Source: Apostichopus japonicus
Lineage: Eukaryota; Echinodermata; Holothuroidea; Aspidochirotida; Stichopodidae
Reading direction: 5' to 3'
Assembly: GCF_037975245.1 (NCBI RefSeq)
Contig: NC_092564.1
Coordinates: 15,131,984 to 15,195,983, forward strand
DNA length: 64,000 nucleotides
In this document: piece by piece, positions 1 to 64,000 of the stretch
Layout of the letters: the number at the start of each line of letters is the position of its first letter
Numbering within the stretch: position 1 is the stretch's first letter
The notes under the pieces: model-generated
What the model was told of the DNA's origin: nothing
Seen by the model: only the letters and a program-made list of their open reading frames with translations
Database searches by the model: none
Program-made: the position numbers and the translations under genes

Positions 1-854
1 AATGCAGCAAACAAAATTTCATAAAGACAGGACAAAGCAATAAAAGGCATATCAATTTTTTTACATAATATACTGAAGTTTATTCTCAGCAACATCTTAA
101 GAGAATACTGAAAGACAATTCGTCGTTATAAAATCAAAATAAATAAAAAAAACATTCTCAGACACATACTTTAAATTTGAGGGAAAAAAAGTATCGCACT
201 TAAACAATGTTGTGTAAGTTAATTTTGTTTCCAAAATAATACGTTAATCTGTCTTTTTCACTAAACCATGATATTTCCATTTCTGCATTAAGATTAAAAG
301 CCATTGTCTTATATTTGTCCCTCCCCACATTTTCATCCACAATATGCTTGTTCTTCAAGATTCCATCTACTCCTTTATGAGGCTAGCATATTGTTTTATG
401 AGAATTTGAAACTGTATTTTGCCCTTTTGGCTTTCCTTAGGTTCCTTTCATTCAAGGTTGGGACACCCCAAAAGCTTCACCCAAAGACTGTATCTGGGCG
501 GAATCATTGCCCACATTCGTTGTGACAGGTGCAAACTTGTTTGTTTGTTTGCTTGTTCCCAGTAGTTCCCAACACAATCTTAACTGATCTTTTTTCCTAA
601 GGGAGAGAAAGTGAATCAAGTTTTTAAAACAGTGATCTGCACCCCACAAAGGTCATCAAATCTTATTTCCCGGTGTTGTCCCCATAGATGTAAAGTTCCT
701 TCCCCACTGGCATTACATATGCTTGCTGGATAACTTTTATCTGCTTCTGTGTCTTCATGATTCATCGATTGGAATATCTTCACGATTCTGGGATATCTTC
801 ATGATTCCATCGCATTTCTGATTGTTCCTCTCGGCCACAGGTTTTTTTTCCCAA
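1..854 (-). other. AARSD1 3' flank / probable 3' UTR
   Basis: This stretch follows the AARSD1 stop codon on the minus strand. It has no convincing coding exon. An AATAAA on the minus strand lies near 79-84, so the 3' UTR could run through most of the stretch, but no cleavage site can be proved. A short GTTTG-rich run sits at 538-556. Confidence 0.4.
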
Positions 855-3800
855 TCAATCTTCCGTCTTTATTATTTTATCAGTGTACTCTCTGAGAATT
901 TTCTCTGCTTTGTCTCTGTTACATAGAAGGGTTGCCTTCCCTTGGTATCTTCCATTTTTGAATATCCCTTTACCCTTCAGTTCCTCTTCAATCCTGGTAT
1001 GAGGCAAACAAGGAGGGAGAAAAATAACAGTAACTTGATCGGTTATAAAGGTTCGAAGGTAGGATAAGTCTTGAAATAGTTTGCTTATAATTTGGCTTAT
1101 AAGTATAAGTTATAAGTAAATAAGTTATAAGTTATAAGTTGGCTTATAATTATTCACAGTGAACTTCTACATTTTGTTTCAGCTTATACAGAGATGTTCT
1201 TCATTACTTTGGTAAAACAAGTGTGTTGACTGGCCTAGGGATAAATGGAAAAATGTTCTTGTCTCAATGATGGGGGAGGGGGAGGGGGAGGGGAGGGGGA
1301 TGGAGGAGCTGTAGTCATGCAGTCAATGGTGCTTGTGGACTTATGCTTGGGTGGCAAGGAGTGGCATACAGTGACCCATGTCTTGAGAGCACTTATGGCC
1401 AGCATTTGTCAGGAGCTCTTTTGTTTTTAATTTTTCGTTCTTTTTAAACATGACATATAGTTGAAAATTTGTCTGCTGTAGCTTTTGTCCTTGTGTTTAA
1501 AACTTTTGCAACAAATTCTGAAATTTTATTCTGAAATTTTTGATGGGATGTCATGAAAAAAGCACTGTCAAAATTCGGATGTAAGACAAATACGCTGACA
1601 ATAGTTTCTTTTGTTGAGAGCAAAGAAACGGCCTTGAAGTAAATCATTGCAGTGTATGATGTCAAGGAACATTAGTTCTGTGATTTATGACAGTGCAGTA
1701 ACTGGACGACAGTAGGTTTGGCGTTACTCTTTACAAAGAAATCATATCAATCATAACAAACCCTTTTTTTAACTTTTCAAGGATAATTTAAGGCTCCAAC
1801 ATGCAAGGATATTTTGGTTGAGGGTAGATCATGATACAAAGTTATACATACTGTAGCTATGGTATATTTGCTCAAAGGAAAGAACGTGGTTTTTTATTTT
1901 ATTTTATTATCACAACCATCCCTTGACTGTAAAGATTGATTCAAAAAACAGTTTTTGAGAGATGAAAGCAAAATGAAAGGAAATTTGTTTGACAGTGGCA
2001 AATGTGGGTAATGTTGAAATTTTACCGAATCTTGTCAACAACAAAAAAGAAGCAAGCTTTTGAAACAACCACTCCAAACGTATCCCTTGTTTAATTGGCT
2101 ACCAAAGCATCTTCCTGTACAATGTTTATCACATATCACAAATTTTGCCACATGTGACAATGTGAAAGCAAATGAATACAATAAATCTATGCAATTTCTC
2201 TAAACAGCATCATATATAGTTAACCAGGGAAGTCATTTTCAACTTACTTTGGTCCAACCTCAGAAACGATTTCTTCTGGACCAGCCACTAAGAACATACC
2301 AGAGGCTTTCTCATCACCGACAGAGAGCATCATCAACGCATTCTAATGTGATCAAAGATATGAAAAATGGCACAGTGACATTTACTACTTTTTTGGTAAA
2401 CGAAAATTACTTCTTTTTGTCAGGGTTCTTTTGAGGCCCTGTTTGAGCAAATTCTCTCCTTCATCCAGACTCTCCATTAACGATACAGAGTTCAATGGGG
2501 ATTCCCTAAAAATTGATTCATAACTACATTTCTGTTACTGTTAAGTACTTGGGACCCTACTTGAGATCAAATGACTCGTGGCCTAATTAGTCTCGCTACC
2601 GAATAAATGGAATGGACTTGAGATAAAAATGACCTGCACTTTGACATAACACTAGTGACTCGTGGCCTGATCAGTCTCGTAACCAAATTAATTGCATGGA
2701 CTTGAGATCAAATCACCTGCATTTTCACATAACACTAGTGACTTGTGGCATGATTAGTCCTTGCAACCAAATAAATTGAATGGACTTGAGACCAAATAAC
2801 TTGCACATTGACTTAACACTTGCGACTTACAGCCTGACTTACAAATCTTTTTTACAAATGTATTTCAAAAGTAAAATGAACCCACTGTGATTAAAGAATC
2901 ATTGTCAAAGTTCAACTGCCAGAATAAAATTTGCCCACTTGAACAAATGGAACCCACCAAGTTGTTTGATTATATGCATTAATACCAAAATAAACTTTGT
3001 GTTCAGATACTTCAATACTCCAGAAATACTTAATACAGTTCTATGCATTAATATTAAATACACTTAATTAATAACCTGTCTTAGTATTCCAGGGAAACTG
3101 GTCAATCATCTTAATGCTACAACAAATATGTGCAGCTATATGCTATCATACTCCAGACAAAATCTGTAATTAACTGCCTATTAAAAGCGTTATGTTGAAA
3201 TGCTATGATAGTCCAACATAACTGTACGGTTATATGCTTTCATACTCCAAGGGCACATACCTGACATCCTATCTATAGTCCAACATAACTGTACGGTTAT
3301 ATGCTTTCATACTCCAAGGGTACATACCTGACATCCTATCTATAGTCCAACATAACTGTACGGTTACATGCTTTCATACTCCAAGGGCACATACCTGACA
3401 ACCTATCTATAGTTTAACATAACTGTACGGTTATATGCTTTCATACTCCAAGGGTACATACCTGACATCCTATCTATAGTCCAACATAACGTACGGTTAT
3501 ATGCTTTCATACTCCAAAGACACATATCTGACATCCTATCTATAGTCCAATATAACTGTACGGTTATATGCTTTCATACTCCAAGGGCACATACCTGACA
3601 TCCTATCTCGTTTGCAACCATGTTTAAGAATTCGCTGTCACCATCTTTCCGATGTAAACAGAAAACTGGATCTCGCTCGGGTTTATTGAGATAACGTTGA
3701 GCTTCTAAAACTGCGATCTCCCTCAGAAGGAGGAGGTTGGTCTGTAACAGAGAAAGAACACATTTAATTTGAAAACCTTCAATATACCTGAAAAGCTTGA

Positions 3801-6800
3801 CTTGCCACCAGAAAGTTTGAAATATGCAATCATCAATTAAGGGTCAATTACAATAAATTGCATGCTACTATCAAGTGGTCAAATCTTGAATAAGAAAAAA
3901 ATCATAATTTCATCTTTGTTTTGTTCAATGGTCAACTGTTTCATCTCAAGAAATATAAAGATAAGTTATTGTTGTTTTCTTTACCGTTAGGTTTTGTTAC
4001 TACGGAACAGCAAAATGATACCAATGTTAAGAAAATCTTTTAAGGATAATTAATTAATAACGTAAAATCTTAATTAATCTGCCTGATGATTCTAGATTTT
4101 TATTAAGAACAAAGTAAGTAAGCTACACACTAATTAGGGCCTAACATATGCTAACCCTTTTCATGAATTTTTTGGTGATCAATGATCCCTACCATGGTTT
4201 ATTTAAATTTTCATCACAGCTTGATTTATGCTGCTAAACTATAACCTCAAACTTCTTAAACACCTCATACTTGCATATTAAAGTCTCATCTTTGTGCATT
4301 AGTAGATCCAGGCCTAGTTATAATATACAGGATATAATAATAATAATAATATACAGGATAATACAGGATAATATACAGGATATAATATACAGGATATGAT
4401 ATATGATCTCAATGCCTCTGTTAAATTGCAATGAAAGGTAGGTTGGAATATTACAAGCACAGGAGTATATTGTAATACAAAGAAACCTGTCATAAGAAGT
4501 TATGAAAATATAAAAAATAACAAGTGTTCAAACTTAGGACTTTCTTCTGTATTCCTGACTCAACTTCGAAATTCAAGAAATTTCAAGACCACGAGAAGAG
4601 GTTTACAAGTCTGTTTTTAAGCTTTCGTGACCTATCCCTGTTCTCCAGACACGTAAGAACCTTGATTTTAAATTCAGGGAGTTTGTTAATCGTCGCACAA
4701 ATCCTTGGTATAATGTGACTCTAACACTCACTGACCTTGTTGGTAACTTTCAATGTTTTCTGCTGTTTCTCTACTGCCTGAGCAAACTCTCCCGGTCCAC
4801 ACCTAACAAAACAAAAAAACATAGATATGATTATGCCTTTTAGGTATATACAGGTACCTACTTTTACTTACAATTACATATTGTTAAGGGTGAATGTTAC
4901 ATAACTATGCAAAATGTGGCCACAAAAAAAAAAATCAATTTTTAAATTCATGCTGTTTTGGCATCTTTAATGTCTCCTGAACCCATTCCCATTGACACGT
5001 TAGATTGTATTGGGCATGTTGGGAAAAGAATGTTTAGGGAATTAGATAATTTCAGGAAAACAAATAAGGGTAAACTCTCTCATGGAAAAACTGTGGGAGG
5101 AGGGAAAAGGATGGTTCCTCCTAAATAATTGGGAATTACTTCAACACTCTTGAACAAGCAGCCAATGCTTCCGGATTGAAAATGAAGGTATCTTCCTACA
5201 TTGTTTATATATACATATAACATATATATATAACACATTGTTTATGTATATAATATATATAACATTGTGCTGCATACAGTATCAATCAAACTTACTTTAA
5301 GAGCTTGTTGAGTTTCTTCTCTGTTTCGATGGTTCCTCCCAGATAACTGAGGACTCTGTTTCCAGCCAGGAAGTAAACATTGGTCTTATTCTTCTTTCCT
5401 TTCTCAGCACTGATCAGCTTGATTGACTAAGAGGGAAGAGGGGAAGAAAAGGCTGGAAAAAGAATCCAAATAGTCACACCACCAAGTAATGGGAGATAGG
5501 GATAGAAGTTGCTTCCCCATGCATGTAACAAGTATCAGAGCCACAGGGAAGGAGAAGTAGATGAACAATGTCTTTTCTTCCCATATCTAACCCCCTCCCC
5601 ATACCAAAGCCCCTTGCATACATAACCTCCTCCCTACACATAGTCCCCTCCCCATATCTATGCCCTGAGAAATTTGAATTTCATAGGAATACTTAAGTCT
5701 AAAAGGCTAAACCCTAGTTAGTTATAATGTAAGTAAAAACCAAAAAAACAAAAGGGTAACTTTTTCGTGGAAGAGAATAAAGTACACACCTGTAAATGGC
5801 TCAAGTTGGATACGTGAGTTCCGCAGCACATATTAGCTTCGATGGAACTGATCTCTACTATGCGAACAAGACCTACGTGATCATCCGGCAATCCCCTGGA
5901 ACGTATCTGAAATGGAATATTTCATAAATTTTATCATCACATGTAGCGACGTTTGGACAAACAGTTATTTAGACAAGTGTTCTCTGGGAATTTTAAGATT
6001 AAAAAAAAATTGGAAACATCTCACAGGTGGATAAAGCCAGTAACAACAGAATCATTCAAACTTTCACTATTTTTGTTTGCATCTAGAGATCATGATCATT
6101 CAAAACTTATTACCATATCTTCACAGACAGCTAAGACAACCCTTTTATGGTTGCTATGGAGACAGGTGTTCTATCTACAACATATCCACTCTCCATCATA
6201 CCAGACCTGAATTTTGGTGAAATAGCAACATCCCAAGTGTTGTATGACACAAAAGAAGAACCCATTGCACAACCTAACAACTGGGCGATTGTGAGGATAA
6301 GATGTTTCCTCAAGGGTACTGTTTATATCCAGGAACAAATTCATCAATTTTCAAATCTGCAACAGACTTCCAAATAATTAAACAAAATGACTTAAAACAG
6401 TTTTTGGCCTGACTTGAAAGTCTGATATGGGAAAAGCCATTTCACATTTGTCAAATAACTAGTTTTGATATTTTTTAACTTTGCCCTGTTGGAAATATCT
6501 AAGGAAAGATGTCAATTTTAATATGAAAATTATTTGAATATTACTCTATTTTTTTTCTTCTATCTGTCACATTTAATAATTGATGTTTTGTTTTGCCCTT
6601 TTGGAAATATTTTGCCCTGTTGGAAATATCTAAGGAAAAGATGTCAATTTTAATATGAATTATTTGAAAATTACTCTATTTTTTTTCTTCTATCTGTCAC
6701 ATTTAATAATTGATGTTCGAATACAGTTTTGCGGCTTCTTGAAAATGAATCCACATAGTTTACATTCCTATTGTTGACCTGGTCATCTGCAGTCTCTAGG

Positions 6801-9800
6801 GTGTTGCCAGTCAGTTTGCACTCAGTCAGTGTCCAGTATAACCAAGCTGTTTAATAGTTGATATTTTATAGATGAAAACATTGATAACAAACCTGTCATC
6901 AAACTAAGATTGTTATATGTCATTGATTGGCACAACTTCAAACAATTCAACATTCAATAGAAGGTTTATAAATTTTTGATTTTCATTAAAGAGCGGATGA
7001 CATTTGTCTCATTTATGCAACAGAACATACTTCACTAAAACTGGAATGTAGAGAACTGTGCTTTCATCCATTATGACATACTTCCTTTAATTCATCAGAG
7101 CCAGCATCTACCCATCTCGGCGTCATCGGCAGACATTTCCTGATGGCCTCGTTGACGTCCACCTCAAGCTGTATGAGTTGTTCATTCTTGATGGCCGGCG
7201 TGTCCATCTCTATGAAAGATTTCTCTCTCCCTAAGTCCCTGGATGGAGAAACGAACGATACAAGCAATGACCGTACAATATATATTACTAGCTCTCATTA
7301 CTCCCCGTTTTGTAAACAGTCTCGATCGTGAATCTTATTTCATTAACAGCGAGATGCAACTGAAATTTAAATCATATATTCGCCTACTTTGTGTTAAGAC
7401 TAGTCACTACATGAATATTCAGCACATACCATGATGTAGTTCGCCAACCGTACTTTTCATCTGCTATGGCCGTGATCAAATGCTGAGCTGTACCAGGATG
7501 AAATAAGAAAGAAGATTATTTTATTACAAACTAAACAAAGTTGTATAATACAGCAGTGCTAGTAGCATTGACACAATTTTGTGTACAGTAATTTCTCTGT
7601 CAGATTCAATAGCAAGTAAGCACTATGTGATCTCCATGCAAATGTACATCTGACACACCTTCATCATGAAATAACACCCTAGAGAAGCCACCATGCCCAC
7701 CCCACCCCCCTACACCACCTCCCACCCCTATATACATCCTAGTATCCAATCATGCATTTTCATCCAAGAGCTAACAAATAAAATTCTATCGTAATATGGG
7801 GAGAGCATTTGTAATATACCAGAATGCTGTTGCATGTGATCGAATCTTCTAGTCCAGTCTACGACTTGATGAACTTCCGTTCCTGGCTCCAAGTTTTCTG
7901 TCATAAAGTGGACAGCTTTATCAGCTTTACGAGTGATCCTCAGGACACTGCAGCCATTCATCTGTAATAAAACACAAGTGACGGGGACTTGCTAGGTAGG
8001 TTTGCTCTTCCTTGCACCAGATTTGTGAAGAAGCGAATGAAACGGTATTGTATACTAAAATACCACTTTCAGGAAGGATCGTGCAGACTAAGGTCGAAAC
8101 TATACATAAATCCACAGACATTACACAGGAAAGAGAAACTCTATTCATCTTTGTAGCTTCATTTTCCACAGTTTCTGAGATTCACTTAATCCATACAGAC
8201 AAAGATATCGAAACAATTCCTACTCTCAGTGACTTGCACAGGATATCCCAGGTGGAGGACGGGTGTGGATGGGGGTGAGTGTTGGGGGATTCAAAATTCT
8301 TCTGACTGGATTGGCAGTGGCATTAACCTTTATGGATGAGCTGCATGTGCATCAAAAGAACTCTGAATGAGGTGTGTGGCTGCGGGGTCTGTGAGTGCAA
8401 CTCCCACCCCTTGTAATGGGGGTCTGTGGGTACTCCACCAAGACACAATTTTGAAGTAAAGATGTCAAGTGGTCCATTCTGAGGCATATTTGGACAATAA
8501 ATAAATAAAAAGATATACTTATTATTTTCATTGGGACAGTGACAAGTGAAACCCCTTCTCCCTGGGAGCAATTTAGAGAGAGCACTAATTTCAAACTCTG
8601 TAAAATAAACAAGATGATCAGTACTCACAGTTCCTCTGTCATCAGGCTGGGAAGAGACAGAAAATTTGCAAAAGTCAGGTTACATAATCAAGAAAATGAT
8701 AAAACCAAAAAACGCTTACGCGTTATAAATTTCGCAGTAAAACAAATATATCTACATTTGTGTGATACTTTGAAGTTCATTCAATGTTTGAAATGAAATG
8801 GAAAACACACAATATTGTACTGAACTAGTAATATCTGGCTATGATATAAAGTATGTAAGAAAGACAGATATCAGGCATTAAAAGTTAGTTGCTGTAGTTG
8901 CTATTACACATGTAACAATAATTTCAACCTAATCAGAAAAGCCACCTTCATCTCTACTATCATTTTCAACTGTAATATTTATTTTGGAAATGTGTGGAGC
9001 AAATAAACTGATTTTCAAAATCTTTATAGATGGTAAATGATGAAAACCTGAACTTGTCATGTGCAGCATAGCTCCATCTAGCCTGTAAATTTTTACTGAG
9101 CTGATTTCACTCAACTGTTTCAATGCTGGCTGCTATGAAGCACTGTTTGTTTGTGCTGCAAAATATTTTACAGTGTGAACTCATGCACCATTTAGAAATT
9201 CTTTCCACAAAGGTTACACAATGACCAAAGAAATTAAAGTCCGAAGAAGATACAGAACTTTTTTTTTTTGTCAAACAGGATGTAATCATCAGACAATGGT
9301 ATGTAAAAGAAGCTGAACAAAGACAATGAGAGGACTTCGAGGTATTGTTCATGAAACTAACCTGACCACCTCCTTCTGGGAAAAGCACGGTGTCATCACA
9401 GATAACGTCATAACCAGAAATCTGTTCCTTCTTGCCGTTGTTTACAATCTTCAGCTTTGAGGGTGTACAGGAGGCAACTTTTGTATCAAACTAGGTAAGA
9501 TATGTAGAGAGTAACCACGGTTACAATGCAATTCATTTCAAGGTACAACAGCAAATTTTTCCCCAGAAATAAAAAATATAAAAGGAAATGAAAAACAAAA
9601 AAACTAAATGGAAAATTATACTAAATGGAAAAGAACAGAGAAGTAAATGGATGAAATGGGATTTGAACCAGTGACTCATTTGAATCCCATTCTAGGGCTC
9701 CATTAATTTTGTCATATTTTGGAAAGTGTGGACCGCAAGTGCTTTCAAGTAATTGATACTTGGATAAAAGTACTTGACTACAACATTGCTATATACATAG

Positions 9801-10941
9801 CCATTTTAAGCTCGGGTTATCAGTCACAAGCCACAGCCCCTTACATCCTGTCTAGGTTTCTTTGCTCTTTTCCATTGTATATCACTGTACTTCTCAGTCA
9901 GTTTTTCATTCTTCATTTACTTGTATAATGTACATAGATAGCTGAATTTCTCTCAAAATGCCCTCACTGAGCTGCTTTCTAGATTGCATCAAATGAAACT
10001 TGGATCCCTAATTACATGGTATGCAAGATTTTGTGGCTGGCAACATGCCCGGCCGGAAAAGAAATGGGTATAGGGATTGCCACCAACTAAGAGCTACATA
10101 GCTCAGTTGGTGGAGCAATGGGCTTGTAATCCAGAAATCACTGGTTCAACCCTGTTCTAAACATAAATTTCTGTTCTTTTCCAAATATGAAGTTGATATG
10201 AAATAAACTACAATTACATCTCTTTTTTGCCTTATTGTTGCTCCTTCTTGTCTGTTTTTCATCATTCAATAATTTCACGGTATGTAAATAGAAAATAAAT
10301 AATAAGGAGACTTCCAGTTACCATCAAGTTTTTGGAACTAGATTTTTATCTTGGTCAAAGTACTTGATTCTTGATAAAGTGTTCCAAACTAGGGCATTCA
10401 ACCATCATCCTTGAAAAAGAGAACCACCAAAACACTGAAAGGTCCCCAAAATTACAACCCTCTCTTGACATGCACAGTATTGTAAGCATATATGCCTAGG
10501 CCTACATATCCACAGTCAATATCCAAGGTATCCACAGTCAATATCATATTATGTCCCCATGTCACCTATCGTTAATTACATGTTACATTAGCTGAGACAA
10601 AAACACTGTACATTTCGAGATAGTGCTACGGAAGATGTTTTTTTTATTTAACAATCAATACAATTCAATAAAAACTATCAGATATGAGACGTATCCTCTT
10701 CCATGGCTGTACGTGTGATCATAAATATCAAAAATATCCTGTTGACTGTAATTCTATTTACTTTCGCGGAATCGGTACTAGGCTATGATTCTTCAGAGAG
10801 AAACTTGCTAGTGTACAATAATAAGATAAACCTACATTTTCACCCTGATCTTATCCAAATACTTGATACATTCCAACACAAGAAAATCAACCAATAACTT
10901 ACCTCCCGTAGGTAGCTATCTTTTTGGCACTGAAAGGACAT
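855..10941 (-). CDS. AARSD1: Alanyl-tRNA editing protein AARSD1 (AlaX type), 12 coding exons
   Basis: Stand-alone editing enzyme that hydrolyses mischarged Ser-tRNA(Ala) in the cytosol. Coding exons, in transcript order: 10941-10903, 9490-9362, 8646-8629, 7961-7820, 7487-7430, 7238-7082, 5906-5790, 5426-5296, 4802-4736, 3741-3595, 2342-2248, 993-855. All junctions are GT-AG and the phases join to 1239 nt, giving 412 aa, the length of the human protein. The start reads MSFQCQKDSYLRE. Zinc ligands are visible as HSAQH (His108, His112) and CCGTH (Cys208, His212), and the editing-fold FPEGGGQPDDRGT motif lies at residues 50-62. The C-terminal part, from about residue 265, is the AARSD1-specific extension with the LHRKDGDSEF motif. 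Exon 3 is only 18 nt. Exon 10 ends inside a minisatellite that repeats its splice donor. Exon assignment is by reading conserved protein motifs, not by transcript evidence. Confidence 0.95.
1083..1150. repeat. TTATAAG short tandem repeat
   Basis: Imperfect copies of TTATAAG and CTTATAA in AARSD1 intron 11. Low-complexity sequence; no function is suggested. Confidence 0.6.
1264..1300 (+). other. G-run tract, G-quadruplex candidate
   Basis: Five runs of four or five G separated by single A, in AARSD1 intron 11. The G-rich strand is the non-template (plus) side relative to this minus-strand gene's RNA, so the pre-mRNA itself carries the C-rich complement. A DNA quadruplex is possible. Confidence 0.5.
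2560..2840. repeat. 84-bp degenerate minisatellite, about 3.3 copies
   Basis: Copies share CTTGAGATCAAAT and GACTCGTGGCCT, with the second motif starting near 2573, 2657, 2740 and 2824 (steps of 84, 83 and 84 bp). It lies in AARSD1 intron 11, and the copies differ at many positions. Confidence 0.8.
3205..3608. repeat. 67-bp minisatellite carrying copies of the AARSD1 exon 10 splice donor
   Basis: About six units of 66-67 bp. The motif CTGACATCCTATCT starts at 3261, 3328, 3395, 3462, 3528 and 3595; the last is the real exon 10 end. Read on the minus strand, each unit holds the final 14 nt of the exon followed by GTATGT. One copy (3528) has lost the GT through a C-to-T change; one (3395) has an AACC variant in the exon-derived part. 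Extending the exon past the true donor meets an in-frame TGA after six codons. Confidence 0.93.
4320..4395. repeat. ATACAGGAT short tandem repeat
   Basis: Irregular copies of TATACAGGATA with an inserted (TAA)n run, inside AARSD1 intron 9. Confidence 0.7.
5200..5272. repeat. AT-rich low-complexity tract
   Basis: TATATA-type sequence with two copies of an ACATTGTTTAT-like motif, just downstream of exon 8 within AARSD1 intron 8. Confidence 0.6.
6480..6718. repeat. 131-bp direct duplication in AARSD1 intron 6
   Basis: The block starting TTTGCCCTGTTGGAAATATC at 6480 recurs at 6611 with few differences, ending TAATTGATGTT both times. A partial third start (TTTTGCCCTTTTGGAAATAT) sits at 6592. The high identity suggests a recent duplication. 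Confidence 0.88.
9640..9710 (-). mobile_element. tRNA-related SINE fragment (inverted partner)
   Basis: On the minus strand this reads TCACTGGTTCAAATCCC, a T-arm/B-box-like motif, then TTCTCTGTTCTTTTCCA. The same order of motifs is found on the plus strand at 10130-10185, so the two are diverged copies in opposite orientation within AARSD1 intron 1. Confidence 0.4.
10091..10185 (+). mobile_element. tRNA-derived SINE-like element
   Basis: An A-box-like TAGCTCAGTTGGTGGAGCA is followed by an anticodon-loop-like CTTGTAA (TGT, threonine type) and a B-box-like GGTTCAACCC. The outer ends do not pair as an acceptor stem, so it is better read as a tRNA-derived retroposon or tRNA relic than as a working tRNA gene. 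The tail TTCTGTTCTTTTCCA is shared with the inverted copy at 9640-9710. Confidence 0.5.
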
Positions 10942-11379
10942 CTTTTCTAACAAAACTTGGACTTGATACCGTACTGTATGTGTTAAAATCGCAGCAAAGT
11001 GTTACAAATTAGAAAGGAACTGTAATCTAGTATGGAACGCGAAATTTCCACTGCTACAGGCCCTACAGGAGGTCACTCTGTGCCTTGGCATGCATTTATT
11101 GGACTTCGATCGTTGTATGTGACACTAATATTCAAACACGATGCTATGTTTACGAAAGCTCAATATTCGCACTAAGATGAACAATTATGAATTGTGTATC
11201 GTGCAGGTTTCATAAAATTCTCTTCAGTGTGCTACGAAAGAAGAAATCACTCCCCTATCAATTTTTCAAACTTTTTAATAGTTGTATGTATAATGCACCC
11301 AATCACAGTTAAAGTAAGCAATAGTAATGAATCTACCAACACAGAAATATTGATAATAGACATGTAGAATTATAAATAT
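10942..11379 (-). promoter_or_regulatory. Compact LACTB 3' end / AARSD1 promoter interval
   Basis: Only 438 bp separate the LACTB stop from the AARSD1 start, with both genes on the minus strand. The interval must therefore hold the LACTB 3' UTR and the AARSD1 5' UTR and core promoter. No TATA box can be assigned with confidence. Confidence 0.5.
11095..11100 (-). terminator. Candidate LACTB polyadenylation signal AATAAA
   Basis: The minus strand reads AATAAA about 280 nt after the LACTB stop and about 155 nt before the AARSD1 start. The position is sensible; cleavage has not been shown. Confidence 0.35.
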
Positions 11380-12947
11380 TCAGTGTAGCACTTCCCGAAA
11401 AAGTGAGATAATTTCAGAAGATATATCCTGAAGATCTATGAATTCCAAGTTCACTAGAATGGCAGCTGTTACACCGCGAAAAGACTTATTCTGGATATGT
11501 CCCGTCCCGTATGGTTTAGTAGAGATAACGTTGCCATCAATAGTCAGATCTTCGTCTTCCATTGCAATGTGTACCACTGCTCCTATCCCAACTCCACGTC
11601 CTGTGTGAAGTACGTGATGGATAGGTCTGAGACTGTCTCCACGAAGGACAGTTTCCTTGTATGAAATACAGCCCAAACCATGCAGCCCGGATGAACTCAA
11701 TACATCATTATATGGTGTCCATAAGTGCCGAATGGTTTCCGATTTGAAGAAACTTTTACGATGTTCTACGGAAGATAATTGGGGATTCAAACTAAACGTT
11801 ACTCATAGTAAGTACAGATTTAAAGGTCATCAGGTTTCGTCGGCAAATTTTAGCTTGATACAAAAGTTAATTAAAGATTTAAAAATTTAGTTTCTTGAGA
11901 TTAAAACCCTCTAGTGTATGTTCTAAAGTTTTCCTCCCCAGACATTGATTTGGTGATAAATCGGAATCTTAAACGTATTAGAGAAATGATATTCATATTG
12001 CAGAATAAAATGCTTTATGAAATTCGTACCCGGACAGGGGGAGGCGGTGGAACCGGTGATAGCACAGTCTGTACTTCCACCCCACCCCCCCCTCCTCCAA
12101 GATTTTTCAACAAAATGCCCCTTTTGGATTACATTACATAATCCTTTTTTGTTAGTAAAGAAAGCACTTTTACCATATTTTTATTAAATGAATAGTGCAT
12201 TCTGTTTATTTAGAAGGTGCACTTTTGGAGAGGAATAAACCCAAGTGTAATTAAGAAGTGTTGTTTGGTTAAACACATTCATTTAACATTTCGTATCAAA
12301 ATGGGGAATTACACAAATCATATGTGTTCAATTAAGCTAAATTCATCCCTTAAGATCATTTCAGCATATCCCAGAAAGTTGTTAAAAACATTCACTTTAT
12401 ACGTTTAATGAACAATTTATCATTTTGGGAGCAAAATCTCGAATCAAATTGGGTAGTTGATCAATTAAATAAATGTATGATGTATAAATTGATCAATTTC
12501 TGACAACTTGTTACCATATTATAATGAACAATTACTCATTCTGTTGAAAATAGTTAATATATGAGAAATCACGGCGGCGCTATAACGTTACTAGATGATA
12601 AATACCTTTATCTGGAGAGGAAAAACAACTCTCAATCATGACGTCAGCCAGATGTAGCATGTCCCTGACATTGCTCATGTAACCACCTGACGCAATCTTC
12701 CATGAACGATCCACATACGGTGCATTCATCAAGTTGCCCTTCTTGTCACGAAAATAACAGCTACAGAAAATATTATAAATATTAGGTAATTTAGGTTAAA
12801 GTTTTTATGGAATATACTTATTCTTTACAGTATCACACCTAATAACAATTTTCTTATGTCGTGCATGAAACGTATCATACAAAATGACACACACACATAT
12901 ATATATGAATTTATATATAAATGAATTTATATATATATGAATTTATA

Positions 12948-12994
<47 letters not shown>

Positions 12995-15900
12995 ATATAA
13001 TATAGCAAGCGAACAAATTTTTGTACATGTATGCCAACACAAAATGAGCTAAATTTGTGTGTAAATTACACAGTATAACGATCATCAACATTTGACCTGA
13101 TCATCTGTATAGTAATTATTCCTTTTACAAGGGATTCGTGATACTCGCTTTGACGTAACATCGTTACGATCATATATGCTGGTACAGTCTGGATGTACAA
13201 CGTGGAACTAAAGGATGAGAGTGGATATATACTCACCGTGCTCTGTGCGGCAAGATAGTTTCATTTGATGCAGGAACAGTGGATTCAAAACCAAGTTGCT
13301 CCAAGAGATTCGTCATATATTCTATGAAGCTAGTCTCCACTATAGACTCTATTACAGCAGATAAAACAATCCATCCCTTCGAAGAATATTGAAATCTGCT
13401 ACCTTAAAGAGAATAGTTTAAGACAAACGATTCAATGCGATGGTCCTGTATGTGTTATACTATGGAAGGTGGGTGTACTTTCATGGTTCTACAATGAATA
13501 TAATCTTTCTCGCATGTCAAACAAACCAGGCCTACCCCCTTTTCAGAATTTCTTCTATAGTACGTGGTGATCTTTTAAAGCATATTTTTTATAGAGTTAA
13601 CTGATTGAATTACCAGGTTTAAAGCTGATTGGGTCATCTTGGAATAATTCCAAGACTTCCGATGTCGTCTGATATTTTTTCCGTACATAAAACTCTGGTG
13701 AAAGCCGCCCTGCTATCGATTTACAGTATCTGTAGGCATCGACGAACGCCTCCGGTAATTCAGATAATCCGTCAGGTGTCTGGCTGAGAATTTCATATTC
13801 CGACATTTTTCGGTAATGACGAAATCCAGACGTATGAGTCAATAGATGTCTGGTTGTCATGGTAACCTAATCGAATGACGAAAAGAAATAAAACTGTGAT
13901 TGCAAGACCAGTTGGGTTAAGTAGGTGGATAGGGCCTTTCTTTCTTGTTCTTCTTTTTTAATATGAGGGAGCTATTTATGGTTAACTCAGAGCCTTATAT
14001 TTGGCCCTGGGTTAACTCAAGGCCATACATCTCTTTATACGGCTCTGGGTTAACTCAGAACCGTATGGCTCTGGGTATACTCTGACGTCGCCCAAGTCGC
14101 TAGCCATGAAGAGTTTGTGTACGACGAGGATGACGTGCAATTTCTTTTTCTTTACAACTTATTTGGTGCATTTTTTCATGCATTCTGTCCTGAAATTAGC
14201 TGTTGTAGTATTTCTTACCCTCTCCTTAAATCTTTACTCCTTCGTTATGTCAAGAAGACATTCTATAGATAGATTATAATTCATCAATATATTGGCTCCA
14301 AATTGCTGAGAGCTTCTATATGATATTGATTGATTTTTGTTATCTAAACGTTCTCGTATTTATTCCGAGTGTCCCAGGTCAATACATGTCTCTATCAGGA
14401 CCGGGAATGATTGTGGTTTGTAGAGATGTTACCAATATTTTGACATTTTTTTCAAGCGTACTCTTCAGGCTGGACAGTAATCAAACCGGTAAATAACATT
14501 AACCTCTTGCTCATTCCATTTCTTCACAGGGAAGTTTGGCAAATACTCCTGTATTGGTTTATCAATGTCCAATTTTCCTTGGTCCATTAGTCTCGCCACT
14601 GCTAATGTGGTCAGCAGCTTACTCACGCTTCCGGTCGCTAATAAGCTATCTTCCGTCATTCTAGTTTGGTTCTCAACATCTGCGTAGCCAAACCCTTTAT
14701 GAAATAAACATATCAATGCACATCACACTGTATCGTTTGTGTCACTTAAGTAAGAAAAGAAACCTCACACTTGTCATGATCGCATTCATAGGCTAAAATG
14801 TATCCCAGGCGTAATTGACAAGGGGAGTCAGAAATGGAAGCTACCCCCTCCCCCACCACCCCACCTCACTTGAAAAGTGAGGACGGCAGGTGTATATCAT
14901 TCTGTCACGATACACTTTTTTTTGCTATAAAGATGCAATATATTTGGCATTGTTAGATCATTCAGCTGTCGGTCCATTGTATTAGCAAAAGGAGTGCCAA
15001 GCAATCAAATAATCAATTTTAAGTTTCATTTCTGTTTTTTGAAATTCATGTATATATCACAGTTACTGGCCCCTATCCTGAATTTTAACAAAGTTCACAT
15101 TTATTTGTAATAGCTTGGATATTACCAATATCTTTGGTCCAGAAATCATTGTTAGTATATTCCAACTCCCTGCCCCTCCCCTTGCCTTCTCTTACTTTGT
15201 CTTTAATTACGGTATACATATAACTACAACAAATTGAGTTAACTATTTGTTAATTATTAAAGAGGTAATTTCAACAATGTTTGACTTACCTTCCTCCCAT
15301 ACTTTCTGACCATCAATTCCTACTGCTATCGACATGCCCGGTATCCCTTTTTGTTCCTAAATAGCAAAACTTTATAATTATTTAATAACCATTTAAATCA
15401 AACATTAAAACAAATATAAAAAAATAAAATTAATAATTATCCAATTAAAATTCAGTGCAATTGTATTCAGGTTTGCTTCCAAATTTCGTAATTTGTTGAT
15501 TAAAAACAAATATTGTTGTAAACATAAATAACTAGAACGGACTGTACATGTAGGCAAATATATCGAAGCCAATCATGTAATCTTCAATACTGATCTGAAG
15601 AGGGGGTGATCTTGCAACGGAACTCTGCTAGCTGCAGAAGCGGATTGTGTTGTAAAGTGCATAACAAGATAACAGTTGCGGTGATGGACTGGGTATACTC
15701 TTCACTGTACTCTGTATATGCAGCATTACTGTCTTAACAATATACGGGCCTATCTATTCAGGTTTCATATGCCTTTAGTTTTCAAAGGCGGGAAAAACAG
15801 AAAACTGTCCGACATAAATTTTGATAAATCCCTGCAATCGAAAAAGACTACAGACTTTCGATTATTACTAAAGTTGTTCATCTTTATACATTTTACTGGA

Positions 15901-16175
15901 AAAGTTATAGTTTTTAGATCAATGTTCACTGAGATATTCTTTAATGAGGACAACTGTCATTTCCAAAATATCTTCAAAGCGTTAATTTTGATAACTTTCA
16001 GTGAAACAAACATTTTCAATTTAAACCTAAAAATACCACTAGACAGTGATAGATGAATTCAATTGAAATGACTAAATAATATAGTTTGTAAACTCACCAT
16101 GAAAACCGTTATCATTGATCTCGATCGATTGATCGCTTTCTCCAATTTCGATGATGTATAATTACCGCGATCCAT
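11380..16175 (-). CDS. LACTB: LACTB-like serine beta-lactamase-fold protein, 7 coding exons
   Basis: Member of the penicillin-binding-protein/beta-lactamase fold; vertebrate LACTB is a mitochondrial intermembrane-space protein with peptidase activity. Coding exons: 16175-16098, 15356-15290, 14694-14504, 13866-13614, 13402-13237, 12760-12606, 11765-11380. Phases join to 1296 nt, giving 431 aa. Active-site marks are Ser71-Val-Ser-Lys74 (SxxK), Tyr202-Ser-Ser in the YxN-like position, and His357-Thr-Gly (the KTG equivalent). Other conserved stretches are GFGYADVEN (49-57), THTSGFRHY and FKPG. The start at 16175 (MDRGNY) is the first clear methionine before an (AT)n tract; an in-frame Met lies eight codons upstream. 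From this start the protein lacks the roughly 100-residue N-terminus of vertebrate LACTB, so an upstream targeting exon may be missing. The exon 3 donor (GTTAAT) and its AAAG acceptor are weak but keep frame and homology. Confidence 0.87.
12893..13005. repeat. (AT)n / ATATGAATTT low-complexity tract
   Basis: An AT dinucleotide tract preceded by a few ATGAATTTATAT units, in LACTB intron 5. Confidence 0.85.
13975..14085. repeat. Short GGTTAACTCAG repeats
   Basis: Three spaced copies of (G)GGTTAACTCAGAGCC-like sequence (starts near 13980, 14009 and 14048) in LACTB intron 3. GTTAAC is itself palindromic. Confidence 0.6.
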
Positions 16176-16196
16176 ATTTATATCCGCTAAATACAT

Positions 16197-16201
16197 GTAT
16201 A

Positions 16202-16260
<59 letters not shown>
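16197..16260. repeat. (AT)n microsatellite
   Basis: Almost pure AT dinucleotides, directly upstream of the chosen LACTB start. It gives long Tyr-Ile reading frames on both strands that are not genes. Confidence 0.95.
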
Positions 16261-16261
<1 letters not shown>

Positions 16262-16739
16262 AGCAAATCTTTAGGACCTTCCTTTATTGCTTAAAACTTT
16301 GGGCTGCAAATAACAAACAAACTGATCTATTTCGCTCGTTAGAGGTAAAAGAACTACCTTCCTTTTATAACAATGTTGACCTTCAGGCCTATACCTCTAT
16401 ATCAATGATTTATGAAAGCCAACGGGTCCTATTATGCTCTCGTGACACGCTTTCCAGTTAACCTGCAACGCTTTTTAGACGTATTCCACAAAGAATGTCA
16501 GTACCCGCATGTTCGCTAACTGAAAGCTGTTCTATAGCTTTTCTCTATAGGCCTATATGTGCTAGTATCGTTACTTATCTCATGTGGAAATCGTCTTTAC
16601 AGTACACGGTTCATGTATTTACTATATACTAAGTATGCATGATCATACCCGTACTTGATATTCCTTTGTCCACATACTACTTCATACCGATTTATTTATT
16701 TTCTGATTTTGCCTTGACTTATTTTATTTCCTTTTTTAC

Positions 16740-16900
16740 TTTCTATGTATCTTATTTTTGTAATTCTTAAATTTCACTATAGTCCCATGTGAAGTGCTTT
16801 GAGATATTCTTTTCTAAGCGCTATATAAATATATGTTACTATTATCATTATTGCTATTATCGTTATATGTATTATCAATATTATGATTATTATGATTACA
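16740..16900 (+). mobile_element. 3' tail of a CR1/L2-like non-LTR retrotransposon
   Basis: GTGAAGTGCTTTGAGATATT followed by AAGCGCTATATAAATAT and an ATT-rich run is the usual form of L2/CR1-type LINE or partner SINE 3' ends. The 48480-48560 element ends with a related sequence. The microsatellite that follows probably grew from this tail. Confidence 0.55.
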
Positions 16901-16904
16901 TCAT

Positions 16905-17092
<188 letters not shown>

Positions 17093-18059
17093 ATTTTCAA
17101 GACAAACCAACTTCCCAGAGAAATCTGCTGTGCCCTTGAATCTCACACCCATTTGGAAACAACCCTAAGTGAAAAAACTCACTGTCTCTGTTGCTGGCTA
17201 GGAATGAAGGAGACAAAGTAGGAGACAACTCGGAACTGATACAGCATTCAAGTACTTTTTGTCATCTAGTAGCTAATTTGAAGAAGAAAAGTGCATCTCA
17301 GTAGGAGGAAGTGCTGTTTAATTTCTGTATGAGTATCATAATCTTAGTGGTAAATGGGGAGAAACATCGTTTAGCATATTTCTTGTTCTCTTGTGACGAT
17401 TTTTAAAGCAGAAAAATACATATATCATGGAGAGGAATTAAATATATCTGGGAATGGATTGCAAAGCCCTTGATGGTAGTTGAAGTCCCGAGGGCAAGCT
17501 TCAGCTGCAGCGTATTCAGCTGAAATCGGCTCCTATTTTTGACCGACTTTGGTATCCATTTGGGTCCGAGTGATGATTTTCACAGGTGACGTCTACTCAC
17601 ATCCTCTTAATTGTTTTGACCGTGGATTTGATATGGTTCCAACATCAAATTAGCGGTATAAATATAACAATATACCAATGAGTGGTAACTTCATATATAC
17701 TGAAATGCATCCCTTTTTTCGAGTTGAAAAATCGTAATTATACACATAATTACACGAATGCATTATTTACAAATTCATCATATTGTCTTATATGTTCATC
17801 GCGGCTCGAAATATTGAAAGAAATAATATTTGCTTATGCAAGACTTATGAACAATAGACTTACGCACATTAACTGGGAAGGTTTCCTTATTTTTTTGTAT
17901 TTTCGATCCATGAAGGATCTGAAGTGAGAGTAATAATTGCGAATGTCCTACACTTTCTTCCCCCTCATCGAAATTTGGAATAAGAAACTGCAAATGAGAT
18001 GACGGGAATAAAAGTAATCTGTGTTTAGTTAAAGTAGTACAACGCCATCTATTTTAATC
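17093..18059. other. Intergenic spacer between LACTB and ATIC
   Basis: No exon with recognisable protein similarity is seen on either strand. Any upstream LACTB targeting exon would be expected on the minus strand in this area, but none could be identified. Confidence 0.4.
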
Positions 18060-18240
18060 GACCGCAGTGGTTCGCGCGAAAAGTTTTGTTTTGGTTTGTG
18101 GTTTACATTCAGATTTCACGTGCGTACTGAACAACGTCTAACGTTAGTCTATACTTCTACGCTAAAACTCAGAGCTGAATAATACTGAATGTTTATACCA
18201 CAGGGGTTGCTATTCTTGTACACCTGATTGTAATGTAAGT
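18060..18240 (+). promoter_or_regulatory. Candidate ATIC promoter with E2F-like palindrome and E-box
   Basis: A locally CpG-rich patch holds TTCGCGCGAA at 18071-18080, which with the following AA reads as an E2F-type site, and the canonical E-box CACGTG at 18117-18122. Donor-like AAT|GTAAGT (near 18235) and CAG|GTAAGT (after 18499) could end 5' noncoding exons that splice to an acceptor-like TTCTAAAAG before 19299. It lies between divergent LACTB and ATIC and could serve both. This is inference from motifs. Confidence 0.4.
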
Positions 18241-19364
18241 ACACTATGTATACAAAGTAGCCTTAATTGGGTGACATTCTCAGCAACTAGGGACTTCAAT
18301 CAGATGTTGAAGCCAATTCCCTTCGCTTGTCCCCCTGTCATTTGTCAGTCACACTCCTCTTACTCGTCACGGCCTAACAGTTAGCCTAACACTACAGTAA
18401 TACTGCAGTTACTATCAACCGAGGTAATAATACTATTAGCCTTATTGAGGTCGTAAGTTAGGTTAGTCTTTAAATAAACGTAGGCTGCTGAAACTTCAGG
18501 TAAGTACAGGCACAACGTAACTGCAGCCAACTGTCTTACTTGTTAGTATTTATTATCTTTTATTATTGTTTTTTTCTACTCAACCTAGGCTACCCTATTA
18601 CTTAGGCGTAACATTAGTAACAAATAACATTGAGGCTAGGCAACATAGCCTAGGCCAGGACCAATTTACTGCTCTCGGTATTGTAATTGAAACACAACAC
18701 AGTGTTGACCTGGGATCATTGGTGAACGAGGCCTAGTTCTGTTTCTTTTTTTTCCTTCTCTTTTGGCACAAAATTCAGCACATAGTACTAGTATTAACCT
18801 TTTGCAAAGTTAGGTTAGGATAATGTTTCTCCACATTTAAATTGGCTACTAGCATATTGTGACCACAGGCCATTCCAAGGTATGCTACACAGTTTTGTGT
18901 AAATTAATTGTCACACTTGTAACGTTACCATGAAGCGCAAGATGGAATTAACACAAGGGCGTAGGCCTAAACAAAGGGCTGGCTATACAATTAGTTCCCA
19001 ATAAATGAAGTGGGTTAGTCAAAAACTTTTGGAAGGTATGAAGTTTTGAAGTAAATTTAGAACTCTAGCTGATCTAGTGTTCCAGGGATTTAGCACACAC
19101 AATCAGTAGACCATGATTTCTTTAAAAACAGGACGACTCTTGAGAGCGAGAGATATGGCAAGCCATGGTTAAGCAGTGCACTTAACACTAGGGCTAAGCG
19201 AGTTTAATGATAAGAAGGCTAATAGATCTAAGAGTAGATTTAAATGTAAGTTTAGCTTTAAGTAAGATTGATGAATTATTGTTTTTCCCTTCTAAAAGCA
19301 TCTTCACATTCATTTGGACTGAATTTCATAAGGGCCTACAATAAGCAGACAGCAACATTAAGCA

Positions 19365-22300
19365 ATGGCTTCTCAAGAATTAGGTGAGTTTTTGTCATCA
19401 AACAGAAAATCATATCGTTTTGCCATCAAGAGAAGTGATGTCATTGTAGACAGCTCCTTGTTTATCTACAGTGAAATTGACCATTTTTTTATAAATCATA
19501 ATAATATTAATGGTTATAGCCTATAGATATATTACTATGATCCACCTGGAGAGCAGTTGTCTTATGATGCTAAGCAGTCAAACATGCATGTTTGTGACAC
19601 AAATGGCATGTAAGTAAGACCTCCAGTAAGGTGGCTATCCACTTTACAGTTTTATCTACATCTGCACCACCCTACTCGTTTTACCCCTTTTAGGGGAGTT
19701 GAGTAGTATCACTCCAGATCCAGATCACTCCAGATCCAAATCTAATATTTGTTTGTTTTAAGAAGTCTGGGATCGAAACCACAACCGCCCAAATTCTAGT
19801 TGCATTGCTTCTTATGCCTCCACTTTTATCCATGCAAGCGTAGCGCGTTTATAACAGATATTTTTCTATGACACAGAAAAATTGCATAGGAATATGCAAG
19901 CTGAATGACTTCTCACGCTTCCAATTTGTCTCTGTGGAAACCATTTAATACAAAACCTTTTATGAAAAAACATGCTTTGTCTGCAATCTAAAGTCATTCA
20001 TTCTAAAACTTTTAATTTGCCTTGTATAAAGCATTTACTGTCATTTCTTTCAGCAATCTTGAGCGTGTCAAATAAGGAAGGCCTTGTCCAATTTGCGTCC
20101 GGTCTACATCAGGTTGGCCTGAAGCTGATTGGATCAGGAGGTACAGCCAAGGCCATCAGGGCTGCTGGGATTCCAATCAGGTAGGTGGTCAGCTTAGTTA
20201 ACACACTGCAGGCAGGCATCTGGCCAGTTACATACTGCAGGCAGGCATCTGGCCAGTTACATACTGCAGGCAGGCATCTGGCCAGTTACATACTGCAGGC
20301 AGGCATCTGGCCAGTTACATACTGCAAGCAGGCATCTGGCCAGTAACACACTGCAGGTAGGAATCTGTCCAGATACATGCTGCAGGCAGGCATCTGGCCA
20401 GATTATCAACATAATTATTTTGAATGGTCGTCATAGTTATGTCGTCTTGGTATTATTCTATCCAGTTGGAATCAATACTATAAGAGAGTGCCTCTGAAGC
20501 TAATTCATTCCTCTCATACATGTCGTTTACAAGGTTAACAGACTATTTTTGATGAATGCATAATTGTAGCACTATGTTCACGATCCTATATCACTGCTAA
20601 CAATTTTTATTTTGTACCTGGAGCATTCCTGTGTTAGGTGTCTTAAAATCCTGGTATTCAAAGTGGGAGTTGCAACCTTTTTGTAGTGTTAAAATATATA
20701 TTGGCGGGTCAACAACAATTCTGCAGAAATTGTTTTCTTTTTCTATATTTGTGGAAAATTGATTTTTTACACTAAGTACCCTTGATCATATAAAAAATTG
20801 CTGAAAGGTTAGAGGGGCACAGTTCCTCCCGAGAGCCTCCTGTCGGGTCACAACATCTCACTGGAGATGATGGAGGTGAAAATTTTGGGTCACCAGTGAC
20901 TTAATAGTATTGGAAATCTAGAATCAGCTGCTTTTTAATTACATTCAATATTACTCTATTCACTTTGACCTGCGGATTCTTACCCTTCTAGAATAAAAGT
21001 TCTTGTCGAATTTCCCCTCAAAATGTCCTTAATATTCTGTGGATGTTTATATAGATCTGTGAAAAGTTTGTTCCATCATTCGGTATATTGAAGGGAAGAA
21101 CAGCATGCAAAAATGACTATTCTACAGAGATTTGATTGAATGTATGTATTTTAGATCCTCCTGCAAGCAAGAACTCACGAAGAAGCCATTATTGGCATAT
21201 CAAAGCCGCAAGCTGACAGAAGTCAGTCTCTTAGATTCATATTTAACGTCCATGATTATGAATTGTCCATTGTTAACAACTTTGTAACTACACAACATAC
21301 ATTTCTCTTGGAGTGACTCGAACTTGGGACCTACATACTAATTATAACATACTAATTATATTTCACAGTGATGTTGGTGATGTCACAGGAGTAGCTGAGA
21401 TGTTGGGAGGAAGAGTGAAGACCCTTCACCCAGCCGTGCATGGAGGTAAATAATTCACTTTGATGTTCTTTAATAAGAGGGTGTAATCAAAACACAGAAC
21501 ATATCACTAAAAGAACAAAAACATCTACCTGTTTCTCCTTTTGATATTTAGCATTATCCTGGTGTCACTGATTTGAAAATAAAAGATAATATTGTTTACT
21601 TACAGTCAGGTGGTATCTATGTTTATTTTTTACCCCCTTATCTGAGTGCTTTCTCCTTTTTTCTTTCCTTTTTCCTGGTGTAAAGGAATTCTCAGCCGGA
21701 AGACTGAAGAAGATGCTGCTGACCTAGCAAAGAATAACTACAGTTACATCAGGTAAGGATTGGTTACCATAGTGATCGATGCATCATGAAAGGCAATGTG
21801 GAATTATTAATGTTATGGAACTTGTGTGATGCTCACCAGGGCTTCAGCCAGATTAAGATTTAATCAGGTGAAAAACACATACATTGTGGGATCAGTTCCT
21901 CCTTAATTTGTGCAAATAAGACAAGGCACATTTTGGGGTCAACGTCAATGACAAAATATCATTTAAGCGGTTTAAAAACCAATACCAGAGTCCTACCAGA
22001 AGACTGTAGACTCTGGGAATATCATATGTGACATATTCACATTTAAATTTAAGTTCATTCTTCGCCTTTCTGCGTCTTAAATTAGTAGCAAAAGTTATGA
22101 ACCAATGAAATTGTATGTTGGTGAAACTTTGTTTGATTATCCAGTACACACTTAACTGCTTGTACATTAATCTATGAAGGATTCAGAGAGTTTCAAAGCT
22201 TGTGTGACGAGGCAATATATGTCAACTCTTAAATGTCACAAGTATTGCCTCAAAATTTGAATTTGCTAATAAATGACGAACTCCCAGACATTGAGGAATC

Positions 22301-25300
22301 TTTAAACTAGACAATAAGATGTCTCAGTGAGGAAAATCGCCTGGAAACCATAGTAGCACTGATTTCGATTTACCTTTATTTGACTTTGAAGCATATTTGG
22401 TGGCAAAACATTTTTACCATTAAATGGCTTTTAAGTGTGTTGAAGGTGTACATACTGCAACATTGTCAGTATGGTACAGTGGTAATCTACAGTAACCATG
22501 GGAACAGTGTTGATGATTTTTGCTCTTACCTTTGCCTAGGGTCGTGGCTTGTAACCTTTATCCGTTTGTACAGACTGTGGCCAAGCCGGATGTGACCGTT
22601 TCCGATGCTGTCGAAAACATAGACATCGGTGAGTTCTCAAAGAGAGTCATTCCAGGGGTGTGACCCACTGAAAAACATACAGAGCTATTTTACCCGATTA
22701 GTTTGAAATAATGGCCACAGTGCAATTAAAGTTGCCGTGTCTTCAGAACAATGCTGATAAGATATACAATGCCCAATTCGCTTCAGTTTGCATATTTGGA
22801 TACGTTGTTTGTTGTACACACAGTAACTAGAAGTAAATTTATACCATGAGCCTGTCCAGATCATAGTAACTTGAAATGCTTGTCTTAGTGGTTTAGTAAG
22901 AGCAGTTTTTTTTTCTGTTGGTTTACAATTTTATCAGACCTACCAATCAGTAGTCGAAACAAGATTGCTATTTGAGCCACTTAAAATTAAATGGACACTT
23001 TTATCTCATCGCCAAGTGACGATAAATGATTAATTTCAGAAGGATTCCTTTCTTCTGTCAATGTTTGTCACTTAGATACTTTATGATGTTTCGTTTGATA
23101 ATACGTAAAACTGCAAATATGAAATTCAAGATTTTTATCCAGAATTTAAAATTTTGGCTTCAATATTTGAATTGGAAACAGACATGTCAAAGTGACAAAA
23201 GACATCGGTATGAGATTTCAGCATTAAAAAAATAATTCAAAATGAACTAAAGAAAAGTGCTTAAAACTTGCTTTACTACGTGAGCATATCAAAAGATTCT
23301 GCAAACTATAGTCTTACCTTTAAATCTTCTATCATCATTTAATAAACATCTATCCAACTATTTTTTCTCAGTTTTTCCATGTCCAGCATAAAATAGACTG
23401 CAAAAGGACTTGTTCTCTCATCACCAAGTTAGAGGTTGAATAAACTCTGTGTTATGAGTGTTAATATTTAAATAGATTTTGTGTCTCTCTCTTCCAAGGT
23501 GGAGTAACGCTCTTACGAGCTGCGGCCAAGAATCATCAGAGAGTTACAGTGGTCTGTAATCCTAGTGATTACACAACGTAAGTTTCTCCAAACTCTCATT
23601 GTACTACGTGTTGACTGCTGCCCTCTCTGCTATGATTTTTGATTTCTTGCCTGAGGATCATGAAATCTCCAAGTCTGTGTGTGTTTGTGTGGGTATCATC
23701 ACTCTAATGACTGTCACAATGTTACAGCTGTGTTAAATCTATTATCTTATGTGTGGACAAACCTCTGTTAGTACTAGAAGTCTTGTGGTCAACCAAAGGA
23801 ACCTTAGGCCAAGTCCAAATGGAATGAGCATTGTACTCAGAAGTACTGTATTGCCTTCTCAATGCCTTCTCAACCAAAGGAACCTCAGGCCAAGTCCAAA
23901 TGGAATGAGCATTGTACTCAGTAGCATTGTACTCAGCAGTACCTTATTGCCTTCTCAATGCCATATTAAAGTTGTACTCACTAATCAAGTTCAACGTTTG
24001 AACTTTGAAATGTTCAAACACTTGAAATGTTGAAGTCAATTAAGAATGCTACAAAAAACCTTTGTTCTATCTATAGGGCCCTCGATGCTCTTTAGTTTAG
24101 GTAACTTACCTCAGATTTGCAAGGGATAATAACCCAACTGGACACTGCTTTATAATATGATGATAGATAGATAGAAACTTTATTGTCCATTCCAGAAAAC
24201 AGAAAACGGAAATTATTTCCCATGGACAGTAAACATAAAACAGTAGTGAATACAAACACAATCATACAATAAACAAACTATAAGTGAACAGCTACGAGAA
24301 TAAAACTAAATAAGCAGAACCAGAACAGTAACAGAGGCAACATGATGGAGTACATTGTAAAGAACGACACTCTAATATCACCAAGTCATAACTCTCACAA
24401 TTTTATTGTTATGATTTTTAGTTATCACTAAACGTATGAATACAGTTTTCCTAACTAAATTAACAGAACAGTCAACGTAGGTTAAATGTCCCTTTAGATC
24501 AGTGTTCCATCAAACATGAAGATGTATTTTCCAATATTACTATGAAAGTAAGAGAGGAAATTTTCAGAGGTTGGTGGTGTCGGATTTAATGCATACATGG
24601 TTAAATTAGCAAAATGTTTTGTTTTTTACAAGCTATGACAACACGTAAGTTCTTTTATCTTCATAACATGGTGGGGCAAAAATTTGGTCATCTTGGTTTC
24701 ATAGAAGTTGTGTAAATTCCGTGCCCAGTATTAGGGTTGTTCCTCAAAATAATTTTCATTTTCATGATATCTTTCTCATTTCAGAATCCTGGACGAGATG
24801 AGAGCTAGTCCAGATCGCGACACAACCCTGGAAATGCGTCAAGCATTAGCTGTTAAAGTAAGCTGGATTATCAGCAAAGAGGGGGACTTTATTTGAAACA
24901 TACACCTTTAATCTTTTCTCTATCTCTCTCTCTATTCCATTGTCTCATCAATTGGTAAAGATGAAAGAAGCACAGATGGATGTGATTTGTAATGCTATAG
25001 GAGAGAAACTGGATAATCCTGTCACTGCTGTTGGAAATTCATTTACAGTCAATTTGCAGTAGAAACAACCATCCTTTTTTAAATTCATTGTTATCACATG
25101 GCTAAAAAAAAATAGAAGAAACAGCCAAATGATAACATCAGATGATTTTAAATGAGTAAACATCGTGGTCATTGTCTGTGTTTATAGTGGCTCATCCAGA
25201 CATTGAAACAATTCATTTATGCTGTCATTTTTCTCGTGTGTTTCTTCATCCAGGCGTTCAACCACACTGCCTTGTACGATTCCGCCATCTCAGACTATTT

Positions 25301-28300
25301 CCGTCAGCAATATTCCGCCGGGGTCTCTCAACTCACCCTCAGATATGGAGCCAACCCCCATCAGAAACCAGCTCAGCTGTTCACATTCGAACCCTCACTC
25401 CCCCTCAAGGTGCTCAATGGGTCGCCGGGCTTCATCAACCTGTGTGACGCCCTTAACGGCTGGCAGCTGGTGAAGGAATTGAAGAAAGCTTTAGGATTGC
25501 CTGCAGCAACTTCATTCAAACATGTGAGCCCTGCAGGTGAGATTCTATAATCTCTTCTTAGAATACAGCAGTGAGAGTGTGGTCCCTGTTTGATCTTCTT
25601 GTATAGCAAAGAGAGAGCTGTGGTGATGCAAATTTGCAGTGCAAAGTAAACTATTGGATGGGGGAGGGCTTGATGGGGGAGGGGGAATCAGGAGTTTTTC
25701 TAGTGTCACCAGGATTCATTATCTCTCTTTTGGTGGTAATTCAAACAAACACTTTTTCTGTATCTTGGGAGTTATCAAGTTGGAATAATTGTCACTTTTC
25801 CAAGACATTGCCAATTTTGATAAAGTGAGAACACTGTTGCCATTTCAGTCGAGGACTTGTTTCTTTTACGATGACAGATTTAGTGATTTTCCTTCCTTTT
25901 GACAAATTGTTTACAGGAGCCATGATCATTTGAGTTAAAATGGTTCCATTTTCTGCAAAGTTTTGTTCATTATAATCATTAGCTGTGTTCAAGGTTATTT
26001 GGAAGCATCATCCTGTTAATCCTTACAACAAAAATTAGTAACATTTTAAAATATTTGATCCTTTCTCTGCTCATAGGAATCTGTGATACAATTGCAAATT
26101 TTGCGTACAACTGTTTCAGAGACTTTCTACACAGTTGTCCGAAAGAATGTAACTCAAGTTTGTGATCTTAACTCTCTCTCCAATGTCAGAGTCATGTGTC
26201 ATGATTTTTCAGCTGTTAACAAATATCATCTCGAAGCATTGTTTAACTTGAAAGTTTGGTTTGACCAGGTGTGAGTCACGAATTATGTCTGCTCATAGGA
26301 ATCTCTGATACAATTGCAATTTTGTGTACGACTGTTTCAGAGACTTTCTACAGTTTCCACAAGAAAGTAACTCAAGTTTGTGATCTTAACTCTCTCTCCA
26401 TTGTCAGAGTCATGATTTTGAAGCATTGTTTAACTTGAAAGTCTGGTTTGACCAGGTGTGAGTCATGAATTATGTCATATCCGTCTTGTACAGGTGCCGC
26501 AGTGGGGGTCACCCTGAGTAAAGAACACGCCCAAGTCTGTATGGTAGATGATATGTTGGACAAGCTTACGCCATTGGCTACGGCCTACGCTAGGGCACGA
26601 GGTGAGTCTCTCTTGTGAATGGACACCATTTATGTATGCATGTATGTACTTTAGATCCTCCTGCAAGCAGGAACTCACGAAGGAGCCATCATTTGCTTAT
26701 CAATGCTGCAAGCTGACAGAAGTCAGTCTCTTAGATTCATATTTAATGTCCATGATTATGAATTATTAATTGTCAACAACTCTGTAACTGGACGACATAC
26801 ATTAATTTTGGAGTTACTCGAACTCGGAACTTATGATTGGAAGGCACCGGCTCTCTTTCTTGGGGCAATACTCTCAACAACTTTAGATTTTGGCTGGAAG
26901 TTAGTTTTATCTGGCCCTGTAGTGAAATATTTATCATGTCTTCTTAAGTTTGTATGGAAGATAATAGCAATATATTTTATGTGTGTTCTGAGTTAAACAT
27001 TTTTTTCTGTCCTCAGATATATATCATGTGGCATAAATGATTATTACGTCTCTGGTTCACCTTGGTGCATCCTGTTTTCATGATGTTACATTGGTGGGAG
27101 ATAATTCAGATAGCATTCTTCATCTTAATCCCATCTAGAAAGTTTTTTATATTTTTTATATATATATACATATTTTTTCTTCTTCTTTTTATTATTTTTT
27201 TTATTTATTTTTTCAAAGTTTTTGAATTTTTTTATATTATTTATCCATCCCTCAAGGTGCTGACCGGATGTCCTCTTATGGTGACTTCATATCCTTGTCT
27301 GATACCTGTGATGTTCCAACCGCAAATGTCATCTCCCGAGAGGTGAGCTTTATCAGGCTAGCCATATTTATACTTGTTAAACCACAAATGTCATCTCCCG
27401 AGAGGTAGCCATATTTACATACATGTAAAACCACAAATGTCATCTCTTGAGAGGTGAGCTTTATCAGGCTTGCCATATTTATATACTTGTAAAACCGCAA
27501 ATGTCATCTCCCGAGAGGTGAGCTTTATCAGGCTAGCCATATGTATATACAAGTAATTTGTCTTTTTTCTCTTTGCGTCTTTCCTTTGACATTTCACAAA
27601 ACTCTGCCTATTAGAATACAGATAGGATATGTTTTATCCTGGTGTTTGCTGCTCAGCATGGTGCTTGAAGTTGAGTCAAACCCCTGATTCCTGCTTTAAC
27701 ATGCTAAATTTGAATATTTATAAGAATATTTATTGCAAGGACAATGGTTCAGTTTTTTTCAGCTAACGAAATATCTACTGAATCAAGAGAATGTATGTCA
27801 TTCATCCTCACAGGTTTCTGATGGTATCATCGCCCCCGGTTACGAACCCGAAGCTCTGGCGATACTGTCCAAAAAGAAGGGTGGAAAGTACTGTGTCTTA
27901 GAGGTAACTTTGATCATTCCATCCTGAGATCTTATTTCCTGAAGGAAATGTGTGATTTTCATGAGCAAGGAGACAAAAGTGTTAATTTAAACGTTTTTTG
28001 TGAAATGTTGTCAAGTTATTCCATTTTCCCAAGATTTCCCCAAGTTGACATTACAATGTTCAGTGAAAACTCTGTATATAATAGTCTTCTTCTAGTAGTC
28101 CAGTAAAAGGTGTACAGAGGTGGGAGTAAATTATGTTTTGTTTTGTGACAGTGTAAGAAAGTTACGAGGTAATTGTAGTTCACATACATTGAAAGTAAGT
28201 CTAACTCTGGTGGCATCTACAATGACAGGATGGTAAAGCAAACGTTTGTTTTGGGTTTCAAAACAATAAAACATCATTTCAACCTTACCTGATGGTGAAC

Positions 28301-31300
28301 ATAATAGTTAATACATAATCATTTAGCCCTTTTTTCCCCCTTCCTTCCTTCTTTACTTTTACACTGCTAGATTGATCCCAGCTTCGAACCAGATGAGATG
28401 GAAACAAGGACACTGTTTGGCCTTCAGCTGAGCCAGAAGCGAAACAACGCAGTCATAGACAGGAAGCATTTTGAAAATGTCGTAACTGACAGGCATGAGG
28501 TAAGTAGTGACAACCCTCTGATATGGGTAACACTATGAACAGAATTTAAAGATTTGTCTTGGTAAGCACCACTAGATTTCTTTCTGGGTTTGTTGGGTTG
28601 GGGGCTGGGGACAGGACTGGCTGGGGATGTGGAGGGAGATTTAGGAGATCTATGTTTGTAGTTTTATTTGTTACTATCGACAACCAATCAAAGATTAAAA
28701 TTATGTTACAAATAGGCATAAGGGTGTCAAGTCAAATAAGAATTTCTGAGATTCTGTTTATACATTTATGTAGAAGCTTTGGGTCGGCAAATTCACTTCT
28801 AGTGGGTTCTGTAACAAATTGCATAGTGTTTTTTACAGGGTTTTGAATCTTAGGTTTTGAATCAGGTCCTTCAAGACTGCTACACAGACTTTGAACTCTT
28901 TAAGTAAATCATTCCCTGCTTCTAATCTAGGATGGAGAGCTCTTGTCTTAATCTCTTCTGTCTTCATGTCCTCAGCTGCCAGAGAGTGCTGTGAGGGACC
29001 TGATAGTGGCCACCATCGCTCTGAAGTACACCCAGTCAAACTCCGTCTGTTACGCCAAGGATGGCCAGGTGATTGGAATTGGAGCTGGCCAGCAGTCTAG
29101 GATACATTGTACCAGATTAGCGGGAGATAAAGCCAATAACTGGTATGTTGAGTCTAGGGTGTGTGGGGTTAGAATTACAACCAGATTAGCAGGAGATAAA
29201 GCCAATAACTTGTATGTTGAGTCTAGGGTGTGTGGGATTAGAATTACAACCAGATTAGCAGGAGATAAAGCCAATAACTGGTATGTTGAGTCTAGGGTGT
29301 GTGGGATTAGAATTACAACCAGATTAGCAGGAGATAAAGCCAATAACTGGTATGTTGAATCTAGGGTGTGTGGGGTTAGAATTATAACCAGATTAGCAGG
29401 AGATAAAGCCAATAACTGGTATGTTGAGTCTAGGGTGTGTGTGATTAGAATAACAACCAGATTAGCAGGAGATTAAGCCAATAACTGGTATGTTGAGTCT
29501 AGGGTGTGTGTGATTAGAATTACAACCAGATTAGCAGGAGATTAAGCCAATAACTGGTATGTTGAGTCTAGGGTGTGTGTGATTAGAATTACAACCAGAT
29601 TAGCAGGAGATTAAGCCAATAACTGGTATGTTGAGTCTAAGGTGTGTGGGATTAGAATTACAAATGGAATGTGGAGACTTTCTTTCTCTTTCTATTACTA
29701 GAATTAGTCTGGGATGAGGAATTCCTGGTGAAACTGGTGGCATTTGAAGTTGGGGGAAGGGGTGGGGGTGGGGAAATTGGGGTAAAATAGAACGGGTTGT
29801 TGCAATTGGTATTTACATTCTTAAAGTCTACAAGGCATATAACCTCATTCAATGTTACATATGTTGAATTCTTAATTGATATGTAAGTAATTTGTATGGA
29901 CCCACATTTGAAGTATCTCACGTTGTTACCTTCAGTGCAGTAAGAGAGAAACAGTATAACATGTGTCTTTTCGATATTTAATATCTTATAAACACTCTGG
30001 AAAAACAATGATTGAATCGGTCATATCTAGAATTATCAAGAGAAATTTCTGCTCAAAAAATGTTTGTTTTGAGTTGAGTAAAAATCATCACAGTTGACTA
30101 CAGACGTATCAGCATTTACCTGGGCACCTTAAGTCCTTTTTGAATGATTGAACCTACGGTTTAACCTATGACCTATTTATGCATATCTAACGAGCAACCT
30201 TATTGTGACTCTATCACTTCTGAGTTTTGACGTGGCGATCGTTTCAAATTTGTCGGTTTGGGTTTCTCCAGTTTGCCCCGAAAAGAAGGTATTTTAGTGT
30301 CATTAGTTTGTCAAATGTTTGATTTTAACCCACAGGTGGCTGAGGCAACATCCCAACGTCTTGACTTTGAAATTCAGAAAGGGAGTGAAGAGGGCAGAGA
30401 AGGCCAACGTGATCGATGTCTACGTCAACGGCACCGTGGGTCAAGACATGCCCCGGGATATATGGGAGGACATGCTGGAGGACCCACCTAAGGACCTGAC
30501 AGAGGTATGTACAGAGGTATCAAGTGTACCTCTTGAATTAGGAAAAGTCTCCAGCACCAACATATGTATACCAAAAACAGAAAACAAAGATAATGTGTAG
30601 CTCCAACTATCTTCTTCTTAGCATCTTCCATTGCTTACATGTAAGCTTCCGAAGCAACATTATCACTACCATTTATCTAGGCCTAGATTTTATACAAATT
30701 CAGCCACTTGCTTTTAAAGAGAAGTAGGGCTTGAAAAATCTACTGGCTAAAGTCAATTTCAGGTACTGGTATTTTGCTGATCTGCAAAACACATCAGTTA
30801 CTTTATAGGCTTTTGGGAGCAGCCCAGTAATACTTGCTGATGATAAGCTGTGATACAACGCTTGAATTAGGTACCGGAATTATGAGGATCCTTTATTGAC
30901 TGACAATTGTTAACCCCGTTACCATGGGGTTAAGCTCTTAATGTCTACTGGCACACAATTGCCACCGCCATTTTTTTTTCCATGGCAAAATCCACTGACC
31001 ATTGTATTGTAAAATAGCCCAAATATTCAGGTTTTGCTTTCATCAATATATGTTTTGGAGAAACTTCTAGAAGTTGATAACTACCAGATAGATCTGCTGG
31101 TGAGAGAACTAACTAACTCATTTCATGGAGTGACACAAAGACTTTTATTGACATTTTCACTCGCTTTACATTTTAGAAAGAGCGGCAAGAATGGATCGAT
31201 AAGCTGGACGAGGTCTCCCTAAGCTCAGATGCCTTCTTCCCTTTCAGAGATAACATTGATCGAGCTCAACAGGTAAGTTGGCCTCATTTCTTTGTACCAT

Positions 31301-32061
31301 CGTGTGATGTTATGTGCCCCACACGAAGGAACAATAACATTACTTGCAATTATCTACAGCAATTTTCAATCACTGGCCAGCGTGTCATTGTGATCATGAG
31401 GGCAGGAAAGTGCGTCAACGGTTGGGAAAATGCTCTCACCCGTTCATTTCCAGTACGATACCCTTGAAAATTTGGTGAAAGCATGCAGTTTGTGAAATGA
31501 GGGTTTTGAAGGTCATTTTGAAGGTCATTTGAAGTCAGTAGAAGGCAATGTTGAAATTCACTAAATTTGCTACTCCTCTCTCTCAAGTTAAAATCAATGT
31601 ACCTCAATTTGAGTATGGTGGATGTTGTAATACTGACAATTACAAGTTGTACTGAGATTTTGGTAATTATTTTGGAGAGCGTTGTTTCTTGAAACGATGG
31701 TGATATTCTCTGATCGTTCATAATTGGTGATGTCATTCTGGAGGTGGAGGGAGGTTGAGGTGGAGGGAGTTTCATAAACATTGAAAGACCTTTATTTTCT
31801 TCATTTTATTCTCAAATTGACATCACATCTTGAGTGCATTAAAGGGTTAAATCTAGCGATTCAAGTTTGATACAAACTACAGCTTCATCTTTCATCCCTG
31901 ATACCTGATTTCCTTCTTCTTCTTCTCCCCCCCCCCCTCAGAGCGGCGTGTCTTTCATCGCCAGTCCTGCTGGAGCTAACCGAGATGCAGACATCATCGC
32001 AGCTTGTGACAGCCACAATATCGCTTTGGTTCACACCACCATGAGACTGTTCCATCACTGA
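19365..32061 (+). CDS. ATIC: Bifunctional AICAR transformylase / IMP cyclohydrolase, 16 coding exons
   Basis: Catalyses the last two steps of de novo IMP synthesis: formyl transfer from 10-formyl-THF to AICAR, then ring closure. Cytosolic homodimer. Coding exons: 19365-19383, 20054-20180, 21369-21445, 21686-21752, 22540-22628, 23499-23577, 24785-24857, 25254-25536, 26494-26601, 27257-27342, 27814-27903, 28371-28499, 28976-29142, 30336-30504, 31177-31272, 31942-32061. They join in frame to 1779 nt, giving 592 aa, exactly the human length. The N-terminal cyclohydrolase (MGS-like) domain shows GSGGTAKA and [14 protein letters not shown]. The transformylase domain has the catalytic Lys266-His267 in SFKHVSPAG, plus LSQKRNN and [12 protein letters not shown]. 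The protein ends LRLFHH. Exons 10, 13 and 14 are followed by tandem copies of their own donor sites; several other introns hold minisatellites or retroposons. Confidence 0.97.
20199..20402. repeat. 29-bp minisatellite, 7 copies
   Basis: Units of 29 bp built on ACTGCAGGCAGGCATCTGG, starting at 20205, 20234, 20263, 20292 and so on. The array begins about 20 bp after the ATIC exon 2 donor but does not itself include the donor. Confidence 0.93.
21137..21333 (+). mobile_element. Dispersed about 200-bp repeat, copy 1 (possible SINE)
   Basis: Runs from TGTATTTTAGATCCTCCTGC to GGAGTGACTCGAACTTGG. The same element occurs at 26630-26835 (plus) and 37241-37453 (minus). Its complement carries a B-box-like GAGTTCGAGTC, so a tRNA-related SINE is likely. 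In ATIC intron 2. Confidence 0.75.
23791..23971. repeat. 81-bp tandem duplication
   Basis: AACCAAAGGAACC starts at 23791 and 23872. Both copies continue with CAGGCCAAGTCCAAATGG-like sequence and end in CTTCTCAATGCC. In ATIC intron 6. Confidence 0.85.
24160..24365 (-). mobile_element. 3' end of a non-LTR retrotransposon (minus strand)
   Basis: On the minus strand the sequence ends GGACAATAAAGTTTCTATC followed by (TATC)n, a typical LINE tail. The upstream boundary is unclear. In ATIC intron 6. Confidence 0.5.
26066..26480. repeat. 222-bp tandem duplication in ATIC intron 8
   Basis: TCTGCTCATAGGAATCT starts at 26066 and 26288. Both copies run through TTTGACCAGGTGTGAGTCA; the second has small deletions. 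The duplication ends just before the exon 9 acceptor and does not include exon sequence. Confidence 0.88.
26630..26835 (+). mobile_element. Dispersed about 200-bp repeat, copy 2 (possible SINE)
   Basis: Closely related to 21137-21333 in the same orientation, including TTTAGATCCTCCTGCAAGCA and AGTCAGTCTCTTAGATTCAT. In ATIC intron 9, beginning about 30 bp after the exon. Confidence 0.75.
27318..27541. repeat. 49-64-bp minisatellite carrying copies of the ATIC exon 10 splice donor
   Basis: The exon 10 end (CAAATGTCATCTCCCGAGAG, then GTGAGC) starts at 27323 and recurs at 27385, 27434 and 27498. Spacings are 62, 49 and 64 bp. Copies at 27434 and 27498 keep GAGAG|GTGAGC; the copy at 27385 has a deletion giving GAGAG|GTAGCC. 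About 25 nt of each unit is exon-derived and the rest intron-derived. Confidence 0.93.
29111..29662. repeat. 69-bp minisatellite carrying copies of the ATIC exon 13 splice donor, 8 copies
   Basis: Eight units start at 29111, 29180, 29249, 29318, 29387, 29456, 29525 and 29594, exactly 69 bp apart. The first unit contains the end of exon 13 (to 29142) and its GTATGT donor. About 32 nt of each unit is exon-derived. The unit is 23 codons, so units 1-5 stay open in the exon frame; units 6-8 carry GATTAAG in place of GATAAAG and so gain an in-frame TAA. Confidence 0.97.
30499..30522 (+). repeat. 12-bp duplication across the ATIC exon 14 donor
   Basis: ACAGAGGTATGT at 30499 is followed directly by ACAGAGGTATCA. 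The real exon end is 30504; a second possible donor lies 12 nt downstream at 30516 and would add Val-Cys-Thr-Glu in frame. Confidence 0.75.
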
Positions 32062-34939
32062 TGTAACCAGGGTTTTTCTTTGGTTTCTATTTTTCTCACT
32101 TTAAAAGCAGTATATTGAGTTGCTTGCCTTAGGTTTCTATCACATCATTTTATTTTGGATAACTTCATTTCAATCAATGTTCGAATATTACAAATGCTCA
32201 AATTTATTTGACCTGGGACGTATTTGATTATTAGTGTAACAAGTGTGACGGTCACATGAAAATCTTCATCTGAAATCAATCATTTTTATTTTTTCCAAGT
32301 TCTGTTTTTTTTAGTTAAAGCCTTCGATGTATACATAGTGTAGGCGAATTGTAAATGATGTTATTAATATTAAAGACACATGGTGATTGTATTATCATAA
32401 CATTGCAAAATGTAGACCATCTTAACTTATCTCGCACTGACTATAAAAATGCATGTCCAACTTCATGGTAGTGCAGGGTTAGGTTTGAAAAAAAAATCAT
32501 TTGCAATTTTTTTCATATTTTCCCCTGTAGCAGTTTTGAGGATTAGCATCTTGTGGTTAAATTGTGAAAATAGTGATATTAGTTGTACAAGAGGCTGCTT
32601 TTGCGAAATAAACAAACCCACATTCCTGATGTGTCCAAAGGGTAAAGTCTTTACTTCCCTTGGCAAAGTTTTATAATCTATTGTTCATGCAGATCATCAG
32701 CAGGATTGGGACAAAAATATATCCAAAAAGTGACCATTGTTATGCATGATGAAACATGTTTACTTTGTTCATGGAATTGAAAGTACTGAACTTAATAGTT
32801 GTGGTTCATTATTATTATGATTGTTATGATACAAATGTAAATGGCTGGATCTTGGATCTGGATATGATATGATTGAAACAGGTCCACACAAGCAAGATCA
32901 TACTTCTATAAACTTCAGTTTTTGGTCAGGAATCAAGATCCAGTATAGAGTTTGTGGCATATAAGGAACTTGCTCACTGTGTTGATGTTAATGTCTTGTG
33001 AGGAGATTATTGAAAGGGGATTTACATTTGTGTGATTGAGGTATCAAGTTTCTTTGGCCAGGTTGAAACCATTAAACTAGTTGACCTTCCTGTTACAAAG
33101 TCAACAGCATTTTGCAATTAATCATTCATGAGGCTGCAAAGAAGAGGATGAACTATTTTCTAGAGACTTTTATAAAACGAGACTTTTTGATGATGTATTA
33201 GTTCATAAGCAGAAGACTAATTTAAGCAACTTTCTAAGGGACAAAGTTGTCAAGATTGAGTGAATTTATTAAAAAGTAATTTGCGAGTGAAAAAATGACG
33301 ATCAGTGTTCAAGTGAAACTTGAAATTGTCGTAACTGGCGAAAAGCAAAATGTTGCTTTGGGGTATCCTGTTGCAAGGTATAGTTGGTGTTGAGAAGACA
33401 TAAAATGAGTTGATTAGTGCTTGTTAGTGTATTTAAGTATCACTCATGAATTTATTTTTTGGTGTTTTGCCAAGAAAAAGTTAAGCAAAAGAAGTGGTAG
33501 AGAAAAAAATCAACTCTAATTTGGTTTCATGGTAAAAATAAAAATTATGGTTAATTTTATTATATTTACATTTCTTTGCAAATTAAGTAAGCTAAACTTG
33601 ATGGAGAGAGAAAAAAAGAGTTCTTAATTCTTGTTGGTGAGTAATCTCTCTGAATCTGTTGTCTGCAACCCATGGGATAGCACCTCCGTGTATGGGTTGT
33701 AAAGTATCTTACGATGGGTGCGAGATTGTTTCAGAAGCACTGAAATATTTTTGACTTATAGTAACTCAAATTATGGTAATACTGGCCACAATGGCCCTGC
33801 GAGCCATTCTCAATGTTGTTTTTGCTCTTCTTCAAGCCAAGATCGAGGAACCTGTAGCAGGAACAGTACATCTCTAAGAGATGGACAGTAACAAATTACC
33901 ATGATAGAATTGATTCATACTTGCTATAAAGTATGGGTGGTGTGACCACTCTAATTGGATTATGGCATGGCCAGTGGTACAGTACATTCAAACACCATAG
34001 GATATGGGACAGTGCTAACCTCAGTGTTAAAAAGTTGTATTAATATTTTGTGGAGCACAGGGTAAAATTGCCTCTTTTCTTTATATTTTGCTTGATGTAT
34101 TTTTGTGAAGAGTACACTGCTGCATATGTTTTTCTGTCAATTAAATTGATCAAATTACATGTTTTTCCTTTTTATTAATTTTTTTAACAATTTTGTTATC
34201 AGTGTTACGTTCACTTAGTTTGTACAAGATTAACCTTGCTTAAGTAGACAATTTTTTACAATCTCCACCGGCCAACCTTTAAACCCTGTCACATGTCATG
34301 TCAATAGTCTCTTCCCTCCCCAAGACCCAACCTCCTACACCCTCTTAGTGAAATTCCAGTGGGCATTATGAGGGAATTGTACTAAATTATAATAATTCTA
34401 GCTCTCTACATAAAAAATAAATATGAACTAAAACAGTATTATTTTCATTAGTAAATAATACAGTTAAAAAATGGTCAGTACAATTACAGAAATTCCTTTA
34501 TCTGGGTCAGGGTATAAAATACATAGAAAAGTCAAATATGAATGAAAATAGCAGATGATATGTAAATGACCAATTTTAAATGTTGTATACAAAAATGCAA
34601 AGTAATTGTTGTAGGAAGTAAACTTTTTATACATGTAGACCTAATTTCTAGTCTAAATGTGCCTCAGAATGCACCATTCCAAGTCACACACGACCATATG
34701 AATAACAAAACACTATATATACCGTTGTCGTCATTTGCTAAGTTAATCCTATCAGTAAATATCAGTGTAAAAAAACCATAGAAACAATTTAATTTCTATT
34801 GTGCATGATTCCCTGTGGACGATCCATACAATGTCTGCGTGTAAGGGTAATCCCCGATCTTTTCACTTCCGCCTTTATTTTTAATTGTCGCGGATTGGGT
34901 GATATGTGTGATTTTCTGAGAAAGGTGCCATTCATTATT
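32062..34939 (+). other. ATIC 3' UTR and spacer before MYD88
   Basis: AT-rich and without recognisable coding exons on either strand. ATTAAA near 32370 and AATAAA near 33536 are possible ATIC polyadenylation signals; which is used cannot be told from sequence. Confidence 0.4.
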
Positions 34940-36805
34940 TTAACGCGGTCTTAGACGACGGTATAAAGTTACTATAGTCATCAGAACCAGACTGCCAAAA
35001 CGGTAAGAATTTGAGACACTTTTGGCCTGGTTGAAACTTCCCGTAATTTGGCGTAAGTTAGTTACTCAAACCTACGTAAATAAGGTAGAATATTTCTGAG
35101 AAACTTAGCCCTTGACCGTACTGTTAGAGTTGGTACCTGTACATACACTACAGTAGGCCTAAGTGGCTCATATTGGCGAGCATGCCTTCATGGAACATGT
35201 TGTTTTGGGCACTAAGTTAGGCCATATGATAGCCAGACTACATCTCTCCTTTTTTTGCCAGTGAAATGTAAAGTGAATGCGCGGAAAATACTTAATGCAG
35301 CTAAATTTTGTGCAGAATTTGCAAATTTAATACCTTCCACATAGACCTATGCACTGATGCATCAAGTTGTTTCATTTGAAGGTCATATGAAATACAGTAT
35401 TTGTGCCATGTAAAAAGAAAGGCAATCAACAACAAACATTATCAATGATAGGCCATTTAGGCTAAGATGTCAATGATACATGTTTAAACCAATACAGGCC
35501 TATCCAGGTTCATGGCCAGTTCACCTTTGAAGCAATATGAAGAAAAATTAAGTGATTTGATGTACATGTGATCAAGAGTGAAACTGATTCAATATGTTAT
35601 GACCTTTGGGAATTACCTTTGCTTTTCTCTTGTTTTATACCTGTAATATTGAAAACTATCATTAGATAAGCAAACCTTAGTCTATTTTGTATCATTTAAG
35701 AAAAGCAGTGAATAATGTGAGTATTTTTTACAATACTATTATTTTCAACTTTGGAAAATCACTAGTATGCCTGCACAACACCATGTGATGAGTATACTTA
35801 CAGTATAGTACTGACCTAATCTAGATTTTTCGTTAAGTTATAATATCCGCTCTATGCAGTTATAATTTGGCAGGTATTTTTGAACATGCAGTAGACATAC
35901 GGCACAGTGTACAGATCAGTGAGGCAATCCTACGTTGTGTTTGTTCAAGCACCAGACCGTTGCCTTTCTTACAGTAACACTACCTGACGTCGCTATACGT
36001 GAACCCGTTTCATTTTTCTTTCCACCGATTCAACCAACACTGCAAAAAAGTCACTGTTAAGGTTGTGAGACTAAAACAAACGGAATGACAGTCCACTTAA
36101 ATCTAATAAACTATGATTCATTGTTTTATTTTGAACAGTTTTACAGGTTAGAAGTCAAGATTGCTACCAAAATATGATTTCCTACAAACTGTTCTCTCTA
36201 TTTAATGCTCACCAACAGTGCATTTTACCCCCTTCTCCACACTCCCTCCCTTGGAATAAAATGATGATAATGCTAAAGTACGTCTCTTTAATGTCCAAGC
36301 AAAAATGCGAAGGTTATAAAGCTAAATAGTTTTTGGGTATAAGTAAGCGTTCATATTTTGTCTAGCAGTTTTGATGACCCTGAACTTGTCTCTTATAAAG
36401 TACTACGGTTTCTGTGTTCAAAAACTGTTGCACACATCGTTGCACTTTTATATAGTAAGTTTCCCGTTTTGCATAGCATTTTGTGATGTGACACAGGATG
36501 AACTACTCCCTGCTTTTTGAAACATTTTTTGAAACAATTGTTAGGTTGCTAATAGGTGGGGAGGGAGAAGGGGTTGGGTGCAAAAATGATTCCTGCTTGA
36601 ATCAAGAAGACATGATGGTTGTTTATGTACTTTTTCCTTTCTATTAGAATTCTTTTGAAAGAGAGATGGATAATTCATGCAATATTTTATTCCTTTATTT
36701 TTTTATTTTTTTTTTTCAGGCTAACCAACTATTAGAGGTATCTCTCCTTATTGACATTAGTGAAATCTGGAAAAGTTTTTCTCCCTAGCTGAGCACTGCT
36801 GTATC
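34940..36805 (+). promoter_or_regulatory. MYD88 5' region with probable noncoding exon
   Basis: A strong acceptor (long T-run then CAG) ends at 36719, 86 bp before the MYD88 start, so the 5' UTR is probably spliced. A matching donor candidate is CG|GTAAGAAT after 35002, with transcription starting in the preceding non-repetitive stretch. No other gene is seen in the interval. Inference only. Confidence 0.45.
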
Positions 36806-39800
36806 ATGGCAGAATGTCCCAGGAGTATCAGTTCGCTTTCAACCATACCAGCAGGTGACAAAGGTAATAACAGCACCATCGACTGGCACGACATTCCCGT
36901 TTTAGCCTTAGGACCGACCGTCAGGAATAAATTGTCCCTGTACTTAAATCGGGAACTGGACACAGCCAAGGACTGGAGATATCTAGCGGAGATTCTAGAC
37001 TATGAAACATTGGACATCCAGAATTGGGAGCGACGACGTGACCCTACGAGAGAACTGTTGAATAATTGGGGGAGTAAAAGAGGCAGTTCGGTCGGAAAAC
37101 TGCTGGACAATATTCACCTGATTGAACGAGAAGATGTCATAGAGGACATTGGGCTTCTCATCGGTAAGTGTATTTGTGTTATCTTCGGGGTATGCGTCAT
37201 AATTTAATGGGCCTTGAGTGTCTGATATATTAGAAGTTAAGGTCATCAGGTCCCGAGTTCGAGTCCCAAGTTCTCAAGTTCGAGTCACTCCAAGATTAAT
37301 GTATGTCGTCCAGTTACAGAGTTGTTGACAAGTCATAATCATGGACGTTAAATATGAATGTAAGAGACTGACTTCAGTCAGCTTGCGGCTTTGATAAGCC
37401 AATGATGGCTTCTTCGCGAGTTCCTTATTGCAGGAAGATCTAAAATACATTCATCAAGATTGGACACAAATTTTAGCAGGCAGAAAATTGTTCTAGAAGT
37501 TTTCAAAAGTACTTTCCTATTGACTCTAATCTTCCAAATTTAAGAAATTATTACGATAGAAATTTATATATACCAGTGTGGATATTTAGGAAATGATGAA
37601 AATGGAAATAATATAGATTTAGTGTGGATAAACTGCCTTTTAGTTCTCGGGGAAGTAAAATGCTTGTTGCAATATTCGAGCATTTGTGACCAGTATCTGA
37701 TTTTCTAGCATAAAGTTAGGGGCATTACCTATGATCTTCAAACAGGCAAATTTAGACTTTGTTCAATTTTTATGGACAGTTCAAACTTGAAGGGCTCTCT
37801 GTCCTGTCACTTTTGTCGTTGATCAATTTGGGTATTTGTTTTCAAATGATTGATTGAGGAAAGGAATTGGTTTGTTTGTAATTTCCTTGTCCAACTGAGT
37901 TTCACTTTATAAGCATGTATCAACAGGTCTATTCCATGGCTTTGGCAACTTGTTTCAAAACAGAGTTAGGTAAAGATTTGCTCAGATACAGTAATAGTTA
38001 ATCATCAAACTTTGTTCATGGATTGCTATGAAACAAAATTACTGGACTATGCTTAGGGGAGAGGGGGGGGAGCTTTTGTACATTTAGTGATGAAAAACCT
38101 TGCAGCAAGCTACTTTTAGGCCCATTCAGTACCTGAGAGATATATTAACAAACATTAACAACTATTCCCTTTTTAAATGGGACTATCTAGCTCTAGCTGC
38201 TCCTCTTATTAAGGTAGAAGCAATTACCTTCAATCGTCATGGACAACTCCCTGGAACAGATATATTAAAGAAAATTCTTTTTCTATTTGTTAGTTATCAC
38301 AGTTTTAATGTTCCTTCACACACAAGGCTGGAGACTTGAGCAAGTCTGAATATGATATCATCAAATGGTTCAAACCCCATGCTTGATTTTTCTAATGGTT
38401 TTCTTGATTCATTACAATGTTTATTTGCAGAAATGTAGCTCTAGCATTTCTCAAATACTGATTACATAAAAACATTGAACCTCTTAAAGGCATTGAAGAC
38501 TCGCCCCATACCGCGTGTTGCCTTCTGAAAAAGTTAACTTTCCGTTGCTTGCAAGTGAAGTTTTCTACTTGTCGCTACAAAATGCAGACAGTAAAAACTC
38601 CCTGCTGAGATGTCCATCGCTGATATGTACACTGTGTTGTGGGTATTGACCGCAGCTGTATGTATTGACTGTACACTAGTGTCCAATTACCGATGATAGC
38701 AAGCTGTGTGTGTATTTTCTGGGATCGATGGTGGTGTCTAACACTTCTGTTACACCTCATGGAAACTAGGTCAGATTACCGGCATCAGACATTTCTATGT
38801 GCGCGAGTCTTCACTCCCTTGAACAGTACCTGTATATGACCTAATGATGGCATTAGTTCAGGGTTACCTTGAAGATATAATAAGAAGGGGTAAAAAACTT
38901 TACTTCCCACTGGCACTACCACATCACAGATATGCAAAACAACAGCCTCTGGACACAGCTCTTTTAAACTTAATTTATGTCCCAAACAACAAAGATTTTT
39001 TTATAGCTGTTTGGGGGACTTTTTTTGTCATGACAGTGATCTCTATCATATTATAGATCTATGCAATTTGTGGTTTGCTTTGATATGTCCTTTAAATCCA
39101 TGTCTAGTTTGTACAGTACGTAGTGTAACTTCTAGGGAAAGGTTGATTACCCAAGTGCTATCAAGCATCAAGGGCTTCACAAGAATCCGTCTTTGGAGCC
39201 TCTTGAATATCAATGAAGCCCTACTTATAAACCTGTAGTGTACCAGATAGAACTAAGTGTATTATATGGTAACTATTTCAAACTATTTCATAGTCACATC
39301 ATTGTCTGAGGGCAAGGTGAATGCAAGGTTGCACTCTTTCTTTATCACAGTGATCTCTACCGTTTTACAGATGAAATTTGGGGTTTGCTACATATCCTTT
39401 AAATCTGCTTCTAGATTGTACAATACTTAGTTTAATTTCTAGGGAAATATTGATTACCCACTATCAAGCCTCAAGGGCTCAACAAGTGTCACCTGTAGAG
39501 CTTCTTGAATACCAATGAAGTCCTACAAGTTATACACCTGTATTGTATCAGATAAAACTACTGTAGATATGTATAAATGTATTCAAGTTAAACTATGTTA
39601 TAGTCGCGTTGTCTTCAGGAGGGCAAGGTGTCACAAAGTGTCACCAATAGTCAAATTGAGGGCAAGGTGAATGCACGGTCATAATCAGGTAATAATTATA
39701 AATACTGTATACCCACTATAAAGCCTCAAGGGCTCAACAAGTGTCACCTGTAGAGCCTCTTGAATACCAATGAAGTACGTCCTACAAGTTATTCACCTGT

Positions 39801-42800
39801 ATTGTATCAGATAAAACTATATGTATATGGTATTCAAGTGAAACTATGTCATAGTCATGTTGTCTTCAGGAGGGTAAGGTGTCACAGAGTGTCACAATAG
39901 TCACATTGAGGGCAAGGTGGATGCACGGTCATAATCAGGTAATAATTATATATAAATTTGTTTCATTTCACCACGTATCTATTCACAGAAAGTGATGTGA
40001 CAAAGTGGGTCAGGAAACGAGAGGAGGAGAGACGAAATGTTCAAGATCCCGAAGGTATCATTATAATTTACTTATATTCTAACGTTATTCTCCTCCCCAT
40101 GGTAGAGAAATTTGTTTGGTTAGAGATGACCCAACTTTTAAGCAGAGATTAAAATCTCTCACTGTTATTGAATAGTAAATTTCTTCAAGACCTTTCGCAA
40201 CGAAGAGAGTCATTGAAGTGCGTGGTCCTGTCACAAATTTTGTTTCTCTCGAAAACTGCATGATATGATCAGGGAAATGTAGCAAAAATTGATTTAATTT
40301 CAGGATGGTTGGAGTAGATTTTTTAGTCTAAATTCATCGTGGTGGGATCTCTGATAGACATATATATGTACTGTATGCCTAAAGATCAATATATCTTGGC
40401 CATGATTCAAAATCATTTAGATGAAGTGACCGCCTTTGTCGGAGAAAGTATATATTTCAATGCTCTCCTCAGGTCTGCAGAGGCCAGAGTCATCAGTGAT
40501 TGGTCAAAGTTTTGTCAATATTTTCAATAGGTTATTGTTTGAAGTACGTATGAGGGTTGTTTTTAAGTCAAAAGGGTAAGTATTGTTTGCAAATGCAAAT
40601 GCAGGGGTTCAACCAACTTTTCTTGTACTGTTGGGAGTCAGGGGGAGGGGGGGGCTAACATGTTATTTCAATATCAAGGTGAATATGTATTATGAAATTA
40701 ACAAAATAAAACAGAACTAATTAGAGCCATGTGTTATTAAAGTTAATACTAAAATGAGTAATCAACTTCATTGCAGTTCAGTGTCATCTTCATTGCATTG
40801 AATTAGGCTTGCCTGGTTTCTTGAGATAAGATCATCTTTCAAACAGCGATGAATTAAGCAAGCAGCTATTTAACTTGAGAATATATTTACTGTCAGTCAG
40901 TTTATTGATTTTAATGTCACTGTACACTAAACATTGTACTGATCCTGGGTTTCAATTCATACTTAATGCGTGATGATACACTGTTGTGTCAAGTCAAAAA
41001 TACATATCACGGTTACATTTCAGATGTTAGGACAAATGAGAAACTGAGAGAGTTCTGATCAGCTGTGTGGTTATACCGGTTATAATTTTAACCAGTACCG
41101 CTCAATGCAATATGGTTAAGTCTTAAAGATGTATGTACAGCAGTTTTTCTACACAGGAATTCTAATGTAACCAAAGTTGCAAGACTTCAAAACTGCTTTG
41201 TACACCAAATTTGAACACTTCGTACGTGATTCTCTGATATATACATTACTTATCCATTCACACCCACACTCTTGTCTTGTAACAATAAATTTGGATTTCA
41301 GTGTTTGTAGGCTATATATCTACAGGGTTATACTGAAGGATTATTATTCCCCAAATAAACCCTACAAAATGGGACTCAACAGAAAGTGGAGAGATGGATA
41401 GTAGCTGTATAAGGTGCACTGTTTTGACCATTGCTGTATGTGCGGCTATCTATCATTGGATGAGCTATGGTAATTACCCATTACTTCCCTATTCCACTGC
41501 ACCCCCCCTTCCCCAAATACCTTGTCACCCATGTCACTCTACCTCATTACTGATTCAGAGTGTATATACCTCAAAGTAGCCTGTATACACTTTTGTCTTC
41601 CTTCTACTCAGTGAGCAGTGTGAGCCCAAACTTCTCACAAGATGAGTTTTCCAGGATCACCATTCAGGATAATGAAGGTACAGTATGTATATATAGAATC
41701 CATATGTGTCTATAATCAACACTAAATGAAAATTATGGAATTTGCTGAATTTCCAATACATTGTGCAGCTGTGATAACAAATTGTTTGCTGTACAAATTG
41801 TTATCTCTAGTACTAAACTCATGAAGTTGATATGTGCAGATTTTAGTAAGACATCCACTTAGCAACCATCCAGTTTGGCCTGTTTAAGCTAGTGGGGAAT
41901 TTCCTATCAATTGTTTGAATACCATGTATCTACACTGTTTGTTCATACCATACTTCATAGCATTCGTACTGACAGTATGAACAGTTCCCAACCTTAACCT
42001 GTTTAGAAAGAGGCTATTGGTACTGCTGATTGATGATTGGGTGAGGTACAGAAGGAGGTGGACTGTGTTTACCACTGCCTTGTACGAAGCAAGCTGTAGT
42101 CCCTTAGGACTGACAGTAACCACCCCCTCTATGTCCATCTTGTGAGACAAGTAATCCTGCACAGTGGTAGGCTCAGGCAGCCTTCTTCTGTTACCGAAAC
42201 CTGATATCCCTTATCTTTCATACCTCAGGCTATTAAAATTTGTAATTTATTAAGTTTAAACGTGACGTTTTTCTTTCTTGCCATTTCTGTACGGCCTGCT
42301 GCTTTTTCATGTTTTCTTTCTTTTTAGTTTTACTTCTTATTCTTTTATGTTTCAGTGACTTGCGAGCACTGTAGTTTCCTTTTAAGGATCAATAAAGTTA
42401 TTCTTCCTCTTACTAACTGCCTTTCCTTTGAAGTGGGGCATTAAAGAAAAGTGCAGGGGGGGGGGGGGGGAGAGTCCACAGTGATCTCCTTAATATGCTA
42501 CAACCACAGGAAAGCAAAGTGACTATAAATAGAAATGCTAGGTCATGGTCAAACATGTGATATTTTTTTTGGTTTTTTTTGTCATGACTTAGATTTTATT
42601 CAGGGGTCATCTGTTAATATTATGAGAGTATATGAACACTATGAAAGAGGAACCAGACTCTGAATTTGGTTTCATATGTCATTAGTCAGCGTTAATGTAA
42701 GCAACCGGCCACATCGACTCTATTTGAAAACTGATGTCGTAGTCTTCTTGGCCAAACAGGCGCATGTCTTATTGTAAAGTACTTTTTCCTTTCTATTGCG

Positions 42801-45800
42801 CTCTTATTTTGAACAAATTTCAAGGAATAATTTATTTCTTTAACCAATATTACTTTCAGCCAACTCACCCAAATTTAACTCATGTCAAAAATCTATTTTC
42901 AATTAGCTATTATGGCTTTCTGGTTCTGAAAATCTGTGATATAAGAATCAATTAAATTTTTAAAATTGGAAATTTGGAAAAAGAAACAAACTTATTTAGA
43001 GTAGGACAAAACATTTGAACCAATTTAGTTTAGGTGCTTGGCACACTGTATCCATTCACCATTGAAATGGAATGTTGCAAACTTTCAAATTGAAACAACA
43101 AGAAAAGGTCCAGTATAAACTCTTTATCGTCGTTTGGCAAATAAACAACTTAAAATAGTCGACTAGTTATCGAATGCAAATTTGCTGTTGGATTCAACAC
43201 TGAATACTGTGAATAATATCCAGAAATTGTCAATTTATCAAAACCACAGCCATAGAAACTGATTTACAGTAGCAGGAAACCATTTCCAGAGAAAAGTTCC
43301 TACGGTGTATTCCTATGGTAGATATTTTTCCTCCGATAAAGGACATTTCACAATCACTTTAACAGGAAACCTCGCCCTGATCAGATAACACTTTAATTTC
43401 CATTACTCACTGTTCCTCACTCCTCACTCTTACCCCAGAGTTAATATAGGTAATTTTTTGTAAGGTGATTTCCCTTTTCTTGGTCGATGGTCATGTGAAC
43501 ATTTTACGTGCTGGGTTCTATAATAATAATAAATCTAATAATAAATATAATAATAAATCTCTTGATTGAATCAAAATAGACTGTTAAAAGGTCTTCTAGT
43601 AGTCATGAACGGAATCCTGAACAGCAAGACCAGAATATCTTTGCAACATCTAAAATCCCAAAATTTCTCACCAACGATAAACCAATTCCACTTCAAGAAC
43701 ATTTCCGACTAATGTATATCCACGATGGCCGATCATTTAAACCACGGCTAGCTCAAATTTATGTTGGATGCAGCGAAGCAGGAATGAAGTGTCCAAAACT
43801 TCTCAGCCTTTCTGTTGCATTTCGCTTCCGTTTTCTTCCTTAGTCTGCGAGGCCCGAACCATTCTGTTACTGTATACACCACAAATAGTTGTAAGGGTCT
43901 AGGGATGGCCTGTAAAATGTGCTACTTGGGAGACGTAGCATGTTTTGCTACGTCTTGGCTCCTGCCCGAGATTTTGTGAAATATGTTTTTCTCATGTTAC
44001 AAATCAAACATGTGACACTCCAATGGTTAAAGTACGAGGTTTACGTTTCTTCATTCTGAATTGTTCATTTGGAAAGCACCCTCTACTTCATGCAAAGATG
44101 GAAACCTAGTTCTTTTTTTTTATGGGGGGGGGGTCTATGGACACTGTCCAATAATTTACCCAAAATATTCATGAACCAGCAAAATTGTGATGAATACCAT
44201 AAACAGTAGGTCTACATTATTCCCAGACATTTCAACCGTGTGTTGTTTGGTACCGATCGCGTTTGGCAAAATTCCACCACAAATCAGCTACTGTACAATC
44301 TACAACAGGGAAGTGCTACTTGACAGTTCAAAGCCTTGTTTGCAGATCTATTGATCCATCTGCCTATGATAAACATACACTCAGTTCATTTCATCTCTTG
44401 TATTTAATTTTAGAATATTTTCTTTTCCATTTGGTAAGCATTGCAGTTGCACTTAATTTATTACAAAGAAAGGAACCAGGAACTTTGCTTGCATTCTAAT
44501 TTCTACCTTTGGTTCAATGTCATTTCCTCTTCTATGATAGTAGCAGTGCCAAGGACAGTTAAAAATACTTTAGGTACTATATTAGATTGAAACAAATATC
44601 TTCAGTCGAAAGGGAAACTGATCATAAAATTACAACAGTTTTTCACTCAATAAACTATCTGTCCCTCGATTCTGACCACCTTTTTGACAAGAATTGTTAG
44701 TGTTTACAATGTATCATTTCGAATTTAATTGACATACAGTGCATGAAATAATGGGGCAGTGTTTAACCATACACTGTTCTCATGCGTCCAATTGATGCTG
44801 AGGACAGTGTGGATGATGACGTTTAAAGGGAGGGGATGGGTGAGAGGAAAAAGGGAGGGGGTGGGGAAAAGAAAGAGGGGGAATGAGAAAAGGGATATTT
44901 TAAGCTTAAACATATATTTGGTTTTTAGTGCTGAGAGAATATTTTCTGATAAATTTTATTGTGCTGATCCTATATAAGCTAGGTACATGAACTGGTGTTA
45001 ACTGTTATTCAGGAAAATGCCTGGTGGGAAGTTGATTTTAGCCATATGAAGTTTCAAGCACTTGCATTTGTTACCAATTGGCTGAAAATTGTGAGATTTT
45101 AGGCCTGGGATATTAATTAACACATGAGTAACTTCCACAAAGATTGTGATTGAAAAGACTGTTTGGCCAATTGAAGCTTTGCATATTTATGAGTCTGTAG
45201 TATGGGCTGAGGAATACTTCAGCCAATATTTTATATACTGCAAGAAGTTTAACTAAACTAAAAGAACTGGACTGCATCATCCCTCGCCTTACTGCAGTAG
45301 ATTGGGTGTTCTAAACTATGAAAGCCACATCTGAACTGAACTAAACCATTAAGCACCGTTCTTAATTATAACTGAACTGAACTAGTGAACCAAACTGTTA
45401 CTGAACTAGGGAACTAAAGTAAAGCTATTACTGAACTGAACTATTAAAACTAAACTAAACTGAAATAAAGTGAACGATAAAACTTGAATTAAACTGAGCT
45501 GTATTAAACTGAACCGAGTCAATGAGACCATACATTCTGTGGTGTAGTTACCAGTGAAAGGGCGTCATAGGCCTCACAGTCTTCCTTTAAGTACTGTACA
45601 TTCATAGTGAAAGTCAGCATTCTGATGATATGCAAACTTGTGTGCAAATTAACGTTCAGGTTAATACATTTTGTAGAGTAGTAACACCTACTAACACTCT
45701 TCAAGAATCTTTACAAATTTCAACAGACTGTTTGCAAATGGGTTTTTTTTTTGGGTTAATTTGTTTTTATATTTAAGCATTTTAACCTTGTCCTATATTT

Positions 45801-47286
45801 CTTTTTCAGATGATTCACAAAAGTTTGATGCTTTCGTCTGCTACTGTCTGGATGACCATCCATTTGTACAAGAAATGATAAGTGTCTTAGAGGGGAAAGA
45901 GAAACTCAAACTCTACATCCAGCACAGAGACCTACTGCCTGGTGGATCCCATACCACTGTCACAGCAGAACTAATAGAAAACCGGTAAGAACTTGTAGTA
46001 TTTCGAACGGTTCAAAAAATAATAATAACTTAAAAGTATTATAATTTATTGTGTATTGTATATGTAACTCTTCCAACTGGATTACAGTACTTTGCATGTT
46101 GAATCCCAGTCGACTAATGCTGTTAATTGGACATAACCCTTTTTATGTTAATTGCATGCTTTTGAGTATCCCATCAGTCGGTTGGTCGGTGGGCCGGTCG
46201 GTGGGTGGGTGGGTCGGTCGGCCGGTCGGTCACTTGACAGATTGATTTATGTTTTGTTTTTCGTGTACTTTTCAGATGTAGGAGGATGGTAGTAGTTCTC
46301 TCACCACAGTTCAAGGAAGATGACTTCAATAACTTTTGTATCAAGTTTGGAATCAGTTTGCAGCCAGGTATTCAACTGTTCAAATTTACAGGTTAAAAGA
46401 CTGGAGAATAGCATTTAGTCATAGATAATTGCTCGTTAGTTCAAGCTCTTAAAAATGTGTCAACCAACCTCTTTCTCTTCTAAAGTGGCACTGATTGTAG
46501 ACAGAATTATCTTTAATTGAGCCCCTCCATTTCCTGACATATACACAAGAAATGCACATATGGATTGCATGCACACTAGTCATTTATTGACCCACTCCTC
46601 CCCCCCCCCCCTCATCCCGGTCTACCACACTAACAATGTACCTCAGTGTATGTAGCATTGTGGGCGGCCAACCCCAACCCAGCTTTCTCACTAGAATTAC
46701 AGACAATTGCAACCAGATTATGCTTATTACTACAATGGCATAAATAGCCACTAAATAATATAAGGCATTTTTTAAATATTTGACTTCCTAATACTGTTAA
46801 GAACCCTAACTACCACCCCCACCTCTCCCCACTCCCCTCAAAGAACATTACTGCAGTATTTATCATTTTGCTTGATTCTTGAGTCAAAACTCTTAATTTC
46901 CTGTGAAAAACACTCTCATTTATGTTGTAATACAAATGGATGAAACCAATCAAGGACACCAGGTCTTGAACTTTTACAGATCAATGATCTGATATTACCA
47001 GTGTTTTGATTTCTCGTCAACTCCTATATTCAAAGAAATTATTCCACGAAATCTATCTATATCTTTTCTTGTATATATATATATATATATAATTTTAATA
47101 TATATTTTATAATTTTCTTTCCTCAAACTTGCAGGAGGTCAGTCTAAGAAGGTCATACCTGTGATTGTGGCTCCGTGTAAATTGCCTAGCATTCTTCAGC
47201 ACCTTACTGTGTTGGACTACACTAAGAAGGACCTCCGTCCATGGTTCTGGAACCGACTTTCCTCTGCGATCAAGTTCAAACTTTAA
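36806..47286 (+). CDS. MYD88: MyD88 innate immune adaptor (death domain + TIR), 6 coding exons
   Basis: Cytosolic adaptor linking Toll-like and IL-1-type receptors to IRAK kinases. Coding exons: 36806-37163, 39989-40054, 41612-41677, 45810-45984, 46276-46367, 47135-47286. They join in frame to 909 nt, giving 302 aa, close to human (296). The death domain spans about residues 28-118 (KLSLYLNRELDTAKDW, RDPTRELL, SVGKLLDNI). The TIR domain starts near 167: box 1 is FDAFVCYC (169-176), box 2 RDLLPGG (203-209) and box 3 Phe290-Trp291 in RPWFWNRL. Exons 2 and 3, which encode the linker (intermediate domain), are both 66 nt and phase 1-1. A frame-preserving skip of either or both is therefore possible. 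The start follows a spliced 5' UTR acceptor. Intron 1 holds a SINE-like copy and three 250-310-bp tandem blocks; intron 3 holds a G-rich tract. Confidence 0.96.
37241..37453 (-). mobile_element. Dispersed about 200-bp repeat, copy 3 (possible SINE)
   Basis: Reverse-orientation relative of 21137-21333 and 26630-26835. The plus strand shows CCCGAGTTCGAGTCCC and a second GTTCGAGTCACTCC, both like a polymerase III B-box. It begins about 75 bp after MYD88 exon 1. Confidence 0.75.
39033..39950. repeat. Three diverged tandem blocks of about 250-310 bp in MYD88 intron 1
   Basis: Shared marks are GATCTCTA(T/C)C, CTATCAAGC(A/C)TCAAGGGCT, CCTCTTGAATA(C/T)CAATGAAG and GAGGGCAAGGTG. The first two blocks are offset by about 312 bp; the second and third by about 255 bp. 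The array ends some 40 bp before exon 2. Confidence 0.8.
42290..42415 (+). mobile_element. Possible retroposon 3' end
   Basis: Ends with TTTTAAGGATCAATAAAGTT followed by ATTCTTCCTCTT, the look of a LINE/SINE tail. The 5' limit is unknown and no coding remnant is recognised. In MYD88 intron 3. Confidence 0.35.
43931..43955. other. Perfect 10-bp hairpin
   Basis: AGACGTAGCA pairs fully with TGCTACGTCT across a 5-nt TGTTT loop, in MYD88 intron 3. Too short for a typical pre-miRNA stem. Confidence 0.55.
44821..44890 (+). other. Polypurine G-run tract in the MYD88 transcript
   Basis: Several G runs of three to five (GGGAGGGGATGGG, GGGAGGGGGTGGGG) on the coding strand in intron 3, able in principle to form an RNA or DNA quadruplex. 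Confidence 0.5.
45250..45515. repeat. Degenerate AACTGAACT repeat
   Basis: Irregular runs of AACTGAACT and AACTAAACT in MYD88 intron 3, ending about 300 bp before the TIR exon 4. Confidence 0.75.
46173..46232. repeat. GGTCGGTGGG microsatellite
   Basis: Short G/T/C tetranucleotide-like repeats in MYD88 intron 4, less than 50 bp before exon 5. Confidence 0.8.
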
Positions 47287-47639
47287 GCATGTAGACTGTC
47301 ATCATTGCAAAGGAAATCAACGAGTTCTCAAAAGTTTAAGTCCTCCACATTCAAGGTATATGAAAAGATTCAAATGAGTCGAACTGATACCAATGTGGAA
47401 TGGTCAATAGCTTCTAACGAATCAGTATCGATGATGTACAGTCTCAACGTGCAGGGAGTTGCTAAATTGGTGCTTAATTATCTTGTGCTCAATGAGAGTA
47501 AATAGAAACTCATCGTCCGGTTCATTATAAACAGGGACAGCCAATTAATATTGGATCAGCTAAAGTCATACACGTGTTAAAATCACATGTTTCATCACGA
47601 GTCTATGACTAACTTGTCCGCTTTAATCAGATGGCTCCT
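47287..47639 (+). other. MYD88 3' UTR / spacer
   Basis: No further exon is seen after the MYD88 stop. The reading frames here match nothing recognisable. Confidence 0.4.
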
Positions 47640-48560
47640 GAATATCCTGAGAAACATACCTGTGTCCCGCCCGCGTTGTTCTTGAAGATGTCAGCCGTGT
47701 TGTAGACACGGTCTTTCTTTTTCACATATTTCCTAAGACTTTTCAAAATGTCATCCCATCAAGCTCTGGTACCTTCCCATCATCCTTAAAATCCGCCATG
47801 GTAACTCCTATCATTAAAAAATCGTCTCTGGACAGTGAAATTCTTCAAAACTATCGTCCAATCTCTAATGTTAAAATTCTTTGGAAAACTGATTGAAAAA
47901 GTTTGCTTCTCTGCAACTTCAAGAATATATGTGTGCTAACTCACTTCATAACTCCCTCCAATCTGCCTACTGAAAGAATCATTCAACGGAAACTGCCCTG
48001 TTTCGATTCTATAATGATCGTCTCCTCGCCACTGACAACCACAGAGAATCTCTTCTCGTCCTCCTCGACCTTGTTGCAGGCCTTGACACTATCGACCACT
48101 TAATTCTGTTTGATAGGCTGCACACCAAATATGGTTTTGAAGGCATTACTCTTAGATGGATACAACGCGGTTTCACCAACCGCCTTGCAGACTGTTACCA
48201 TTAGTGATAAACATTCTTCACCCCTTACTCAACTTACAAATTCCAACTCGCTCACTCAGATCTAACAGTGCTATTCTCCTAAAGCCACCAAAAATTAAAA
48301 CTAAGACGTACTGTGAGCGTTCTTTTCAATTTGCGGCCCCAAACTCTGGAACACTCTTCCCCAGCCACATTAGGAATTCCCCTACCATAGACAATTTTAA
48401 AATGTGTCTTAAAAACTCACTTATTCACATATGCAATCCTTCCATGTATCTTTAAGTTTTTGTTCTACTATGCTGTATTTTTGTACTCATTTTGTTTCTT
48501 GTAAAGCGCATTGAGACCGTTGGTATAATGCACTATGTAAATAAGCATTATTAGTAGTAT
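47640..48560 (+). mobile_element. Broken non-LTR retrotransposon (L2/CR1-like) with reverse-transcriptase remnants
   Basis: Translation in shifting frames gives LINE reverse-transcriptase marks: VTPIIKKSSLD, NYRPISN, KNHSTETAL, LLVLLDLVAGLDTIDH and LRWIQRGF, then after an internal deletion the C-terminal CERSFQFAAPNSGTLFPSHI stretch. The 3' end has GTAAAGCGCATTGAGACC, GCACTATGTAAATAAG and an ATTATT tail. Stops, frameshifts and the missing catalytic YADD region show it is dead. The family is probably L2 or CR1 group. Confidence 0.85.
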
Positions 48561-49270
48561 TATTATAATAATCAAGACATTCCTCATCTACATATTGGAC
48601 AAAAGATGACCTGATATGTAGCCTAATTTTTCATGATAGAGTCAGCGGTGGTATAGGCAATGAACAACAGGGCCCCTATGCAGCAATAGAATTGGTCATC
48701 TGAAGAAAGTCCACTTTTACCAAAGCCCAACCATGGTTTGTGTTTGGATGAGCAAGTTTTGGTATTGGTCACCTCCAGAGGCCTGCATATTTCACGCATA
48801 GGCTTTCTCTGTCGAGGGCAGGATTTTGTTTGCATTCTCATTCTGGTCTTCAGCCTCCGACCTGCTTCAGCAGATGGGTATTTACATCTGTGGTCATATT
48901 CCCCCCACAAGGTCCCCCACAAGGTTACATCAGCCTAGTTACTCCAGAATTAGTAAGTTTGTATTATAAGCAATGTCAGTTAATGCTTCCAATTCTGCTT
49001 ATAAGTTTGAAAATCATCTTTCAAGCTAAATATTAATTTCGTTGGACAATTTAATCAAGAAGAAATCTTTTATTAGTTACTTTTGTAACTTTCCTTTGCC
49101 CTCCCTATTTCCTTGAAGATACGAATTTATGAAGCTTGCGATCTTTTCTTTTTCTTTTTTTTCTCAAATCTGCTTTGCTATCATTCTTTTTCCTATCATA
49201 TATATAACCTTCCATGAAATGTACATGCTCAATTTATCCTCTTTCCAAGGTTTGAAAAGTTTTGTAGGAG
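48561..49270. other. Spacer, nothing recognised
   Basis: A 99-codon frame on the minus strand (48623-48922) has no motif I recognise. No splice-bounded conserved exon was found. Confidence 0.3.
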
Positions 49271-49279
49271 ATTTTTGCC

Positions 49280-49289
49280 AAATATATAT

Positions 49290-49327
<38 letters not shown>

Positions 49328-49335
49328 TTAATATA
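49280..49335. repeat. (AT)n microsatellite
   Basis: Two AT-dinucleotide runs split by a few A-rich bases. Confidence 0.9.
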
Positions 49336-49984
49336 TATGTACTATAGATTGAAAGTATAATTTACATGACTACTGAAAAATGTATTTATCCATTTTTCAT
49401 ACAATATCAAAATATAGCTTTCATAATTTTGATATCAATTTATATATAGTTTATTTTAAAGTATTTGCCAGTAGGAGGTATTATTGCTTGAATAGTATTT
49501 TCTATAAAATGGTATTATCCATTTTACTTACATGATTTTAATACATAATGTAGCAAAATATTGTTTTTAAGTTTTGTTTATTTAAATAGTTATTTGTCTA
49601 TTTATTTTATACATTATTTTTTTGAGGAGAGAGGAAGAGGAAATGAGGGCTTTAAGTGACACCATTGGAAGGAAGGTGGGAAATAAAATATTTATTGAGG
49701 GCAGCATACAGGAAATCAAAGCTATTCGTAATCGTTCAACCAATCCTCACGTGACAGTATTCCTCAAAGAAACCGTTTTGTACAGTTTAATACAATTATC
49801 CCCTTTTTCGTGCTGCGCAACTTTGGGATTAAGAAACTTCATCTATGGGTATATTTAGTATGGAAGCTTAAAAGTGCCATCAACATAAGAACACTTTGCC
49901 CAAATAGGTCAACATTTTTCAGTAAATTGTTAAGATAACATCTTACCGAAAATCAGAAAACTGTTGGATTGCTCTGTTGCTTTA

Positions 49985-50285
49985 ACGGAGCAATTGAACA
50001 TTTTCTGCAAAATGTTTAATTGACAGCTTTTCAGGTCTCGTCAATTCAACATTTTTCTGAAATATGTTCAATTGTTCACTTCATTCCAACTGAGTAATTG
50101 AACAATTTTCTGCAAAATGTTGAATTGACTGCATAATCTTCAATTGACAACTTGTCATATCTCATCAATTCAACATTTTTCTGAAAAATATTAAATTGTT
50201 CACTTCATTCCAACTGAGCAATTTTCTGCAAAATGTTTAATTGATAACTTAACGTATCTCGTCAATTCAATATTTTTCTGTCTAG
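49985..50285. repeat. Tandem array of palindromic 32-34-bp modules
   Basis: Period about 110-125 bp, each period holding two palindromes. The clearest are 49991-50022, whose 14-bp arms CAATTGAACATTTT and AAAATGTTTAATTG flank CTGC, and 50042-50074 (CAATTCAACATTT against AAATATGTTCAATTG). Weaker copies follow near 50095, 50165, 50217 and 50262 (half only). Confidence 0.8.
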
Positions 50286-50290
50286 GCTGT

Positions 50291-53170
50291 ACAGCAAGTA
50301 GATACGGGAAAATAGCTTTGTGAAAAAGAAAGGTACACTAGGCTGTACGTACAATGGTCAGTACTAGCTCTGTGGTTTGACGTGACTAACAATGTACAGA
50401 AGCCTTCAACAAACTTTACTTGAAGAATGCTTTGCAAGCATAGTTAGCGGGCATGCGTCACCCGTGTACTACTCAGTGTGGGGCACCCATTCATTTATTA
50501 ATGTGATAATGCAATTTCGACGTGGTACATCCAATCATATTTACCATTTCAATTTAAAAACGTTTGTGTTTAGGGAAAAGTAATCTTTCAAGTAGAAATT
50601 TGTCGCCTTTTCCTAAAATTTGAGGGGTGAAACTTTAATTCTAAACCTTCAGTATGTAAGTTCTCTCGGAAAGTAGGGACATGGTTGTAACTTGGGCCCT
50701 ACTTACTGAATTCTACATGTGGTACCAAAAAAAAATTAACATTGTCTCCACTTAAAATTGTGGTTATTTCACAAAATAAAACCTTTGAAGTAAAAAATTG
50801 TTACTTTTCTTCAATTTGAAAGGTGAAACTAGCCCTTTACCTATACAACAGAATGTTCTAATATTACTTGATATAAATTGGGCCCTATAGGAACAGAAAT
50901 CCTAGTGTGGTACACTGTTCCAACCCAAAACTTTTCTTTAAACTAAAATTTGTCATTGAAATCAAATTTGTTTACTTTTTCTTCAAATTTGAGATTGGAA
51001 ACTAGGCTGTCCTATATTTGCTACCCAATACAAGACTAAGTATTTCCAGTAGAAGTTTACAAACACAGAACCATAAGAAATAGACAGGAGGGCAAGCCTA
51101 ATAGATTTGCAAAACAACTTGCAAATTTTTCTTAAACTTGACTTGCAGATCAAACAAATGCCAAAAAGAAGGAAAAAACAAGTTAAGATTTTTCTTTTTA
51201 TTATAAACGTTCGACTTTCCTTCTTCTATAAACACATTTTCGACTAATTTTCTTGACATCCTGTCATGATGGGAAGAGCCAGAGGAAGTAAACAAGCAAC
51301 ATGGAGACTGACGAAGCAACCAAAGATAACTAGTTTTCATGACATGAATTTACAAAGAGTTAACCCCAAATAGTCCTTTGGAAATTTTGTAACATGTGTG
51401 TGCAAACATACATACATTACAATAACTTGCAGATGTTACATTATGTCTAAGTCAATAGTTTCAATTGGGTATGGGGGGGGGGGGGATTGGAAGAAAAGAG
51501 TAACGGTCAGGTCATAGGGGGGAAAGAATTACCTGGCTCCCACTGACCTAAGGATCTGACTAACCCCCTGATAACTTATAATCTAGCAAATTATAATGAC
51601 TATTATGGTCACTCATTTCATTCCCTTACAGAAACATGAAAGTGGTTTCCTTGGACAAAAATTTAGTGCTTAGCAAATTTTCAAAAGGGAATTGTAACTA
51701 TCAGATACACAAATTATAGCCTGTTAGTAAATTAATATTATTTAAAGTAATACTATTTATGACAACAGTGAATGAAAAAATATATTCACTGGTAAATTTC
51801 AAAATTGTGAAATAGGTGATCAACTAAACCAATTCCAAGCTTAGCCCATTAGGACTGTGGAAGTCCTGCACTTTAATGAAGCAAAACCCAGAATTCTACT
51901 CATCATTGTTAACATACTATTATTACTTTACATTTATGAACTTAACAAGGATAGAAGAATAGATCATTAAGCTTTGCAATGATGAACCTGCTAATAACCT
52001 GTTGCCTCATTGTATAAAACATAACAGGATAAACTACTGTTTACACATAATCTCTAGAGTCTAGACCACAACTGAGATCTCTTAAGTAAAGCAGGACATT
52101 TGAAGGAAGTCAGCTTTCGGGGGCCGATCCAGGAATTTAAAAAGAAGGCCCTAGTGTCACTGAAGCCAGTGGGGTTACCCCTCCCCCTCCCCTCCCCCTC
52201 CCAAATATAAATTGGGGTACACCTCAATCACCCCGACCACTGGCTTTTCTAATTATGCAACCAGACGTTTTTCGTTATACTGAAGTTAATTCAAAACTTC
52301 AAAAAAATATCATCTAAACTATATACATTTTGATGGGCAGATGCAATTGGTTATCTATGCTTTTTAAAGAATAACCTAAGGTTCCATTAAGACGTATATA
52401 ACACAACGTTCATTAGGACGGTACATACAGAGTAGTGTAAGCATCTCGACCACAGACTGGCTGAAAGAGGTGTGTGTACTACTTCTAAACTAATATTAGA
52501 TTAAATATTTTCACAATCTTACATAATGACAGTGCTTGCTGTCACAAGCCAACATACCACTCTCTGGTGTGGCAATACTTGTCAGTTCCAGATGAAAGCT
52601 TGGGAAACTTACTATACAGTTAGTTAAACCATCTGGGAAATTGGGGAATGTTTTTTTAAGATTAAAATGAAAGGGCATTTCTTAGGTTTCAAAACCAGAC
52701 ACTGAACCAGAACTTCAAAAGTGAGAAAATAAAAAATTTGCCTTACGATCACAAGTCGCCCTGCCCTGATTTGTGTAAGCACAGCGGTTTAAGGTTCCTT
52801 CTTTGTGAAGCAGTTAGCTCATTTACCAATGGTCCTTAAAATATATACATCTCCCTAGTAGTTGTGATTACTTATGGAGAAATCTCGATATAAGTATCAA
52901 AGCAATAATTTTGTCATTTCCATACATATGCAATAATACCGACTTACATCAAACAGTCCATGCTTTATTTTACTTTACTTTATTTTTCCCAGACAATTGT
53001 TTTAGCAAAACTGGTTTCACAGCTTGAGCTGAAATTTAATTTGGAAAACTGTACAATACTCTTGACAAAATTTTGAACCCGTGCTGGCTTTTCCAAGTGC
53101 AATGCGGCTTTGACCTGTTTCCTTTAAGATTTTGAATGGAGGACTTTCAAGGGCCAATGTGAACAAGCAT
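50291..53170 (-). other. MLX 3' flank / possible long 3' UTR
   Basis: No coding exon is recognised on either strand. The stretch lies downstream of the MLX stop on the minus strand and ends with the palindrome array. Confidence 0.35.
52964..52984 (-). terminator. Candidate MLX polyadenylation signals (two AATAAA)
   Basis: The minus strand has AATAAA at 52979-52984 and 52964-52969, about 190-210 nt after the MLX stop. Position fits, but cleavage has not been shown. Confidence 0.4.
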
Positions 53171-56100
53171 CTAAAGGAGCTGGTTGTTGTTTAGTTTTCT
53201 CAGGACATCAATCACTAGTTCTCTTAATGTCTGAGGAAAGAAAATAATTCAAAGAAAATATAGTTGGTAGAGTATTATTATTGTTGCTATGATTATTATT
53301 CATACTTCACTCAGAGAAATATTGAACAAGAGTGGCTACCAAAACATTAGTTTGTGTGTTGAAACAAAAAGCAGATCATTGTTAGTGTAACGCCACCCCA
53401 TCTGGTTTACACTAAATTACGTAAAATTAAAAAATTAACCAGAATGCAAAATGCATTGAGGTTTCGATGACTTCAATGCACTAGACTTCTGCTTGTTAGT
53501 ATAACTAGAACTAGCTGTTACAATAACACTATGGCATGCTAACACAGGTCAGTCTGTACGTGGTTATACACACCTCCATCAAAAACAGTAGGGTTCTTGT
53601 ACTCAATGTTATGAATCTGCACACCAAGTATTACAAACCAAACCAAATCTCTAATAACTTCGCACATTAAGGTTGCAGAGGAGTCCACTTATGGACAATT
53701 TAGATTGGAATATGCCCACAAAACTTCAAAGAATCAACTTGAAAGAAGCTTATACAGGTCACTGGAGGTCAACCTGAGGTCAAAGGTCACCCAAATGCAG
53801 GTCTACTATTGTATTACAATAGCTTAACTCCCAACCTTAATGGACATTTGGTTCTCAAGTTATTGCAAAAATACTAGTTTTTGACCCCTGATTGACCCTT
53901 GTTGACATTGGATCACATGTTATGTTTTGAAACAATCCCTTACCCCATTCACAACTAGTCCCAAAATATCAACCTTGTCACACCCTGTCAATGGTAGTTT
54001 CACAAGTTGAGAAAAACTAGGCCAACATTACAGCCAACTCCATGAAGTGAAAGCAAATCTCAAGTTCACAGGTGCTTTGACCTAGTTTCTCCTTGGCAGC
54101 TGGCCAAGAAATGTTTTGAAATTCGAGGTACCTGTGCAACTTACATCCAACCAGAACTACCAATGATCGACAAATATTTTCTAGAGAAGGCATGCTTCGC
54201 CATTCAAGTGCACTATTCCATCGAAATCACATCAACTCTTTAGCAAAATATCCATACGGATGAGTCACAAGTGTTGAAGTAGCTCTAGCACTATTATATA
54301 TCTATGGTCTGCAAGCAAGCTTTGGAAGACACTGTACATGTATGTAGATATGTACATAGCAATTCATGACTTCTAGCGACACACTTAAGTCAATAGGGAT
54401 ATTGTCGCGAGTTCAGATTCAAATCTTCGGATGCCCGTAAGATCATTTTCAATTGTCAGTAGGCTCTCCTATTCTTATGAGGCGAATCGCCCATGTCATA
54501 TACTTATAGGCTGGACGATGGGAGATACCGTATATTATGAAAAGGTTTTTACAAGTTGACCCCTGGTGACCCTAAATGACCTTCGATATCCACCAAAAAC
54601 GATAGGCTTTTTGTACTTAATGTGGTCAACCTACATACCAGAAATGAAATCAATCCAAGCTTTGCTTCTTGAGATATCATGTTTACAAGCTTTTCACTAT
54701 TTGACCCCTGGTGACCCCAAGTGACCTTTGACCTACACCAAAAACAATAGGCTTCTTGTACTCAATAAGATACTCCTATGTACCAAATATGAGAACTGTC
54801 CAAGCTTCCCTTCTTGAGATATCGTGTTTACAAGCTGGGCGTCACAAACGCACACACACACACACACATACACACACGCATGATTGCAAAGGTTACGATT
54901 ATCATCGAAACCAAAAATTAATTTCCAGTTGGCAAGATGAACTTATCTCCAAGACCTCTGCTATACATTTACTGACCACTAACTACTACAGATCAAGCCC
55001 TGTTTATTCAGTATGTGGGGTCCAGATATCTTACAAAAGTAACATACCTGTGGTTTGCAGTATTCTTCCAGCCAACTGAAGACACAAGCTGATAATTCTG
55101 TGAAGCTAGCCACTGATATCGTGGCATTGAATGTCTGGAAGAGTGAATCCATGGTAGCTTTAAACTGCAAAGAAGAGCGAAACATTTTAAAGTCCTTTAA
55201 ACTGGAATCCACACTAACGATAGCTTAAGTTGCAAAAAACAGGAAAAGCTACATTCAGATTGTCAACTCAATGGAATGTCGTTTCTTATGAAGAGTCAAC
55301 AAAGACATTAAACATGATTTAGGTTTTGCATAGCATTTTCGGTATGTTGCATTCACAATAATTCAATTTTTAATTTAGCTTGCAAGTGTAGATGCTTTGA
55401 ACATGAAGAGTGTCTTCATATTTATGCGCATGGTTAATGCTTTAAACCTTTGCACCGAAACAATGATGCATCAGAAAGATGGACCCATGAGGGTGTCATG
55501 TCTAGCTATTGATGGCTATTCATTTGAGCCACTTATTCACCTTAGAATAAAAACTCTTTTCCTGTTCTCAGTTTAATATGAAAGTGAAAAGAAGTCATCT
55601 CTCTACTCACAACATTAAACTTAATCTGATCTGAAAGGTGATTCTGTCCTTGTCCGGGTGTATTCTGATGAGCTTTCACAATCTGTTCATAGTTTCTGCA
55701 AAGCAAACGAGAAAAATTCTACCTCGTAAGAATCAACATGGAAAAAGTCTTCAAAAGTAGCTTCACATAAATCTCAAAACCAAACTAAAGCAACTACAGT
55801 TTTATAACAACAGGGGCATAAACCCCCAAAGTCTTTACTCCTTTGCTTTGATTTAATGGTGAAAAGAGAAGAATTTCAATAATTCCAACTGTTTATATGT
55901 ATGTGTGTCTGAATTACGGTTTGGCCAAAAAGCTTGTTTCACACTGATACATCCTTCTGTCACGTCCCTTCCTTCAAACACGATTTCCTCTCAACCACAT
56001 CAAACTTCATATTGTTATTGGCAGAAGTGCAAATTAGTTAGTCCATCATTAAGACGGAGTGATTTAGTCGACCTCGTAAAACTATGAAGAACGCACTTTC

Positions 56101-59096
56101 TCATTTCCCACCTTCCACTGCACTTTTGACATATGAGGTTGGCATAATGAACCAGCTTGTTGGGTTCATATGTCTTATCTGCCTCCTGATAACGGGTTAT
56201 GGTTTACAGGGGTGGGAGGGGCGGAGGATGGCCCTAATACTTTTCAGAGCAATAGTTTCCACAAGAGCTTGGCGCTGGCAGATTCAACACCACCAGACAT
56301 TTGTCTCCTCCCCAAATGTCAAACTTTATGTCGGGAGTTTTGCATATCAATCGCCAAATGGCTGAGAAACTTTTACGCATCAGAAGGCATCAAAATGAAA
56401 TATAAATTTGCCTTACGTTTTCATAATTTTGAGAGCCATGACTTCCTTCCGGAGGGCCTCCACTTCATCTTCTTGTTTCTTTTTTTGTTGTACCAGATAT
56501 TGGATATAATCGATCGCTAAAGGAATAGATCAATCAGACAACACAAAATAAGAACTGCATTGTGTCTGTACTGTGCTTTGTTTTTACAAATTTCACTTTA
56601 CATTTATAATTACTATTATTATTATTATTGTTATTAATAATATCAAAGTAAGCTATCTTTTCTTTTCTGGTCTCCCTCCATAAAATGTCTCCTGAAATTG
56701 TGAGATGAAACAAGCCATTTTGTTACATTTGGTTTGGAGAGATGTAAGCAACATTGTCCAAAGTGTGAGAGGTGCAGGTTTTCTCAGATTACAAAATAAT
56801 TACAAAAACTAAAAAATTGTGATTCCTCAACAACCTGTAATATTGCATTCTACTTCGCAACCTCAGATTGGTAAATCTTTTGATACTAAATATCATCATT
56901 TCAATCATTTCACTCATTTGTCCTCACTCCTAAATATGTGAATGTAGTGAAATCCTTGTGAGTGCAGATCATTATTGTAAAGGAAACTTTGAGTGTTAAC
57001 AGATATTAATCATTTTCTTGCAAGCGTTTAGCAAAGTTGAAATTACAACTGCAAGTTATGGATCATTTGTCTAACTGGTTATTACACGGTCAGGAGAGGG
57101 AGGAAAATTTTGAAACGAGGCCAGCATTTCCCTACACCTGTGTCCAACATGGCTAATTGACTTACATCGCTGTAAGATTGTGGCTTTGCTGGGCCGCTGT
57201 GAGCCAACAGCATCAACTGTGCTGCATGTGGGAACTATTTCCTGTAGTTCGTCATATCCTCTCTAAAAGCAAAAAAAGAGAAGAAGCTTGGTTTTACACA
57301 ATTAAATATTCATATAAAGGCATGTAAGAAATAAAAATACTAATTAAAAAATCATACCAGCATATCTTTACATATATCACTGTTATACTATCATTACCCA
57401 CTACACTGCAATGTTCGCGGCAATGCGCAGTTGTTATCATTGTAAGGTTATATAAAGATTGCAATTTTGGTGAACATTGGCAGAAGAGTCACATAGTGGC
57501 ATGCTATATTAAACCTCTTTATCAGACAACAAAGTATCAATTCCTTTTAACCATACCTTGATAGCATCCCTTCGCTTCTGCTCTGCCTGCGTGTGAGCAT
57601 TCCTTCTCTTGTCTCTGTACGATCTAACAGCATCTGGATCATCGTCGTCATCTAGCAATAAAGTATCAAGTTCAATTCTGGTCATTAATCCATAAATTAT
57701 ATACAAAATGAAAAGTTTTGTGCCAGATTAAGTGATATATGTAGCATAACAATGCAACTTTGAATCAAACTGTCATCTCTTTGATTCCAGGACTTCCTGC
57801 ACTTGCTAGGGTTGGGGTTTATCTTACGCCAATTCCATCCTTCTCTTCCCCCTCCCCCCCCCCCCCAATCTCCAATTGTTAAAATAAGCTATTGTAGTTT
57901 GATCAGTAATTTAATAGTACCAGGTATCAAAGTAACCAATAGCAGCAATAACAAATTGCCATATGAAGAGTGTCCTTCAAGTTGCTCTCCAAAAATGATA
58001 TTTGGAACCAACTAGAGAAACATTCCTAGATAAATGAAGTAGGAACCTTCAAAACATACAAGCAAACCTTTACCTGTCAGGTGCATGGACTGGTTGCTGC
58101 TACCTATCCCTGCTCCACTATTTTGCCTGGAAAGAGTTTGTGGTGTTGTTGGGGTGTCTCCATCTCCAAAACCTGTTGGTAATGTAAGGGTAGACTTTCT
58201 TAATGAAAAGTGACAGGTTAATAAGAAACACAAGACCTTCACCACAGGTGCAGCATTGCTCTGATGTATATAGCTTAAAATATGTATGGGTACTGAACAA
58301 AACCCTTCAGAAAAGAGATGTTTCTCAACAGATCAAACTCCCAGTTGTTTTGTTTATCTCTAGGGTACTGCATTCCTTGCTGACAAAGTATCTTTATAAG
58401 GAAAGCTTCAATCAAGTTTGAACGTTGTATAACCAGCTGCAAGTATAAAGTCAACCTTGAGGATTGCAATATTTAAAGAAGGTTACCATGCGCACTGTGA
58501 TTCATTGAGCACTGCAAATGTATCCTAAAATTCTAAGCATTGAACATTTTTACTGTACTTTATTAAGTACAATTGCATACAACTTTATTGTAGGCTAGGA
58601 ACATACAGTAATCGTCACACAATGTTAATATCTATTGAAAGGTATGACCTATTACTGTTTTCCCTTGGGTTAACTCTTATGGATAGTTTTGTGAGGTTTG
58701 TCCTTGAACAAAACAATTGACTTAATCTAAGATATATGAAGAGCCACTAAAATTCAGCCCTGCACCTAGATCATGTGGGTATTGTCTAGTAAATGTAAAA
58801 AATCTAAGTGATATCATAAAGAAAGCAAAACGATTGTTATAAGTACCTCGACACATAATGCATAGAAATGGTGGTATCTTCAACTTTTGGCCAAGAGGTT
58901 CCTAAACTCTAACCCATTACATTCTTCTTGCAGAGGTTACTCAACACTTATTCATCTCTTTAGAATGCTAGTCATCATATATTTTAATGTACATCAATAC
59001 AACTGAATTAGAAAAGGGCAATACAAATGACAACTTACTTTGGTCAAAACTGTGATCAAGACTGGAATCACCGAAACTGGAGTCTATGTTCGACAT
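53171..59096 (-). CDS. MLX: Max-like protein X, bHLH-leucine zipper, 8 coding exons
   Basis: Obligate partner of Mondo/ChREBP-type factors; dimers bind CACGTG-type elements in glucose- and lipid-response genes. Exons: 59096-59039, 58172-58074, 57651-57557, 57262-57166, 56516-56417, 55695-55611, 55164-55048, 53230-53171. They join in frame to 711 nt, giving 236 aa, near the short human isoform (244). The basic region RRNAHTQAEQKRRDAIK contains the class B E-box contacts His72, Glu76 and Arg80. Helix 1 continues RGYDELQEIVPTC, then loop, SKATILQRSIDYIQYL and a zipper rich in Lys/Glu to about residue 160. The C-terminal dimerisation/cytoplasmic-localisation domain reads MDSLFQTFNATISVASF and ELSACVFSWLEEYCKPQ, as in vertebrate MLX. 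An acidic run (Asp53-Asp57) precedes the bHLH. The start MSNIDSS lies after a possible TAG acceptor, so a 5' noncoding exon is likely. Confidence 0.95.
53560..54882. repeat. Dispersed repeat with ATGACC/TGACCCC half-sites and (CA)n tail, MLX intron 7
   Basis: Two tandem blocks (about 54545-54700 and 54700-54882) share TTTGACCCCTGGTGACCCYA, CAAAAACRATAGGCTT, TTCTTGAGATATC and GTTTACAAGCT. A more distant relative begins at 53577 (AAAAACAGTAGGGTTCTTGT) and 53880. The array ends in GGCGTCACAAACGC and a CA microsatellite. Confidence 0.7.
53777..53789 (+). promoter_or_regulatory. Perfect DR1 nuclear-receptor-type element
   Basis: AGGTCAAAGGTCA is the consensus direct repeat spaced by one base, bound in animals by RXR/PPAR, HNF4 or COUP-TF types. 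A third AGGTCA lies five bases upstream (53766-53771). In MLX intron 7, beside a repeat family rich in TGACC motifs. Confidence 0.4.
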
Positions 59097-59537
59097 TTTG
59101 GAGGCCAACCCTATGAATGAGTATGTAATATACGATGAAACATTCTGCAAATTGAGACATGAGACATGAATCCATACCAACTAGATCATGATTCAACTCT
59201 ATCTATAAGTACAACCTAAGAAACAACTGTAAGTAGTTTACAGAATGAAAAGTGGATTGCTGGTTCCAGCAAAATAAAGCAAGAGACTACTGAGAAAGTA
59301 AAAAGAAATGCCTAGAAGTGGACCTTGGTCATAGATTATATCATTGAAGTTTGATCATATTCCACCAGAATTGTATTTGTAATGGCTTGAGTTAAAACAG
59401 TACTAAGGAGAAGTGTACCTGAATTCAGGCATGCATCTAAGATTTCTGTATGGTTTTCTGTAAAACAGCCTAGCCTAGGCCAAATAAATAAATGTGCTTC
59501 TGTCTACTATATATACTTTTTCCTTGTTGAACACTAG
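59097..59537 (-). other. MLX 5' flank
   Basis: Holds the presumed MLX 5' UTR and possibly intron sequence. No other exon is recognised. Confidence 0.4.
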
Positions 59538-59778
59538 CCTGTAGCGGTACTAATTTAGAATCCGTACCAATCGACCCTACTTCCTAACCCCTAACCCTAT
59601 TTCCTACTTCCTTACCCTACTCCCTAACCCCTAACCATATTCCCTACTTCCTAACCCTAATTTCTAACCCCTAACCCTACTCCTTAACCCTACTTTCTAA
59701 CCCCTAACCTTATTCTGCCGATTCGAAGTAAGCTTTCCCATTCATATGGTACGGATTCTAAAGTTATGCCCCTGTAGC
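59538..59778. mobile_element. 225-bp MITE with telomere-like CCCTAA core and 8-bp TSD
   Basis: The element itself is 59546-59770. CCTGTAGC flanks it on both sides (59538-59545 and 59771-59778). Terminal inverted repeats share TTTAGAATCCGTACCA and a diverged GG(T/C)A start. The interior is a degenerate array of CCCTAA-, CCCTACT- and CCTAACC-like units. The 8-bp duplication fits hAT- or P-type transposition. Confidence 0.82.
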
Positions 59779-60450
59779 TTATCAATTTTTTGACGTAAAT
59801 CACTTCTTCAATAGATCAAAACAGTGGTTGCAGTACATTCTGCCATTTAAATACTTACGCGGCAACTGTTGCATCTATCCGTCCAGTGCGTACTGTATCA
59901 TAGCCTGTGTATCTAGCCTAGGCCTAAGTCATTACTATTGATGTCCTTAGCATACACTATCAAGTATCAACAAAACACAATACTATAATATAGTAAATTC
60001 TAACGAGACAATACCATGGCATTGACAGTAGCCTTCAATGTTTCCTATCAAAGACAGTTATGTGGATTAAAATTATCGCGCATTCTTACGTTCAGTTAGG
60101 CGATCAGACCATTATCTTACTCCGTTTAAATTTCCGACGATTTGCTGTAGGGTAAATTCTGTTCCTTCTCACAACTTTACCGAATTGTGCAATCGTCTCG
60201 CTGTTGATGGGTACTGGTCCATGCATAGAACTCTATATTCTATAGAACGCCAACATTTTGATATGAAAGACAATACCTCACACAAGTACAACTCCTTGAA
60301 CTGTAAAGTACTGTACAACTGTGATTTGCAGGCGAGGATCCTGGGAATGGGAAAGAGATAAACGACCCATTTTTTACCCCATGCTAAGTATTAATAGGTT
60401 TTGATTTCCACCACCTTTCGTTGTATACCTAATTAAAGAAATAATTTATT
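59779..60450. other. Spacer upstream of MLX
   Basis: Possible distal MLX promoter. No exon, RNA gene or clear repeat was seen. Confidence 0.3.
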
Positions 60451-62080
60451 CCCTAAATCAGGGACGTCGCTAGAGGGGGGGTGTGGGGGGTGTCTCACCC
60501 CCCCCCAATCTTGGTAAAAATGACGATAGTTGGAAAATTTGAGTGCGACAGTCGGAATTTCCGACTGTCGCCAGCTTCAATTCGGAATTTCCGACTGTCG
60601 CGCTCTAATTTTTCTGACTGTCGCACTCTTATTTTCATATTTTCTTGTAAATTGTGAGTGACATAAAATTTTCGATCAAAATTGACCTTTAATCAGTCAT
60701 ATTTACCACGTTTTCCTCGTCACATTGAGAAATTGTATTTCGCGATCCTTATGCTCCACCATACAAAACTTCGTATGATTTTGAATACTCTAAAAAAAAA
60801 ATACAACGTTCGCCAGCTTCAATTCGGAAAATTTATATATTAATTTTGCTATTGGGTGGGTCGACCCTGTTCGCTAGCTTAAAGCAAGTTCAGGATATAC
60901 CAGGGACGTAGCCAGGGGGAGCAGGGGAGCGACTGCTCCCCCCCCCCCCTTTGAGTGTCGAAAAAAATGTTTAAAAACCGTTGTAGTTTTTTTAGCATGG
61001 TATTTTGTCAGTGCTCTTTTGATCTTGAATACTCGTCAGCTACGTTAACTCGATTATAATCGTAATAACATGCAGGCCTACTGATTCAACTACTTACTTA
61101 GTTTGGCAGATGCAATTAGATAAATTTAGCCTATTTCAAACCTACAGTTGGCCACTGCGTAATAAAATACATATTGCCTACCTAACCTCACTCGATGGAA
61201 TGTCACGAACCGTATGCACAACGACGACAAGTTCGTTCTCATCCGTTCTATGATTCGTCCTAAGTTGTTGCACGAACAGCATGTTATGAAGCTAAGCTAG
61301 CAATCGTACGTGATACGCACTTCCTATAAATAATTATTACACTGTTAAGACAAGGAGATAACGATATTTTTTTAGGCCACTGCAAATCTGGCTGTCTTAC
61401 AAAATATGAAAGTTTATATTGTCCATCAATTAAGTTCGTCAAATGTATTTAAGTCCAGACATTGGACAATAAACAAGAATCATCCTTCTGGAAAAATTGT
61501 AAAAGAGCACTATGTTTGTCTTTCTGATATATTATGTAAGAGAACATGTAAAAGAATTCAAACAGGAAACAAAATCTGCTGATAATATGATATCATATGA
61601 TAATGATGAAACTGGCAACAAATTGCACCAGATCGCATCTAAGGACCTTCAATTGTTCAAAAAAATCTCAAAGGGGGAGGGGGACACCCCCTTAGACCCC
61701 TCCCCCATATCAATCGCAAAAAGTGCTTCCCTTTCCAAATTCCTGGCTACGACGTTGGGATATACATTGACTCTATGGTATACAATTAAAACACTCAATG
61801 CTAATCTACGGAAGTTTAAAAGTGCCATCAACATAAGCAAAAACTTGCCCCATAAGGTACAAATGTATTGAAAAAAGTTCGGAACAAAAGTGCAGTCGCG
61901 AAAGATGGGGTGTCTGACTGACACTGACCGTATCGTTGACGATGAGTGCAGGGGGCGGGGGGGGGGTACAAGGCAACAGTCGGAATTTTCTGACTCCAAA
62001 ACCCATCCAGTTGGAATTTCAGCCACTACACCCCCCCCCCCCCCCAATCATCAGGCCTTAGCTACGTCCCTGCCCTAAAT
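60451..62080. mobile_element. 1.6-kb nonautonomous DNA transposon (hAT/P type), 8-bp TSD
   Basis: The element is 60459-62072. CCCTAAAT duplicates the target at 60451-60458 and 62073-62080. Termini are CAGGGACGTCGCTAGA and, inverted, CAGGGACGTAGCTAAG. Subterminal CAGTCGGAA motifs, including a 27-bp palindrome at 60545-60571, resemble transposase-binding repeats. No transposase frame remains. A second element (60901-61757) is inserted in it. Confidence 0.85.
60893..61765. mobile_element. Nested 857-bp DNA transposon with 8-bp TSD
   Basis: The element is 60901-61757. GGATATAC flanks both ends (60893-60900 and 61758-61765). Termini are CAGGGACGTAGCCAGG and, inverted, CAACGTCGTAGCCAGG. Poly-C/poly-G subterminal tracts are typical of such elements. 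No transposase is seen. Confidence 0.83.
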
Positions 62081-63104
62081 ATGACATGAAATAGACCATT
62101 TCACATCTAAAATTTTGCTTTTATGGCGATCACAGCAGATCGAAACCAATGGGAGCAGCCTTCAAAGACACCAGGGCCACCCCCTCCTTTTTTCAAAATT
62201 CTGAATATACTTCTGACATGAGCTGGTTAACAAGGCGGTGTATTAGAGATTTGTACTTATCGATTGCCAAAATTGGACTTTTCATCTGGAAAACTGGTTT
62301 TTGTGAAGTCCCCATTTGGAAATTTTGAATTTATGTACCGCCACGCTTTCTTACACCTATACGATCATAACGATATTCAACACTATTTCCCAGGATTTTA
62401 ACAAATCTGAGTGGTCCTCAAAAGTGGGATTACAGCGGATCAGAACAGTTGTGGAGTGACCTATAACAGTTTACCAGTGTACCCTTAGGTCAGAAGTATT
62501 TAAGTGAATAGAACTGAGCGTTAGTGAAATTGAATGGTCCCTACTCACTTTCATTCCATCCATAAAGGCATGACAAGGCCTACCACTGGACAAGACCTGA
62601 CTTGTATGCCACTGATTTGTCAATAATGATAGCTGCAAGAGTATGTACAGTGTATGCTGTGGACAGAACCCTTGAAACAATGGAGGAGGGGGAGGGGGTG
62701 GTTGGACTGCATGTTTTAATCGCCTGCATCTCCCTCTACTTTTCACAGGTGGAAATCATATGGTTAAGGGATAAACAGTCAAGAATAAAAACAAGACAAG
62801 ACTGGTTTATATTTAACAGTGGTGATTTGTTAGGTTTATTTCAATCCAGAATTGTGAATGAGCTCTATTACGGTAATCCTTGAAGCAACAGAGATAACAG
62901 TCCAGATTATTCACTTTTAATGCGATGTTATATCACTTTAAATGTAAAGAAATTGATATCATGACTTTGTGAATTAGAGGAATTATGCATTTCATAATAA
63001 GCTTCAACTTTTTGGACTACATAGTTATAAAAAATTTAATTAAAAAAATTTAAATAATTATACTTCATAGGATGACTTAAGACCCAAAATTTACTTTTGA
63101 TATG
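62081..63104. other. Spacer with one weak exon-like stretch
   Basis: Mostly unassigned. At 62747 an acceptor-like TTTTCACAG is followed by an open frame reading VEIIWLRDKQ and, further on, FNSGDL, loosely like an immunoglobulin-type domain, but there is no donor or neighbouring exon to support it. Confidence 0.25.
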
Positions 63105-63468
63105 TTGTAGACCAGGGTTGTCCAACCTTTTGCAGAGGAGGGCGACATGGAATGATTATGATGAAGGAGGGGGCCCCATGAACCCTACGCTCGATTTTTC
63201 GATTTTTTGCCCGAAGCCCAAGGCAACAAAATGTGAGCACTGCGCGCGGAGCGCACTGATTTAATTTCCTTGTTTTTTGTTTTCCTGATTTAATTTCCTT
63301 TTTGGACCCAGAAGGTTCGAATGATTGATTATATAGCTTAAAATTGTTATCAATGAATCTGCTCACTAAAATTTCGCACCGTAGAGCATCTCTGGCGGGC
63401 CGGACGCAACCCTGCGGCGGGCCGGACTGTGGCCCGCGGGCCGTAGGTTGGACAACCCTGTTGTAGAC
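63105..63468. mobile_element. 348-bp hAT MITE with perfect 15-bp TIRs and 8-bp TSD
   Basis: The element is 63113-63460. TTGTAGAC flanks both ends (63105-63112 and 63461-63468). Both termini read CAGGGTTGTCCAACC, with a GC-rich subterminal GGCCCGCGGGCC. This matches the hAT (Charlie/Tip100-like) style. The 126-codon minus-strand frame across it is not a gene. Confidence 0.93.
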
Positions 63469-64000
63469 CATTCAAAACCACTGCTATCGATGTGGGTTGT
63501 ATTTCTATAACATCTTTAAGTCTTGAAAATGACCCTTAACACAATTGAGGCCAACTCCAATATACAGGCCACTTGAGGCTGGTGCCTTGTGCTCTGACTC
63601 AGGTGCAGTTACCCGCTATCTGACCTAGAAATGTAACTTGTGTGCTGACTTGGAGACTGAGGCAAGCTACCTTAAGTCACAGAGATAGTCACTTGGATAG
63701 TCTAATTGCTATCGTACCACACGATTCATGAAACAGACTTCTTTGAACATGGAGATAAACACAATGCTTTGTATTTGTCATGTGTTAATTTATCCCCACA
63801 GACTTTAAATATTACATCTTTGTAACTGATTTTATGTGTTCTTTGTCCTAAGATGTAAAGTGTATTTACCAGAAGGCACAATTTATAAACTATATGGAGA
63901 TGCATCTGGAATCTATATTGTCCTAATGTAATCATCAAGACTTAATACAATGTAAACTTCAATTATTGCAGCAGCTGAATTATTGGTTATTATTGGTCTT
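63469..64000. other. Window end, nothing recognised
   Basis: AT-rich sequence without a supported exon or repeat boundary. Confidence 0.3.

Follow-up and report, generated by a model that had tools for sequence, protein, structure and literature searches.

What places three minisatellites of unrelated sequence on the 5' splice sites of three exons in two neighbouring genes, AARSD1 and ATIC, of the holothurian Apostichopus japonicus? The genes lie in a stretch of 64,000 nucleotides, hereafter referred to as the window, for which a sequence-only reading had proposed four such cases, a special cause acting at donors and a new kind of genome feature. The present analysis suggests that these are probably ordinary minisatellites that straddle a 5' splice site by chance.

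Arrays of this kind have a precedent. Minisatellite-like tandem duplications of exon/intron boundaries, termed 'mirages', are described in the lancelet genes for Adh3, the globins BflGb6 and BflGb9, troponin C and PGBD5 (PMC3087553, PMC3902484). As in the present arrays, the unit of a mirage spans the boundary and the splice signal is repeated within the intron. Either boundary may be involved in mirages, as in the present genome, and the unit lengths overlap (10-72 bp in lancelet Adh3 and 150-160 bp in the globins; 67, about 64 and 69 bp here, with 16, 113, 156 and 168 bp in other parts of the genome). The mirages are lancelet features and the present arrays belong to an echinoderm, in agreement with a strong bindin match in the genome; normal splicing and length instability are reported for lancelet cases, whereas the present arrays are known from one genome assembly of 671.6 Mb. 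The original description of mirages is reportedly that of Canestro et al. 2002.

Human genes, too, contain intragenic tandem repeats at exon-intron boundaries, which have been connected with new introns and, like the present arrays, supply extra splice signals; they are variable, located in recent paralogs in segmental duplications and often within exons (PMC2812944). The present arrays, unlike these, are intronic apart from part of one unit. Intron creation via tandem duplication of proto-splice sites is said to have been put forward by Rogers 1989, Zhuo et al. 2007 and Gao and Lynch 2009. There, as here, duplicated segments bearing AG/GT could be the raw material for introns and exons, but that model yields new introns, whereas the present arrays are duplicated donors beside existing exons. 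The literature searched contained no report of such arrays in an echinoderm. Boundary arrays are thus of an already known kind, the mirages, and what is new here is their occurrence in an echinoderm.

Splice sites and samples

Within the window, homologous proteins served as a guide for placing splice sites by hand, and LACTB and MYD88 are each probably short of at least one exon in the resulting list. ATIC exon 13 is confirmed by Pfam and PDB, and Pfam matches were obtained for the death domain of MYD88 and the tRNA_SAD domain in AARSD1 exon 7; the matches of ATIC exon 10, LACTB and MLX fall under the Pfam cut-off, and domain searches gave no informative match for AARSD1 exon 10. Exons in the flanks of the window were taken from an in-house predictor that recovered 24 of 35 known exons exactly at the threshold used and gave 90 real matches compared with 25 when the sequence was reversed, so that roughly a quarter may be false. 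The flank set comprised 58 exons, three of which were left out as intronic copies within a SMARCC array, and the kinesin set 46 exons, with 36 donors and 40 acceptors scored. Further stretches (L021-L025, 50 kb) were scanned for arrays alone. Donors, acceptors and random points were compared by one self-similarity criterion with a cut of 20.

Arrays on the 5' splice sites of AARSD1 and ATIC

The minisatellite at AARSD1 exon 10 occupies positions 3208..3608 on the reverse strand (TRF: period 67, 6.0 copies, 93% match). Its unit consists of 14 nt of exon, the donor CAG/GTATGT and intron, the last exon base being 3595, and the donor 9-mer is intact in four of the five extra copies. A degraded partial copy of the unit, its intronic part only, is found further into the intron (3120..3156, reverse strand; nhmmer E 3.5e-4).

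The array at ATIC exon 10 (27319..27556, forward strand) has a unit of about 64 bp, whose four copies, among them a shortened one, are anchored on the end of the exon; the last exon base is 27342, with the donor directly after it. TRF begins the array at 27359 (27359-27556) with periods 49 and 64, the former because the second copy is shortened, but the anchored copies start at 27324, 27386, 27435 and 27499, which makes the first copy the genuine exon/intron junction. Two of the three extra copies retain the donor 9-mer. At ATIC exon 13 the array (29111..29663, forward strand; TRF: period 69, 8.0 copies, 96% match) is built of 32 nt of exon, CTG/GTATGT and intron, with 29142 as the last exon base and an intact donor 9-mer in six of the seven extra copies.

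The proposed composition of the unit, the last 14-32 nt of an exon with its own GT donor and intron, thus stands for these three arrays, in each of which the first unit straddles a genuine exon end and donor; the ladder of decoy donors is equally real, with the 9-mer intact in 12 of 15 extra copies. Profiles, built for the AARSD1 and ATIC exon 13 units only, matched nothing else in the window above the HMMER inclusion threshold apart from the degraded AARSD1 copy, which agrees with the claim that the units are unrelated. Two features of mirages are therefore seen in the window: tandem units across an exon/intron boundary in all three arrays, and potential cryptic splice signals retained in many, though not all, of the copies.

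The fourth proposed case did not survive comparison with background. ATIC exon 14 carries a 12-bp repeat of two copies with 10 identical bases (30499..30522, forward strand), but 2.3% of random points (91 of 4000) had a comparable repeat within 60 bp, as did one of 38 donors (ATIC exon 14 itself) and one of 39 acceptors (MLX exon 5); the case was dropped as evidence. A 29-bp array (TRF; 20196..20401, forward strand), which starts 16 bp past the donor of ATIC exon 2 (20180), was also considered as a donor array. The junction looks like the 29-bp unit (CAGGTAGG vs CAGGCAGG), but the alignment score was equalled by 7% of unit shuffles and attained by several unrelated donors, and the candidate was rejected.

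Arrays elsewhere in the genome

Sampling outside the window revealed three further donor arrays, two of them at SMARCC exons and the third at an exon of a kinesin gene, together with an acceptor array of mirror-image form, also in a kinesin gene (L026); the unit lengths are 16, 113, 156 and 168 bp. Duplication of either exon boundary, as in mirages, is thus observed in this genome outside the window. In the SMARCC array of 156-bp units the decoys are intact in three of three copies, and each intronic copy gains an acceptor-like AG. GT is gone from all 25 decoy copies of the 16-bp SMARCC array and from the single decoy copy of the kinesin donor array. The state of the decoys is therefore mixed: mostly intact in the window arrays and the 156-bp SMARCC array, and all lost in the 16-bp SMARCC and kinesin arrays.

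Donors, acceptors and random points

Within the window, 3 of 38 donors matched the criterion against 59 of 1000 random points (p 0.49), with a similar picture at an alternative cut-off (3/38 against 19/300). Outside the window the corresponding values were 3/91 and 39/2000 (p 0.43), comprising 2/55 donors against 20/1000 random points in the flanks and 1/36 against 19/1000 in the kinesin genes, where the donor in L026 was placed by eye after TRF had revealed the array. Donors were thus matched no more than random points in three samples, which supports random placement and leaves a special cause at donors unsupported. An earlier test of the flanks, in which the SMARCC intronic copies were kept, gave 5/58 donors, 5/58 acceptors and 20/426 random points at z above 4.

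Three cases so alike in two adjacent genes seem remarkable only as long as the local density of arrays is left out of account: random points were matched about three times more often in the window than in its flanks, and arrays put at random in the window crossed 1.45 donors on average. Four results count against this explanation, two of which, the difference between donors and acceptors and the excess of repeated donor motifs for one gap range, are given with the alternatives below. The probability that the TRF arrays would cross at least two donors without any acceptor was 0.035. In addition, strong donors are more frequent in array units than in random stretches of the same length: 0.82 of 22 arrays were expected to have a donor scoring 9, with probabilities of 0.045 for three or more and 0.007 for four or more. 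In this test three of the four cases were the ones from which the finding started, a slightly different matrix was applied to the fourth (SMARCC), and the background omits annotated splice sites.

Under the explanation by chance, tandem duplication, presumably by slippage or unequal exchange, would seed arrays at roughly random places, the window being a local hot zone. Should a donor lie within the duplicated segment, the copy furthest upstream would remain attached to the intact exon and would, when used for splicing, give normal mRNA, so that the array may be tolerated, as is reported for some lancelet genes. Decoys would afterwards either persist or decay. The uniform geometry and the decoy ladder may arise solely because coding constraint would admit only part of one unit in the exon.

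Alternative explanations

The first AG past the branch point is generally favoured as the acceptor. A possible, though less probable, alternative is one of selective removal, in which the two ends of introns gain arrays equally often but those at acceptors are purged, as an extra upstream AG with a pyrimidine tract tends to be used and extra downstream donors are mostly ignored. It agrees with this preference and predicts donors that resemble random points and depleted acceptors; all samples together gave 6/129 donors, 1/134 acceptors and 98/3000 random points (donors against acceptors, p 0.062 with the ascertained window cases included). However, the difference shrinks to 3/91 against 1/95 (p 0.36) when those cases are excluded, an acceptor array exists in L026 and a weaker acceptor repeat in L033 (z 4.0), and lancelet globins show duplication of both ends (PMC3087553). 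Seeding of the arrays by a shared physical cause at donors, through fragile donor sequence or R-loops, appears improbable. The over-representation of strong donors in array units speaks for it, as does a modest, borderline genome-wide excess of repeated donor motifs, 1.5- to 1.8-fold per motif over the reversed consensus. The ratio was 1.48 (p 0.25) for two gap ranges on contigs C1 and C2, the part covered by match lists of about 100 places each, with control clusters unevenly spread (none on C1, 16 on C2) and an array at C2:15.03 Mb entering both sides. It was 1.84 (two-sided p 0.06, one-sided 0.046) for one gap range with a larger control region; clusters were counted by eye among the matches listed, and the exposures presume even density of single motifs. 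Against it stand the non-significant or borderline nature of this excess, donors that never exceed random points in the three samples, the kinesin acceptor array and the G/C skew of four units (+0.33, -0.08, +0.43 and -0.14), whose inconsistency led us to drop R-loops as a single cause.

That selection maintains the decoys as a way to regulate or buffer the choice of splice site, for instance in 23-codon steps at ATIC exon 13, is very improbable. Most decoys are intact in the three window arrays, and at ATIC exon 13 the frame is open across the first four decoys, with TAA in copies 6-8. The copies of that array, however, are nearly alike, with differences at 0-5 of their 69 positions, so that intact 9-mers require no selection. 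In AARSD1 read-through reaches a stop ahead of the first usable decoy, at ATIC exon 10 it does so ahead of the first full-strength decoy, and a stop lies shortly past the donor in the 156-bp SMARCC and kinesin arrays; two of the six donor arrays (16-bp SMARCC and kinesin) have lost every decoy GT. Short-read junctions may mislead on decoy use, since false junctions between repeats can be produced by spliced aligners (PMC10632439).

Wider significance

If the rate outside the window (3/91 donors) holds, natural arrays of almost identical 5' splice sites would be numerous in this genome; they would reveal which donor wins among equals and could furnish material from which new exons and introns arise, a role already proposed for lancelet mirages. 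A bolder reading, which we regard as rather unlikely, is that a few per cent of introns carry a 5' splice site minisatellite while 3' sites are nearly free of them, and that the 156-bp SMARCC array is an exon in the making. If true, it would represent a genome-scale footprint of site choice by the spliceosome, with extra downstream donors harmless and upstream AGs harmful, and thousands of natural duplicated-donor experiments.

Two minor observations in the kinesin stretch L033 did not reach the cut of 20: a donor followed some 200 bp downstream by a possible relic copy (score 17 of 50, z 5.5), and an acceptor with a score of 13 (z 4.0).

Minisatellites across exon ends

The assembly around the window comprises 671.6 Mb in 35 contigs, with the window at G000:C4:15131984-15195983. 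Splice sites were placed by hand in AARSD1 (minus strand), LACTB (minus), ATIC (plus), MYD88 (plus) and MLX (minus), giving 38 donors (5' splice sites) and 39 acceptors (3' splice sites). The minisatellites described across donors in the sequence-only reading were seen at AARSD1 exon 10 (67 bp, six copies), ATIC exon 10 (four copies of about 64 bp when anchored on the exon, one of them shortened) and ATIC exon 13 (69 bp, eight copies); that observation is correct and careful. By TRF alone the ATIC exon 10 array starts 17 bp inside the intron, so that just two donors are crossed in the window; with copies anchored on the exon end, the junction is the first repeat unit. Further into the intron, the AARSD1 array is accompanied by a partial, decayed unit (E 3.5e-4), as expected for a minisatellite turning over near one edge. 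At ATIC exon 14, the 12-bp repeat also put forward as a donor array does not rise above background level. A small acceptor counterpart to it was observed at MLX exon 5 (window 55128-55165), where the 10 bases CAGTTTAAAG are present again 37 bp upstream.

Further cases came from regions chosen without regard to arrays. In SMARCC, which lies in the sampled flanks of the window, an array at L015:3132-3542 (window coordinates about 107132-107542; donor L015:3133, 107133) consists of a 16-bp unit repeated 26 times and headed by the donor TCAG|GTAAGCCATTCACC, with GT at the donor place in none of the 25 later units. Another SMARCC exon donor (L016:1347, 115347) is crossed at L016:1281-1848 (about 115281-115848) by 154-157-bp units made up of 65 nt of exon plus intron; the donor is intact in all three extra copies, and a C-rich run and an AG stand ahead of each. 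Read by eye from the second AG (GCAGAG|GAA), a copy holds a putative in-frame exon of 63 nt (21 residues). In a kinesin gene elsewhere in the genome, an exon donor is duplicated at L026:2709-2926 (113-bp unit, 1.9 copies), the copied donor being destroyed, and an acceptor at L026:469-786 (168-bp unit of intron end, AG and first exon bases, 1.9 copies). Splice-site arrays are therefore general in this genome, affect either exon end, and have decoys (donor copies in later units within the intron) that are either kept or lost.

Frequency of arrays at donors

A self-similarity test aligned the 50 bases round each splice site with the sequence beyond, at a cut-off score of at least 20 of 50. Donors, acceptors and random points reached it in 3/38, 0/39 and 59/1000 cases in the window, 1/36, 1/40 and 19/1000 in 13 kinesin gene regions from a Pfam search, and 2/55, 0/55 and 20/1000 for predicted exons in 200 kb of flanks. 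Since donor rates resemble random-point rates in all three samples, donors behave like other points nearby, and the donor-specific cause proposed earlier is not established. With a z-score threshold instead of the fixed score, earlier forms of this test gave 3/38, 0/39 and 19/300 in the window, 1/35 donors and 2/40 acceptors in the kinesin sample, and 5/58, 5/58 (copies inside one array included) and 20/426 in the flanks. The pooled imbalance of 6/129 donors versus 1/134 acceptors is a loose end meriting a genome-wide test.

A modest genome-wide excess of arrays at donors is nevertheless possible. Random placement of the 10 window arrays (period at least 10, score at least 100; 3.9% of the window) crossed 1.45 donors on average, with P 0.035 for at least two donors and zero acceptors. 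Strong donors are commoner inside array units than in random stretches of equal length. A donor score of 9, expected in 0.82 of 22 arrays (264 kb), was reached by AARSD1, ATIC exon 10 and ATIC exon 13 and, by a slightly different matrix, by the SMARCC 156-bp unit (P 0.045 for three arrays, 0.007 for four); three of these four were the ones behind the original observation, and the background is one without annotated splice sites. Genome-wide there are 26,642 occurrences of MAGGTRAGT and 31,450 of its reversal, the control motif. Raw pair counts are higher for the consensus (526 vs 354; 916 vs 430), and a few long arrays account for most of the consensus pairs among the matches listed. With motif pairs spaced 41-71 or 72-102 bases, the consensus has 20 clusters among the matches listed on contigs C1 and C2, the reversal 16 (per-motif odds ratio over both spacings 1.48, p 0.25). 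For the 41-71 spacing alone, the matches listed give 14 consensus clusters in 54 Mb and, for the control motif, 31 in 188 Mb (ratio 1.84; two-sided p 0.06, one-sided 0.046).

Two long arrays, C2:28048938-28050349 (54-bp steps) and C2:23925275-23926664 (51-bp steps), carry the strong donor consensus intact in nearly every copy listed. Among the matches listed, C2 (32.6 Mb) carries 16 reversed-motif clusters and C1 (21.7 Mb) none, and array content may differ between chromosomes.

Origin, known counterparts and reading frame

The arrays have junction-spanning units, near-identical copies and mixed decoy states. They would form by tandem duplication through slippage or unequal exchange, with splicing from the first donor of the array; where the exon is kept intact, its end would be confined to the first unit of a donor-crossing array. 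The same positioning in every array would then follow because the exon must stay intact, and the shared cause suggested earlier need not be invoked as a common trigger.

Passages of the lancelet reports (PMC3087553, PMC3902484) describe mirages, tandem repeats across exon/intron boundaries at either end, with AG/GT signals kept in many copies, unstable length and apparently undisturbed splicing, and propose them as a source of new introns; a passage on human intragenic repeats at exon-intron boundaries likewise links these to new introns (PMC2812944). The three window arrays are like lancelet mirages in the sequence-level features compared and, as far as features readable from one assembly's sequence go, can be classed as mirages. 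What had been suggested as a possible new kind of genome feature is thus of a kind already known from lancelets, here in an apparently new lineage. The genome strongly matches the bindin profile PF02084 (E 5e-29), as does none of 14 control genomes. Bindin is a sperm protein of echinoderms. Among the kinesin matches listed, every one lies on a contig with a number no higher than 23, as would fit the chromosome number of a sea cucumber.

When the window's own donors serve as the reference for scoring, the true donors at AARSD1 exon 10, ATIC exon 10 and ATIC exon 13 lie above the median, and the identical 9-mer is found in 12 of their 15 extra copies (pooled). Read-through from AARSD1 exon 10 runs for six codons into the intron before a stop, and at ATIC exon 10 a stop precedes the first full-strength decoy. 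ATIC exon 13 has the only open frame of the three, passing four decoys at 23-codon intervals before TAA closes it in copies 6-8; an insertion there would adjoin a highly conserved part of the enzyme and may harm it.
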